From contig JAUYUA010000078.1 of the NCBI GenBank assembly GCA_030694935.1, forward strand, positions 1-54,072: a stretch of 54,072 nt of DNA, read 5' to 3'. A model generated the notes under the pieces. That model was not told the origin of the DNA. It saw only the letters and a program-made list of their open reading frames with translations, and did not search any database. Numbering within the stretch: the first letter of the stretch is position 1; each line of letters starts with the position of its first letter. Origin of the DNA: Lutibacter sp. GTDB taxonomy: Bacteria > Bacteroidota > Bacteroidia > Flavobacteriales > Flavobacteriaceae. The position numbers and the translations under genes were made by a program. Positions 1 through 54,072 of this stretch are shown piece after piece.

Positions 1-87
1 AAACTGACATCAAACACTAAGCACACAGGAGTATTGCCGCAGAGCATGAAGATGAAATTTTTTTATCACTTAGCGTTGAGCAACTAA
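1..87 (+). CDS. Possible 3' end of a gene cut by the window edge
   Basis: The first frame is open from base 1 to a TAA at 85-87 and would encode 28 residues; the other two forward frames hit stops within the first 20 bases. The peptide has no motif that I recognise. It may be the C-terminus of a gene lying mostly outside the window or a chance open stretch. Confidence 0.22.
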   Translation, partial: KLTSNTKHTGVLPQSMKMKFFYHLALSN

Positions 88-202
88 AATATTAAAATTA
101 CAAAAATCCTTATTTTTAGGGGTAGCTTTTTATTGACTTAATAATAAATAATAAAAATTAAAATACTGATAATCAGCACTTAAAATAATAAATCATAAAC
201 AG
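88..202. other. AT-rich spacer before the MFS locus
   Basis: This stretch is strongly AT-rich and holds no convincing gene. It ends in ATAAACAG directly before the repeat element at 203. That resembles the AAACAG tail of the element itself, so a decayed earlier copy is possible but not demonstrable. Confidence 0.4.
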
Positions 203-309
203 ATGAAACGAGCCATAACAAATTTTGATACACAGCAGAATGATTAATGGCGACCAGCCGGCAGGCAGGCAGGCTGCATCTGTACCAATAAAAAATAAAT
301 AATAAACAG
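203..309 (+). repeat. ATGAAA-flanked interspersed element, copy A
   Basis: This 107-bp copy starts ATGAAACGAGC and ends AAACAG immediately before the ATGAAA start of the MFS gene. It shares the body AACAAATTTTGAT..., GAATGATTAATGGCGA and the AT-rich tail with copies at 24776-24884, 24885-24972 and 35659-35785. A GC-rich insert (CCGGCAGGCAGGC) sits at about 255-275. Relative to the 88-bp copy C it is 19 bp longer and has one extra base near its start, so the mini open frame seen in C is broken here. Confidence 0.85.
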
Positions 310-1554
310 ATGAAAAATGTAACACTGGGACTCAAAGAAAACTGGAAACAGTTTACATTGCTCGTAATCATTAATGGTTTTGTTGGCGGTATGGTGGGAT
401 TGGAACGTTCCATTCTTCCGCAAATTGCAGAACAGGAATTTGCCATTGCCGCCAAAACAGCTATTCTTTCCTTCATTATTGTTTTTGGGATTGTAAAAGC
501 CATTACCAATTATTACACGGGAGCATTGGCCAATAAATACGGCAGAAAAAATTTATTGGTTGCCGGATGGCTTATTGCAATACCAATTCCTTTTATCTTA
601 ATGTATGCGCCAAACTGGAACTGGATTATAGCCGCCAATGTGCTTTTAGGAATAAATCAGGGTTTAACCTGGTCGAGCACGGTTGTTATGAAAATTGACC
701 TTGTTGGCGAAAAGCAAAGAGGTTTTGCAATGGGACTCAATGAATTTGCAGGTTACCTTTCAGTTGCCATAATTGCATTTTTAACTGGTTGGATTGCCGG
801 TAAATACGGCATCAGGCCCTATCCTTTTTACTTGGGGTTTGTTTTGGTGTTTTTTGGGCTCATTGGAAGTATTTTCTGGATTAAAGACACCAAACATCAC
901 GTTGCCAAAGAAACAACAACCAGCACCGTTCCCAAACTAAAAAATATTTTTTGGGATACCACGTGGAAAAATAAAAACTTAGGTTCAGTCACACAGGCCG
1001 GGTTAATTAACAATTTGAATGATGGAATGGTATGGGGAATATTCCCAATATTGCTGGCCAATAAAAATTTCACCTTAGAACAAATTGGTGTCATAGCCGC
1101 AATTTATCCTGGCGTTTGGGGACTTGGGCAGCTTTTTACAGGTAAAATGGCCGACAAATTTTGCAAAAAAGATATGCTCTTTACCGGAATGTTTTTACAG
1201 GCCATCGCATTGGTTTCATTTGTTTGGGCAAATACGATGTTCGAATATGCAGTGCTTTCATCGGTTTTGGGTTGGGGAACAGCCATGGTTTATCCAACAT
1301 TTTTGGCAACAGTGGCAGAAAATACACATCCGCAGGATAGAGCAAAAAGCATCGGAATATTTCGACTTTGGAGAGATTTAGGCTATGCAATAGGCGCTAT
1401 CTTAACAGGTATAATAGCAGATTTAATTAGCATCAATGCTTCAGTGCTTTTTATTGGCTTCCTTACTTTCCTATCTTCAATGATTATCTATTTCAGAATG
1501 AGATGCGGTGAGGGCACTTCTGTAAAAATATTACATTGGATTTTACGTAAATAA
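310..1554 (+). CDS. MFS transporter
   Basis: The 414-residue protein is a major facilitator superfamily permease with about 12 hydrophobic segments. The family's loop signature G-x-L-x(4)-G-R-K is visible at residues 71-80 (GALANKYGRK), with a weaker equivalent near GKMADKF in the second half. Length fits the family. The substrate cannot be read from sequence. The start codon is the ATGAAA that abuts repeat copy A. A rhodanese gene follows 9 bp downstream, probably in the same operon. Paired MFS and rhodanese genes suggest handling of a sulfur- or oxyanion-type compound, but that is inference. Confidence 0.88.
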   Translation: MKNVTLGLKENWKQFTLLVIINGFVGGMVGLERSILPQIAEQEFAIAAKTAILSFIIVFGIVKAITNYYTGALANKYGRKNLLVAGWLIAIPIPFILMYAPNWNWIIAANVLLGINQGLTWSSTVVMKIDLVGEKQRGFAMGLNEFAGYLSVAIIAFLTGWIAGKYGIRPYPFYLGFVLVFFGLIGSIFWIKDTKHHVAKETTTSTVPKLKNIFWDTTWKNKNLGSVTQAGLINNLNDGMVWGIFPILLANKNFTLEQIGVIAAIYPGVWGLGQLFTGKMADKFCKKDMLFTGMFLQAIALVSFVWANTMFEYAVLSSVLGWGTAMVYPTFLATVAENTHPQDRAKSIGIFRLWRDLGYAIGAILTGIIADLISINASVLFIGFLTFLSSMIIYFRMRCGEGTSVKILHWILRK

Positions 1555-1563
1555 CCTAATAAA

Positions 1564-1866
1564 ATGAAAACACAAGACAACTGCATCACGCTTGATATTT
1601 TGAAACAAAGACTGAAAAGCAAAAACAAAATCATCATTATTGATGTAAGAAGCCTTGAAGAATACAACGAAAAGCACATCCCCAATGCCATCAATATTCC
1701 ACTTGAAAAATTAGATGACGAAGCAAAAACTTTTGATAGAAATAAATTTTACATAACCGTTTGCGGCAAAGGCGGAAACCGCTCCGCTACAGGAGCAGAA
1801 AAATTAAATCAAATGAAGTTCAATGCCATTTGGCTTTGTGGCGGAACATTTGGTTGGTTCGAATAA
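1564..1866 (+). CDS. Rhodanese-like single-domain protein
   Basis: This 100-residue protein has the rhodanese fold signatures: IIDVRSLEEYNEKHIPNAINIP near residues 25-46, the nucleophile loop at Cys67 (CGKGGNRS) and the closing GGTFGW. Rhodaneses carry sulfane sulfur on this cysteine. The loop here is C-x5-R, one residue longer than the common C-x4-R; Cdc25-type members of the fold have this longer spacing. It has no signal peptide, so it should be cytoplasmic. It probably shares an mRNA with the MFS gene upstream. Confidence 0.85.
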   Translation: MKTQDNCITLDILKQRLKSKNKIIIIDVRSLEEYNEKHIPNAINIPLEKLDDEAKTFDRNKFYITVCGKGGNRSATGAEKLNQMKFNAIWLCGGTFGWFE

Positions 1867-2001
1867 AACATAGACCCTAAAGATTTTACCTATTTATTTG
1901 AAGTATATTTTCCTGCCAATTTGAATTTTTGGCAAGGAAATGTTTTCAAAAATTAATAAAAAACATCAAGAATTCAAATCGAAACTTTAATCATCAAAAT
2001 T

Positions 2002-2110
2002 CCTCGAGGCTCTGCCTCGGGGTATAGAGGAAAGTTTGAAAACCTTAGGTTTTCATCAAACTAAAATTTGGCTTTCTTCCTATTGATACCTCGATGGCTC
2101 TGCCTCGGGG
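2002..2110. repeat. Stem-loop block between convergent genes
   Basis: Two near-identical units (CCTCGAGGCTCTGCCTCGG and a variant with CGATGG) lie at 2002-2022 and 2089-2110. The first folds into a 9-bp stem, CCTCGAGGC with GCCTCGGGG, around a TCT loop. Between them AGTTTGA and TCAAACT enclose AAACC-TT-AGGTTT. The block sits between the convergent rhodanese and S9 peptidase genes and could end transcription in both directions. Confidence 0.6.
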
Positions 2111-2114
2111 TAAT

Positions 2115-4922
2115 TCATTTCTGAGTTTTAACCTGAATGAGTTCTAAACCCTGATTGATTCCTTTTTCCATAGCGGGCACGCCACGATCCATCCAAACTG
2201 GTTTTAAATCACCTTTTAAATAGTAATCAAAAAACTGCGCCATTCTGATATTGAAATCTTTGCGATTTTGATATTTTACAGGCCAGTGCGGTTCCTCATT
2301 ATAATTTAAAAACCAAGAAGGTTTTCCCAACCTTCGCAAGGCTGTAAAAAATTCAATTCCTTGATACCAAGGCACATGACCATCGGCATCATTGTGCATA
2401 ATTAACAATGGCGTATTTATTTTATCCATATTAAAAATGGGTGAATTTTCTGTATAACGGGCAGGATATTCCCAAGGAGTTCCACCAATTCTGCTTTGCG
2501 TATGCTCGTATTGAAACTGCCTGCTTAAACCTGTCCACCAACGAATTCCGCCATAAGCGCTTATCATATTTGCCACAGGCGCACCAGATTCCGCCGCCTT
2601 AAAAATATTGGTTTTAGTCACCAAATAAGCAATTTGGTATCCACCCCAACTATGGCCTTGCACACCAATATTATCTTTGTCTATAAATCCTTTTTCTATC
2701 AAGGAAGTGACTCCGGGAATAACACAATTGAAAGCACTTTCGCCAGGATAACCAATACGATAATGAATATCCGGATTGAAAATCACATATCCGCGACTTG
2801 CGTAAAAGCTATAATTGATGGAAGATCGACCGTAAGCAGGCGCTCTGTGGCTATTCAAATCATCGGAACTTTTTTCATAAAAATTGACCAATAGCGGGTA
2901 TTTTTTATTTGGATCAAAATTTTCGGGCTTAATCAGCATTCCGGTAAGTTCGATTCCATCTAAGGAAATCCAATTTATCAACTCGGCAGTTCCCCAATTA
3001 TAGTCGCTTTGCTGCGGATTTGCATTGCTCATTACAACAGGTTTTTTAAAATTTAAATCGGAATAAAGGATGTTTGGAAATTCCGTAAAAGATTCTCGGG
3101 TAAAAATTACTTTTTCACTATCTCTGGCTTTTACGGGCGTTGAATAACTGTAGGGTTCCATAAGAAGCTGTTCCCCTTTTAAAGTTTTAAAATTCAATTT
3201 ATAATAACCAGAGAACTTATTAATTTCATTAAAATTGGTTAACAGCCAATCTTTGTCTGTTGAAATAAATCGTTCTTCATCATCCATTTTTGCATATCTG
3301 AAAACTGTTTTACCGACACGGCCATTGGTTAATTTCCTGCTTTGGCCATTTTCCGGATTAAATTCCCAAATATCATATCGGTCATAGATGATAATGGCTG
3401 CATCATTGGCGATCCAGCCCGCCAAACCATAAGAATTGGGATGGTCGGGAGAATCATTTAATTCATCATAAAAAACTTTGCCGGAAGTCAGTTTTTTTAC
3501 CTTTTTTGAAGCTAAATGAACCGTAAACCACTCACGATCAATAGGATTGTATCCATAGGCATATTTTCCGTTAGGGCTCAACATCACGCGCCCGGCGATA
3601 TTTTTTAATATTTCAGTGGTTTCACCAGTATTAATATTAACTACGGAATAATCCCTTGCATTTTGGCCAGTCCACTGACTTTCCAATTCATACGGCATGG
3701 ATGCATTTACCAATGCAAACAGGGCATTTCCTTCATTTCCGATTTCAGCTTCCGGAAATTCAACAGTTGCCAACTGATATAATTTATCATTGTTTAAGTG
3801 AATTACCGTTTCAAAAGATTTCTTTAGATCATTTTTAAGTTGCAGTTCTTGCACGGTATATAATTGCGGTTCATTGTAGGTCCACACTTCAACATTTACA
3901 ATTTCTTCGGCTAACAACATCGTATCTTTAACGATGGGCGGTTTTGCCAAGCCAAAATAAAGTTTGGTTTCATCTTTTGAAAAAGTGATTTTTCCATCGG
4001 CAGAAACCAAGTAATTTTTTGGTGCCGTAGTGTTGTCAACTTGTTTTTTTGCCAATTTATTCCCATCACGCCAAATATACAATTCATTAGGCCGCACCTG
4101 AACTTTTGTGGTATCTGCATCAACAATAAAACCTAAATTTTTGCCGGAATCACTAAAACTTAACTGCGCATATTTTGCCTTATCGCCTTTAAAAATATTG
4201 CTGATTTTGTTGCTCTCCAAATCGATGATATAAACCCCTTCACCCGAAGTTGAATCAACACCCGAAGTTGTGTAAGCCAAGCGTTTTCCCTCTTTTGCAA
4301 AAATAAAATCTTTCACAAATTTAACGGTGTCTTGCTTGCCTGAGTTAAGATTTCTGATAACCAAATGATAACCTGTATCTTTACCGACTTTTTTTATCTT
4401 TTTTACGGTTTTCGGCTTTATGCTGTCGGCTGTTTTACTTTCAGGTTTTTTCTTTTTGTCAACCTTTGCTTCATCTAACATATAAGCCACATAACCTTCC
4501 CTTTTTTCAGGAATTTTATAGGACTTCATATTGGCAATTTTAAGCAAAGATTTATCCTTTAAATTATAAATACCCAAGGTGTCTTTAGGGAGTTTTTCTT
4601 TGTCAATTTTTTTGCGTTGCAATGCTCTGATGCTGTCTTTAAAAGGCTTAACCGTAAAAATGGCAAACTTAGCATTGTGGGTAAATTTTCCTTCTTCACC
4701 TCTATGTTGTTCAAAAATTAGGTTGGCATTGGCATCTTTTATTTTTAAAAATTGATCTTGCTCCCCTTTTTCCAAAGAATACATTATAAAATTTCCATCA
4801 GGAGAAATGGCTTTGTTCTTAATAGAATTCCAAATTTCAACATCGGCGTGGTCCAATATTTTTTTTTGTGCTGAAATTGTTAACGAAGCAAATAACAATA
4901 AAATTGATAAAAATGTTCTCAT
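2115..4922 (-). CDS. Secreted S9 family (prolyl oligopeptidase type) peptidase
   Basis: The 935-residue protein starts with a Sec signal (MRTFLSILLLFASLTISAQ), then a long N-terminal beta-propeller-like region containing a lysine-rich linker near residues 150-180. The C-terminal alpha/beta-hydrolase domain shows the S9 triad: Ser758 in GHSWGGYQ, Asp847 in HNDADGHVPW and His879 in EEPHWP. Members cleave short peptides, often after proline. It is likely periplasmic or surface-attached. It stands alone, divergent from the M16 pair, and converges on the rhodanese gene. Confidence 0.92.
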   Translation of the reverse strand: MRTFLSILLLFASLTISAQKKILDHADVEIWNSIKNKAISPDGNFIMYSLEKGEQDQFLKIKDANANLIFEQHRGEEGKFTHNAKFAIFTVKPFKDSIRALQRKKIDKEKLPKDTLGIYNLKDKSLLKIANMKSYKIPEKREGYVAYMLDEAKVDKKKKPESKTADSIKPKTVKKIKKVGKDTGYHLVIRNLNSGKQDTVKFVKDFIFAKEGKRLAYTTSGVDSTSGEGVYIIDLESNKISNIFKGDKAKYAQLSFSDSGKNLGFIVDADTTKVQVRPNELYIWRDGNKLAKKQVDNTTAPKNYLVSADGKITFSKDETKLYFGLAKPPIVKDTMLLAEEIVNVEVWTYNEPQLYTVQELQLKNDLKKSFETVIHLNNDKLYQLATVEFPEAEIGNEGNALFALVNASMPYELESQWTGQNARDYSVVNINTGETTEILKNIAGRVMLSPNGKYAYGYNPIDREWFTVHLASKKVKKLTSGKVFYDELNDSPDHPNSYGLAGWIANDAAIIIYDRYDIWEFNPENGQSRKLTNGRVGKTVFRYAKMDDEERFISTDKDWLLTNFNEINKFSGYYKLNFKTLKGEQLLMEPYSYSTPVKARDSEKVIFTRESFTEFPNILYSDLNFKKPVVMSNANPQQSDYNWGTAELINWISLDGIELTGMLIKPENFDPNKKYPLLVNFYEKSSDDLNSHRAPAYGRSSINYSFYASRGYVIFNPDIHYRIGYPGESAFNCVIPGVTSLIEKGFIDKDNIGVQGHSWGGYQIAYLVTKTNIFKAAESGAPVANMISAYGGIRWWTGLSRQFQYEHTQSRIGGTPWEYPARYTENSPIFNMDKINTPLLIMHNDADGHVPWYQGIEFFTALRRLGKPSWFLNYNEEPHWPVKYQNRKDFNIRMAQFFDYYLKGDLKPVWMDRGVPAMEKGINQGLELIQVKTQK

Positions 4923-5360
4923 AAAATAAATTTTAAACCAAAAGATAAATATAGGTATTCAGATGAATATATTTAGTAAATAAAAATTATTTGAATTTTT
5001 TGCCATTGAACCCCATAATTTTGCGTTATATTTTAATGCTTTAAATTGCCTCTATATTTTACGCATACTATTTATTGTCAATTCTTAGATTGAACATCGG
5101 CAATTTTTCGTTGTCAAAAATCGCCAATTATATTTACAAAATCGGTGGTGAAATATGTCAAACTAAGGAACAGATCATTAAAAAAACACAATCTAAAATA
5201 TTGATTTTTTAATTTCAGAAATATTGTCGATATTTATTCAGAATTTAATCATTAATTTTGGCTGGCATCAACATAAGGACGCCCTATTTTTAGTCGTTTT
5301 TATCCAAGATTAAAAAATTGCTGAAATTCCCTAATGTTAAAACTAATTAATTTGTGTTTT
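4923..5360. other. Divergent promoter spacer
   Basis: This 438-bp AT-rich gap separates the S9 and M16 genes. I see no gene in it. On the plus strand it holds two TAATTTTG boxes (5016-5023 and near 5254) matching the flavobacterial TAnnTTTG element. Confidence 0.5.
4991..5023 (+). promoter_or_regulatory. Candidate promoter for the M16 operon
   Basis: TTG at 4991-4993 is followed after 22 bases by TAATTTTG at 5016-5023, close to the Bacteroidota housekeeping pattern. It would give a leader of over 300 nt, so the second TAATTTTG near 5254 may be used instead. Confidence 0.35.
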
Positions 5361-6674
5361 ATGAAAAAAATAACGCTCCTTTTCCTTCTTTTGCTAAGCT
5401 TTTCAGGCCAAGCGCAAATGAAATCTGATGATGTAAAAACTTTTACTTTAAAAAACGGCATGAAGTTTTTGGTGGTGGAAGATTTCTCCATCCCAAACGC
5501 CAATATGTATTTGTTTTACAAGGTTGGAAGTCGCAACGAATATCAGGGAATAACAGGACTTTCGCACTTTTTTGAACATATGATGTTCAACGGAGCCAAA
5601 AAATATGGCCCAAAACAATTTGACCAAACGATGGAATTTAACGGCGGTGCCAACAATGCCTATACCACCAAAGATGTGACGGTTTACACCAACTGGTTCC
5701 CTGCATCGGCGATGGAAGTGATCTTTGATTTGGAAGGTGACCGAATTTCCAGCCTCAGCATTGACCCAAAAATTGTGGAAAGCGAAAGAGGCGTTGTTTT
5801 AAGCGAGCGAAGCACCGGACTTGAAAATTCGCCTTGGCGCCAGTTATCAGAAGCTGTGGAAGCCACTGCTTTTATAGAACATCCTTATCATTGGTCGGTT
5901 ATTGGCTACGAAGATGATATGAAAAACTGGAAACAACAAGATTTAGAGCGTTATTTTAAAATGTATTATGCGCCCAACAATTGTGTGGTGGTTGTTTCTG
6001 GAGCCATCAAAATGGCTGAAGTTAAAAGATTGGCCGAAAAATATTTGGAACCAATTCCCGCACAACCCGAGCCTCCAAAAATAACCATTGCTGAACCGGC
6101 GCAAACTGGAGAACGAAGAATAACAGTCCAAAAAGAAGTCGCCACGCCTTATTTGATGTTGGCATATCATACGCCCGAAACCAAAAATGAAGATTATTAC
6201 GCGTTGAATATCTTAAGCGCAGTACTTTCAAGAGGACAATCGTCGAGACTGTATTCAGAGCTGGTTAATAAGAAACAGTTAGCCACTTCAGTATTCACCG
6301 ATTTTGGCGAGAGCTTTGACCCAAGTCTTTTCGGCATTTATGCCGTAGCGAATAAAGAGGTGAATCCCATAGATTTAGAAAACGCGATTTATGCTGAAAT
6401 TGAAAAAATAAAAAATGAAGGCATCAGCGAAGTGGAACTTCAGAAAATAAAAAACCAGAAATTGATGGAGTTCTACAATCAGGTTGAAACCATCAACGGC
6501 AAATCGAACAATATAGGAACGTACGAAGTGTTTTTTGGCGATTATAAAAAAATGTTCCAAGCACCAGATAATTACAATAAAATTACGGTTGCAGATGTGC
6601 AAAACGTCGCCAAAAAATATTTTAAAAAGAGCAACAGAACAGTAGGAGTTTTAAAAACAAATACAGAAGACTAA
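5361..6674 (+). CDS. M16 family zinc peptidase, catalytic subunit
   Basis: I chose the ATG at 5361, nine codons into the open frame, because it yields a clean signal peptide (MKKITLLFLLLLSFSGQAQ). The 437-residue product has the inverted zinc motif HFFEH at residues 69-73 and the third ligand Glu149, the spacing expected for the insulinase/processing-protease family. The C-terminal M16_C domain follows. It is predicted to act in the periplasm on peptides. The next gene, 4 bp downstream, encodes a partner M16 protein lacking the zinc motif, so the two likely form one peptidasome. Confidence 0.92.
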   Translation: MKKITLLFLLLLSFSGQAQMKSDDVKTFTLKNGMKFLVVEDFSIPNANMYLFYKVGSRNEYQGITGLSHFFEHMMFNGAKKYGPKQFDQTMEFNGGANNAYTTKDVTVYTNWFPASAMEVIFDLEGDRISSLSIDPKIVESERGVVLSERSTGLENSPWRQLSEAVEATAFIEHPYHWSVIGYEDDMKNWKQQDLERYFKMYYAPNNCVVVVSGAIKMAEVKRLAEKYLEPIPAQPEPPKITIAEPAQTGERRITVQKEVATPYLMLAYHTPETKNEDYYALNILSAVLSRGQSSRLYSELVNKKQLATSVFTDFGESFDPSLFGIYAVANKEVNPIDLENAIYAEIEKIKNEGISEVELQKIKNQKLMEFYNQVETINGKSNNIGTYEVFFGDYKKMFQAPDNYNKITVADVQNVAKKYFKKSNRTVGVLKTNTED

Positions 6675-6678
6675 TTAT

Positions 6679-8061
6679 ATGAAACCAATCGCACAAAAAC
6701 TCATCATTATCGGCCTGTTTTTTCTGACCGTTTCAAATATCACAGCACAAGGTTACAAATTGCCCGAATATACATCCTTCAAATTGCCAAATGGCCTAAC
6801 TGTTTATTTGATGGAACAACACGATGTTCCTGTTATCAGTGTTTCAGCAGTTTTGCCAGCCGGCGCTATTTACGACCATGAAAAAGCCGGATTGGCCTTT
6901 TTAACCGCCAAAGCGCTTAAACATGGCACAAAAAATTATAGCAAATTAAAGCTGGATGAAGAAATTGACTTTATCGGCGCTTATATCGGTACTGATGCCT
7001 CGAAAGAATTTGCAAGTGTTTCTTCAAAATTTGCAGCAAAGGATAAAGACAAAATGCTGACAATTATTAAAGAAATAATGCTGGATCCTGTTTTTAACGC
7101 TGAAGAGTTTGAGAAGGAAAAAAGCAGGCTCTTGGTGGGCCTTGAACAGCAAAAAGAAAGTCCGAGAGCGGTAATAGGCAATTATTTCGACAAGCTTTTG
7201 TATGGCAATCACGTTTATGGAAATACCATACAAGGAGATCTTTCAAGTATCGGAAAATTAACCGTGGAAGATATAAAAACCTTCTACAACACAAATTACA
7301 AACCCAATCAGGCAGCCATCAGCATTGTTGGAGATTTTTCATCAAAAGAAATGAAAAGAAAATTAACTGCATTGTTTTCAAACTGGAAAAAAAGCGAAAA
7401 TATAATTGAAATTCCAGCGCTAAAAAACATCGCTTCTCTATCTGAAAATAAAGTGCTGTTAATCAATAAAGACGATGCAAAAGAAACAACATTTTATATT
7501 GGCGCACCCGGCATAAGCAGAAACAATCCCGATTTTGTGGCTATTGAAGTGATAAACACCTTGTTTGGCGGCCGATTTACTTCGATGCTGAACGATGAAC
7601 TGCGCGTAAATACCGGTTTAACTTACGGAGCCAACAGCCGATTTAATACCTTAAAAAATGGCGGTTCTTTTGTAATCAGCACTTTTACTGCCAGCAAAAC
7701 TACCGAAGCCGCCATTGATAAATCGTTGGAGGTTTTAAACAAATTACACATAAACGGCATCGATGAAAAATCACTGACATCAGCCAAAAACTATGTAAAA
7801 GGACAGTTTCCGCCGCGTTATGAAACAACAAACCAGCTGGCGAACTTGCTTACACAAATGTTCTGGTACAATTTTGACGCCACTTTTATTGAAAATTTTG
7901 AAAAAAATGTTGACAGCTTAAATCTCGAAAAAGCCAACCAAATTATTGCGCAATATTTCCCAAAAAACAATTTTCAATTTGTGTTGGTAGGCAAAGCTGC
8001 CGACATCAAAAAAATTGCTGAAAAATATGGTGAAGTGACAGAAGTGAATATTAAGGACTGA
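6679..8061 (+). CDS. M16 family protein, non-catalytic subunit
   Basis: This 460-residue exported protein (signal MKPIAQKLIIIGLFFLTVSNITAQ) has both M16 halves but no HxxEH: the equivalent stretch reads LAFLTAKALKHGT. The C-terminal half keeps the Arg/Tyr substrate-binding signature (LRVNTGLTYGANS) known from the inactive subunits of two-chain M16 peptidases. It lies 4 bp after the catalytic gene, consistent with translational coupling. It probably helps close the chamber and bind substrate. Confidence 0.9.
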   Translation: MKPIAQKLIIIGLFFLTVSNITAQGYKLPEYTSFKLPNGLTVYLMEQHDVPVISVSAVLPAGAIYDHEKAGLAFLTAKALKHGTKNYSKLKLDEEIDFIGAYIGTDASKEFASVSSKFAAKDKDKMLTIIKEIMLDPVFNAEEFEKEKSRLLVGLEQQKESPRAVIGNYFDKLLYGNHVYGNTIQGDLSSIGKLTVEDIKTFYNTNYKPNQAAISIVGDFSSKEMKRKLTALFSNWKKSENIIEIPALKNIASLSENKVLLINKDDAKETTFYIGAPGISRNNPDFVAIEVINTLFGGRFTSMLNDELRVNTGLTYGANSRFNTLKNGGSFVISTFTASKTTEAAIDKSLEVLNKLHINGIDEKSLTSAKNYVKGQFPPRYETTNQLANLLTQMFWYNFDATFIENFEKNVDSLNLEKANQIIAQYFPKNNFQFVLVGKAADIKKIAEKYGEVTEVNIKD

Positions 8062-8237
8062 TCAAAAACAGATTTTTAGCATATAAATATTGAAAAATGG
8101 CGTTATTTTAAGGCGATTCAAAAAATACAGAAAGTTTGCATCTATGAAACCTGAAAAAAACCATTCAATATAATTAATTAAAATGTTGGTGAAAATTACT
8201 GATATTTTTACCCTTGAATTTTAAACCCAATAGAAAG

Positions 8238-9371
8238 ATGAGCATTTCCTTTCAAAAACTGTTTTTTGCCATCTCAACAGTGATTGCAATTTTTGCAATT
8301 TTAATTTTGGCCAAGACCATACTTGTTCCTCTAGGTTTCGCTTTGCTTATTTCATTCATTCTTTACCCCTTGGCAAAAAAGCTGGAAATATGGGGAATCA
8401 ATAGAATTTTGGCTACTTTTTTTTCTATGCTAATTATGACTTTAATTATTGGAGGCGGGATTTTCTTTTTTTTAACTCAAATCACCAATCTTCCAAATGA
8501 ACTTTCCGATTTTCAGGATAAAATTATGGGGTTGCTTAGAGATATAATTATCTATATCAATAACCATTTCGATTTGGAAACAGATTTAGAGCAAGATTAT
8601 ATTATTGACCAATTAAAAGAATGGTTTAAAAACGTGGCCTTTCCTTTTGCTGAAAACACCTTTTACACCACCACAAGCTTTTTGGCCGGACTTTTGGCGA
8701 CCATGGTTTATACTTTTCTGTTTTTAATTTACAGAACAGGATTAACCAAGGCATTTTGTGAGTTTTCTCCTGAAGACAAAAGAGAGGTTGCTTTAAATAT
8801 GCTTAAAAAAGTGCAAAAAGTTGGCCAGAAATATTTGAGCGGAATGATTATTCTTATCATTATTTTAGGCTTGGCCAATAGCATCGGACTTTGGATTATT
8901 GGTGTTGACAGTCCGTTTCTTTTCGGATTTTTGGCCGCCGCAATGTCAATTATTCCTTATGTTGGCACAACTTTAGGCGCGAGTATTCCCGTTATGTATG
9001 CATTTATGTCGCACGATTCTTTGTGGATTCCATTTGCGGTTGCCGTGATGTTTTGGGCCATCCAATTAATCGAAAGCAACTTTTTGAGTCCGAAAGTAGT
9101 GGGAAGCAGTTTGCAAATCAATGCCTTGGCCGCCATTTTAAGTTTGCTTATTGGCGCTTCAGTGTGGGGAATTGCCGGGATGATTTTGTTCTTGCCTTTT
9201 GTTGCAATGTTAAAAGTAATTTGTGAAGAATTTGAATCTTTAAAACCCATTGCCTTATTAATTGGAAGCCAAGAAGATGACCATAAAGTGAAAAAAGAAA
9301 AATCAATAAAAAACCAATTGGTAAATTTAAAGAGCAAGTTGATAAAATTAAATAAGAAGCCTAAAAAATAG
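8238..9371 (+). CDS. AI-2E family (PerM-like) membrane transporter
   Basis: The 377-residue protein has the AI-2E/PerM layout: two N-terminal membrane segments, a soluble region (residues about 85-145), then a cluster of segments around the conserved VGSSLQINALAAILSLLIGASVWG-type stretch near residues 294-317. A basic lysine-rich tail ends it. I place the start at ATG 8238, preceded by AGAAAG, rather than the TTG eight codons upstream. The substrate is unknown; family members have been linked to autoinducer-2 export or Na+/H+ exchange. Confidence 0.85.
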   Translation: MSISFQKLFFAISTVIAIFAILILAKTILVPLGFALLISFILYPLAKKLEIWGINRILATFFSMLIMTLIIGGGIFFFLTQITNLPNELSDFQDKIMGLLRDIIIYINNHFDLETDLEQDYIIDQLKEWFKNVAFPFAENTFYTTTSFLAGLLATMVYTFLFLIYRTGLTKAFCEFSPEDKREVALNMLKKVQKVGQKYLSGMIILIIILGLANSIGLWIIGVDSPFLFGFLAAAMSIIPYVGTTLGASIPVMYAFMSHDSLWIPFAVAVMFWAIQLIESNFLSPKVVGSSLQINALAAILSLLIGASVWGIAGMILFLPFVAMLKVICEEFESLKPIALLIGSQEDDHKVKKEKSIKNQLVNLKSKLIKLNKKPKK

Positions 9372-9434
9372 CAGAACTACACCCTTTTTGAAATTTTCCT
9401 CTGAAAAAATCCTTAATGAAAAACCTGCCGACAA

Positions 9435-9971
9435 ATGGACAACCTTGAAATAAGAAAAGCAACCCAAAAAGATACAGAGTTACTATTAAATATTGGACGG
9501 CAAACCTTTTATGAAAAATTCACAGAAAACAATTCCGAAGAAAATATGCTTCAATATGCTGCAGAAGCCTATACTTTTGAAAAAATATTGAGTGAAGTTA
9601 ACAACCCAAACTCTCAATTTTATTTAGCAACCATAAACAACCAAACTGTTGGCTATCTGAAAATCAATTTTAGGGAAGCCCAAACGGAATTACAAGATCC
9701 GCAAGCGCTCGAATTGGAACGCATTTATGTGCTAAAAGAATTTCAGGGCAAAAAAATTGGACAAATGCTTTTTGAAAAAACACTTGAACTCGCAAAAAAA
9801 GCAGCGGTTAATTATGTTTGGTTGGGCGTTTGGGAAGAAAATAAAAGCGCCATAAAATTTTATGAAAAAAATGGTTTGAAAGCCTTCAGCAAACATATTT
9901 TTATGCTGGGCAATGATCCGCAAACCGACATTATGATGAAAATTGAACTAAACAACGCTAAAACAATTTAA
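9435..9971 (+). CDS. GNAT family N-acetyltransferase
   Basis: This 178-residue cytoplasmic protein has the GNAT acetyl-CoA site ERIYVLKEFQGKKIGQMLFE around residues 96-115, with the pyrophosphate loop QGKKIGQ, followed by the WLGVWEENKSAIKFYEKNG motif. The substrate cannot be inferred. It stands alone between the AI-2E transporter and the antiporter. Confidence 0.9.
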   Translation: MDNLEIRKATQKDTELLLNIGRQTFYEKFTENNSEENMLQYAAEAYTFEKILSEVNNPNSQFYLATINNQTVGYLKINFREAQTELQDPQALELERIYVLKEFQGKKIGQMLFEKTLELAKKAAVNYVWLGVWEENKSAIKFYEKNGLKAFSKHIFMLGNDPQTDIMMKIELNNAKTI

Positions 9972-10074
9972 AAAAATAGGGGCATTTCTTCATAAATATT
10001 TATATTCCCCATAATTCCATTATATTTACCGCCAATTAAAGTCTTTTTAAAGCAGAAAACAATAAGAATAGCAA

Positions 10075-12231
10075 ATGACCGATTTTTTTGAACATTTGAT
10101 GCACGAATTTGAATTGCCGCTGGGAAATCCTGTGCTGATTTTTTCTCTTATCCTCCTTATTATTCTGCTCTCGCCTATTCTTCTTCGAAAATTAAATATT
10201 CCGGGAATTATAGGTTTAATTATTTCGGGAGTAATGATTGGTCCTCACGGTTTAAATATTCTGGAAAAAAATTCAGCAGTCGATTTATTTTCAACCATCG
10301 GTTTGCTTTATATTATGTTTATTGCCGGACTAGAATTGGACATGAACCAATTTAAGGCCAACAGAAACAAAAGTCTTTTATTTGGGTTTTTTACGTTTAT
10401 TTTTCCTTTAAGTATTGGTTTCTCCGTATTTTACTATCTGCTGGATTATGGTTTTAATGCGTCACTGTTAACTGCAAGTATGTTTGCTTCACATACACTT
10501 ATTGCTTATCCGATTGTGAGCAAATTTGGGATTTCCAAAAATCAAGCAGTCGCAATAACAGTTGGTGGAACAATTATTACTGATACCGCTGCCCTATTGA
10601 TTCTTGCCGTTATTATGAGTAATAATCAAGGTCGCCTAAATCAGGACTTTTGGATTAAATTGGGAATCTCACTGGCCATTTTTTCTGCCATTATGTTTTT
10701 TGTGATTCCGAAAATAGCTGAATGGTTTTTCAGCAAACTGGAAAGTGAAAAACATTCACATTATATTTTTGTGCTTGCCGTTGTTTTCTTTGCGGCTTTT
10801 TTGGCACAAGTAGCCGGAGTTGAACCCATTATTGGCGCTTTCGTTGCCGGATTGGCTCTTAACAAATTGATTCCGCCTTCTTCGGCATTGATGAACAGAA
10901 TCGAGTTTATTGGCAATTCTCTATTTATCCCGTTTTTTCTGATTTCAGTTGGAATGATTGTTGACATGAGCGTAATCCTAAAAGGTCCAGAAGCATTAAT
11001 AATAGCTGTTGTCATGACGGTTGTCGCTATTTTCGGCAAATGGTTTGCCGCCTTGGTTACACAACTCGTGTTTAGGTATTCATCGGCACAACGCCAGCTT
11101 ATTTTTGGGCTAAGCAACGCCCAGGCCGCGGCCACGCTTGCCGCTGTTTTGATAGGTTATAAAGCCGGAATACTGGATGAAAACATTCTGAATGGCTCTA
11201 TAATAATGATACTGATCACCTGCATAATAGCATCCTTTGCAACGGAAAAAGCAGCCAAAAAAATTGTCATTGAAATGGATGGCAATCCATCTGAACTGAA
11301 AAAAGGAAATGAATTTAGCGATGAACATATTTTAATTCCAATCGCCAATATTGAAAGCATTGAAAAACTGCTTGAGTTTTCTATTTTCATCAGGGATAAA
11401 AAATCTGCCAATCCTATATCCATACTTTCCGTAGTTTCCAATAATGACGAAGCGGAAATAAACATTATGAAAGCAAGAACCAAGCTCGAAGCATTTGTGA
11501 GACAGGCGTCGGCTTCAGAAACAAAAGTAAATATTATTACCACCATAGACCATAACCGGGCAAGCGGCATAGCGCGTATTGCCAGGGAAATTATGGCCGA
11601 TATTATTATTTTGGGTTGGCCACGCCGTGCCGCTTTAATAGATAAATTAATTGGCGAAAAAGTGGATAATATTTTAGACAACACCGATAAAACCACTTTT
11701 ATTTGCCATTTTGAAAAACCTTTGGTGTTGCACAAACGAGTTGCCTTAGTAATCCCGCCTTTGGCTGAACATGAAAACGGATTTGAACAGTGGTTTACAA
11801 AAATGTCGAGACTAGCACAAGAGCTCAGTATTTCTATCTTGTTATGCAGTAACGAAACAACCAGAAATTCAGTGACTAAACTGATGAAAAAAGCGAAATT
11901 AACAGCAGCAATTGTCCCTTATTTGTTTGAAGAATGGGACGACTTTTTTGTGTTGTCAAAAGTCTTCAACCAAGATGATTTGATAGTGCTGGTTTGTGCA
12001 AGAAAGGGCGCAGCTTCGCATATGAACGTACTCGAAAATCTTCCCACAAAACTCGAAAAACACTTTGAAACAAACAGCAGAATCATCATTTATCCGCAGC
12101 AATACAATCAACTCTATTGTGAAGTAAGATATGATGACATAACTCCAGATCCATTGCGCAAAGGAATTGAAGCCGCACAAAAAATTGGCCGAGGCATAGG
12201 AAACATCTTTAAAAAAGATGGCCAGGAATAA
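10075..12231 (+). CDS. CPA2 cation:proton antiporter with C-terminal UspA-like region
   Basis: The 718-residue protein begins with about 12 membrane segments of the KefB/CPA2 type, including GLLYIMFIAGLELD near residue 81 and the acidic transport motif GGTIITDTAALL near residue 163. From about residue 405 the chain is soluble and resembles one or two universal-stress-protein folds, a common regulatory tail in Bacteroidota antiporters. It should exchange Na+ or K+ for H+ at the inner membrane and contribute to pH and ion control. Confidence 0.9.
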   Translation: MTDFFEHLMHEFELPLGNPVLIFSLILLIILLSPILLRKLNIPGIIGLIISGVMIGPHGLNILEKNSAVDLFSTIGLLYIMFIAGLELDMNQFKANRNKSLLFGFFTFIFPLSIGFSVFYYLLDYGFNASLLTASMFASHTLIAYPIVSKFGISKNQAVAITVGGTIITDTAALLILAVIMSNNQGRLNQDFWIKLGISLAIFSAIMFFVIPKIAEWFFSKLESEKHSHYIFVLAVVFFAAFLAQVAGVEPIIGAFVAGLALNKLIPPSSALMNRIEFIGNSLFIPFFLISVGMIVDMSVILKGPEALIIAVVMTVVAIFGKWFAALVTQLVFRYSSAQRQLIFGLSNAQAAATLAAVLIGYKAGILDENILNGSIIMILITCIIASFATEKAAKKIVIEMDGNPSELKKGNEFSDEHILIPIANIESIEKLLEFSIFIRDKKSANPISILSVVSNNDEAEINIMKARTKLEAFVRQASASETKVNIITTIDHNRASGIARIAREIMADIIILGWPRRAALIDKLIGEKVDNILDNTDKTTFICHFEKPLVLHKRVALVIPPLAEHENGFEQWFTKMSRLAQELSISILLCSNETTRNSVTKLMKKAKLTAAIVPYLFEEWDDFFVLSKVFNQDDLIVLVCARKGAASHMNVLENLPTKLEKHFETNSRIIIYPQQYNQLYCEVRYDDITPDPLRKGIEAAQKIGRGIGNIFKKDGQE

Positions 12232-12253
12232 TTCATAAAACAAAGCGATTAAA

Positions 12254-12261
12254 TATATTTG
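12254..12261 (+). promoter_or_regulatory. Candidate -7 box for gtrA
   Basis: TATATTTG matches TAnnTTTG and lies 89 bp before the GtrA start. No clear TTG box is at the right distance, so support is limited. Confidence 0.3.
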
Positions 12262-12350
12262 CAAACAATTTACCGCATAACAAAGCAAACAAACCCACTT
12301 AAAAACAAATAACATTGACACACCAATAGCAGAGAAATAAGGACAAAATA

Positions 12351-12815
12351 ATGAAATTAAAAGACATATCACCTTTAAAAAAACAGCTGGTAAAATTCAC
12401 GCTCATCGGTCTTTTGGCTGTTTCGGTAGATTTATTGTGCTATTTTATCCTGCTAAACACGCTTCCCGAAAAACTTTTCCAAGCAGTTGGCAATGAAGCC
12501 CTTTCCAAAAGCATTTCTTTTATGTGCGGTATGACCGTAACGTACTTTCTTAACAAATTTTGGACCTGGAAAAAGAAGGACCGCTCCCACAAAAGAATGG
12601 TGAAGTTTGTGGTTTTATACGGCATCGCATTGCTTATAAACGTGGGCACAAACTCGGCATTGTTGTATATTTTGCACCAATATAGAAGTTTCGTCGATTT
12701 GCCCTTCAAATACCTCATCGCCTTTGTTGGCGCCTCCGGCCTCAGTGCATCGTTTAGTTTTATGGGACAAAAATTTTGGGTTTTTAAAAGTTCCGATACC
12801 ATTATTGTGCATTAA
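12351..12815 (+). CDS. GtrA family membrane protein
   Basis: The 154-residue protein shows the GtrA fold: four hydrophobic segments, the first in the FTLIGLLAVSVDLLCYFILL region, the conserved FLNKFWTWKKK basic loop after the second, and a terminal FMGQKFWVFK repeat of that motif. Family members are thought to move lipid-linked sugars or assist glycosyltransferases in the inner membrane. No glycosyltransferase is adjacent here, so the partner is unknown. Confidence 0.88.
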   Translation: MKLKDISPLKKQLVKFTLIGLLAVSVDLLCYFILLNTLPEKLFQAVGNEALSKSISFMCGMTVTYFLNKFWTWKKKDRSHKRMVKFVVLYGIALLINVGTNSALLYILHQYRSFVDLPFKYLIAFVGASGLSASFSFMGQKFWVFKSSDTIIVH

Positions 12816-12827
12816 ATACTGTTGGGA

Positions 12828-12983
12828 CTGCCGACCTTTTTGGTGGGCCTGCCGACCTTTTTGGTGGGCGTTTCCCGCCAGCTGGCAGGCCTGCCGGCAG
12901 GCAGGTCAGGCTATCACTACTCGCTTTTTTTAGTTGCGAAAAGCAACAAAAAAAGAGCTCAAACATACCGTTCTATCCTTAAC
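12828..12983 (+). repeat. GGGCGTTCCCC-type interspersed repeat, copy 1
   Basis: The element begins with a 21-bp tandem duplication (CTGCCGACCTTTTTGGTGGG, 12828-12848 and 12849-12869), then GGGCGTTTCCCGCCAGCTGG, the GC palindrome CCTGCCGGCAGG at 12890-12901, the shared CTACTCGC block, the hairpin GTTGC-GAAAA-GCAAC, and AGAGCTCAAACA. Related copies lie at 40837-40970 and, inverted, at 53676-53815; a diverged relative is at 42023-42140. Confidence 0.75.
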
Positions 12984-13337
12984 GCAACCTGAATTACAAA
13001 TTACGTCCCGATAGCTATCGGGATTTTACATTACGAATTATTCTCCATATTTCTCTGTGATTCTTAGTATTTTCTTTGTGAATTTCTTTGCAATAATTAT
13101 TTCACCATTTACACTAAGGCAAAAATGAGATACACAGAGCACTGCGAAATAGCTGATTTTAAAACCTATTAAATTTATATTTGTTAAACCTTTGGGTTTC
13201 CATAATTATTGGTGAAAATTTTCCAGCAAAGCAATTTCTTAGACCAAGCTAATAGGTTTTCAAAATGGGTTTGGTTAACCAAGTTTAGATGAAACTTACA
13301 TTTTGTGATGCTAAAAACAAATTTAAATTTTGAAAAT
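12984..13337. other. Repeat-rich spacer before the toxin-antitoxin locus
   Basis: No gene is apparent. The stretch holds a perfect 18-bp palindrome TCCCGATAGCTATCGGGA at 13004-13021, a diffuse CTCTGTG/CTTTGTG low-complexity block near 13040-13150, and an inverted pair AAAACCTATTA / TAATAGGTTTT spanning about 13160-13262. These look like dispersed intergenic repeats. Confidence 0.5.
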
Positions 13338-13355
13338 TGTAACTTATAAGTTACA
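13338..13355. promoter_or_regulatory. Perfect palindrome, likely HigA operator
   Basis: TGTAACTTATAAGTTACA is a perfect 18-bp inverted repeat ten bases before the toxin reading frame opens. HigA-type antitoxins repress their own operons through palindromes in this position, so it is the best operator candidate. Confidence 0.6.
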
Positions 13356-13364
13356 CTTGTTTAA

Positions 13365-13720
13365 ATAAAAAAAGTAAGGGAAGTAATTGCGTACAAAAGT
13401 CATTTTGAAGATTTTCTATTTGAACAACCCATTAAAGTTCAAGATAAGATCTACAAAGTGATTGAAATAATAGAAACGTACGAAAGAATTCCTTCAACTT
13501 ATCTCAAAATAATTGTTGGTGCTAATGGACTTTACGAAGCAAGAATTAAATTAGGCACGAATATATGGCGCATGTTTTGCTACTTTGACAAAGGAAAACT
13601 TGTAATTTTATTAAATGGGTTTACAAAAAAATCGCAGAAAACTCCAAAAAAGAAATTGAAAAAGCCATTAATTTAATGAACTCATATTATGAAGACAAAA
13701 ACAAACAAAATGGAAACTAA
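13365..13720 (+). pseudogene. HigB/Gp49-type toxin, frameshifted and without a normal start
   Basis: The frame from 13365 reads IKKVREVIAYKSHFEDFLFE and continues through YLKIIVGANGLYEARIKLG and FCYFDKGKLVILLNGFTKK, the signature of RelE-superfamily HigB (Gp49-like) mRNA interferases. Two lesions are visible. The expected initiator is ATA, and the next usual start codon, GTG 13458, would remove 31 residues. A run of six A at 13646-13651 appears one base short: in frame the protein ends at 13676, whereas the next frame continues as EIEKAINLMNSYYEDKNKQN to a TAA at 13718-13720 that overlaps the antitoxin start, the normal arrangement. The toxin is probably decayed or translated abnormally. Confidence 0.65.
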
Positions 13721-14000
13721 AAGTTGGAAAAAAATCAAAGATTCTGTTTACGGAAAAAAAGGGACTGAACGCAGAGATGAGCTCGATAGAGATTTTGAAT
13801 CATTTAAGATTGGACTTTTATTACGAAAAGCAAGAGAAGAAAAAAAACTAACTCAAGAACAACTTGGTAATTTAGTTGATAAAAAACGAACTTACATTTC
13901 TCGCGTCGAGAATGATGGAAGTAATCTTACATTAAAAACGCTTTACGATATCGTGGAAAAAGGGCTTGGAGGAAAAGTAAAAATTTCTATTGAAGTCTGA
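13710..14000 (+). CDS. higA: HigA-type antitoxin, Xre family HTH
   Basis: This 96-residue protein contains a helix-turn-helix of the Cro/C1 type (LLRKAREEKKLTQEQLGNLV followed by KRTYISRVEN, residues about 34-65). It ends in GLGGKVKISIEV, typical of HigA partners of Gp49 toxins. I prefer the ATG at 13710, which overlaps the ancestral toxin stop, to the ATG at 13689. It should bind the palindrome at 13338-13355. The antitoxin frame is intact although the toxin is damaged. Confidence 0.85.
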   Translation: METKSWKKIKDSVYGKKGTERRDELDRDFESFKIGLLLRKAREEKKLTQEQLGNLVDKKRTYISRVENDGSNLTLKTLYDIVEKGLGGKVKISIEV

Positions 14001-14018
14001 AAAAAGTGAATTATAAAC

Positions 14019-14049
14019 AAAAAAACCGGGCAAAATGCCCGGTTTTTTC
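14019..14049. terminator. Bidirectional terminator between higA and the aminotransferase
   Basis: AAAAAACCGGGC and GCCCGGTTTTTT form a 12-bp stem around AAAAT. The T-tracts on both strands suit the convergent genes on either side. Confidence 0.85.
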
Positions 14050-14067
14050 ATAAATATATTTGTTGTT

Positions 14068-15255
14068 TTAGCTTAACGCTTCTTTAATTCTTTTAATCGC
14101 TTCACGCAAATTAGCTTCTGAGGCGGCATAAGAAATTCTGATGCATGTTGGTGCGCCAAAAGCATCGCCGGTTACGGTTGCAACATTGGCTTCTGCCAAT
14201 AAAAACATAGCAAAATCGGCGGCATTTTCAATTTTATAACCTTTAATTTCTTTTCCGAAGAAAGCCGAAACATCAGGAAAAACATAAAAAGCGCCTCCAG
14301 GTACATTTAATTTAAATCCGTCAATTTCACGAATCAAATCAATCACAATATCTCTGCGGTTGTGAAATTCATCAACCATATATTTAATTTTTGAAACTGG
14401 CGCCTGCAACGCTGCAATGGTTGCACGTTGTGCAATGCTGTTGGCTCCAGAAGTAATTTGTCCTTGCATTTTTGTGCAGGCTTTCGCAATCCATTCCGGT
14501 GCGCCAATGTAACCAATGCGCCAGCCGGTCATAGCAAATGCCTTTGCAACACCGTTAACTGTGATGGTTCTGTCGAACATACTTGGGATTTCGGCAAAAC
14601 TAAAATTAGGCTCTCCGTAATTGATATGTTCGTAGATTTCATCAGAAAGAATGTAAATATTCGGGTGCTTTTCCAATACTTTTGCAAAAGCCCTATATTC
14701 CGCTTCACTGTAAATGGTGCCGCTCGGATTGTTTGGAGAGTTGAAAAACACCATTTTAGTTTTTGGCGTAATGGCAGCTTCCAACTGTGCCGGCGTAATT
14801 TTAAAATCAGCTTCAACGGTTGATGGAATTTCAACATACGTAGCTTCAGCCAATATGGAAATGGCCGAATAGCTCACCCAATATGGCGCAGGCAACAACA
14901 CCTCATCACCCGGATTTAACAAAACCATCGCCACGTTGGCAATTGATTGTTTTGCGCCGGTAGAAACCACAATTTGATTGGGCTGGTACGTTAAATTATT
15001 GTCGCGTTTAAATTTTTCGCAAATCGCCTTTTTTAAATCCACATAACCATCAACCGGACTGTAAAAACTGTAATTGTCGTGAATGGCCTGGATTGCGGCT
15101 TCTTTAATAAAATCGGGTGTGTTAAAGTCGGGTTCCCCTAAACTTAAACTGATAATGTCTTTTCCCAGTTCTTTTAGTTCTCTGGCTTTTGCAGCCATGG
15201 CTAAAGTTTCTGAAACCGGTAAATTGTTAATTCTGTCTGAAAGTTGGTTGGTCAT
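14068..15255 (-). CDS. Class I/II pyridoxal-phosphate aminotransferase (aspartate type)
   Basis: The 395-residue enzyme is a fold-type I aminotransferase of the AspC Ib group. The PLP lysine is Lys238 (NGVAKAFAMTGWRIGY); Asp205 and Tyr208 in YILSDEIYEH contact the cofactor; the substrate-binding SPNNPSGT is near residues 173-180 and Arg246 follows the lysine. It likely transfers the amino group of aspartate to 2-oxoglutarate in the cytoplasm. The desaturase gene starts 12 bp upstream of it in transcription order, so the two may be cotranscribed. Confidence 0.9.
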   Translation of the reverse strand: MTNQLSDRINNLPVSETLAMAAKARELKELGKDIISLSLGEPDFNTPDFIKEAAIQAIHDNYSFYSPVDGYVDLKKAICEKFKRDNNLTYQPNQIVVSTGAKQSIANVAMVLLNPGDEVLLPAPYWVSYSAISILAEATYVEIPSTVEADFKITPAQLEAAITPKTKMVFFNSPNNPSGTIYSEAEYRAFAKVLEKHPNIYILSDEIYEHINYGEPNFSFAEIPSMFDRTITVNGVAKAFAMTGWRIGYIGAPEWIAKACTKMQGQITSGANSIAQRATIAALQAPVSKIKYMVDEFHNRRDIVIDLIREIDGFKLNVPGGAFYVFPDVSAFFGKEIKGYKIENAADFAMFLLAEANVATVTGDAFGAPTCIRISYAASEANLREAIKRIKEALS

Positions 15256-15266
15256 AAAATAAAAAT

Positions 15267-16364
15267 TTATGCGTACGCAGGCTTTGCGCCCATCGTTTTT
15301 AATTGATTAAAATGTTCTAAAATTGCTTTATGAAAGGTTTTATATTCGTTGTACGGCAAATTAAATTCCAAAGCCGTTTCTTTTACAATTTTAGCTAATT
15401 TTTCGTAATGAATATGCGAAATATGCGGAAAAATATGGTGTTCAACCTGATGGTTTAATCCCCCAGTGTACCAAGAAATAAATTTATTGTCAGGCGCAAA
15501 ATTGGCGGTGGTGTATAATTGATGCACTGCCCAAGTGTGTTCTAAATTGCCTTCTTTATCTGGCAAAGGCATTTCTGCCATAGGCACAATGTGCGCCAAT
15601 TGGAACACTATGCTTAATATGATTCCTGCGGTATAATGCATCACAAAAAATCCGATCAACACTTTCCACCAGGCAATATCCAACACCAATAAAGGCAAAA
15701 CAATCCACAGTAAATAATAAATGATTTTGGTTACAATTAAAGTGGTCCATTCCGCGACTGGATTTGGGAATTTTCCATACGAAAGTTTTCGTTTTAAATA
15801 CTTGTGCATTTGTCTAAAATCGGTGGTGATTGCCCAATTTATGGTTAACAGTCCGTATAAAAGGAAGGAATAATATTTTTGAAATTGATGTATTTTCAGC
15901 CATTTTGTGTTTTTGTTAAAACGGATAATTCTGCCTGCATCAATATCCTCATCAAATCCGGGAATATTGGTAAAAGTGTGGTGCAAAACATTGTGCTGCA
16001 CTTTCCAGTTGTAAACGTTTCCGGCCAAAATGTACATACTGCTTCCCATAACTTTATTGACCCACTTTTTGTTCGAAAATGACTCATGGTTGCTGTCGTG
16101 CATCACATTCATTCCAACACCTGCCATCCCAATTCCAATCACAACGGTTAATAAAAGCAATGCCAATTGTGGCATTGAAACTGTTAAAATAACAATTAAT
16201 GGCGCTAAAAAAAGACCAAACATAATAACAGCTTTGGTGTATAATTTCCAATTGCCGGTGCGTTTTAGCTCATTTTCTTTAAAATAGGCATTCACCCTTT
16301 TGTTGAGTGTCTTGAAAAAAATTGCTTTTTCTGTGCGAGAAAAGCTGATGGTATTGCTTGTCAT
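15267..16364 (-). CDS. Membrane fatty acid desaturase
   Basis: This 365-residue integral membrane di-iron enzyme has the three histidine boxes: HDSNHE at residues 89-94, HNVLHH at 124-129 and HQVEHH near residue 310. The third box, with Gln replacing the first His's partner pattern (QxxHH), is typical of acyl-lipid or front-end (linoleoyl-CoA type) desaturases. Hydrophobic segments lie at about 45-85 and 170-250. It should introduce a double bond into membrane acyl chains. The bond position cannot be predicted. Confidence 0.9.
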   Translation of the reverse strand: MTSNTISFSRTEKAIFFKTLNKRVNAYFKENELKRTGNWKLYTKAVIMFGLFLAPLIVILTVSMPQLALLLLTVVIGIGMAGVGMNVMHDSNHESFSNKKWVNKVMGSSMYILAGNVYNWKVQHNVLHHTFTNIPGFDEDIDAGRIIRFNKNTKWLKIHQFQKYYSFLLYGLLTINWAITTDFRQMHKYLKRKLSYGKFPNPVAEWTTLIVTKIIYYLLWIVLPLLVLDIAWWKVLIGFFVMHYTAGIILSIVFQLAHIVPMAEMPLPDKEGNLEHTWAVHQLYTTANFAPDNKFISWYTGGLNHQVEHHIFPHISHIHYEKLAKIVKETALEFNLPYNEYKTFHKAILEHFNQLKTMGAKPAYA

Positions 16365-16484
16365 AATAATATGTGTAAATCAATACATTACAGCGCCAAA
16401 ATTACGCCATAAATGTTTCGTTAAATAACTTTTGTGAAAAATATAACATTTTTTTAAAAGATGTTAATTTAATTTAGGAAACCG

Positions 16485-16492
16485 TAATTTTG
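16485..16492 (+). promoter_or_regulatory. Candidate -7 box for rsmG
   Basis: TAATTTTG matches TAnnTTTG and lies 24 bp before the rsmG ATG; a matching TTG box is not obvious. Confidence 0.4.
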
Positions 16493-16515
16493 CGCACACA
16501 ATACAGCAAATATAT

Positions 16516-17142
16516 ATGGATCTCATTTTAAAATATTTCCCCGATTTATCGGAAAACCAACAAGCCCAGTTTTCAAAATTAAGTGAATTATATGCTTTTT
16601 GGAATGCCCAAATCAATGTGATTTCAAGAAAAGACATTGATGAATTGCAAGTTCGTCACGTATTGCATTCCCTGGGAATTGCGAAAGTGCAGCCGTTTAA
16701 ACCCGGATCGCGAATTTTGGATGTGGGAACAGGCGGCGGTTTTCCCGGAATCCCGTTGGCGATCTTGTATCCTGAAACCCAATTTCATTTGGTGGATTCC
16801 ATCGGAAAAAAAATTAAAGTGGTAAAGGAAGTTACCGCTGCATTGGATTTAAAAAATGTGAAGGCTGATGCAATAAGGGCTGAAGAAGTAAAGGGGGAAT
16901 TCGATTTTATTGTGAGCCGAGCGGTTACCAATATGGATGAATTTGTAAAATGGACCAAAAGTAAAATCGCCAAAAAACAACAACACGAACTAAAAAACGG
17001 AATCTTGTATTTAAAAGGCGGCGATTTAACCGAAGAATTGCAAAATTTCCCAACTGCAAAGCTGTTTGATTTAACCGATTATTTTGAAGAGGCATTTTTT
17101 GAAACCAAAAAAGTGGTGCATATTGCTTTAAAAAAGAAGTAA
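16516..17142 (+). CDS. rsmG: 16S rRNA (guanine527-N7)-methyltransferase
   Basis: The 208-residue protein has the RsmG family features: an N-terminal helical region with NVISRKDIDELQVRHVLHSL, the SAM-binding loop ILDVGTGGGFPGIPLAI at about residues 67-83, and DFIVSRAVTNMDEFVKW near residue 130. It methylates N7 of G527 in 16S rRNA. It is monocistronic and divergent from the desaturase. Confidence 0.95.
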   Translation: MDLILKYFPDLSENQQAQFSKLSELYAFWNAQINVISRKDIDELQVRHVLHSLGIAKVQPFKPGSRILDVGTGGGFPGIPLAILYPETQFHLVDSIGKKIKVVKEVTAALDLKNVKADAIRAEEVKGEFDFIVSRAVTNMDEFVKWTKSKIAKKQQHELKNGILYLKGGDLTEELQNFPTAKLFDLTDYFEEAFFETKKVVHIALKKK

Positions 17143-17259
17143 AACCAATAAGATTATCGGTGGTATTACTGCCATTCTTAACACCTTTTTTTTGTCACCA
17201 TTTAGGTTGAGATTAATTCGTTGTAATGAATTTTTATCGTACAACAAATGTATTAAATA

Positions 17260-17634
17260 TTAAAACAATGTTTTAAATTTTTTCCAATTGGCATAAATTA
17301 ACACCACATTTAAAATGGCGACAACCGCACCCGCCGCAATTGAGGCAGGAGCAAGCATTATATGAAACAAGAGAATGTTTACCGATATGATTGCAGCTAA
17401 AATTAAGGCAAGACCTGTCCATTTATTGGTTAATAACAACGCCCCGGCAACAATTTCTGTTATGGCAACCATAGGAAACATATAGCCGGTTGCAAATAAT
17501 GCCCCCATAAAATCGGCGGGCGCACCTTCCGTAGGTGGTGCAGGCATAAATTGAAAAAATTTGTTCGCGCCAAACACAAGCAAAATCAATCCCAGCAAAA
17601 GGCGCAACACCATTGTTAATTTTGAATTCATCAT
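17260..17634 (-). CDS. DoxX family membrane protein
   Basis: This 124-residue protein has four hydrophobic segments and the DoxX-type opening LLGLILLVFGANKFFQFMP. DoxX proteins are small inner-membrane proteins, some linked to redox stress or quinol oxidation. The gene faces away from trxA, with a small inverted repeat in the shared upstream region. Confidence 0.8.
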   Translation of the reverse strand: MMNSKLTMVLRLLLGLILLVFGANKFFQFMPAPPTEGAPADFMGALFATGYMFPMVAITEIVAGALLLTNKWTGLALILAAIISVNILLFHIMLAPASIAAGAVVAILNVVLIYANWKKFKTLF

Positions 17635-17687
17635 AAATCAGTTTTAGTTAATAACTGGTTAATTAAGTCGTTAATGTACAAATTTTC

Positions 17688-17699
17688 TTACACTTGTAA
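17688..17699. promoter_or_regulatory. Putative operator in the DoxX / thioredoxin divergent region
   Basis: TTACA-CT-TGTAA is an inverted repeat with 5-bp arms. A second, overlapping pair GTAAC-ATAA-GTTAC occupies 17696-17709. Sites like the first are bound by HxlR- and MarR-type repressors that often control DoxX genes; no such regulator is encoded nearby. Confidence 0.3.
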
Positions 17700-17794
17700 C
17701 ATAAGTTACGCCAATTTTGAAAGAATTGTGCTCAATTTGCAGTCTGGCAGAATGGCACAAAAATTGCTGAATTATAACTATTAAATTTAAAAAA

Positions 17795-18154
17795 ATGACA
17801 GAATTATTGACAAAAGAAACTTTTTTAGAAAAGGTTTTTAATTTCGAAAAAAATAAAGATTGGAAATTTGAAGGTGACGTTCCTTGCATTATTGATTTTT
17901 ATGCAGATTGGTGTGGGCCATGTAAAATGGTGGCGCCGGTTTTAGAAGAATTAAGCAATGAATATGAAGGAAAATTAAACATTTATAAAGTAGATACCGA
18001 AGTTGAGCAGGAATTGGCTGCGGCATTTGGCATCAGAAGCATTCCTTCTATGTTGTTTGTTCCAAAAAATGAGGCACCGCAAATGGCGCAGGGAGCAATG
18101 CCAAAGCACGATTTGGTGAAAATTATTGCTGATGTTTTAAAGGTTTCAAAATAA
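17795..18154 (+). CDS. trxA: Thioredoxin
   Basis: The 119-residue cytoplasmic protein carries the redox motif WCGPC with Cys40 and Cys43 (DFYADWCGPCKMVAP), the cis-proline loop RSIPSMLFVP and a normal thioredoxin length. It reduces protein disulfides. A strong terminator follows, so it is probably transcribed alone. Confidence 0.95.
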   Translation: MTELLTKETFLEKVFNFEKNKDWKFEGDVPCIIDFYADWCGPCKMVAPVLEELSNEYEGKLNIYKVDTEVEQELAAAFGIRSIPSMLFVPKNEAPQMAQGAMPKHDLVKIIADVLKVSK

Positions 18155-18175
18155 ATCCCAAAAAACCCCAAAAGG

Positions 18176-18204
18176 AAAGCCGCAAATTTTGCGGCTTTTT
18201 TGGT
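18176..18204 (+). terminator. Terminator after trxA
   Basis: AAAGCCGCAAA and TTTTGCGGCTTTTTT form a GC-rich stem followed by a T-run, 22 bp after the trxA stop. Confidence 0.85.
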
Positions 18205-18234
18205 TTTGTTAATGCGTTTAATAGTTTATAAGCT

Positions 18235-18300
18235 AAAAGTTGAAAGGTTTAAAGTCTCTAATCTCTACTCTCTATTCTCTTTTCTATTTTATTACCTTTA
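18235..18300. repeat. CTCTA/CTCTATT low-complexity repeat
   Basis: The stretch reads as runs of TCTCTA, CTCTATT and TCTCTTTT. A reverse-complement counterpart (AGAGAATAGAGAGAAGAGACT) lies near 52766-52790. It appears to be a dispersed intergenic repeat. Confidence 0.5.
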
Positions 18301-18361
18301 CTTTAGCATAAAATTTGCGTAAGCTAATTACAAATCTAAATTTCATCGAAATAAAACATAA

Positions 18362-20968
18362 ATGAATATGAAAAAAGCATTAAAAATTATTGGAATCATT
18401 TTATTGGTTTTTGCGCTGCTTCTTGTGGCTACGCCTTATATTTTTAAGGGAAAAATCAAGGAATTGGTGCTAAAATCCATCAATAAAAATGTTGATGCGG
18501 TGGTGGCTTTTGAGGATGTTGATTTGAGTTTGTTCAAAAATTTTCCGAAAGCAACGGTTGTAATTGATGATTTAAGCATTATTAACAAGGCTCCTTTTGA
18601 AAATGACACCTTATTTTATTCTGAAACTTTTACCCTTAAAATGAGTGTTAAAGAACTTTTTAAAGGAAAAGGAGAACCTATGAGCATTGAGGCTTTTAGC
18701 AGTGAAAATGCCAATGTGAATATTATTTACAATAAAGACGGCTTGTCGAATTATGACATTGCCTTAAAAGACAAAGACGAAAAAGACAGCGCTAAAAATG
18801 AAGAGTTCGCGCTGAATTTTCAGAATTATACCATTAAAAATCTTCATTTTACTTATTTTGATGAAGCCTCTAAAATGAGCGTAATTTTGGACAGCATCAA
18901 TCACGAAGGCAGTGGCGATTTTAAAAATAAAATATTGGATTTAAAAACCAAATCTACCGCCAAGCTGGCTGTTTCCATTGATAAAACAAACTATTTAAAA
19001 AATGTGGCATTGTCGCTTGATGCCGTTTTGGGATTGGATTTGGAAAATTTTAAATATACGTTCAAAGAAAATGAAGCTTTGGTTAATTTGCTGCCAATTG
19101 CTTTTGACGGATTTATTCAGATGAAAGACGAAGGCCAAATTTATGATATGAAATTTAAAACGCCTGTCTCCTCTTTTAAAAACTTTTTGGGATTGATTCC
19201 CCAAATGTATTCAGGAAAGTTGGACGGTGTAAAAACATCTGGTGATTTTAAGGTTAACGGTGTTGTAAAAGGAACTTATTCCGATACCACAATTCCTTCT
19301 TTTGATGTTGAAATTGCTTCAAACAATGCGTCTTTTCAATATCCGAATTTGCCAAAATCGGTAAAAAATATTGTGATTGATTCCCGAATTGTAAACAAAA
19401 CAGGAATATTTAATGATACGTATGTAAATCTGGATAAGTTGTCTTTTACCATTGACCAAGACGTGTTTAACGCGAAAGCCACCATTCAAAATATTGCTGA
19501 AAATCCGTTGATTAATGCCGAAATAAAAGGGATTGTGAATTTGGCGAATGTAGCCAAAGCGTATCCCGTAAAATTGGAAAAACCGTTAACCGGTATTTTA
19601 AAAGCTGATGTGGTAACGCGTTTTGATATGAAATCGGTTGAAGAAAGTAAATATCAAAATATTCAAAATTCGGGAACCATTACGGTAACCGATTTTAATT
19701 ATGAAAGTGATGAAATGGCAAAACCATTTAAAATTAAACAAGCAGCCATCGCCTTCAATCCAAAGGATATTCGTTTGAATAAATTTGATGGAGAAACCGG
19801 AAATTCCGATTTTCAGGTGACAGGTAATTTGGATAATTTTTACGGATTTATTTTTAAAAATCAGGTGTTGAAAGGAAATTTCAACTTAGTTTCCCGTCAA
19901 TTTGAAGTGGCTGATTTTATGGAAACCAAAACCGATACCTCCGCAACTAAAACAACCAAAGAAGCCTTAAAAATTCCTTCATTTTTAGAGGTGACCATCG
20001 CTGCCAAAGCTACAACGGTGGTTTACGACAATTTGAATTTGAAAGAAGTTTCGGGAAATTTGGCCATTAAAGATGAAGCCGTGACATTAAGCAATTTAAA
20101 AATGGATGTTTTTGGCGGACAAATAGCCTTGAGCGGAATGGTTTCAACCAAAGAAAAAACACCAAAATTCAATATGGATTTGGGATTAAATGGTTTGAAT
20201 ATCTCTGAATCTTTTACGCAACTTGCGATGTTAAAATCCATTGCGCCAATTGCCAATGCAGTGCTGGGAAAATTAAACTCTACCATCAAATTATCTGGAA
20301 ATTTATCCGAGAATATGACACCCGACCTTAAATCAATTACAGGAAACTTGATAGGGCAATTGTTGGGCTCTAAATTAAGTCCGGCCAATTCACCGCTGCT
20401 GAGTTCTTTAGCCTCAAACGTGAAATTTATAGATCTCGAAAAGTTAAATTTGGACAAACTAAAAATGATTCTGTCTTTTAAAGACGGAAAGGTTCAAATT
20501 AATCCTTTTACGCTTAATTACCAAGATATCAACATTGAAGTTTCAGGTTCTCACGGTTTCGACCAAAGTATGGCTTACAACTTAAAATTTGATGTTCCCG
20601 TAAAATATTTGGGCAATGAAGTTAATAATATGCTCACAAAATTAACGCCTGCCGATGCGGCAAAAATTCAAAATTTTCCCATAAATGCGAATTTAACCGG
20701 CAGTTTTACGAGTCCAAAAGTTTCAACCGACCTGCAACAAGCCACCACACATGTAGTTACGCAATTGGTTGATCTGCAAAAAGGGAAACTCATCAATCAG
20801 GCAACTGCGGCTTTAGGCAACTTAATTCCCGGAAATACCAAAGCCGATACCTCAAAAACAAAAAGCGCTGACAGCTTAAAAACAACAACGCCAATTAAAA
20901 CCATTGAAAAAGCGAAAGATAGCCTTGTTCAAAATGCTTTGAAGAATTTGTTTAAAAAGAAGCAATAA
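18362..20968 (+). CDS. AsmA-like inner-membrane-anchored protein
   Basis: The 868-residue protein has one N-terminal membrane anchor (IIGIILLVFALLLVATPYIF, residues 10-29) and a long repetitive beta-rich body with AsmA/DUF748-type patterns. The C-terminal AsmA region has QLLGSKLSPANSPLLSSLAS and the final Thr/Lys-rich tail. AsmA-family proteins form periplasmic grooves for phospholipid transport between membranes. The start could also be the ATG two codons later. It is monocistronic. Confidence 0.82.
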   Translation: MNMKKALKIIGIILLVFALLLVATPYIFKGKIKELVLKSINKNVDAVVAFEDVDLSLFKNFPKATVVIDDLSIINKAPFENDTLFYSETFTLKMSVKELFKGKGEPMSIEAFSSENANVNIIYNKDGLSNYDIALKDKDEKDSAKNEEFALNFQNYTIKNLHFTYFDEASKMSVILDSINHEGSGDFKNKILDLKTKSTAKLAVSIDKTNYLKNVALSLDAVLGLDLENFKYTFKENEALVNLLPIAFDGFIQMKDEGQIYDMKFKTPVSSFKNFLGLIPQMYSGKLDGVKTSGDFKVNGVVKGTYSDTTIPSFDVEIASNNASFQYPNLPKSVKNIVIDSRIVNKTGIFNDTYVNLDKLSFTIDQDVFNAKATIQNIAENPLINAEIKGIVNLANVAKAYPVKLEKPLTGILKADVVTRFDMKSVEESKYQNIQNSGTITVTDFNYESDEMAKPFKIKQAAIAFNPKDIRLNKFDGETGNSDFQVTGNLDNFYGFIFKNQVLKGNFNLVSRQFEVADFMETKTDTSATKTTKEALKIPSFLEVTIAAKATTVVYDNLNLKEVSGNLAIKDEAVTLSNLKMDVFGGQIALSGMVSTKEKTPKFNMDLGLNGLNISESFTQLAMLKSIAPIANAVLGKLNSTIKLSGNLSENMTPDLKSITGNLIGQLLGSKLSPANSPLLSSLASNVKFIDLEKLNLDKLKMILSFKDGKVQINPFTLNYQDINIEVSGSHGFDQSMAYNLKFDVPVKYLGNEVNNMLTKLTPADAAKIQNFPINANLTGSFTSPKVSTDLQQATTHVVTQLVDLQKGKLINQATAALGNLIPGNTKADTSKTKSADSLKTTTPIKTIEKAKDSLVQNALKNLFKKKQ

Positions 20969-21052
20969 CTTCAATTTTTCTTTCAGAATATTATTTAGCA
21001 ACTAATTATAATTCAGGGAATTTTATAAAAATTTAAAAAAAATTTACGCTTA

Positions 21053-21084
21053 TTGTTAATTTTTCATAAAAAAAAGTATATTTG
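21053..21084 (+). promoter_or_regulatory. Candidate promoter of the first subtilase gene
   Basis: TTG at 21053-21055 is followed after 21 bases by TATATTTG at 21077-21084, a good Bacteroidota promoter match 29 bp before the ATG. Confidence 0.5.
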
Positions 21085-21112
21085 AACTCAACCTTTAAAT
21101 ACTACATAAATT

Positions 21113-22336
21113 ATGAAAAAAACAAATTTTATGCAATTTGCATTTTTTGGAACAGCAATTTTGTTATTTGCAGCTTGTTCTAATGAAGAATCTATTGATG
21201 TAAATAGTTCCGCTATTGATCAAAATGAAGTTGTTGCACAACAAAGTCAGGTCATTGAAGGCTCTTATATTGTGGTCTTTGACACAAAAATTACAGGAGA
21301 TCTTGGTAAAAAATTCGGAAACGATTACAAAGCGGCAAAACAAGCTGTTGTAAGCGAAGCAAAAAAAATGTTTTCTGAAAACTCCATTGTTGATTTTGAA
21401 ATTAAGCATAGTTATGGTAGGGTATTGAACGGTGTTGCCGCCAAATTATCCAAAGCGGATGCTGAAAAATTATCAAAAGATAAAAGAGTAAAATACATCG
21501 AAGAAGATCAATTGGTAGCTTTGGCTCCAGGAGGAAAACCAGGCGGAGGAGGTTCTACAGTTCAAGAAACACCTTGGGGAATTTCACGTGTTAATGGCGT
21601 ATCAAGTTATATTGGAAGCAATGTTGCTTGGGTTATTGACACTGGCATCGATTTAGATCACCCAGATTTAAATGTAAATGCCGCCAGAGGTTTTAATGCT
21701 TTTACTACAGGACGAGATGCAGGTGCTCCGGATGATGGAAACGGACATGGTTCACACGTAGCGGGCACAATTGGTGCTTTAAATAATACCATTGGCGTTA
21801 TAGGAGTGGCTCCCGGAGCTACGGTAATCCCAATAAAAGTTTTAGACAGCCGCGGAAGCGGATCTTATTCTGGTGTTATTGCCGGCGTAGATTTTGTTGC
21901 TGCGAATGGAAGTATTGGCGATGTTGCAAATATGAGTTTGGGAGGTCCAATATCCCAAGCTTTAGATGATGCAGTTCTTGCCGCTTCAAATAAAGGAATT
22001 AAATTTGCCTTGGCAGCAGGAAACTCAAGCACAGATGCGAATACTTCATCTCCTGCTCGAGTTAATGGCACATATATTTATACGATTTCAGCAATGAGTA
22101 TTGGGGACAACTGGGCATCATTCTCTAATTTTGGAAATCCGCCAGTTGATTTCTGCGCGCCAGGAGTTTCCATAAAATCTACTTGGAAAGACGGAGGTTA
22201 TAACACCATTAGCGGAACTTCTATGGCTTCGCCTCACGCAGCCGGTGTATTACTTTTAGGTAATGCTTCTTTTAGTGGCACTGTTAATAATGATCCTGAC
22301 GGAACAGCTGATAAAATTATTGTTCACTTAAATTAA
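21113..22336 (+). CDS. Secreted S8 (subtilisin/proteinase K type) protease
   Basis: The 407-residue product has a lipoprotein-like signal (LLFAAC, Cys22), an I9 inhibitor propeptide (residues about 50-135), a glycine-rich linker GGKPGGGGS and a compact S8 domain. The triad is Asp176 (VIDTGID), His212 (GHGSHVAGT) and Ser370 (SGTSMASP), with oxyanion Asn304 (AAGN). The propeptide is removed by self-cleavage in this family. It ends right after the catalytic domain, with no secretion or sorting tail. Confidence 0.93.
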   Translation: MKKTNFMQFAFFGTAILLFAACSNEESIDVNSSAIDQNEVVAQQSQVIEGSYIVVFDTKITGDLGKKFGNDYKAAKQAVVSEAKKMFSENSIVDFEIKHSYGRVLNGVAAKLSKADAEKLSKDKRVKYIEEDQLVALAPGGKPGGGGSTVQETPWGISRVNGVSSYIGSNVAWVIDTGIDLDHPDLNVNAARGFNAFTTGRDAGAPDDGNGHGSHVAGTIGALNNTIGVIGVAPGATVIPIKVLDSRGSGSYSGVIAGVDFVAANGSIGDVANMSLGGPISQALDDAVLAASNKGIKFALAAGNSSTDANTSSPARVNGTYIYTISAMSIGDNWASFSNFGNPPVDFCAPGVSIKSTWKDGGYNTISGTSMASPHAAGVLLLGNASFSGTVNNDPDGTADKIIVHLN

Positions 22337-22350
22337 TTAAAAAAAATACT

Positions 22351-22380
22351 AAAAAAGGGAGCTTCGAAGCTCCCTTTTTT
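22351..22380. terminator. Bidirectional terminator between subtilase and PIN genes
   Basis: AAAAAAGGGAGCTTC and GAAGCTCCCTTTTTT form a perfect 15-bp inverted repeat without spacer. It serves both convergent genes. Confidence 0.88.
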
Positions 22381-22397
22381 GAACAAAATATAGTTTG

Positions 22398-22880
22398 TTA
22401 TAAATCTAAAATGCCAAAAGTTTGTGTATAAGGAGCATCAATGCCAATAATATCAAATTTTGGAATTATTCCTTTTTTCAGCAACCTTAATGTATTTTTG
22501 GATCTGCCATCAGAAGTTACAAAATGGCTAACAGACTTGTCTAAATCCGCTTGGGCAAAAAGTTTTGAATCATTTGGTATGATGGCTCTTGGAAATAATT
22601 TTTCTAAACTAATTTTATTTTCAATAAAAATTATCTTTGCAAATTCTCCTGTTCTTTCAGCTTCTTTCATGTTAAATGGAACAATTTGGACATTGTTGAG
22701 TGGCAAATCATCTAATTTTCCGAGTACACAATACTCCGCGATTGAAATTGTAGAAACTTTAAGGGTTATTTCATTTTCTAAGAAATATTTAAAATAACCA
22801 ACCGCATTTTTGTGAAGTGGGTCTTCATCATTTAAAAGTCTAATGAAAAAGCTTGTGTCGAGAAGAACGCTATGCTTCAT
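22398..22880 (-). CDS. PIN-domain protein, probable ribonuclease
   Basis: This 160-residue protein keeps the acidic residues of PIN nucleases: Asp8 (LLDTSFF), Glu49 (ISIAEY), Asp104 (IPNDSKLFA) and Asp124 (FVTSDGRS). PIN toxins of the VapC type cut RNA with Mg2+. Its start overlaps the end of the upstream 259-residue gene by 11 bp, so the two are coupled. The gene order partner-then-PIN is that of a toxin-antitoxin pair, but the partner is much larger than a usual VapB. Confidence 0.75.
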   Translation of the reverse strand: MKHSVLLDTSFFIRLLNDEDPLHKNAVGYFKYFLENEITLKVSTISIAEYCVLGKLDDLPLNNVQIVPFNMKEAERTGEFAKIIFIENKISLEKLFPRAIIPNDSKLFAQADLDKSVSHFVTSDGRSKNTLRLLKKGIIPKFDIIGIDAPYTQTFGILDL

Positions 22881-23649
22881 AACCTCCTCTTAAATTTAAT
22901 AACCATTCATCAGCATTAATTTCTTTCCAATTCTTTTTGGCTTTAGAAATAAGGCTATTTAAATACTCGCTGTCAAATTTAGGATTGTAATTAATTAACT
23001 CTAAAAGTTTCAACGATTTTGTGTCAACTTCGCCAGTTTCAATATTTTGTTTTCCATTTGCCCTAACCCCAAACTTTTTATACAACAAATTTTCTTCTCT
23101 TTGTTTTAAAAATTCTTCTCCTGTTTCAATAGATAAATATCCGTAATCTTCAGTATCAAGATGAATGTTTGCTTTGCTTTTGCCACCAGCATCTTTTAAA
23201 ATTCCATAAAAGTACAATTCAGCATCAACCCAAATATTCTCTGTTCTGAAAAATTTGGTTGAAGGATTTATAATTAATTCGAAATCTTCTTTTAAAGAAG
23301 TCTTAATTTGGAATTCATAATTTTTCTGAAGAGATAAATATTGAATATTTTCTATAGCGCGGGCAGTTTTTAATTCTAAGAAATCAATGGCGTTTTTTGC
23401 TTGAATTTCTAATAAAACAGCGCTAAATCCGATGATAGTTTGAATGGTTGTTTTAAAAATATGTCTTACAGAGCCTTCTTTGATATTGTAGGTTATAATT
23501 GGTCTGTCTTTTTTATTGTTTGGGTACAATAAATCTTCAACATTTTGCAAAATCGATGCAATATGTTTAATATCGTAGTTTTCAGGACTTAACTCTTCAT
23601 TACCAAATTTACCAACTACACGGATTTCTATGTCTCCTATTTTTTCCAT
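22870..23649 (-). CDS. Uncharacterised protein coupled to a PIN gene
   Basis: I do not recognise this 259-residue family. It has no signal peptide. One hydrophobic stretch (TTIQTIIGFSAVLLEI, about residues 67-82) is too short and amphipathic to call a membrane segment with confidence. The N-terminal half is mixed alpha/beta; the C-terminus is lysine-rich and ends DEWLLNLRGGYEA. No helix-turn-helix is apparent. It precedes and overlaps the PIN gene, which suggests a regulator, antidote or target-binding partner of that nuclease. Confidence 0.75.
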   Translation of the reverse strand: MEKIGDIEIRVVGKFGNEELSPENYDIKHIASILQNVEDLLYPNNKKDRPIITYNIKEGSVRHIFKTTIQTIIGFSAVLLEIQAKNAIDFLELKTARAIENIQYLSLQKNYEFQIKTSLKEDFELIINPSTKFFRTENIWVDAELYFYGILKDAGGKSKANIHLDTEDYGYLSIETGEEFLKQREENLLYKKFGVRANGKQNIETGEVDTKSLKLLELINYNPKFDSEYLNSLISKAKKNWKEINADEWLLNLRGGYEA

Positions 23650-23655
23650 CCAAAC

Positions 23656-23663
23656 AAAGATAC
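23656..23663 (-). promoter_or_regulatory. Candidate -7 box for the partner-PIN operon
   Basis: On the minus strand TATCTTTG lies about 6 bp before the ATG of the 259-residue gene, which would make its leader almost leaderless. No TTG box is at the preferred distance. Confidence 0.3.
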
Positions 23664-23720
23664 AAATATTTACAACTTTTTCATTATTTTGTTTTTTAGC
23701 AGATAAATGACCAAAAATGT

Positions 23721-23747
23721 AAAATCTACTAAAAAATAGTAGATTTT
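23721..23747. terminator. Inverted repeat after asd
   Basis: AAAATCTACTA and TAGTAGATTTT form an 11-bp stem with an A5 loop between asd and the partner-PIN operon. It probably ends asd transcription; an operator role for the downstream operon is an alternative. Confidence 0.5.
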
Positions 23748-23785
23748 ATGAAATAAATTTTTTGCGGCGGATAAAATAAAATACA

Positions 23786-24775
23786 CTAAACCAATTTATT
23801 CGCTATCAAATATTCAGCAATTTGAATGGTGTTTGTTGCGGCGCCTTTTCTAAGATTATCGGCCACAATCCACATATTTAAAGTGTTTGGCTGAGATTCG
23901 TCTCTTCTTATTCTGCCTACAAAAACTTCATCTTTATTGTGGGCGTAAATTGGCATTGGATACGTATTTGTGTCTAAATTGTCCTGCACAATCACGCCTG
24001 GAGTTTCGCTTAACAACTTGCGTACTTCGCCCAAATCAAAATCCTTTTCAAACTGAACGTTCACGGCTTCTGAATGTCCGCCCGAAGTTGGAATACGAAC
24101 TGCCGTTGCGGTAACGGTAAAAGAATCGTCATTTAATATTTTCTTTGGTTCTTTCACCAATTTCATTTCTTCTTTGGTGTAGCCATTTTCTAAAAACACA
24201 TCACACTGCGGAATGGCATTTCTGTTAATTGGATAATGATAAGCCATTTCACCTTTGATGCCTTTCGACTCATTTTCCAGTTGTTGCACCGCTTTTACGC
24301 CGGTTCCGGAAACAGATTGGTAAGTTGAAATTACCACACGTTTCATATTGTATTTTTTGTGCAAAGGCGCCAAAGCCATCACCAATTGAATGGTTGAACA
24401 GTTTGGATTTGCAATAATTTTATCAGCTTTTGTTAACACATCGCCATTAATTTCAGGAACCACCAATTTTTTGGTTGGATCCATTCTCCAGGCAGAAGAA
24501 TTGTCCACAACCGTAGTGCCAACTTCCGCAAATTTTGGGGCCCACAATTCAGAAGTGGTTCCGCCAGCAGAAAATAATGCGATATCCGGACGTGCATTCA
24601 CAGCGTCTTGCATCCCGATAAGGGTATAGTTTTTTCCTCTATATTCCATTTGCTTCCCAACAGAACGTTCTGAAGCAACCAACAATAATTCGGTAATTGG
24701 GAAATTTCTTTCCGCCAACACTTGTAACATCACGTTTCCTACCATTCCGGTAGCGCCTACTACAGCTACTTTCAT
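23786..24775 (-). CDS. asd: Aspartate-semialdehyde dehydrogenase
   Basis: The 329-residue enzyme has the N-terminal NADP site VVGATGMVGNVML, the nucleophile Cys126 in NPNCSTIQ and the catalytic His in RIPTSGGHSEAV. It reduces aspartyl phosphate to the semialdehyde for lysine/diaminopimelate, threonine and methionine synthesis. The start codon is ATGAAA. Two tandem copies of the interspersed element sit between this start and what looks like the native leader, lengthening the leader by 197 bp. Confidence 0.95.
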   Translation of the reverse strand: MKVAVVGATGMVGNVMLQVLAERNFPITELLLVASERSVGKQMEYRGKNYTLIGMQDAVNARPDIALFSAGGTTSELWAPKFAEVGTTVVDNSSAWRMDPTKKLVVPEINGDVLTKADKIIANPNCSTIQLVMALAPLHKKYNMKRVVISTYQSVSGTGVKAVQQLENESKGIKGEMAYHYPINRNAIPQCDVFLENGYTKEEMKLVKEPKKILNDDSFTVTATAVRIPTSGGHSEAVNVQFEKDFDLGEVRKLLSETPGVIVQDNLDTNTYPMPIYAHNKDEVFVGRIRRDESQPNTLNMWIVADNLRKGAATNTIQIAEYLIANKLV

Positions 24776-24884
24776 CTGTTTAAATTTTATTTTTTAGTTG
24801 GAACAGATTGCTGCCTGCCTGCCGGCAGGTAGGTTCGCCATTAATAATTCCTTTGTATCTCAAAATTTGTTTTGCTCGTTTCAT
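24776..24884 (-). repeat. ATGAAA-flanked interspersed element, copy B
   Basis: This 109-bp copy directly precedes the asd start codon on the minus strand and is abutted head to tail by copy C. It begins ATGAAACGAGCAAAACAAAT and ends TTTAAACAG. Its GC-rich insert (24811-24833, containing CCTGCCGGCAGG) makes it 21 bp longer than copy C, a multiple of three, and an ATG-to-TAA frame is open through the whole unit. Confidence 0.9.
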
Positions 24885-24972
24885 CTGTTTAAATTTTATT
24901 TTTTAGTTGGAACAGATGCTGTTCGCCATTAATCATTCTTTTGTAAATCAAAATTTGTTGGGCTCGTTTCAT
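24885..24972 (-). repeat. ATGAAA-flanked interspersed element, copy C (uninterrupted 88 bp)
   Basis: This is the shortest copy and lacks the GC-rich insert. Read on the minus strand, it starts ATGAAACGAGCCCAACAAAT and is open for 27 codons to a TAA located 4 nt before the ATGAAA of copy B. The sequence before it (AAAAAATAATTAG) probably is the original asd leader. Confidence 0.9.
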
Positions 24973-25145
24973 CTAATTATTTTTTAATTTTTATACTGAT
25001 GCAAATTTTATAAAAAAATGTAAGAAACAAGCACTAATTTATTGAAAATTAACAGATAAATATTTTTCTGTTAAAAAAATGATAAAAGAGTTGTAACCGA
25101 AATAGTTATTATAAAAAATGTAATTTTGCAAAAAATCAAAAACAA
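24973..25145. promoter_or_regulatory. Divergent asd / trhP upstream region
   Basis: This spacer should hold both promoters. On the plus strand TAATTTTG at 25121-25128 is a good -7 candidate for trhP, 18 bp before its ATG. No box of similar quality is visible for asd. Confidence 0.4.
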
Positions 25146-26423
25146 ATGACTACTACAGGAAAAATAGAATTGATGGCTCCCGCCGGAAGTTTTGAATCGT
25201 TGCAGGCCGCATTGGACAATGGCGCCGATTCAATTTACTTTGGTGTTGAGCAACTTAATATGCGCGCAAGGGCTTCCATAAACTTTACGATGGATGATTT
25301 AAAAGAAATTTCGGCGCGTTGCAAAGCAAAAAATGTCAGAACCTACCTTACTTTAAATACCATTATTTACGACCACGATTTATCTGTGGTAAAAACCTTA
25401 CTTCAAAAAGCAAAAGAGGCCGATATTACTGCGGTTATCGCAATGGATCAAGCAGTTATTGCTTCAGCAAGAGCCATTGGAATGGAAGTTCATATTTCAA
25501 CCCAAATAAATGTCACCAATATTGAAACGGTGAAATTTTATGCCATGTTTGCCGATACGATGGTGTTGAGCCGCGAATTGAGCTTGCGTCAGGTGAAGAA
25601 AATTACCGAGCAAATTGTAAAAGATGATGTGCGCGGACCTTCGGGAAATTTATTGGAAATTGAAATTTTTGGACACGGAGCGCTATGTATGGCGGTTTCA
25701 GGAAAATGTTATATGAGTTTGCATTCTTCAAATTCTTCAGCAAACAGAGGCGCCTGCAAACAAAATTGCCGAAAAAAATATACGGTAATCGATCAGGAAA
25801 CCGGATTTGAAATGGAATTGGACAATGAATATATTATGTCTCCAAAAGATTTGTGCACCATCGATTTTTTGGATCAAATTGAAGACGCCGGCGTAAAAGT
25901 GTTGAAAATTGAAGGCCGTGGAAGAGCTCCCGAATATGTGGCGAATGTAATTAAATGTTACCGAGATGCTATTGACAGTATTGAAGCGGGAACTTACAGC
26001 AAGGAAAAAGTGATTTCCTGGATGCTGGATTTGGAAAAAGTGTACAATCGCGGATTTTGGAGCGGTTATTATTTGGGACAAAAATTGGGGGAATGGAGCA
26101 ACGGTTCAGGAAGTCACGCCACTCAAAAAAAGGTGTATGTTGGCAAGGGAATGCATTATTTCCCAAAAACAAACATTGCCGAATTTAAAATTGAAGCATA
26201 CGAAATTGCCATTGGCGACACCATTTTAATTACAGGTCCAACAACCGGTGCCAAAGAAATGGAAATTACCCAAATGTTCATCAATGATGTTGCGGGAGAA
26301 AAAGCCCAAAAAGGAGATTCCTGCACTTTTAAAATCGATTTTAGAATTCGTCCTTCAGATAAATTGTACAAAATTGTCCCTATGAATGCAGAAGTTGGAA
26401 ACGCCATTGTTGAAGTAGGTTAA
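25146..26423 (+). CDS. trhP: U32 family protein, TrhP-type tRNA hydroxylation factor
   Basis: The 425-residue protein has the U32 signature EIEIFGHGALCMAVSGKCYM around residues 173-192, followed by NRGACKQNCRKKY; the four cysteines may bind an Fe-S cluster. The opening ELMAPAGSFESLQAALDNGAD is also diagnostic. TrhP (YegQ) is required for 5-hydroxyuridine at tRNA position 34 and was formerly listed as a peptidase. A small ferredoxin gene follows after a repeat block and could supply electrons. Confidence 0.85.
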   Translation: MTTTGKIELMAPAGSFESLQAALDNGADSIYFGVEQLNMRARASINFTMDDLKEISARCKAKNVRTYLTLNTIIYDHDLSVVKTLLQKAKEADITAVIAMDQAVIASARAIGMEVHISTQINVTNIETVKFYAMFADTMVLSRELSLRQVKKITEQIVKDDVRGPSGNLLEIEIFGHGALCMAVSGKCYMSLHSSNSSANRGACKQNCRKKYTVIDQETGFEMELDNEYIMSPKDLCTIDFLDQIEDAGVKVLKIEGRGRAPEYVANVIKCYRDAIDSIEAGTYSKEKVISWMLDLEKVYNRGFWSGYYLGQKLGEWSNGSGSHATQKKVYVGKGMHYFPKTNIAEFKIEAYEIAIGDTILITGPTTGAKEMEITQMFINDVAGEKAQKGDSCTFKIDFRIRPSDKLYKIVPMNAEVGNAIVEVG

Positions 26424-26426
26424 GGA

Positions 26427-26545
26427 ATGACCGAAGTCCGAAGTCGGAAGACCGAAGTCGAAAATAAATTCCCCTCTTGAGACCTGTGCTGAGCGCGGTC
26501 ACTGAGCGTAGCCGAAGTGGAGTCGATGTAGGGGTTAGGGGTGTG
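26427..26545. repeat. Mixed dispersed repeats after trhP
   Basis: The spacer has GAAGTCCGAAGTCGGAAGAC-type low-complexity sequence, then CCCCTCTTGAGA, GTCACTGAGCGTAGCCGAAG and GTAGGGGTTAGGGGTGTG. Similar GGAAGTC and GGGTTAGGGG strings recur near 41430-41480 and 41871-41970. Confidence 0.6.
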
Positions 26546-26637
26546 TAAAAAACATGAAAAGGAATAAAAATAATAAAAACCGGTCAACGTTATTTAGGCA
26601 TCAACAAATAATAATTCATAATTCGTAAATATAAAGA

Positions 26638-26868
26638 ATGGTAATTATCACATTGCAAAGGGCCAAGTGCATTGGTTGTAATTACTGTGTGGAACAGGCG
26701 GCTGCCCATTTCCAAATGTCAAAAAAAGACGGAAAAGCGGTGCTGCTTCATTCGAAGGAAAAAAAAGGTTTTTTCACTTTAAAATCGGCAGATATAGGTA
26801 TTTTGGAAGCGGTCACAAAAGCAAAAGAAGCCTGTCCGGTAAAAATTATTGATGTAAAACAAACATAA
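26638..26868 (+). CDS. Small ferredoxin, single [4Fe-4S] type
   Basis: The 76-residue protein carries C11-x2-C14-x2-C17 (KCIGCNYCVEQ) near its start and Cys66 in EACPVKI, enough ligands for one cubane cluster. It is a cytoplasmic electron carrier. Its position between trhP and ricT, both cysteine-rich proteins, suggests a role in tRNA modification or Fe-S dependent regulation; that is inference. Confidence 0.88.
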   Translation: MVIITLQRAKCIGCNYCVEQAAAHFQMSKKDGKAVLLHSKEKKGFFTLKSADIGILEAVTKAKEACPVKIIDVKQT

Positions 26869-26979
26869 TTCCATTTTTTATCGTTTTACAGTTTGTAATT
26901 TAAATGATATCTTTACAAATTAGTGAAGACCGTAAAATTGATTTTCAGTTTTACAAACAATATAAAAACATAGAAATAT

Positions 26980-28215
26980 ATGAGCTGTAATAGTTGCTCT
27001 TCAGATATAAACACCGTGCCGAAAGGCTGCAAAAGCAATGGAAATTGCGCCACCGGAGGGTGTGAAAAACTCTCCGTTTTCGACTGGTTATCCAATATGG
27101 CGCTGCCAACCGGACAAGAACCTTTAAACATTGTTGAGGTTCGGTTTAAAAACGGACGGAAACATTTTTACCGAAATGTCGACAATCTGCAAATTTGTAT
27201 TGGCGATATCATTGCCGTGGAAGGAAGTCCGGGTCACGACATTGGAACGGTTTCTCTTACAGGCGAATTGATCAGAATTCAGATGAAGAAAAAAGGCGTT
27301 GCCTTTGACAGTGAAGAAGTAAAAAAAATATACCGAAAAGCCACCCAAAAAGACATCGATATTTGGAAAGCTGCGCGAGAAAAAGAATATGAAACCCAAT
27401 TTAAGGGCCGTGAAATTTTGAGCAGATTGGGCATAAAAATGAAACTTTCTGATGTTGAATACCAAGGCGACGGCAACAAAGCCACTTTTTATTACACGGC
27501 AGATGACCGTGTGGATTTCCGACAATTAATTAGAGATTTGGCAAGCACTTTCAGCATCAGGGTTGAAATGAAACAAGTTGGTTTGCGCCAAGAAGCCGCC
27601 CGATTGGGAGGTGTTGGATCTTGCGGCAGGGAATTGTGCTGTTCAACATGGTTAACCGATTTAAGAAAAGTGAACACCACCGCGGCGCGTTACCAGCAAT
27701 TGTCGTTAAATCCACAAAAATTAGCCGGACAATGCGGAAAATTAAAATGCTGTTTAAATTATGAACTAGACACGTATTTAGATGCCTTATCCGATTTTCC
27801 ACGACAAGATATCGTGTTAAAAACAAAAAAAGGAGAAGCCGTTTTTATTAAAATGGATATTTTTAAAAGAGTGTTGTGGTACACTTACAAAGAAGACAGA
27901 AATAAGTGGTATAAACTTACTTTGGAAAATGTTAAAGAAATCATAGACTTAAATAAAAACAACAAGCCGGTAACTTCTTTGGAAGATTATGAATTTGAAT
28001 TGTTGGTTGAAAATGTAGTTACTTATGAGGATGTTGTTGGGCAAGACAGCTTAACGCGTTTTGATGCGCCAAAAAGGAAAAGCAACCACAAGAAAAATAA
28101 AAACAAAAATTTAAAAGCCCCGGTCCAGCCAACTCAAGTTAGCGGAAGCGGCAGTTCGAAAAACAGAAAACAAAGACCTCCAAACAGAAGTGCAAACCCA
28201 AATAAAAATAGTTAA
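26980..28215 (+). CDS. ricT: PSP1-domain protein, RicT family
   Basis: The 411-residue protein has a cysteine-rich N-terminus (CNSC, CKSNGNC, GGC within residues 3-29), the PSP1 core, and the RicT/YaaT cysteine signatures GSCGRELCCSTWL and GQCGKLKCCLNYEL near residues 215-265. In Bacillus, RicT belongs to an Fe-S-containing complex affecting RNase Y and development; the role in Bacteroidota is not settled. The C-terminus is basic and low-complexity (KSNHKKNKNKN) and overlaps the gldH start by 26 bp. Confidence 0.85.
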   Translation: MSCNSCSSDINTVPKGCKSNGNCATGGCEKLSVFDWLSNMALPTGQEPLNIVEVRFKNGRKHFYRNVDNLQICIGDIIAVEGSPGHDIGTVSLTGELIRIQMKKKGVAFDSEEVKKIYRKATQKDIDIWKAAREKEYETQFKGREILSRLGIKMKLSDVEYQGDGNKATFYYTADDRVDFRQLIRDLASTFSIRVEMKQVGLRQEAARLGGVGSCGRELCCSTWLTDLRKVNTTAARYQQLSLNPQKLAGQCGKLKCCLNYELDTYLDALSDFPRQDIVLKTKKGEAVFIKMDIFKRVLWYTYKEDRNKWYKLTLENVKEIIDLNKNNKPVTSLEDYEFELLVENVVTYEDVVGQDSLTRFDAPKRKSNHKKNKNKNLKAPVQPTQVSGSGSSKNRKQRPPNRSANPNKNS

Positions 28216-28693
28216 ACAGTTAAGTTTCATTGCGGTTACTTTTTTGTTGTTGTCCTGCAACTCAAACGTTGTTTTTGATCAATATATTTCTATTGAGGGC
28301 CAACAATGGCCTTCAGAAAATGGAATTGATTTTATTGTGAACAATTTGGATACGATTTCAGCAAATAATGTGTTTATCAATATTAGAAATAATAAGGATT
28401 ATGAATTTAGTTCTTTGTTTTTAATTGCCAAACTTGAATTGCCCAACGGCTATAGAGTGATTGACACCTTGGAATATGAAATGACCGATGCTTCGGGAAA
28501 CTGGCTGGGATCCGGATTTACGGATCTTAAAGAAAATAAACTATTTTATAAAGAAAATGTTGTTTTTTCTGAAATAGGAACCTACAAATTTAATATTCAA
28601 AACGCAACGCGCGGCATCAATGATATTCAGGGGAAAAATCCTTTAAAAGGAATCACAGATGTTGGGCTTAGCATTGAAAAAATAAAAAAATGA
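28190..28693 (+). CDS. gldH: Gliding motility lipoprotein GldH
   Basis: The 167-residue protein has a lipoprotein signal ending in LLLSC (cysteine about residue 23), followed by NSNVVFDQYISIEGQQW, the GldH pattern. The only suitable start is GTG 28190, inside the end of ricT; no ATG lies before the signal peptide. GldH is needed for gliding and type IX secretion-linked motility in Flavobacterium. The gene overlaps the PBP1A gene by ATGA, so ricT, gldH and PBP1A form a coupled operon. Confidence 0.85.
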   Translation: MQTQIKIVKQLSFIAVTFLLLSCNSNVVFDQYISIEGQQWPSENGIDFIVNNLDTISANNVFINIRNNKDYEFSSLFLIAKLELPNGYRVIDTLEYEMTDASGNWLGSGFTDLKENKLFYKENVVFSEIGTYKFNIQNATRGINDIQGKNPLKGITDVGLSIEKIKK

Positions 28694-30975
28694 CAAAAAA
28701 AACGACAAATAACAATCAATTTTCAAAGTATATAAAATGGTTTTGGATGACCATTCTTGGAGGCATTTTATTTATAATCCTGCTATTTTTATTGGCTTCA
28801 TTTGGTGCTTTCGGTACGCTTCCCACTTTTGAAGAATTGGAAAGTCCAGAAAGAAACACCGCTTCCGAAGTGATTTCTATTGATGGAAAAACATTGGGGA
28901 AATATGCTTATGAAAACAGAACGCCCGTAAAATTTAAAGACCTCCCTGAAAATTTAATAAATGCTTTGATTGCTACAGAAGATGAGCGATTTTATGATCA
29001 CTCCGGAGTAGATTTTAGAGCCTCTATTCGCGCGGTTGTAATGCTTGGAAAAGATGGTGGAGGAAGTACCATTACCCAGCAATTGGCCAAACTTTTATTT
29101 CATGGAGAAGGATCCCGAAACATTGTGGAAAGAGTTTTGCAAAAAGTGAAGGAATATGTCATAGCCATCCGTTTGGAACGCCAATATACCAAAGAGGAAA
29201 TATTAACCATGTACCTTAACAAATATGATTATTTGAATTTGGCTGTGGGTATTCGTTCCGCATCTCGAATTTATTTCGGAAAAGAACCCATCAACTTAAA
29301 AATACCGGAGTCGGCCATGCTGGTTGGAATGCTTAAAAACGCCTCTTATTTTAATCCGCTAAAAAGAGCGGAATTGGTTAAAAATCGCAGAAACGTGGTT
29401 CTAAACCAAATGTATAAGAACGATTTTATCACGAAAGAACAAAGAGAAGCTTTTAAGGCAAGCCCTTTAAACTTAAATGTAAACAAGGAAGGGCATAGCG
29501 ATGGTACAGCAACTTATTTTAGGGAATATTTGCGCGATTTTATGAAAAACTGGGTAAAAAACAATCCAAAACCCGATGGTACAAATTACAATTTGCAAAG
29601 GGACGGACTTAAAATTTATGTAACTATAGATTCTCGTATGCAAAAATACGCCGAAGAAGCGATGCTGGAGCATATGGCAAATTTGCAACGGGTATTTTAT
29701 AAGGAACAGAAGCGAAACAAAACAGCTCCTTTTTATGATTTGGATGAAAAACAGGTTGCGATTACCATGGAACAGGCGATGAAACGTTCAGACCGGTGGA
29801 TTCGCATGAGAAAAAATGGTGCTTCAGAAAGTGAAATTAAAGCTTCATTTAATGAAAAAACGAGCATGAGCGTCTTTTCTTATAAAGGAGAAATAGACAC
29901 CATTATGTCTCCGTATGATTCCATTAAATACTATAAACATATTTTACGCTCTGGATTAATGTCGGTTGAACCGCAAACAGGCCATGTGAAAGCTTGGGTT
30001 GGCGGTGTAAATTACAAACACTTTCAATTTGATGCGGTGAAACAACAAAAACGTCAGGTTGGTTCTACCTTTAAACCTTTTGTGTATGCGGCAGCCATCA
30101 ACCAATTAAAATTGTCGCCGTGCTATAAATTGCCAAATACGCCTTATACCGTTTTGAAAGAGAAATATGGAATGGCACAAGATTGGACACCGAAAAATTC
30201 GGACAATAAATATGGCGGTGAACTCACCTTAAAAAATGCCTTGGCAAATTCGATTAACGTAATAACCGTGAAATTAATCGATATGGTTCATCCAAAAACA
30301 GTGGTTAATTTTGCAAACAGTATTGGGATTGAAACTGAAATCCCTGAAGTGCCTTCCATAGCGCTGGGTTCTGTAGATTTATCCTTGTATGAAATGGTTG
30401 GCGCTTATGCAACTTTCGCAAACAAAGGTTTAAGGATTGAACCTATGGTTTTAATGAGAATAGAAGATAAAAACGGATTGGTATTGGAGCAATTTATGCC
30501 AAATTCAAACGAAGCGATTAGTGAGGAGTCGGCTTATGTAATCACCAATTTATTGGAAGGTGTGACAGAGTCGGGCTCAGGTATTCGTTTGCGAACCAAA
30601 GGAGCAACTTATGCCGATAACATGGTTACAGGTTATCCCTACGGATTTACAAATCCAATCGCAGGAAAAACAGGAACCACCCAAAATCAGTCCGATGGTT
30701 GGTTTATGGGCATTGTGCCTAATTTGGCAACCGGCGTTTGGGTTGGCGGTGAAGACAGGGCGGTCCATTTTGCCGGATTGAGCAAAGGACAAGGCGCTAC
30801 GATGGCATTGCCAATTTGGGCAATATATTACAGAAAATTATATGCAGATCCTACGTTGAGCGTAAGCAAAGGAGCTTTTGAAAGACCCGAAGTGTTGACC
30901 ATAGAAACAGATTGCAGAAAAGGGAATACAGACGCAACCTCTGATCTAAATTTAGATGATGATCCTGAATTTTAA
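28690..30975 (+). CDS. Bifunctional penicillin-binding protein 1A
   Basis: The 761-residue enzyme has a membrane anchor (residues about 17-40), a GT51 glycosyltransferase domain with catalytic Glu97 (TEDERFYDH) and GGSTITQQLAK, and a transpeptidase domain with Ser459 (STFK), Ser521-x-Asn523 (SIN) and Lys660-Thr-Gly (KTGTT). It polymerises and crosslinks peptidoglycan in the periplasm. It overlaps gldH by 4 bp and precedes scoA by 10 bp. Confidence 0.95.
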   Translation: MTKKTTNNNQFSKYIKWFWMTILGGILFIILLFLLASFGAFGTLPTFEELESPERNTASEVISIDGKTLGKYAYENRTPVKFKDLPENLINALIATEDERFYDHSGVDFRASIRAVVMLGKDGGGSTITQQLAKLLFHGEGSRNIVERVLQKVKEYVIAIRLERQYTKEEILTMYLNKYDYLNLAVGIRSASRIYFGKEPINLKIPESAMLVGMLKNASYFNPLKRAELVKNRRNVVLNQMYKNDFITKEQREAFKASPLNLNVNKEGHSDGTATYFREYLRDFMKNWVKNNPKPDGTNYNLQRDGLKIYVTIDSRMQKYAEEAMLEHMANLQRVFYKEQKRNKTAPFYDLDEKQVAITMEQAMKRSDRWIRMRKNGASESEIKASFNEKTSMSVFSYKGEIDTIMSPYDSIKYYKHILRSGLMSVEPQTGHVKAWVGGVNYKHFQFDAVKQQKRQVGSTFKPFVYAAAINQLKLSPCYKLPNTPYTVLKEKYGMAQDWTPKNSDNKYGGELTLKNALANSINVITVKLIDMVHPKTVVNFANSIGIETEIPEVPSIALGSVDLSLYEMVGAYATFANKGLRIEPMVLMRIEDKNGLVLEQFMPNSNEAISEESAYVITNLLEGVTESGSGIRLRTKGATYADNMVTGYPYGFTNPIAGKTGTTQNQSDGWFMGIVPNLATGVWVGGEDRAVHFAGLSKGQGATMALPIWAIYYRKLYADPTLSVSKGAFERPEVLTIETDCRKGNTDATSDLNLDDDPEF

Positions 30976-30985
30976 AAGATAAATT

Positions 30986-31687
30986 ATGATAAATAAAGTA
31001 GTTAATAATGCACAAGACGCTTTACTGGGAGTAGAAAACGGCATGACTTTTATGCTTGGCGGTTTTGGTTTATGCGGAATCCCAGAAAATTGTATTTCTG
31101 AATTGGTGAGATTGGGCGTTAGCAATTTAACGTGCATCTCCAACAATGCAGGCGTTGATGATTTTGGGTTAGGGCTTTTATTAAAAAAGCATCAAATCAA
31201 AAAAATGATTTCTTCTTATGTAGGAGAAAATGAAGAATTTGAACGCCAAATGCTTTCGGGCGAAATGGATGTAGAATTGATTCCGCAAGGAACTTTAGCT
31301 GAACGTTGCAGGGCTACAGGAGCCGGAATTCCGGCATTTTTTACGCCTGCCGGATACGGCACAGAAGTGGCGGAAGGAAAAGAAACCCGAGAGTTTAACG
31401 GCAAAATGTATGTTTTGGAACATGCCTTTAATCCGGAGTTTGCTTTTGTGAAAGCTTGGAAGGGCGATACCGCAGGAAATCTTATTTTTAAAGGAACTGC
31501 ACGTAATTTTAATCCGATGATGGCAATGGCCGGAAAAATTACCGTTGCTGAAGTTGAAGAATTGGTTGAAGCAGGAGAATTGGATCCAAACCAAATTCAT
31601 ACACCGGGTATTTTTGTGCAGCGTATTTTTCAGGGAAAAGATTATGAGAAAAGAATTGAACAACGCACAGTAACTCCAAAATCTTAA
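30986..31687 (+). CDS. scoA: 3-oxoacid CoA-transferase subunit A
   Basis: The 233-residue subunit shows the family's glycine-rich opening (FMLGGFGLCGIPENCISEL) and the CoA-binding region GAGIPAFFTPAGYGTEVAEG. With ScoB it moves CoA between succinate and acetoacetate-type acids in the cytoplasm. The two genes are 3 bp apart. Confidence 0.92.
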   Translation: MINKVVNNAQDALLGVENGMTFMLGGFGLCGIPENCISELVRLGVSNLTCISNNAGVDDFGLGLLLKKHQIKKMISSYVGENEEFERQMLSGEMDVELIPQGTLAERCRATGAGIPAFFTPAGYGTEVAEGKETREFNGKMYVLEHAFNPEFAFVKAWKGDTAGNLIFKGTARNFNPMMAMAGKITVAEVEELVEAGELDPNQIHTPGIFVQRIFQGKDYEKRIEQRTVTPKS

Positions 31688-31690
31688 ACA

Positions 31691-32347
31691 ATGGCTTTAT
31701 CAAAACAAGAAATAGCGCAGAGAATTGCACAGGAATTACAAGATAAATGGTATGTTAATCTGGGAATTGGAATTCCAACCTTGGTGGCCAATTACATCCC
31801 TAAAAACATAGATGTTGTCTTTCAGTCGGAAAACGGAATGCTGGGAATGGGACCTTTCCCAATTGAAGGCGAAGAAGATGCCGATTTAATCAATGCCGGA
31901 AAACAAACGGTCACTATTTTAAAGGGCGGTTCGTTATTTGACTCTGCAATGAGTTTTGCCATGATTCGCGGACAACACGTTCAGTTAACTGTTTTAGGAG
32001 CGATGGAAGTTTCTCAAAATGGGGATATAGCGAACTGGAAAATTCCGGGAAAAATGGTTAAAGGAATGGGCGGGGCGATGGACTTGGTGGCTTCCGCAGA
32101 AAATATTATTGTGGCCATGATGCACACGGATAAATCTGGAGCATCAAAATTATTAAAAAGATGTTCGTTGCCTTTAACAGGCGTGAATTGCGTTAAAAAA
32201 GTAGTGACAAATTTGGCTTATTTAGAAATTAAAAACAATGCATTTTATCTTATAGAAAGAGCTCCGGGCGTTTCAGTGGAAGAAATTATTGCTGCTACAG
32301 AAGGAACTTTAATTGTGGAAGGCGAAATTCCGGAAATGAAGTTTTAA
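31691..32347 (+). CDS. scoB: 3-oxoacid CoA-transferase subunit B
   Basis: The 218-residue subunit has the active-site glutamate Glu47 in SENGMLGMGPFP, which forms the glutamyl-CoA thioester, and the GIGIPTLVANYIP opening. It is complete and translationally close to scoA. Confidence 0.93.
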   Translation: MALSKQEIAQRIAQELQDKWYVNLGIGIPTLVANYIPKNIDVVFQSENGMLGMGPFPIEGEEDADLINAGKQTVTILKGGSLFDSAMSFAMIRGQHVQLTVLGAMEVSQNGDIANWKIPGKMVKGMGGAMDLVASAENIIVAMMHTDKSGASKLLKRCSLPLTGVNCVKKVVTNLAYLEIKNNAFYLIERAPGVSVEEIIAATEGTLIVEGEIPEMKF

Positions 32348-32390
32348 CAGATAAGTTGATGCTTTCCTTTTATGAAATAATAAAAACTCA

Positions 32391-33152
32391 ATGAAAATAA
32401 TATCATACAATGTCAACGGAATCAGGGCAGCCTTAAACAAAGGTTTTATTGATTGGTTGGTAGCCGCAAATCCCGACGTTATTTGTTTACAGGAAATAAA
32501 AGCGCAAAAAGAACAGCTCGATTTAAGTTTGTTTGAAAATGCCGGTTACAATTATCACTATTGGTTTTCGGCTGAAAAAAAGGGTTACAGCGGCGTGGCG
32601 GTTTTATCAAAAACAAGACCCGACAAAGTGGTTTATGGCACCGGAATCGAAGCAATGGACTATGAAGGAAGAAATTTACGGGTAGATTTTGCGAACGTAT
32701 CAATAATGAGCTTATATTTACCATCCGGAACCAATGACAATCGATTGGAGTTCAAACTAACCTACATGGCTCAATTTCAGAACTATGTAAACAACCTCAA
32801 AAAAGAACTTCCCAATCTCATTATTTGTGGCGATTATAACATTTGCCATACAGAAATAGACATTCATAATCCGGTACAGAATAAGGACACCTCAGGATTT
32901 TTACCCGTTGAACGCAACTGGCTGGGGAATTTTATTGACAGTGGTTTTACAGATTCGTTTCGCCATTTAAACAAAGATCCTCACCATTACAGCTGGTGGA
33001 GTTATAGGGCAAATGCAAGAAACAACAACAAAGGCTGGCGCATAGATTACCATATGGTAAGCAACGAGATGAAAGATAACATTAAAAGAGCCTATATTTT
33101 ACCGGAAGCAAAACATTCCGACCATTGCCCGGTAGTTATTGAAATTGATTAA
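32391..33152 (+). CDS. xth: Exodeoxyribonuclease III family AP endonuclease
   Basis: The 253-residue protein is a complete EEP-fold nuclease: ISYNVNGIRAAL at the start, metal-binding Glu35 (CLQEIK), the ICGDYNICHTEIDIHNP core and the terminal KHSDHCPVVIEID with the catalytic Asp-His. It incises DNA at abasic sites during base excision repair. Confidence 0.94.
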   Translation: MKIISYNVNGIRAALNKGFIDWLVAANPDVICLQEIKAQKEQLDLSLFENAGYNYHYWFSAEKKGYSGVAVLSKTRPDKVVYGTGIEAMDYEGRNLRVDFANVSIMSLYLPSGTNDNRLEFKLTYMAQFQNYVNNLKKELPNLIICGDYNICHTEIDIHNPVQNKDTSGFLPVERNWLGNFIDSGFTDSFRHLNKDPHHYSWWSYRANARNNNKGWRIDYHMVSNEMKDNIKRAYILPEAKHSDHCPVVIEID

Positions 33153-33175
33153 ATTAAATAAATAAAAGCAGTACA

Positions 33176-34126
33176 ATGTTCAAAAAAACAGCAATTCTAT
33201 TCATTATCGCAATTACATTTAATTCGTGTGTATCAAAAAAAGTATATCAGGAACTCGAAACAAAATTCAATAATTTACGTTCCTCAAACACTGCATTAAT
33301 TGAAGAAAAAGACAATTTATTGGCTGCAAAAAAAACCTTGGAAGCCGATTTAGAAAAATTGAACAGCGATTACAGTGCGCTTAAAACCCAAAAGGAAATA
33401 TTGGATAGTGAATTCGCTTCTGTTCAAAATAAATATAAAAATTTAGACGAATCTTATAATGTGCTCTCCACGCAAAGTTCAAAAAAACTGGCCGAGCAAT
33501 CTCAAAAAAACCAGGAATTATTGTATCAATTGGAAGAAAAAGAAAGAAAATTGGCCTTAGAAAGCGACCGATTGGAAAAACTTCAAAATGAATTGGCACA
33601 ACGCTCCAATCAAATTAACGAGCTTCAAGGTTTAATTGATGCAAAAGAAGCCCAAATGCAACAATTGAAAAATGCTATTTCCAGCGCATTGCTCAATTTT
33701 GAAGGAAAGGGATTGACTGTAGTTCAAAAAAATGGTAAAATCTATGTTTCTATGGAAAACAAATTACTGTTCGATTCGGGAAGCTGGGCAGTAGGAAGTG
33801 AAGGAAAAGTTGCTGTAGAACAATTGGCCAGTGTGTTGGCGAAAAATCCGGATATCAATGTGCTTATTGAAGGGCATACAGACAATGTTCCATACACAGG
33901 GGCAACTATCACAGACAACTGGGATTTATCCGTTAAACGAGCTACAGCAATTGTAAGAATTTTACAAAATAAAGGCGTAAACCCAACGCAAATTACAGCG
34001 GCAGGTCGAAGCGAATACGTGATGGTTGGTTCCAATGCTACTCCAGAAGGAAAAGCAAAAAACAGAAGAATTGAAATTATTTTAGCGCCTAATTTAGACG
34101 AAATTTCAAAACTTTTAAACAACTAA
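33176..34126 (+). CDS. OmpA-family lipoprotein with coiled coil
   Basis: The 316-residue protein has a lipoprotein signal (ITFNSC, Cys18), a long coiled coil from about residue 22 to 165 (repeated Leu/Glu/Lys heptads), and a C-terminal OmpA peptidoglycan-binding domain with IEGHTDNVPYTG and NRRIEIIL. It likely tethers the outer membrane to the cell wall. Its neighbours, a PBP and a lytic transglycosylase, fit an envelope role. Confidence 0.9.
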   Translation: MFKKTAILFIIAITFNSCVSKKVYQELETKFNNLRSSNTALIEEKDNLLAAKKTLEADLEKLNSDYSALKTQKEILDSEFASVQNKYKNLDESYNVLSTQSSKKLAEQSQKNQELLYQLEEKERKLALESDRLEKLQNELAQRSNQINELQGLIDAKEAQMQQLKNAISSALLNFEGKGLTVVQKNGKIYVSMENKLLFDSGSWAVGSEGKVAVEQLASVLAKNPDINVLIEGHTDNVPYTGATITDNWDLSVKRATAIVRILQNKGVNPTQITAAGRSEYVMVGSNATPEGKAKNRRIEIILAPNLDEISKLLNN

Positions 34127-34132
34127 ACTCTT

Positions 34133-35659
34133 ATGAAAAATTTACTATACATTGCGTTTTTATTAACGTTTACTTATGGATTCTCACAAAAGAAAACGGA
34201 GCCAATAAAAATTCAGAATAGTGAAAATGCCAAAGTTCATTTTAATGACGGACCGGCATTATTTTTTACAAATAAAGATTCATTAATTCTTCAGGTTCAT
34301 CCGCAAGCGATGCTTATTGACAGTTTATGGATGAATAAATTGATAAAATCTCCTTTATATGACAAGGAATTATATGTATTGGGCAATGATGAAATGTTTG
34401 TTGCCGACCTTGAAGAATTATCGACCGAATTGTTAAAATCACGTTTAAAACATTTAAACAGCAAAACACCTTTTAAAATTGAATACAATCCGGATCTGGA
34501 ACAAATCATAAGAACCTATTTGCAAAAAAGAAAATCGTCAATTTCCACCATTATGGAGCGGGCGCGTTATTTTTTCCCTATGTTCGAAGAACATTTGGCG
34601 AAATACAAAATTCCGATGGAACTAAAGTATTTGGCGGTTATCGAGTCTGCTTTAAATCCAAATGCGCGATCTCGTGTGGGAGCAACAGGTTTGTGGCAAT
34701 TTATGTATCCAACAGGGAAATTTTACAATTTAGAAGTGAGTTCGTATATAGATGAACGTTCAGATCCATACAGGGCTACAGAAGCGGCCTGCAAATATTT
34801 AGAAAGTTTGTATAAAATGTATGGTGATTGGAGTATGGTTTTGGCGGCCTACAATTACGGTCCGGGTAATGTTTCCAAAGCCATCAGACGCGCCGGTGGA
34901 AGCACCAATTATTGGACTATCCGTAAATATTTACCTAAAGAAACCGCAGCCTATGTTCCGGCTTTTTACGCCACTTTGTATCTTTTTGAATATGCAAAAG
35001 AACACAATTTAAAATCGAAGCAAAATGCAATTTCTTATTATGCAACAGATACCGTCCAAGTTAAAAGACAGTTGACTTTTGCACAAATCAATGAAACTTT
35101 AAATGTTGATATTGAGGTTCTTAAATTTTTAAATCCGCAATATAAACTGGATATTATTCCTTATATTAAAGATAAAAACTATATACTAACCTTACCGATA
35201 AAAGATATCGGAAATTTTGTAAGCAATGAAAGGTTGATTTATGCCTATGCCGATTTAGCCGATGCAAAAGAAGAAAAGCCATTGTTGGAACTCATAAAAT
35301 TGGAAGATAAGATTACGCACAAGGTTAGAAGTGGCGATAATTTAGGAAAAATAGCCCATAAACATGGTGTTGCCGAAAGCGATTTGAAAAAATGGAACAA
35401 TTTAAAAAGCTCAAGAATATTGGTAGGGCAAAATTTGGTGGTTTATCCTAAAAACATCAATCCGGTTGTTGCCCAAAAAGCGACTCCAGCCAATAGCGAA
35501 AGCAAAGAACAAACGTATTACATTGTTAAATTGGGAGATTCATTATGGTCAATCGCAAAAAAATATTCAAATGTTTCTGTGCAAAATATTAAAGATTGGA
35601 ACAATATTTGGAGCGTAAATAGTCTAAAACCCGGAATCAAATTAAAAATATTTAATTAA
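34133..35659 (+). CDS. Lytic transglycosylase with two LysM domains (MltD type)
   Basis: The 508-residue exported protein (signal MKNLLYIAFLLTFTYGFSQ) has an SLT domain with catalytic Glu171 (LAVIESALNP), GATGLWQFMYPTGK and AAYNYGPGNV. Two LysM motifs follow, near residues 398-443 (HKVRSGDNLGKIAHKHGV) and 462-507 (YYIVKLGDSLWSIAKKY). It cleaves peptidoglycan glycan strands. It begins 6 bp after the OmpA gene. Its stop codon TAA shares its final base with the first base of repeat copy D. Confidence 0.93.
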   Translation: MKNLLYIAFLLTFTYGFSQKKTEPIKIQNSENAKVHFNDGPALFFTNKDSLILQVHPQAMLIDSLWMNKLIKSPLYDKELYVLGNDEMFVADLEELSTELLKSRLKHLNSKTPFKIEYNPDLEQIIRTYLQKRKSSISTIMERARYFFPMFEEHLAKYKIPMELKYLAVIESALNPNARSRVGATGLWQFMYPTGKFYNLEVSSYIDERSDPYRATEAACKYLESLYKMYGDWSMVLAAYNYGPGNVSKAIRRAGGSTNYWTIRKYLPKETAAYVPAFYATLYLFEYAKEHNLKSKQNAISYYATDTVQVKRQLTFAQINETLNVDIEVLKFLNPQYKLDIIPYIKDKNYILTLPIKDIGNFVSNERLIYAYADLADAKEEKPLLELIKLEDKITHKVRSGDNLGKIAHKHGVAESDLKKWNNLKSSRILVGQNLVVYPKNINPVVAQKATPANSESKEQTYYIVKLGDSLWSIAKKYSNVSVQNIKDWNNIWSVNSLKPGIKLKIFN

Positions 35660-35785
35660 TGAAACGAGCATAACAAATTTTGATACACAAGGGAATGATT
35701 AATAGCGAACTTGCCTGCGGCAAGCAGGTCTGCCAGCCGGCAGGCAGGCTGCAGCTGTTACCGCTAAAAAATAAAATTTAAACAG
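35659..35785 (+). repeat. ATGAAA-flanked interspersed element, copy D
   Basis: This 127-bp copy fills the whole gap between the transglycosylase stop and the DUF4837 ATGAAA start. It begins ATGAAACGAGCATAACAAAT and ends TTTAAACAG. The GC-rich insert at about 35711-35749 is double-length. The frame seen in copy C is kept to the same terminal TAA, apart from one in-frame TAA at codon 5. Confidence 0.9.
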
Positions 35786-36760
35786 ATGAAAAAGATCGGA
35801 CTTTTATTGGCATTTATCTCCATGCTGATTTCCTGTGATACAGGCAACAATAAAAAAGTGCTGCAAGAAGCAAACGGCCGAATGAACAATTTGCTGATCG
35901 TTATGAAAAATAGCGAATGGCAAGGCGAAATTGGCGATGAATTGCGAAAAATTATTGCAGAACCAGTAATTGGATTGCCACAACCTGAAGCACAATTTGA
36001 AGTGACCCAAGTGCCGCCAGAAAGTTTCGGAAGTATGTTTAAAGCCAGCAGAAGTATATTAAACGTTGGCATTGGCGCTGAAAATTCTTTTTCGGCCATT
36101 TCAAATGTATATGCCGAGCCGCAAAAAATTATCACCATTACCGGAAAAGACAAAGAATCGCTGATTCTTGAAATTCAGAAAAACGCAAAAGCACTTATCT
36201 CCGGATTTAAAACCGCCGATTTGCTCACCGTGCAACGTTCAATTTATAAAAATTACTGGGATCCGACAAAAATGGAAACCTTTACCAAAAACGGCTATTC
36301 CCTAAAAATTCCAAAAACCTTCAGCAAAGTTGACGATACTGGAGATTTTGTTTGGTACAGGATGCGTTTAGACGGCGGAAACAGCATGGAATTGTTTTCC
36401 TACACGGTTCCAATTCAATCTATTGATGACGAAAACGGAAACAATCTTGTGGCGATAAGGGACACCATCGGCAAAAAACATATCCCAGGTCAAATTGAAG
36501 GATCTTATATGATTACAGAAGCTGCGTACACGCCACATATTTTTGAGGTAAAACTTGATGGAAAAAAAGCCCTGGAAGCAAAAGGAAAATGGGAAGTGAA
36601 AGGCGTTTATATGGCTGGCCCGTTTTTAAGTTATTCCATTATCGACAAGGCAAAAAACAGGTTGGTGGTGGTTGAAGGTTTAACCTACGCGCCATCAATT
36701 AACAAACGCGACTATATGTTTGAACTGGAGGCGATTATGAAAACAATTAAGATAAATTAA
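35786..36760 (+). CDS. DUF4837 family lipoprotein
   Basis: The 324-residue protein has a lipoprotein signal (MLISCDTG, cysteine at about residue 18) and matches DUF4837, a Bacteroidota family of unknown function that I recognise by its position after the transglycosylase and by its ANGRMNNLLIVMKNSEWQGE opening. It likely sits in an outer or inner membrane leaflet facing the periplasm. Without repeat copy D its start would overlap the preceding stop (TAATG). Confidence 0.82.
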   Translation: MKKIGLLLAFISMLISCDTGNNKKVLQEANGRMNNLLIVMKNSEWQGEIGDELRKIIAEPVIGLPQPEAQFEVTQVPPESFGSMFKASRSILNVGIGAENSFSAISNVYAEPQKIITITGKDKESLILEIQKNAKALISGFKTADLLTVQRSIYKNYWDPTKMETFTKNGYSLKIPKTFSKVDDTGDFVWYRMRLDGGNSMELFSYTVPIQSIDDENGNNLVAIRDTIGKKHIPGQIEGSYMITEAAYTPHIFEVKLDGKKALEAKGKWEVKGVYMAGPFLSYSIIDKAKNRLVVVEGLTYAPSINKRDYMFELEAIMKTIKIN

Positions 36761-36789
36761 GAAGAATATTATAGTTCTATAATTTATAT

Positions 36790-36871
36790 GGCTGACTAAA
36801 AAGAAATTTCCGTCAACCTGAACTTGTTTCAGGTTCTCATAATGGCGGATTTTAACACTTTTTAGACAGCC
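36790..36871. repeat. 82-bp imperfect palindrome, MITE-like
   Basis: The ends GGCTGACTAAAAAG (36790-36803) and CTTTTTAGACAGCC (36858-36871) are inverted copies with one mismatch. Inside, AACCTGAA (36815-36822) pairs with TTCAGGTT (36828-36835), and AAATTTCCG faces CGGATTTT. The whole unit can fold into one long hairpin. It has no coding capacity. Confidence 0.65.
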
Positions 36872-37066
36872 TCGTTTTTTCCAAACTTAACCTTTGTTTG
36901 AAATAAGTACCAAATACCAACGGCACTTACATTTATTATTCCTAAATTTAGCAAATGCAACAACCCAATGTTGCGTTTGAATAAAAATAATTGCTAAAAT
37001 TCAAAACAAATAAATAAATAAATAAGGTTTGTTATTTGGCAGATTAGCACACAAGTTAATTACCAA
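36872..37066. other. AT-rich spacer
   Basis: No gene, RNA or strong repeat is visible apart from a short AAATAAATAAATAA run near 37008-37024. Confidence 0.4.
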
Positions 37067-37094
37067 TTGAGCAAAAAAAGAATTTGTAACTTTG
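37067..37094 (+). promoter_or_regulatory. Promoter of the ImmA/IrrE-PIN operon
   Basis: TTG at 37067-37069, a 17-base spacer and TAACTTTG at 37087-37094 match the flavobacterial consensus well. Transcription would begin near 37101, about 22 nt before the proposed start codon. Confidence 0.55.
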
Positions 37095-37122
37095 CAGACT
37101 GAAAATTAAAAACTAAAGATTC

Positions 37123-38277
37123 TTGAAAGTAGAACATAATATATCGAGATTGAAATACCTTCTGAAAATGTATAAACTTTCAGCAAAGGAGTTTTTATCA
37201 ATAATCAGTAATGGTTTGAAAAATCCAATTATCGAGAGTGATATTTTTTCTGAAAGGATAGAAATTAGTTACTTAAAGAGAATTGATAAAGTTTTTGAGA
37301 AAGGAATTCATTACTATTTGGATCCAAAAGCACCTGAAAATGCAAAAGAAGCCAGTATTTTTTTTAGAAAAGATAATTTTGGTACTGATTTGAATTTTAG
37401 GGCAAAAAAAATAGTTAGCCAATTCGAGGAACTAAAAATCTCAATAGCAGCTATTGCTAAATTAGCTGATTTGAACACAAAAAGAAAAATACCAAAGTTT
37501 AGTCTAAATGATAATCCAGAAATAATAGCCAGCGAATTTAGAAAAATTCTCTATCCAACATTTACATCAAAACGAAGAGATTTTCTTAAATCTTTAATAT
37601 CAAAGTTTGCCGAAAATAATATTTTAGTTTTTGAGTTTGTTGAAACTCACAGTAGAAAAGAAAAAGCAAATATAGATGGGTTTTTCTTAAAACCAAATGT
37701 CATTGTATTAAAGCGACACCAATCTTTTAGAAGGGAGATTTTCACTCTTGCTCACGAATTAGGTCATTTTTTACTTGAGAAAGAAGAAATTGAATTACTT
37801 GATTATAGTGTGATTGCGGATAAGCATTTGTCCAAAATTGAAAGATGGTGTAATGACTTTGCTTACTATTTCTTAATTGGCGAATATGGAAAGGACATGA
37901 AAAATTTAGAGAAAGCAAGTTCTTCAAATGATTATCACCATGATTTATTAAGAACAATATCAGAAAACACTCATTTAAGTCAAATCGCTTTATTTACTAG
38001 ACTTTTATTTCAAAGCCAAATAAGTCAAAAAAACTATAATTTAGTTAGAGTAGACTTTGAAGAGCAGTCTAAAAAACACCAAGAAGAAAAAGAGCGTGAA
38101 AAAGAATTGCAAAGAGAACAAGGAATTAAACAACGTGGTTCTATTGCCAAACCAATCCCCTCTCCCTTGTTTATTTCAACAATTCAAGCAGCTTTTTATG
38201 AAGGCATCATAAATGAATATGAAGTTTGTAAAAAACTAAATATTAAACCAGAGAACTTAAGCAAATTTATTCAATGA
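37123..38277 (+). CDS. ImmA/IrrE family metallo-endopeptidase
   Basis: The 384-residue protein holds the zinc motif HELGH (His211, Glu212, His215; FTLAHELGHFLLEKEE), typical of COG2856 proteases that cut repressors or antitoxins. The N-terminal about 100 residues are helical; the C-terminus has a charged stretch (EEKEREKELQREQG) and a small helical tail. The frame opens with TTG 37123; the first ATG, 15 codons later, would cut into the first helix. It overlaps the following PIN gene by ATGA. Confidence 0.82.
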   Translation: MKVEHNISRLKYLLKMYKLSAKEFLSIISNGLKNPIIESDIFSERIEISYLKRIDKVFEKGIHYYLDPKAPENAKEASIFFRKDNFGTDLNFRAKKIVSQFEELKISIAAIAKLADLNTKRKIPKFSLNDNPEIIASEFRKILYPTFTSKRRDFLKSLISKFAENNILVFEFVETHSRKEKANIDGFFLKPNVIVLKRHQSFRREIFTLAHELGHFLLEKEEIELLDYSVIADKHLSKIERWCNDFAYYFLIGEYGKDMKNLEKASSSNDYHHDLLRTISENTHLSQIALFTRLLFQSQISQKNYNLVRVDFEEQSKKHQEEKEREKELQREQGIKQRGSIAKPIPSPLFISTIQAAFYEGIINEYEVCKKLNIKPENLSKFIQ

Positions 38278-38846
38278 TTGTAGTAATTGATACAAGTTCA
38301 TTATTGTCCTTGGTTCGTTATTACTTACCATTTGACCAAAATAAAAAGTTGTTTAATCTAATTAAACAGGAGATTCAAAACCATAATATAATTATTATTG
38401 ATGAGGTTTTAAATGAATGCAAATCTGTTTCGGGTAAATTAGTTGTTAAAAAATTGAATTTTTTAATTAACAAAGAGTTTTTGAATTTGTTTAAGATTCC
38501 AACTAAAACAGAAAATTTAATTCCGCCTTCACCAACAAAATTTTACAACCTTGTAAATAATACTTTTATAACTACAAATGCTAAGCGTTTAAATAGTGCT
38601 CAAATGGAGCAACAAAAAAGGGAATTTTTAGGTTCAGCAGATGCGAAGATGATCATATATCTGCTAAATAAAATTAATTCAAATTCTTTTGAAAAATTAT
38701 TCCTTGTAACTGAAGAAACCGAAGGCAGCAATGATCAAAAAGCATTTAAAAAATTGCCAGCAATCTGCAAAATTCTTAACATAGAAGTTAAAACTCTTCC
38801 AGAATTATTAGAACTATATAGTGAGATTAATATCAAATTCGAGTAA
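38274..38846 (+). CDS. PIN-like protein, DUF4411 type
   Basis: The 190-residue protein starts IVVIDTSSLLSLVRYY with the PIN aspartate Asp6, and has IIDEVLNECKS and GSADAKMIIYLL carrying further acidic residues, as in DUF4411. These are predicted Mg2+ ribonucleases. Translational coupling (ATGA) to an ImmA/IrrE protease indicates a two-gene toxin-antitoxin or stress module. Confidence 0.78.
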   Translation: MIVVIDTSSLLSLVRYYLPFDQNKKLFNLIKQEIQNHNIIIIDEVLNECKSVSGKLVVKKLNFLINKEFLNLFKIPTKTENLIPPSPTKFYNLVNNTFITTNAKRLNSAQMEQQKREFLGSADAKMIIYLLNKINSNSFEKLFLVTEETEGSNDQKAFKKLPAICKILNIEVKTLPELLELYSEINIKFE

Positions 38847-38987
38847 GAAAGCGAGTGGCTAAAAATTGTATAATAAAATGCTCCTCTTTGTTAAAAAGTA
38901 ACTTTTAAAATTAATAAAAACATGAGGGAATTAAAGTTATAAACTTTCAATTTTTAATAACCTAAACCATTATAGGACTTACCCCCC

Positions 38988-39022
38988 AAACAAAAAGCGC
39001 CCTTTTCAAGGCGCCTTTTGTT
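38988..39022. terminator. Terminator after glnS
   Basis: AAACAAAAAGCGCC and GGCGCCTTTTGTTT form a long stem around CTTTTCAA. It lies between the convergent PIN and glnS genes and works on both strands. Confidence 0.8.
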
Positions 39023-39040
39023 TAATATAATTTCGTAAAC

Positions 39041-40720
39041 CTATTCCTCCATTTTAGCCCAGCTGTCTCTCAACGGCACGGTTCTGTTGAAAACCAAATG
39101 GAATTCGGTGGTGTCTTTATCAACACAAAAATACCCCAAACGTTGAAACTGGAATCGGTCCAAAACATTGGCTTCTTTTAAACTTGGCTCCACAAAAGCT
39201 TCCAAAACTGTTAAAGAATCGGGATTTAAAAAGTCTTTGAAATCCTTGTCTTTTTGGCTGTCTGGCGCTTCTTCCGTAAACAAACGGTCGTAAACCCGCA
39301 CTTCTGCTTTTACGGCGTGTTTTATGGAAACCCAGTGCAGCGTACCTTTAACTTTACGCTGACTTGCTTCTGTGCCGCTTCCGCTTAAACTTTCGGTGTC
39401 ATACGTACAGTGAATTTCGGTAATTTCCCCGTTTTCGTCCTTTACCACCGATTCAGCTTTTATAATATAGGCGTTTTTCAAACGCACTTCATTTCCTAAT
39501 TTTAAGCGGAAGAATTTTTTGTTTGCTTCTTCTCTAAAATCTTCTTTTTCAATATAAATTTCTCGGCTAAAAGGAACTTCTCTAAATCCGGCACTTTCGT
39601 CTTCCTGATTGTTTTCAGCAGTTAACCATTCTTCTTTTCCTTCAGGATAATTGGTGATTACAACTTTTACAGGATCTAAAACAGCCATCACGCGTGGTGC
39701 TGTTTTGTTTAAATCATCTTTAATGCAATATTCAAGCAACGCCACATCAGTTACGTTATCTCGCTTGGAAATTCCTGCGGTTTCACTAAAAGTTCTGATA
39801 GATTCTGGCGTGTAACCTCTTCTTCTTAAGCCTGAAATGGTTGGCATTCTTGGATCATCCCAACCAGTAACAATGCCTTCTTCAACCAATTGCAGCAATT
39901 TGCGTTTGCTCATTACCGTATAGCTCAAATTTCTTCGCGCAAATTCGCGTTGTTTCGGACGCAATTTTGCGGGATCGTAAACTTGGTCAACATACCAATC
40001 ATATAAATCTCGGTGACTTTTAAACTCCAGCGTACAAATAGAATGTGAAATTTGCTCCAAATAATCGCTTTCGCCGTGCGTCCAGTCGTACATCGGATAA
40101 ATACACCAATCATTTCCTGTTCTGTGGTGGTGTCTTTTTAAAATGCGGTACATAATTGGGTCTCGCATATGCATATTCACGTGTTTCATATCAATTTTTG
40201 CGCGCAAAACGTGAGAACCCTCTTCAAAATCACCATTTTTCATTTTTAAAAACAGCGCTAAATTTTCTTCAATTGATCTGTTTCGGTTCTTACTGTCGGT
40301 TCCCGGTTCGGTTGGCGTTCCTTTTTGCAAAGCCATTTCTTCCGATGATTGGTCATCAACATACGCTTTTCCGTTTTTTATAATTTCCACAGCCCAATCA
40401 TACAATTGCTGAAAATAGTCCGATGAATACAATTCTTTGTCCCACGTAAAACCCAGCCATTGCACATCGTGTTTTATGGAATCAACATATTCCTGTTCCT
40501 CTTTAGCCGGATTTGTGTCGTCAAAACGCAGGTTCACCGGCGCATTGTAGCGCAATCCCAAACCAAAATTCAAACAAATGGAAGCCGCGTGGCCAATATG
40601 CAAATAACCATTCGGTTCAGGCGGAAATCTAAATCGTAATTTGTCTTGGGTCAAACCGTTTGCCAAATCATCTTCAATAATTTGCTCAATAAAATTCAGC
40701 GATTTTTTTTCTTCATTCAT
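39041..40720 (-). CDS. glnS: Glutaminyl-tRNA synthetase
   Basis: I use the ATG at 40720, giving 559 residues; an upstream in-frame ATG would add 16 residues unlike the family. Class I signatures are HIGH at residues 41-44 (GYLHIGHA) and the MSKRK form of KMSKS with Lys272. The C-terminal beta-barrel anticodon-binding domain is complete. It charges tRNA-Gln directly. Confidence 0.96.
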   Translation of the reverse strand: MNEEKKSLNFIEQIIEDDLANGLTQDKLRFRFPPEPNGYLHIGHAASICLNFGLGLRYNAPVNLRFDDTNPAKEEQEYVDSIKHDVQWLGFTWDKELYSSDYFQQLYDWAVEIIKNGKAYVDDQSSEEMALQKGTPTEPGTDSKNRNRSIEENLALFLKMKNGDFEEGSHVLRAKIDMKHVNMHMRDPIMYRILKRHHHRTGNDWCIYPMYDWTHGESDYLEQISHSICTLEFKSHRDLYDWYVDQVYDPAKLRPKQREFARRNLSYTVMSKRKLLQLVEEGIVTGWDDPRMPTISGLRRRGYTPESIRTFSETAGISKRDNVTDVALLEYCIKDDLNKTAPRVMAVLDPVKVVITNYPEGKEEWLTAENNQEDESAGFREVPFSREIYIEKEDFREEANKKFFRLKLGNEVRLKNAYIIKAESVVKDENGEITEIHCTYDTESLSGSGTEASQRKVKGTLHWVSIKHAVKAEVRVYDRLFTEEAPDSQKDKDFKDFLNPDSLTVLEAFVEPSLKEANVLDRFQFQRLGYFCVDKDTTEFHLVFNRTVPLRDSWAKMEE

Positions 40721-40743
40721 AATAACATCAGACTTATAAGTTG

Positions 40744-40777
40744 CAAAATTATTGATTTTTTTCGGCAATAACTACAA
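40744..40777 (-). promoter_or_regulatory. Candidate glnS promoter
   Basis: On the minus strand TTG (40775-40777) is followed after 23 bases by TAATTTTG (40744-40751), 23 bp before the ATG. Confidence 0.4.
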
Positions 40778-40836
40778 AATCACACTGCATATTCAACAAA
40801 GGCGTAACTCCATCATTTTTAAAGCATTTTTTTGGG

Positions 40837-40970
40837 CCTGCCGACCTTTTCGGTTGGCGTTCCCCGCCAACTGGCGGGGTCGGGCTTTCACTACTCGCAT
40901 TTTTTAGTTGCGAAAAGCAACAAAAAAAGTGCTCAAACACGCCGTTCAATCCCTAATGCAAATGATTTAC
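40837..40970 (+). repeat. GGGCGTTCCCC-type interspersed repeat, copy 2
   Basis: It contains CCTGCCGACCTTTTCGGTTG, the hairpin CCCCGCC-AAC-TGGCGGGG, TCGGGCTTTCACTACTCGC, GTTGC-GAAAA-GCAAC and GTGCTCAAACACGCCGTTCA. This copy lacks the extra CCTGCCGGCAGG palindrome found in copies 1 and 3. Confidence 0.75.
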
Positions 40971-41008
40971 GATTTTTGAATTACGATTTTAGAATTTTAA
41001 AATGACGT

Positions 41009-41200
41009 ATTTTTTGCGGGCTTTGCGCATTTTCTTTGCGGGCTTTGCGGTTAAATGCTAATTTTGTTTGAATTGATTTTTTATAACTTTTTACTTGTTT
41101 TTTATCATAGAATACGCAGCTTGAATTAATAATGGATAATAAATATTTTTCTGGCGACCTTTGCAGTTTTCCTTTGCGTTGCTTGCGGTTAAAAAACAAT
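41009..41200. repeat. TTTGCGGGCTTTGCG-type repeat cluster
   Basis: Short imperfect units such as TTTGCGGGCTTTGCGCATTT, CTTTGCGGTTAA and CCTTTGCGTTGCTTGCGGTTAA occur in two blocks. The reverse complement (AACCGCAAG...ACGCAAAG) recurs at 53469-53610. Confidence 0.65.
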
Positions 41201-41282
41201 TTTGTTTGAATATATGTCTAACAATTTTTCTTCCTGATTAGGTATCTTTTTTATTACTTTACCTAAAATAATTCCCCCTTCG

Positions 41283-41422
41283 GGGCAATGTCATTAAGTT
41301 AAGGAAATATTTGTCATTCCGACAAAGGAGGAATCGCAACAAATGAGCACGTATGATGAGATTCCTCGTGCCTCGGAAGGACAAAAAAAAGGAGTAAATC
41401 TCTTAACTTAATGACATTGCCC
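41283..41422. repeat. 140-bp palindromic MITE-like element
   Basis: Terminal inverted repeats of 21 bp are perfect (41283-41303 and 41402-41422; GGCAATGTCATTAAGTTAAG and its complement). The interior also pairs: TTTGTCATTCCGA with TCGGAAGGACAAA, and GAGGAATC with GATTCCTC. The element has no coding capacity and is flanked by CCCCCTTCGGGG-type sequence and GGGTTAGGGGGC. Confidence 0.75.
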
Positions 41423-41449
41423 TTCGGGGGTTAGGGGGCACTTCCGACT

Positions 41450-41480
41450 TCCGACTTCCGACTTCCGACTTCTGACTTTT
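41450..41480. repeat. CTTCCGA tandem repeat
   Basis: Four consecutive ACTTCCG units precede a CTTCTGACTTTT end. The reverse type GGAAGTC/GGAAGAC recurs at 41871-41970 and 26427-26460. Confidence 0.7.
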
Positions 41481-41485
41481 AGAGT

Positions 41486-41493
41486 TATCTTTG
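41486..41493 (+). promoter_or_regulatory. Candidate -7 box for folB
   Basis: TATCTTTG matches TAnnTTTG and sits 17 bp before the folB ATG, directly after the CTTCCGA repeat. Confidence 0.4.
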
Positions 41494-41510
41494 CCTAAAA
41501 TGTTTTTAAA

Positions 41511-41870
41511 ATGGGAATTATAAAGTTAAAAAATATACGGGTTTACGCCTATCATGGCTGTTTGCTTGAAGAAGGGAAAATTGGTTCCGATTATCGCGTG
41601 GACGTTTCTGTAAATGCAAATTTAAACTTATCAGCACAAAGCGATAACCTTGCAGATACGGTAGATTATGTTCATTTAAACAAAATTGTGAAACAGGAAA
41701 TGGCCATTCGTTCTAAATTATTGGAAACGGTGGTGAAACGCATTTTGGACCGGATTTTTCTTGAAATTCCTTTGGTTGAAGAAGCTGTTGTTGCCGTTTC
41801 AAAAATAAATCCGCCAATCGGCGGCAATGTGGCGATGGTGACCGTTGAGATGCGTAAAGAAAGAAGTTGA
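41511..41870 (+). CDS. folB: Dihydroneopterin aldolase
   Basis: The 119-residue protein matches FolB over its full length: IRVYAYHGCLLEEGKIGSDY, DTVDYVHLNKIV and the C-terminal VSKINPPIGGNVAMVTVEM. It converts dihydroneopterin to 6-hydroxymethyl-dihydropterin in folate synthesis. It is isolated among repeats. Confidence 0.93.
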   Translation: MGIIKLKNIRVYAYHGCLLEEGKIGSDYRVDVSVNANLNLSAQSDNLADTVDYVHLNKIVKQEMAIRSKLLETVVKRILDRIFLEIPLVEEAVVAVSKINPPIGGNVAMVTVEMRKERS

Positions 41871-41970
41871 GAAGACCGAAGACGGATGACGGAAGTCGGA
41901 AGACGGAAGTTCACGAAGACGGAAGACGGAAGCTTGCCTGCCGGAGGCAGGACCGAAGACGGAAGACCGA
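41871..41970. repeat. GGAAGACGGAAGTC low-complexity repeat with GC palindrome
   Basis: About a dozen GAAGAC/GGAAGTC units run directly from the folB stop. They are interrupted at 41932-41950 by GCTTGCCTGCCGGAGGCAGG, a variant of the GC-rich palindrome. Confidence 0.65.
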
Positions 41971-42022
41971 AGAATGATGCAAAATATAATAATCGTAAAT
42001 CGTAAATCCAAAATTGTAAATC

Positions 42023-42140
42023 ATTTTGCGTTAGCAATTGCAGCGGCATCCTTTTTTGTAGCGAAGCGAAAAAAAAGATATAGCGGAAAGTGCGACCTGC
42101 CTGCCGGCAGGCAGGCCTGCCAGCTGGAGGGGAACGCCCA
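42023..42140 (-). repeat. GGGCGTTCCCC-type repeat, diverged copy 4
   Basis: Read on the minus strand it goes GGGCGTTCCCCTCCAGCTGG, the GC palindrome (42095-42116, containing CCTGCCGGCAGG), CACTTTCCGCTATATC, TTTCGCTTCGCTACAAAAAA and GCTAACGCAAAATG. It shares the ends with copies 1-3 but has a different middle. Confidence 0.65.
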
Positions 42141-42189
42141 TAAGATAAGTAAAAGACACAAAATTATAAAGTCTAAAATCATAGTCAAC

Positions 42190-42265
42190 AATTGCACAAT
42201 TAAACGATTACACGGCTCAACAATCAAACAATTCAACAAATCCGCAGTTAAACGATTATACAATT
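42190..42265. repeat. TTAAACGATTA/CAACAATT low-complexity repeat
   Basis: Units such as CAATTAAACGATTACA, CAATCAAACAATTCAACAA and GTTAAACGATTATACAA repeat here. A similar string (TTAACGGTTAAATAAATAAA) lies at 52840-52870. Confidence 0.5.
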
Positions 42266-42297
42266 AAAAAAAAATTGTAAATTTGCAATCCGATAAT

Positions 42298-42368
42298 GGC
42301 GTTTTGGCCGAGTGGCTAGGCAGAGGTCTGCAAAACCTCGTACAGCGGTTCGAATCCGCTAGACGCCT
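42298..42368 (+). tRNA. tRNA-Cys (GCA anticodon)
   Basis: A full cloverleaf can be drawn: acceptor GGCGTTT / AGACGCC, D-arm GCC...GGC, anticodon arm GAGGT-CTGCAAA-ACCTC with anticodon GCA, short variable loop GTAC, and T-arm AGCGG-TTCGAAT-CCGCT. The discriminator is T and CCA is not encoded. The length of 71 nt is typical for tRNA-Cys. Confidence 0.96.
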
Positions 42369-42372
42369 CATC

Positions 42373-42403
42373 AAAAACCCAAGCAAACCGCTTGGGTTTT
42401 TTG
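42373..42403 (+). terminator. Terminator after tRNA-Cys
   Basis: AAAACCCAAGC and GCTTGGGTTTTTT form a strong stem with a T-run, 5 bp after the tRNA. Confidence 0.88.
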
Positions 42404-42417
42404 TTTTCTTTAACACC

Positions 42418-42445
42418 TTGTTAAAAATAAATTCTTGTATCTTTG
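42418..42445 (+). promoter_or_regulatory. Promoter of the MBL-fold hydrolase gene
   Basis: TTG at 42418-42420, a 17-base spacer and TATCTTTG at 42438-42445 give a near-ideal flavobacterial promoter 16 bp before the ATG. Confidence 0.6.
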
Positions 42446-42461
42446 TGTTAAAGTTTTATTT

Positions 42462-43322
42462 ATGAAAATTTACCCCATTGAAACAGGGAACTTTAAACTG
42501 GACGGCGGCGCTATGTTTGGCGTAGTTCCTAAAGTAATTTGGAATCGCACAAACCCCGCAGATGAAAATAACTTAATAGATATGGCATTGCGCTGTTTGT
42601 TGATTGAAGACGGTGACCGCCTTATTTTAATTGACAACGGCACCGGAAACAAACAACCAGACAAGTTTTTTAGCTACTATTATTTCTTCGGAGACTTTTC
42701 GCTTGATGCCTCTTTGGCAAAATATGGTTTTCACAGAGACGATATTACCGATGTTTTTTTAACCCATTTGCATTTCGACCATTGCGGCGGAAGCATTCAG
42801 TGGAATAAAGACCGCACCGGCTATGAACCAGCGTTTAAAAACGCCAAATTTTGGAGCAATAAAAACCATTGGAAATGGGCGGTTGAACCAAATCCGAGAG
42901 AAAAAGCCTCGTTTTTGACAGAAAACATCAATCCAATCCAAGAGAGCGGACAACTGAATTTAGTGGATTTGCCAACCGGTGATTTTGCAAAAAACACGCC
43001 GCTTGGTTTCGATATTTTATTTGCAAACGGGCATACCGATAAACTGATGATTCCCCACATTCAATACCAAGGTAAAACCATTGTTTTTGTATCGGATTTG
43101 TTGCCGACCGTTGGGCATATTCCTTTGCCATACGTGATGGGATATGACACTCGTCCGCTTTTGACCATGGAAGAAAAAGACAAGTTCTTAAAGATTGCTG
43201 CCGACAATAATTATTTTTTGTTCTTTGAGCATGATGCCACCAATGAACTTTGTACCATAAAACACACCGAAAAAGGCGTGCGATTAAATCAAACCTATAC
43301 ATTTAACGAAGTATTTAATTAA
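42462..43322 (+). CDS. MBL-fold metallo-hydrolase
   Basis: The 286-residue protein starts at ATG 42462; an upstream frame extension overlaps the promoter and is unlikely. It has the metallo-beta-lactamase zinc motif THLHFDHCGG near residue 110, LIDNGTG upstream, FANGHTD as the third motif and a late FEHDA histidine. There is no signal peptide. Substrates of this branch include lactones and thioesters; the real one is unknown. Confidence 0.88.
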   Translation: MKIYPIETGNFKLDGGAMFGVVPKVIWNRTNPADENNLIDMALRCLLIEDGDRLILIDNGTGNKQPDKFFSYYYFFGDFSLDASLAKYGFHRDDITDVFLTHLHFDHCGGSIQWNKDRTGYEPAFKNAKFWSNKNHWKWAVEPNPREKASFLTENINPIQESGQLNLVDLPTGDFAKNTPLGFDILFANGHTDKLMIPHIQYQGKTIVFVSDLLPTVGHIPLPYVMGYDTRPLLTMEEKDKFLKIAADNNYFLFFEHDATNELCTIKHTEKGVRLNQTYTFNEVFN

Positions 43323-43336
43323 CACAAAACAAAAGA

Positions 43337-44980
43337 ATGAGAATATTTAAATCGATGTTTGTTGTTGCATTGGCAACAATTTCATTAGCAAGTTGCGGTT
43401 CTGTAAAATCTATTGCGGACAAACCAGTTCCGACCATGGAAACCACTATTTCCATGCCACAAAAGAAAGGCGCCATTGGCGAAGAACAATTCAACCATTG
43501 GGCACATGCCGATTTGGTGGCGGATACCATTCCCGGAATGAGCCTGGACAAAGCCTATAAATTTTTAGAGGGAAAAAAAGGCGTAACAGTTATTGTTGCC
43601 GTAATTGACTCTGGAATTGACATTGAGCATGAAGATTTAAAAGACGTTCTTTGGACCAATACCAAAGAAATTCCAGGAAATGGCATTGATGATGACAATA
43701 ATGGTTATGTGGATGATATTTACGGATGGAATTATTTAGGAGGAAATGGCGTTGCCGCTCCTGAACAATTGGAAATTACACGCATTGTGGCCAAATTAAA
43801 TCCGCGTTTTGAAGGTAAAAAATTGGAAGATATCAGTGAAGCCGACAAAGCCGACTTTAAAAAATACCAGGAATATGTGGAAGAGTTTAAAACGGCTTCC
43901 TCAAGACATTTCCAAACCTTGACCCGTATGGAGCAAATAGCCGATAATTTTGCGGCAGTTAAGAAATACTTGGGCAAACAAGCCATTACCTTGGAAGATT
44001 TACAGGGAATAAATACGGATGACCAAAAATTAAAAGCGCAAGTAGGCGATTTGATTGGTTTATTTGGCAGAGGTTTAGATGAAGATGCTTATTTAGACTA
44101 TTATGAAACTCAAAAGAAAAATAAAAACTACGATTTTAATTTTGACGGACGCACCATTGTTGGCGACAATCCGGAAGATTTTAACGATAGAAATTACGGA
44201 AACGGATTTGTGATCGGTTCAAAAGAGGAAGAATCTCACGGAACGCACGTTGCCGGAATTATTTTGGCCTCAAGAAATAACAACAAAGGATTGCAAGGTG
44301 TTGCCCACAACGCAAAATTAATGTCTGTTCGGGCGGTGCCAGATGGTGATGAGCGCGATAAAGATGTTGCGTTGGCAATTAGATATGCCGTAGACAATGG
44401 CGCTAAAGTAATCAACATGAGTTTTGGAAAAAGCTTTTCACCGAACAAAGAATGGGTTTTTGACGCTATAAAATACGCCGAAAAACACGATGTTTTGTTG
44501 GTGCACGCTGCCGGAAACGACAATAAAAATATTGATGTAAAAGACAATTTCCCAAATGATTCTGAAGATAAAGTAACTGAAATTTCAGATAATGTAATTA
44601 CCATTGGGGCATTGAGCGCCAATTTCAACGAAAATATGCCGGCTTCATTTTCTAATTACGGCAAACTAAATGTTGATGTTTTTGCGCCTGGAGTGCAAAT
44701 TTATTCAACAGTGCCAAAAGATGAATATGCAAAATACAGCGGAACTTCTATGGCATCGCCAGAAGTTGCAGGTATTGCCACATTAATTCGTTCTTATTAT
44801 CCACAATTGTCTGCAAGTCAGGTAAAACACATTATTATGAATTCAGGTGTTAAAGTAAATTTACAAGTGCTTGTTCCTGGGCAAAAAGGTGAAAAAGCGC
44901 CGTTTTCAAGCTTGTCAAAAGCAGGAAGTATCGCAAATGCTTACAACGCCTTGTTATTGGCCGATAAAATGGTGAATTAA
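43337..44980 (+). CDS. S8 subtilase lipoprotein with long insertion
   Basis: The 547-residue protein has a lipoprotein signal (SLASC, Cys20). The triad is Asp91 (VIDSGID), His304 (SHGTHVAGI) and Ser471 (SGTSMASPE), with HAAGND as the oxyanion site. The Asp-His distance of 213 residues is far above that of compact subtilases; the insert is charged and largely helical (residues about 130-270). No I9 propeptide is evident. It starts 14 bp after the MBL gene, so they may be cotranscribed. Confidence 0.92.
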   Translation: MRIFKSMFVVALATISLASCGSVKSIADKPVPTMETTISMPQKKGAIGEEQFNHWAHADLVADTIPGMSLDKAYKFLEGKKGVTVIVAVIDSGIDIEHEDLKDVLWTNTKEIPGNGIDDDNNGYVDDIYGWNYLGGNGVAAPEQLEITRIVAKLNPRFEGKKLEDISEADKADFKKYQEYVEEFKTASSRHFQTLTRMEQIADNFAAVKKYLGKQAITLEDLQGINTDDQKLKAQVGDLIGLFGRGLDEDAYLDYYETQKKNKNYDFNFDGRTIVGDNPEDFNDRNYGNGFVIGSKEEESHGTHVAGIILASRNNNKGLQGVAHNAKLMSVRAVPDGDERDKDVALAIRYAVDNGAKVINMSFGKSFSPNKEWVFDAIKYAEKHDVLLVHAAGNDNKNIDVKDNFPNDSEDKVTEISDNVITIGALSANFNENMPASFSNYGKLNVDVFAPGVQIYSTVPKDEYAKYSGTSMASPEVAGIATLIRSYYPQLSASQVKHIIMNSGVKVNLQVLVPGQKGEKAPFSSLSKAGSIANAYNALLLADKMVN

Positions 44981-45009
44981 AACCAAAAACTTATAATTTT
45001 CTGTTAAAA

Positions 45010-45038
45010 AAACACACGGCTTGCCGTGTGTTTTTTTG
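45010..45038 (+). terminator. Terminator after the second subtilase
   Basis: AACACACGGC and GCCGTGTGTT form a perfect stem around TT, followed by a T-run, 30 bp after the stop codon. Confidence 0.88.
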
Positions 45039-45083
45039 TTTTATAAAGTTATGATTATATTGCGGCAAATAAACAAATCCCTT

Positions 45084-46928
45084 ATGAATAGATTTTTGGT
45101 ATACCTTTTTGCAATTATTTCAACCGCAGTTTTTGCGCAAAATAATACGACTTACTGGCAGCAACATGCAGATTACAAAATGGTTGTGGATATTGATGCG
45201 GAAAATTATCAGTATAAAGGAATTCAGGAATTGGAATACACCAACAATTCTCCGGATGAATTAAATTTTGTTTTTTATCATTTGTACTTCAACGCTTTTC
45301 AGCCAAACAGTGAAATGGATGCCAGATTGCAATCTGTTGTTGATCCCGACAAAAGAATGGTGAACAATATTGGCACCAAAGAAAATCCGGTTTATGAAAG
45401 CAGAATCGCCAAATTGAAAACCAATGAAATTGGCTATTTAAAAGTATTGTCGTTAAAACAAAACCTAAAAGACGTAACATTCAGCATCGACGGAACCGTG
45501 TTAAAAGTATCTTTAAATGAAGCAATTCAACCGGGAGAGAAAGTAAAATTTGACATGGCTTTTGAAGGACAGGTGCCTGTTCATATTCGCAGGGCCGGCA
45601 GAAACAGTGTGGATGGCGTGGCACTTTCTATGGCGCAATGGTATCCGAAAATGGCGGAATACGATTTTGAAGGCTGGCACGCAGATGCTTATATTGCCCG
45701 TGAATTTCACGGAGTTTGGGCAAATTTTGACGTGACGCTTCATATTGATAAAACCTATACCGTTGGCGGAACAGGTTATTTGCAAAATCCGCAGGAAGTT
45801 GGCCATGGCTATGAAGATAAAACCAAGGCACTGAAGCTTCCGAAGGGAAAAAAACTGAAATGGCATTTTGTGGCGCCTAATGTGCACGATTTTACCTGGG
45901 CAGCCGATCCAAATTATGTGCACGATATTTTAAAAACCGCCAACGGAACAGAACTTCATTTCTTCTATAAAAAAGACAAAAAATATGCAAAAGCATGGAA
46001 AGCAGTTCAGCCTTTAACAGAAAAAGCATTGCACTATTTCAATGAAAATATTGGAGAATATCCTTGGAAACAGTATTCCGTAATTCAAGGCGGCGATGGC
46101 GGTATGGAATATGCCATGTGCACTTTAATTGAGGGCGGAGAAACCTTAAATGACATAGTTGGAACCGTTTTTCACGAACTGGCACATAGCTGGTTTCAAC
46201 AAATTTTGGCAACCAATGAAAGCAAACATTCTTGGATGGATGAAGGTTTTACTTCGTATGTTTCAACAATGGCTTCCAGCTTAATTTTAGAAGGCGGTGA
46301 CGGAAAACCAAATGCAAAAGGTTACAAAAACTATTTTTACGCGGTAAAAAACAATATTGAAGAACCATTAACCACGCACGCTGACCGATTTAACACCAAT
46401 GCCGCTTTCAGTATTGGAAGTTATACCAAAGGAAGTATGTTTCTGTCGCAACTGAATTATATCATCGGAGAAGAAAATGTGCAAAAAACCATCAAAAAAT
46501 ATTTTGAAGATTTTAAATTCAAACACCCAACACCCAATGATATTAAACGAACTGCCGAGAAAATTTCGGGAATTCAGTTGGATTGGTTTTTGAATGAATG
46601 GACGCAAACAATGCATACCATAGATTATGCCGTGGCGAAAGTTGAGGGAACTTCGGTTACGTTGGCACGAGTTGGGCAAATGCCAATGCCAATTGATGTT
46701 TCTGTAGTTTATGTTGATGGAAGCACAGAAAATTTTTACATTCCTTTAAGTATGATGCTTGGCGAAAAAACCACCGATGCAACATTAATTAAAAATTGGT
46801 CTTGGACACATCCAACTTACACTTTTCCCGTTTCAAAAGAAGTGAAAAAAGTTGAAATTGATCCTTCACAATTGATGGCGGATATTGAAAGAGGGAATAA
46901 TGTGTTTGAATCTGGCAAAGGGATTTAA
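45084..46928 (+). CDS. Secreted M1 family aminopeptidase
   Basis: I place the start at ATG 45084, which gives a signal peptide (MNRFLVYLFAIISTAVFAQ) and 614 residues; the longer frame runs into the preceding terminator. The gluzincin site is HELAH at residues 364-368 with Glu387 as third zinc ligand. The exopeptidase motif reads GGMEY, not the usual GAMEN. An N-terminal beta domain precedes the catalytic domain. It trims peptides from the N-terminus in the periplasm. Confidence 0.92.
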   Translation: MNRFLVYLFAIISTAVFAQNNTTYWQQHADYKMVVDIDAENYQYKGIQELEYTNNSPDELNFVFYHLYFNAFQPNSEMDARLQSVVDPDKRMVNNIGTKENPVYESRIAKLKTNEIGYLKVLSLKQNLKDVTFSIDGTVLKVSLNEAIQPGEKVKFDMAFEGQVPVHIRRAGRNSVDGVALSMAQWYPKMAEYDFEGWHADAYIAREFHGVWANFDVTLHIDKTYTVGGTGYLQNPQEVGHGYEDKTKALKLPKGKKLKWHFVAPNVHDFTWAADPNYVHDILKTANGTELHFFYKKDKKYAKAWKAVQPLTEKALHYFNENIGEYPWKQYSVIQGGDGGMEYAMCTLIEGGETLNDIVGTVFHELAHSWFQQILATNESKHSWMDEGFTSYVSTMASSLILEGGDGKPNAKGYKNYFYAVKNNIEEPLTTHADRFNTNAAFSIGSYTKGSMFLSQLNYIIGEENVQKTIKKYFEDFKFKHPTPNDIKRTAEKISGIQLDWFLNEWTQTMHTIDYAVAKVEGTSVTLARVGQMPMPIDVSVVYVDGSTENFYIPLSMMLGEKTTDATLIKNWSWTHPTYTFPVSKEVKKVEIDPSQLMADIERGNNVFESGKGI

Positions 46929-46997
46929 TTTAAATCAGCAAGGATAAAAACCGAAAAAAATTACGCTTTAATTAATCTAAACTGTTTAATAAACTAT

Positions 46998-47633
46998 TCA
47001 TAAATTGGTAATTCCAGGGGTTTTATGAATGTGAGTTTTATCCTCCAGTTGACTCAACACAAAATGCGCAACACTGGCTCTTGAAATCATTTTTGTCAAA
47101 ATATAACTTCCAACATTATGGCCATGTTTGTAAGTTGTGTTTATTTTCCCATTGGTAAGTTGGCCCGGCCTAACAATGGTCCAATCTAAATTACTTTTCA
47201 TAATTAATTTTTCTTGTTTGGATTTATCAAAAAAATAGAAATAAAGAATCACGGGAATTGTGAAGAGCGAATAATACAAACCAAGCTTAAATTTGCTGTC
47301 ATTTACGCCAAGAGACGTTATGCAAACAAAGCGCTTTATGTTATTTTTTTCCATCGCATCAATAATATTTGCAGTTCCTTTAGAAAGAATCGTTGTTTTA
47401 AAAAAGAACTTTTTATGCCCCAAAACAGAAATCACAGCATCTTGTCCTACCATCGCTTTTTCAAAAGTATCCGGACTTAGAACATTTCCTTTTATTGCCT
47501 TAAGGTTTGGATGGTTAAGGTTTAGTTTATTGGGATTACGAACTATTGCGGTAATTAGATGCCCTTGTGCAAGCCCTTGTTTAATTATTTCAAGTCCGGT
47601 TTTTCCTGTTCCGCCAATGAGTAAGAATTTCAT
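46998..47633 (-). CDS. NAD(P)H-binding atypical SDR protein
   Basis: The 211-residue protein opens with the dinucleotide-binding loop LLIGGTGKTGLEII and has AIKGNVLSPDTFEKAMVGQDAVISVLG and TIVRPGQLTNG, the pattern of NAD(P)-binding SDR-like flavin reductase/BVR-B homologues. It is cytoplasmic. The substrate is unknown. Confidence 0.85.
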   Translation of the reverse strand: MKFLLIGGTGKTGLEIIKQGLAQGHLITAIVRNPNKLNLNHPNLKAIKGNVLSPDTFEKAMVGQDAVISVLGHKKFFFKTTILSKGTANIIDAMEKNNIKRFVCITSLGVNDSKFKLGLYYSLFTIPVILYFYFFDKSKQEKLIMKSNLDWTIVRPGQLTNGKINTTYKHGHNVGSYILTKMISRASVAHFVLSQLEDKTHIHKTPGITNL

Positions 47634-47824
47634 AATTGTAAATTTAGCATTAAAACATAAAGTTAATTAATTTGGAGATTGGCTTAATTTTTTTAAATAC
47701 TGAAGTGCCGGTTTAAACTGATAAACTGTATTTCTGAATAACGATTAATGAAAGTTGAATTTTATTTAAAACAACATGATTCTGTTAAATTATTTACCTT
47801 AGCCAATCAGAAAATAGCCTTTAA

Positions 47825-48394
47825 ATGTCTGTAACCGATAAACAATTTTTAAATCCGGAAAAATGGGTCAGCTTGCATGCCGATTATCTTTTCAATTATA
47901 CCATTAGCCGGCTTAACGACAGGGATTTGGCCAAAGATTTGGTACAGGACACTTTTTTTTCGGCCTTAAAGGCAAAGGATAATTTTAAAGGAGAATCCAG
48001 CGAACGCACTTGGTTAATCGCTATATTAAAACGTAAAATTGTTGATTATTACCGTAAAATTAATTCGATTAAAGGAAAGGCTGAAGTGCGTATGAGTTTT
48101 TATGCGGAAGGCGAAAGAGAAGGTGAATGGCTGGAAGAACGTGCGCCAACCGACTGGAGCGGTGAAATTGAAAAAAAGATTGAAAATGAAGAATTGGCCA
48201 TTGTTTTGGAAAAATGCATCGAAAGCCTGCCCGAAAAATACGCTATGGTTTTTAGGATGAAAACCGTGCATCAAATTGAAACGGAGGATATTTGTAATGA
48301 ACTTGAAATTACTTCGACAAATTTTTGGGTAATTATTCACAGAGCCCGAACCCAACTCAGAAAGTGCATGGAAGAAAATTGGTTTAAAATTTAA
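47825..48394 (+). CDS. ECF-type RNA polymerase sigma factor
   Basis: The 189-residue protein has sigma region 2 (DYLFNYTISRLNDRDLAKDLVQDTFFSALKA class, residues about 20-55, then RTWLIAILKRKIVDYYRK) and region 4 (LPEKYAMVFRMKTVHQIETEDICNELEI class, ending VIIHRARTQLRKCM). It should direct transcription of a small stress regulon. An 84-residue zinc-binding protein gene follows 11 bp downstream and is probably its anti-sigma factor. Confidence 0.93.
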   Translation: MSVTDKQFLNPEKWVSLHADYLFNYTISRLNDRDLAKDLVQDTFFSALKAKDNFKGESSERTWLIAILKRKIVDYYRKINSIKGKAEVRMSFYAEGEREGEWLEERAPTDWSGEIEKKIENEELAIVLEKCIESLPEKYAMVFRMKTVHQIETEDICNELEITSTNFWVIIHRARTQLRKCMEENWFKI

Positions 48395-48405
48395 AATATA
48401 TTGAC

Positions 48406-48660
48406 ATGAAAATTACATGCAATGAAGCAACTGAAATTTGCGACAAAAGCCAATATAAGGAGGCCTCCTTTTGGGAAAAAATAAAACTTGGCACTCATTT
48501 ATTTTTATGTAAAAAATGCGGACTTTACGCCAAACAAAACAAAATGATGAGTGTTTGTTTGCGAAAATTAAAGGAAGCGGAAAGCCATAAAACGCATCAT
48601 TTAAATCAAGATGAAATGAATTGCATGGCGCAGGAATTAAAAACCAAAATAGAAGCATAA
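48406..48660 (+). CDS. Small zinc-binding protein, probable anti-sigma factor
   Basis: The 84-residue protein has His-x3-Cys-x2-Cys (HLFLCKKC, residues about 31-38), the zinc anti-sigma motif, plus an upstream cysteine-rich CNEATEIC. It has no membrane segment, so it would be a soluble, possibly redox-responsive, partner of the adjacent sigma factor. Confidence 0.75.
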   Translation: MKITCNEATEICDKSQYKEASFWEKIKLGTHLFLCKKCGLYAKQNKMMSVCLRKLKEAESHKTHHLNQDEMNCMAQELKTKIEA

Positions 48661-48758
48661 TCCATAAATAGACCTTAAAGATTGCTTTTGAGAATTAATT
48701 TATCGAGGAATTTACGTTGAACTTAGTGCCTTTTGTTTCCTTTAAAATATAAAATAAA

Positions 48759-49400
48759 ATGAGTTTTTTACCTGAAAAAATAGACGATTACGTTGTAAAT
48801 CATTCCCAAAAAGAACCAGAACTTTTACAGCAGTTGAATAAGGAAACTTGGCAAAAAGTGTTAAATCCCAGGATGTTGAGCGGAGGTTATCAGGGCAGGA
48901 TTTTGGCGATGATTTCTAAATTAATCCAGCCAAAAAACATTTTGGAAATTGGCACTTATACCGGTTATTCGGCTTTATGTTTGGCGGAAGGAATGCAAAA
49001 AAACGGAACGCTTTTCACCATTGATAAAAATGAAGAACTGGAAGATTTTGCCAAAAAATATTTTGAGCAATCACCACATAATGCACAAATAAAACAATTG
49101 GTTGGAAATGCTTTGGACATTATCCCAACCTTAAACGAAAAATTCGATCTGGTTTTTATTGATGCGGATAAAGAAAATTACATTACCTATTTTAAGATGG
49201 TTATCGATAAAATGAATTCGGGTGGCGTAATTTTATCGGACAATGTGTTGTGGAGTGGAAAAGTTGTTGAAAAAATTGAACCCCATGATAAGGATACTCA
49301 GGCCTTGGTTGCATACAATGAATTGTTAAATAATGACGATAGAATTGAAACTATTTTGCTGCCAATCAGGGATGGATTGTCGATTAGCAGGGTGAAATAA
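48759..49400 (+). CDS. SAM-dependent O-methyltransferase
   Basis: The 213-residue enzyme belongs to the catechol/caffeoyl-CoA O-methyltransferase family: LEIGTYTGYSALCLAEGM for SAM, FDLVFIDADKENY for the metal, and GGVILSDNVLWSGKV downstream. It is cytoplasmic. The substrate is unknown. Confidence 0.9.
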   Translation: MSFLPEKIDDYVVNHSQKEPELLQQLNKETWQKVLNPRMLSGGYQGRILAMISKLIQPKNILEIGTYTGYSALCLAEGMQKNGTLFTIDKNEELEDFAKKYFEQSPHNAQIKQLVGNALDIIPTLNEKFDLVFIDADKENYITYFKMVIDKMNSGGVILSDNVLWSGKVVEKIEPHDKDTQALVAYNELLNNDDRIETILLPIRDGLSISRVK

Positions 49401-49431
49401 GCAGGAATTTTTTGATGCGGTAATTTGAAAA

Positions 49432-49962
49432 TTATCTTTCTCTTTTAACAGATCCGTTCTCTTCTTCTTTGATGTCTTTAACTTCAGGTTCAGTAGAATT
49501 TTCAGCAGCATTTTTAACTTCTTCTGTTGGCGTTTCAGAATTTTTAAGGTCTATGGCCGTAGTTGAGGAATCGGCGGTAATATTGGCTGATATGTCGGTT
49601 ACCGTATTTTTTGCATCCTTTGGCTTGGTAAAATAACTCACCAAATTTCCGTCGGCATCTTTTAAAGGATTTATGGATTTTTCAATATCATCCGTAACTT
49701 TTTTCATAGGGTTAGAAAAGTCGTCAAAATTGTCTTTTATCCTATTTACCTCATTTCTCACTTTTGCGGCCACATCAATATCAATGTTATTTTTTTCGGC
49801 GCTATTGTGTATTTCACGCTTAATGTCATTGGTTGCATTTTTAATTTGACGCATTCCTTTTCCCAGTTCGCGTGCAATTTCCGGAAGTTTATCTGCACCA
49901 AAAACCATCACAACCACCAATAAAATTACAAATATTTCGCCACCGCTGATAAATAAAAACAT
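49432..49962 (-). CDS. tatA: Sec-independent translocase protein, TatA/B family
   Basis: Starting at ATG 49962, the 176-residue protein has the TatA layout: a membrane segment (GGEIFVILLVVVMVFGADKLPE) with the FG hinge, an amphipathic helix (ARELGKGMRQIKNATNDIK) and a long acidic, disordered tail. Only one Tat gene is present here; tatC is not in the window. The tail is longer than in most TatA proteins, so a TatB-like role is possible. Confidence 0.85.
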   Translation of the reverse strand: MFLFISGGEIFVILLVVVMVFGADKLPEIARELGKGMRQIKNATNDIKREIHNSAEKNNIDIDVAAKVRNEVNRIKDNFDDFSNPMKKVTDDIEKSINPLKDADGNLVSYFTKPKDAKNTVTDISANITADSSTTAIDLKNSETPTEEVKNAAENSTEPEVKDIKEEENGSVKRER

Positions 49963-50041
49963 GTTCAAATATTTTAGAGGACAAAGATAGTTAAAAAACG
50001 ATTCAAAGAATTAATCTTAGCTAATACCTTTAATTCACAAC

Positions 50042-50059
50042 CCACGATTTAAATCGTGG
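50042..50059. terminator. Perfect palindrome after mutS
   Basis: CCACGATTTAAATCGTGG is an 18-bp perfect palindrome 3 bases beyond the mutS stop, in the gap before tatA. It may end transcription; the form is also typical of a dispersed repeat. Confidence 0.55.
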
Positions 50060-50061
50060 AC

Positions 50062-52668
50062 TTATTTCTTGGTAAGCATGCGTTTTATTTCATTCAACTT
50101 CATCAAGGCTTCAATAGGTGTAAGCGTATCGATGTTGGTTGAAAGAATTTCTTCTTTGATATTTTCAAGCAAAGGATCATCCAGCTTAAAAAAGCTCAAT
50201 TGCATGTCGTTTTCTGAAGCCGTTTTCAAGGTTTCTTTTACTGCGGAGTTGGTGTGGTTTTTTTCCAGTTGCTTCAGCATTTTTGTGGCTCTGTGAATAA
50301 CCGATGACGGCATACCTGCCAATTTAGCCACGTAAATTCCAAAACTGTGTTCGCTGCCGCCGGGAACCAATTTTCGCAGAAAAACCACTTTATCTTTCAG
50401 TTCTTTTACGGAAACGTTGAAGTTTTTTACTCGTTCAAACGTATTGGTCATATCATTTAATTCGTGGTAATGCGTGGCGAACAATGTTTTTGCTTTGGAC
50501 GGATGTTCATGCAAATATTCTGCAATGGCCCAGGCAATTGAAATTCCGTCGTAGGTGCTTGTTCCCCGGCCAATTTCATCCAAGAGCACCAAACTTCTTT
50601 CGGAAATATTGTTCAAAATACTGGCGGTTTCATTCATTTCAACCATAAAAGTTGATTCGCCCATAGAAATATTGTCACTGGCGCCAACACGCGTAAATAT
50701 TTTATCGACCACGCCAATTCGGGCGTTTTGCGCAGGCACGTAACTTCCCATTTGCGCCAACAGCACAATTAAGGCAGTTTGGCGTAAAATAGCCGATTTA
50801 CCGCTCATATTCGGACCGGTAATCATAATAATTTGTTGTTGGTTTCTGTTTAAAACAACATCGTTGGCAATGTATTCTTCTCCGATAGGCAATTGCTTTT
50901 CAATCACCGGATGGCGGCCGTTTTTAATTTCCAAATCGGTGCTTTCATCCAAAAGCGGACGTACATAATTGTTTTGCTTGGCCACTTCGGCAAAAGAACT
51001 CAAACAATCGATCTGGGCAATTAATTGGGCGTTTAGCTGTATGGGCTGAATGGAATCCATCAAAGAACTGATCAGTTCAGCAAAAAGTTCATATTCTAGT
51101 TTTCCTATTTTCTCTTCGGCGCCTAAAATTTTGGTTTCGTATTCTTTTAATTCCTCAGTAATATAGCGCTCGGCACTTACCAAAGTCTGTTTTCGAATCC
51201 AATCTTCAGGCACTTTGTCTTTGTGCGTATTGCGCACTTCAATATAATAGCCAAAAACATTGTTGAAGGAAATTTTTAGGGAAGAAATGCCGGTGCGTTC
51301 AATTTCACGCGCCTGCATATTATCTAAATAGCCTTTTCCCAAGGTTGAAATAGCGCGTAATTCATCCAATTCGGCCGAAACGCCGCTTGCAATGGCATTT
51401 CCTTTATTGATATTTACCGGAGCGTCTTCGTTTAATGTTTTGGTAATTTTTTCACGAATGGTGGTGCAGCTTTGCAGTTGTTCACCAATTATTTTTAACG
51501 CCTCGTTGTTGCTTTTTTCTGCGGACTCCTTTATGGGAATGATGGCGTTTAGTGAATTTTTTAGTGCCACAACTTCCCGCGGATTCACTTTTCCCACCGC
51601 CACTTTTGAAACCAACCGTTCAATATCGCTAATTTGCTTTATTTGATAAGTGGTTAATTCAAAAAAGTCGTCGTTGTCCATAAAATATTTTACAATATCG
51701 TGGCGCCTTTTGATGCGATTTAAATCTTTTAAAGGCAATGCAAGCCAGCGTTTAAGCAACCTGCCGCCCATAGGCGAAATTGTTTTGTCAATTACGTCCA
51801 AAAGCGTCACGGCATTTTGTGAATTGGAATGGTACAACTCTAAATTTCGAATGGTAAACCGGTCCATCCAAACGTAGTTTTCTTCGGATATCCGATTGAT
51901 GACCGCAATATGTTCTAATTTGTTGTGTTGTGTTTCTGAGAGATAATACAAAACCACGGCAGATGCAATGATGCCCTCTTCCAATTCTTCAATCCCAAAA
52001 CCTTTGAGGGTTTTCACTTTAAAGTGATTGGTTAAAGCTTCGTTGGCATATTCTGGCTGAAAAATCCAGTCTTCCAAATAAAAATTATAAAACCGATCGC
52101 CAAATAATTCGTTGAATTTCGCTTTGTGTTGTTTTTGTACCAATACTTCGCTCGGACTGAAATTTTGCAACAGTTTGTCTATATATTCTGCATTTCCCTG
52201 TGCGGTTAAAAATTCGCCGGTTGAAACATCCAAAAAGGAAACGCCAAGCAGTCTTTTTCCGAAATGCACCGCTGCCAAAAAGTTATTGGTTTTAGACTGT
52301 AAAACTTCATCGTTTAAGGAAACGCCAGGCGTTATCAATTCCGTAACACCACGTTTTACGATGGTTTTCGTCATTTTCGGATCTTCCAATTGGTCGCAAA
52401 TTGCCACGCGCATTCCTGCTTTTACCAATTTTGGAAGATAGGTGTTTAGTGAATGGTGCGGAAATCCGGCTAATGCGGTTTCTGATTCGCTGCCGGCACC
52501 GCGTTTGGTTAAGACGATTCCTAAAATGCGGGATGCTTTTTTGGCGTCTTCACCAAAAGTTTCGTAAAAATCACCAACCCTAAACAACAACATCGCATCA
52601 GGATATTTTGCCTTGATGGCATTGTATTGTTTCATTAAGGGAGAGACTTTATCGATTTTTGACGCCAA
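50062..52668 (-). CDS. mutS: DNA mismatch repair protein MutS
   Basis: The 868-residue protein is full length. The mismatch-reading Phe34-Tyr35-Glu36 is in VGDFYETFG, the Walker A is GPNMSGKS (Lys624), the Walker B is [16 protein letters not shown] and the FATHYHEL motif follows. The only sensible start is TTG 52668 (no in-frame ATG before Met12), which is where family members begin. Its mutL partner is not in the window. Confidence 0.95.
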
Positions 52669-52739
52669 TTTTTTAAGAATTTACATTAGTTTTGCGAAGT
52701 TACATTTTTAATTGAAAGATTGAAAAATTAAAAGATTGA

Positions 52740-52871
52740 AAACAATGAGTCAAGCAAAGAATATAGAGCAGAGAATAGAGAGAAGAGACTAATAATTTTG
52801 TTGCAGTTTTCAGTTTCAGTTGGCAGTTGCACCATTTAACGGTTAAATAAATAAACGATTAAACAATAACG
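52740..52871. repeat. Low-complexity repeat upstream of the methyltransferase
   Basis: The spacer contains AGAGAATAGAGAGAAGAGAC, then CAGTTTTCAGTTTCAGTTGG and AACGGTTAAATAAATAAACG strings. The first is the complement of the block at 18235-18300. Confidence 0.5.
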
Positions 52872-53402
52872 ATGAGAAAATTAAAAAACAGTGAATTGGA
52901 ACGATTGGATGTTGAAGCGTTTAAAAAAACGGCTAAAATTCCGCTGATTGTTGTTCTTGACAATATCAGAAGTCTGAACAATATTGGATCGGTTTTTAGG
53001 ACAAGCGATGCCTTTTTGATTGAAAAAATTTATTTGTGCGGCATCACGGCAAAACCGCCGCATAAGGACATTCACAAAACTGCTTTGGGCGCCACCGAAT
53101 CTGTGGAGTGGGAATACGTTGAAGATACACTTGAACTTATTGAGAGACTGAAAGATTCAAAAATTAAAATTTTGGCGATTGAACAGGCTGAAAATAGCAC
53201 GATGCTGCAAGATTTCAATATTGAACCCAAGCAAAAATATGCGGTTATTTTTGGAAATGAGGTAAAAGGCGTTCAACAAAAAGCGGTTTCTGCATCGGAT
53301 TATTGCATTGAAATTCCGCAATTTGGCACCAAACATTCTTTGAACATTTCGGTAAGTGTGGGTGTTGTTCTTTGGGATTTGTTCAAGAAATTAAGGTTTT
53401 AA
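52872..53402 (+). CDS. SpoU (TrmH) family RNA 2'-O-methyltransferase
   Basis: The 176-residue SPOUT protein has the three motifs: LDNIRSLNNIGSVFRTSDAF, YAVIFGNEVKGV and IPQFGTKHSLNISVSVGVVL. It methylates a ribose 2'-OH in tRNA or rRNA. It lacks the N-terminal domain of RlmB. The exact target is not clear. Confidence 0.9.
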   Translation: MRKLKNSELERLDVEAFKKTAKIPLIVVLDNIRSLNNIGSVFRTSDAFLIEKIYLCGITAKPPHKDIHKTALGATESVEWEYVEDTLELIERLKDSKIKILAIEQAENSTMLQDFNIEPKQKYAVIFGNEVKGVQQKAVSASDYCIEIPQFGTKHSLNISVSVGVVLWDLFKKLRF

Positions 53403-53468
53403 CTTTTTTAAGAGATGATTACTGACCTAATTTGTTAAATTAAAGATGTTTGCTAGGAAGCTAAAAAC

Positions 53469-53610
53469 TTAACCGCAAGTAACGCAAAGAAAAAAACGCA
53501 AAGTGCGCGATGTTGTTTTGGTTTATTGCTAAATTCTTGATGTTTGCTGTTAAAATTTAAAAGACTTAACCGCAAGGTACGCAAAGAAAAAACGCAAGGT
53601 GCGCAATGTT
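53469..53610. repeat. AACCGCAAG-ACGCAAAG repeat pair
   Basis: Two about 50-bp units (starting near 53469 and 53568) share CTTAACCGCAAG, ACGCAAAGAAAAAA, CGCAA(A/G)GTGCGC and ATGTTGTTT. They are inverted relative to the TTTGCGG blocks near 41009-41200. Confidence 0.7.
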
Positions 53611-53675
53611 GTTTCGGTTAATTTTTGATGATGAAAGTTTTAAAATAGAAAATCGCAGATTGTAAATCAATTTGC

Positions 53676-53815
53676 ACTAAGAATTGCCCTTAGGCTACGC
53701 TCTGGGTAAACTGATTGTTTGAGCTCTTATAATTGTTGGAAACAATTAAAAAGCGAGTGCGAAAAGCCTGACCTGCCTGCCGGCAGGCAGGCCCGCCAGC
53801 TGGCGCGGAATGCCC
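53676..53815 (-). repeat. GGGCGTTCCCC-type interspersed repeat, copy 3
   Basis: On the minus strand it reads GGGCATTCCGCGCCAGCTGG, the GC palindrome (53771-53792), CAGGCTTTTCGCACTCGC, an AATTGTTTCCAACAATT hairpin and AGAGCTCAAACAATCAG. The hairpin replaces the GTTGC-GAAAA-GCAAC stem of copies 1 and 2 with different bases but keeps pairing. Confidence 0.7.
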
Positions 53816-53819
53816 AAAA

Positions 53820-54072
53820 TTAAAATCCTAAAATGATTTTTGCGATCCAAAAATAAATTAATATTCCGAAGATATCGTTGCTGGTTGTTATAAACGGACC
53901 TGTAGCCAAAGCGGGATCTATGCCTCTTTTGTCTAAAATGATTGGGACAAAAGTGCCAATTATTGAGGCGATTATGATCACCGAAACCAATGATACGGCA
54001 ACTGTGAGTCCAACTTTGATGTCGAAACCTAAAAAAAACATACCTGCAGACATTAATATAGCCGCAAGCACC
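53820..54072 (-). CDS. mgtE: Magnesium transporter MgtE, C-terminal part
   Basis: The open frame runs off the right edge, leaving 83 residues of the MgtE membrane domain. It includes GTFVPIILDKRGIDPALATG and GPFITTSNDIFGILIYF, the conserved channel region that binds Mg2+. The stop is at 53820-53822. The cytoplasmic N and CBS domains lie outside the window. Confidence 0.92.
   Translation of the reverse strand, partial: VLAAILMSAGMFFLGFDIKVGLTVAVSLVSVIIIASIIGTFVPIILDKRGIDPALATGPFITTSNDIFGILIYFWIAKIILGF

Follow-up and report, generated by a model that had tools for sequence, protein, structure and literature searches.

Copies of the short element and their insertion sites

The window (the whole 54,072-nucleotide stretch of DNA analyzed, from a Lutibacter-like metagenome-assembled genome (MAG)) holds four copies of a short element at three loci. 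At the first locus, a 107-bp copy with a nested GC-rich palindrome (positions 203 to 309, + strand) lies before an MFS gene (310 to 1554, +), of which the host ATGAAA (310 to 315, +) is the start. The second locus is a tandem pair at asd (semialdehyde dehydrogenase; 23786 to 24775, - strand): the proximal copy (24776 to 24884, -; 109 bp, with the nested palindrome) adjoins the ATGAAA at the asd start (24770 to 24775, -), and the distal copy (24885 to 24972, -; 88 bp) is without the palindrome. At the third locus, a 127-bp copy with the palindrome (35659 to 35785, +) precedes a DUF4837 gene (35786 to 36760, +) starting with the host ATGAAA (35786 to 35791, +); the TAA stop of an upstream SLT/LysM gene ends on the first base of this copy. 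All four copies start with ATGAAACGAGC, end with AAACAG and have ATGAAA next, so that the positions, the ends and the downstream genes given in the sequence-only reading were borne out on re-reading the window. Positions 1 to 202 (+) were assigned with blastn to the right end (3' noncoding part) of a 1,576-bp IS110-family element that is cut by the contig start and has the end AATAAATCATAAACAG; they are 99.0% identical to bases 1374 to 1576 of this insertion sequence (IS). The order at the MFS locus is thus IS right end, short copy and gene, the IS end immediately preceding the first short copy.

In the window genome, ATGAAACGAGC occurs without mismatch at 70 sites, and BLAST (E up to 10) gives 73 matching pieces, which argues that the copies are not chance. 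Among 60 genomes searched (counting that of the window), matches were found in 28, which all belong to the genus bar one with a weak match, and 13 relatives had at least 15 to 34 matches each; the relatives' counts are lower bounds, a part of the candidates having been scored. With a query from a second family, matches were obtained in 23 of 38 genomes of the genus, many being first-family copies. The exact core pattern, searched over 296 genomes of the order, was found in the window genome and in G116, a complete genome from a different genus in the same family, where short copies are numerous. Public contigs with the same core, among the matches listed, had titles that were mostly Lutibacter, with some Gelidibacter, Flavobacteriia or Bacteroidetes. 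No match to the short element was found in plasmid sequences, and none to its pattern, or to the transposase described below, in viral contigs; the Rfam search of window positions 1 to 1000 gave no family and one chance-level match. Full-length copies dominated (361 of 452 nhmmer hits, in loci that overlap), and partial hits away from the locus ends were due to palindromes that split a copy, to diverged families, and to a small number of copies with a rearrangement or interruption. Copying by a reverse transcriptase (TPRT-like) was considered and rejected: there was no series of 5'-truncated copies, and RVT_1 gave no hit in the element-rich genomes G002, G004, G009, G014, G015, G017, G021, G029 and G034.

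The left end was exactly ATGAAACGAGC in 262 of 332 relaxed hits and ATAAAACGAGC in 10, some of the remaining hits being chance. Filtering left 285 distinct copies; a right end was placed for 266 of them (not for 19), and its neighbour was ATGAAA (256), ATGAAT (3), ATGATA (2), GTGAAA (2), ATGAAG (2) or ATGAAC (1; a mis-set end at a contig edge, L069). Because the right ATGAAA varies and the left ATGAAAC is near-fixed, the left motif seems to belong to the element and the right one to the host, with the exchange point inside the motif or at its edge. The six-base duplication proposed earlier is therefore not wholly accurate: the left motif is a near-fixed part of the element and the right one may be ATGAAT, ATGATA or GTGAAA.

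In the window genome, ATGAAA adjoins 46 of 52 terminal copies, compared with 80 of 353 called gene starts; two of these 52 copies adjoin an IS left end, one a diverged copy, and 49 other sequence. For the asd locus, the query with the insert left out was aligned without interruption in 19 of 21 fetched relative loci covering the junction, the empty relatives having one ATGAAA, and two relatives carry a copy there. In the relative locus L370 (98% identical), the flanks are identical beside the junction, which has a single ATGAAA. The DUF4837 site is empty in 8 loci (exact at the junction in L377 and L380, with small indels in the others), and empty sites were also found in relatives for CoaE and MnmA-type genes, among others; a TGA stop overlaps the CoaE start from upstream, and neither is lost on insertion. 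Candidate empty sites were obtained for 24 of 162 terminal copies; several were self matches or other element families, and the named ones were relied on. The MFS site is without such a comparison owing to the IS end upstream. A single ATGAAA at the same place in relatives free of the copy indicates insertion. Thus, the search of the genome and its relatives supported insertion at ATGAAA: most copies adjoin this motif, and the empty orthologous sites hold one.

An IS110-family element with the same ends

The IS partner was exposed by the repeated sequence upstream of the MFS copy, which recurs at contig starts and beside an IS110-type gene. The full IS (1,576 bp; bases 653 to 2228 of the reverse strand of locus L317, in the same genome as the window) begins with ATGAAACATCCATGAC, ends with AATAAATCATAAACAG and encodes a 413-aa transposase. 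This protein was hit by the Pfam models DEDD_Tnp_IS110 (5e-25) and Transposase_20 (1e-24), both above the curated cut-offs, and by the NCBIfam model for IS110 family RNA-guided transposases (1.3e-81; 274 bits against a cut-off of 140). Its DEDD (RuvC-like) N-terminal and Transposase_20 C-terminal domains, and the 260-bp noncoding region downstream of the transposase gene, are as in IS110/IS1111. Six IS right ends were found in the fetched loci of the genome with an exact 29-base pattern, and all read ATCATAAACAG then ATGAAA in the same orientation, as for the site- and orientation-specific insertion of IS110/IS1111. Five of the six adjoin a host ATGAAA, and the sixth is that of window positions 1 to 202, before the short copy. 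The host frames behind the five are pgk (395 codons; Pfam) and frames of 411, 276, 159 and 50 codons, four of the five being long ORFs. Two of the three IS left ends found sit right behind the AAACAG of a short copy.

The alignment of the IS with the short element extends past ATGAAAC at the left ends and likewise beyond the motif at the right ends; in each of four comparisons in all, none of 2000 mononucleotide shuffles reached the score. Both IS ends are present and the transposase is absent in the 88-bp element, as in a non-autonomous derivative. Judging from these sequence comparisons, the 88-bp element is very probably a non-autonomous miniature of an IS110-family (IS110/IS1111, DEDD) IS that would be moved in trans, and what is new here is the probable parent IS of the short element. 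From the IS, the miniature would have kept some 46 bp at the left end and some 24 bp at the right end, without the transposase. The IS transposase and the noncoding guide RNA would act on it in trans, the element ends would join as a circle (...AAACAG|ATGAAAC...), and this circle would recombine into ATGAAA with the exchange within that motif or at its border. Since the element itself begins with ATGAAA, a downstream start and the upstream stop that overlaps it can each be preserved; insertion would thus be nearly harmless, and tandem arrays could build up at the same site. In published assays with hand-built mini-IS, one with ends of 29 and 16 bp moves when the RNA and the transposase are supplied separately (PMC11187229), and a 22-bp donor of the IS110 family moves with the RNA in trans (PMC11208160).

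The IS resembles the IS110/IS1111 elements with bridge RNA or seekRNA (IS621, ISEc11, ISEc21) in its DEDD and Transposase_20 domains, its noncoding tail, and its sequence- and orientation-specific insertion; the position of the tail downstream of the transposase gene is that of the IS1111 type. It differs from IS621, ISEc11 and ISEc21 in the target, which is a start-codon motif, ATGAAA, here and REP, attC or others there as far as the parts of the sources at hand describe it. It differs also in that more natural miniatures than IS copies were found, and the guide RNA is a candidate only. The tail holds GATGAAA twice (IS 1370 and 1424), and two ATGAAA were held by 53 of 5000 shuffles; it also has a 9-base match, AGATGAAAC, to the joined IS ends, which was equalled by 153 of 5000 shuffles. 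As shuffles equal both the junction match and the ATGAAA pair, these are a lead to a guide and not proof of one. The tail is partly conserved, with blocks common to the relatives L402 and L418; its predicted RNA fold was no better than those of shuffles for L317 and L418, and was better for L402 (6 of 200 shuffles). With less support, we infer that the target choice may come from the noncoding RNA of the IS with GATGAAA twice, a candidate guide.

Close relatives of the IS were found by tblastn over the fetched loci in the window genome and in G026 only; the G026 relative (55-58% in protein) also begins with ATGAAACATCCATGAC. PF02371 gave no hit in the element-rich genomes G002, G004, G005, G015, G021, G023, G029 and G034. 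Four PF02371 loci were present in G116, three of which align to the IS protein at 27-34% and one not at all. Many plasmid IS110 proteins matched the transposase, all with less than 60% identity. Contig starts in the window genome fall in the IS right end (five) and left end (two); since the IS breaks contigs, its loss from MAGs is expected. Dropout of a multi-copy IS can account for the IS-less MAGs but fails for the complete genome G116, which needs another reason, such as IS loss. When judged by genome-wide presence alone, IS110 looked negative.

If the miniature interpretation is true, bacterial repeats that insert at start codons are tied to a known family of RNA-guided recombinases, and a natural case of mini-IS110 donors mobilised in trans is at hand. 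ATGAAA at gene starts would be a common, short and nearly harmless target.

Start codons and the hairpin around the host ATG

Among the classifiable sites of the window genome, 35 of 44 are gene starts (30 by script and 5 by reading; L046, L059, L052, L243 and L050 were moved by reading from not start to start); eight terminal copies too near a locus end were excluded. The background is 85 starts among 187 ATGAAA at starts or in noncoding sequence (454 kb of the window genome), giving p = 4e-5 for 35/44 and p = 0.007 for the script-only 30/44. The other 9 of the 44 sites are ATGAAA (one ATGAAG) away from starts; a same-strand gene lies downstream of 8 of these 9, compared with 58 of 102 background sites, a difference short of significance (p = 0.08). 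In G116, a frame of at least 100 codons starts behind 21 of 23 terminal copies (pattern-matching rows, 23 terminal and 1 tandem, among 37 loci). By these site counts, the target is apparently both the start codon and the hexamer, with start codons over-represented and a rule that is not strict. The start-codon targeting proposed earlier therefore survives as an over-representation of starts, but not as a fixed rule.

The short element carries CAT-N-TG, the complement of its own end plus the host ATG, so that a hairpin can be drawn with the host ATG in the 3' arm. The pair at N is C-G in most families, and G-C, A-T or T-A in others. RNAalifold on the MAFFT alignment of all families gave no more than two pairs; because the hairpin arm was misaligned there, pairs were counted by script. 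When folded as sense-strand RNA, shuffled sequences equalled the element in 0 of 200 cases in family A, in 1 of 200 in family B and in 36 of 200 in the second family. In one family, the fold z was -4.0 for sense-strand RNA, -1.0 for bottom-strand DNA and -1.7 for sense-strand DNA. Wobble-type pairs were seen at 11 positions against A-C-type at 3, and in family A the modelled pairing points to the sense strand.

The covarying middle pair and the folds of families A and B would suit a conserved regulatory leader, that is, an immobile RNA switch of a regulon that sequesters the start codon. This is extremely unlikely in view of the empty orthologous sites with one ATGAAA, the tandem arrays, the presence of copies at unrelated genes and in some cases before a non-start ATGAAA, and the ends in common with the IS. 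Moreover, 42 of 189 distinct copies have CAGCTGT, with a mismatch at the A of ATG, and copies at seven HGW-Bacteroidetes-3 loci (one MAG) are without the 5' arm. In the miniature interpretation, the hairpin could be either an RNA switch or what is left of a guide; it is not predicted by the mini-IS model, and the CAT-N-TG arm is absent from the IS right end as read. On balance improbable, but conceivable, is a wider scheme in which the guide of an IS110-type lineage is set to the start codon plus the lysine codon (ATGAAA), a safe and self-restoring landing site before hundreds of genes, and in which the CAT-N-TG arm of its passengers, changed in step among subfamilies, is a piece of the guide or a portable start-codon switch.

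Other movers and other short repeats

The short element is similar to REP/RAYT (PMC3733652, as far as the portion consulted goes) in being a short, structured and dispersed repeat; many REPs bear a GTAG foot. Unlike REP/RAYT, its copies stand at gene starts, and in none of the Y1 regions scanned does a RAYT gene lie between these ends. The bcr1 repeats of Bacillus cereus are short, have mobile features, with TTTAT repeated at the site, and occur in many copies; they differ in sequence and target, and the part of the report available describes neither a start-codon link nor an IS partner (PMC6542083).

An HUH/Y1 enzyme (IS200/IS605 or RAYT) that cuts after bottom-strand TTTCAT could move the short element, as a REP-like or PATE-like one, in the form of a folded single strand. 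The junction polarity, argued from the cutting rule of IS200/IS605, fits that rule on the bottom strand, and Y1 hits occur in 13 of the 14 Lutibacter genomes that are rich in the element and in 7 of the 24 others (hand count; Fisher p = 2e-4). G116 has Y1 hits too, and a RAYT gene at L243 has a short copy before its start. However, G017, which is rich in the second family, has no Y1 hit, and when 20 regions around Y1 hits were scanned with the element core, copies were found in L243 and L252 only, neither flanking the gene on both sides. By reading, several Y1 regions are flanked by other repeats, and the IS200-type ends read differ. The structure is also favoured on the sense strand as RNA rather than on bottom-strand DNA, and both ends are common to an IS110 element. 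An HUH/Y1 mover is thus most improbable, and we rejected it as a candidate: there is a correlation at the genome level, but no Y1 gene flanked by these ends in the 20 regions.

The MIRUs of mycobacteria (Supply and co-workers) are reportedly inserted at DTGA start/stop overlaps, and a small ORF of the MIRU links the upstream stop with the downstream start; we know of no identified mover. Like the present element, they are short, both tandem and dispersed, and inserted at start codons, whereas an IS with the same ends is present here. The earlier remark that no described element with such a target rule was known calls for revision, as the full-length IS110-family element in the same genome follows the same rule and MIRUs reportedly insert at start/stop overlaps. 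In titles and abstract openings of the literature, we found no IS110 that inserts at start codons and no description of a Lutibacter element. An independent MIRU-like element with an unknown mover, on whose ends an IS110 converged or whose ends it captured, would agree with the MIRU insertion rule and with the many genomes in which the short element occurs but no related IS was detected. It is nevertheless very unlikely, since the homology of the left and right ends continues past the target motif, and the IS and the short copies have the same junctions and sit side by side. The miniature interpretation may conversely be a lead on the mover of MIRU-like repeats. A MIRU-type small ORF ending at the next start was seen in 2 of 254 copies; read from the first ATG, the frame of 215 of these copies closes within 16 codons, that of 36 further on but still inside the element, and that of 3 extends beyond the right end.

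Nested and substituted palindromes

The GC-rich palindrome CCTGCCTG..CGGCAGGCAGG, located in the window at 245-276, 12881-12912, 24809-24840, 35714-35753, 42091-42130, and 53767-53798, was held by many copies of the short element, always at the same internal position, and was also found solo, outside the element; it is probably a palindromic repeat distinct from the short element. In HGW-Bacteroidetes-3, copies at different genes (fetched loci L121, L139, L154, L166, L168, L181, and L202) carried another palindrome, TCCCGAATTTTCGGGA, in place of the arm that would pair with the host ATG.

Copy-free asd leaders

The copy-free leaders of asd (semialdehyde dehydrogenase gene) in two relatives (L372 of G021 and L375 of G026) had the 3' ends AAAATTTAAACAG and AAAAATAAACAG, respectively, which resembled the right end of the short element and are possibly scars left by a lost copy.

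Other repeats and RAYT-type genes

A second short family (ATGAAACGCCTACAAC...GGCGTTCCATTTGAC...CAA, with ATG at the junction; L110, L148, L170, L171, and L188) had the same architecture as the first, and the two were interspersed within shared arrays. Several RAYT-type Y1 transposase genes were present in Lutibacter (L243, L246, L249, L250, L257, and L259), with repeats of other kinds close by, as judged by reading; the GTG start of the L243 gene was preceded by the short element, one such case among these loci. The window also contained an 84-base repeat in two copies (12904-12987 and 40878-40961; 89% identity), unrelated to the short-element finding, and short GACCGAAGTCGGAAG-type repeats with degenerate sequence (41440-41480, 41867-41973, and 26426-26463).
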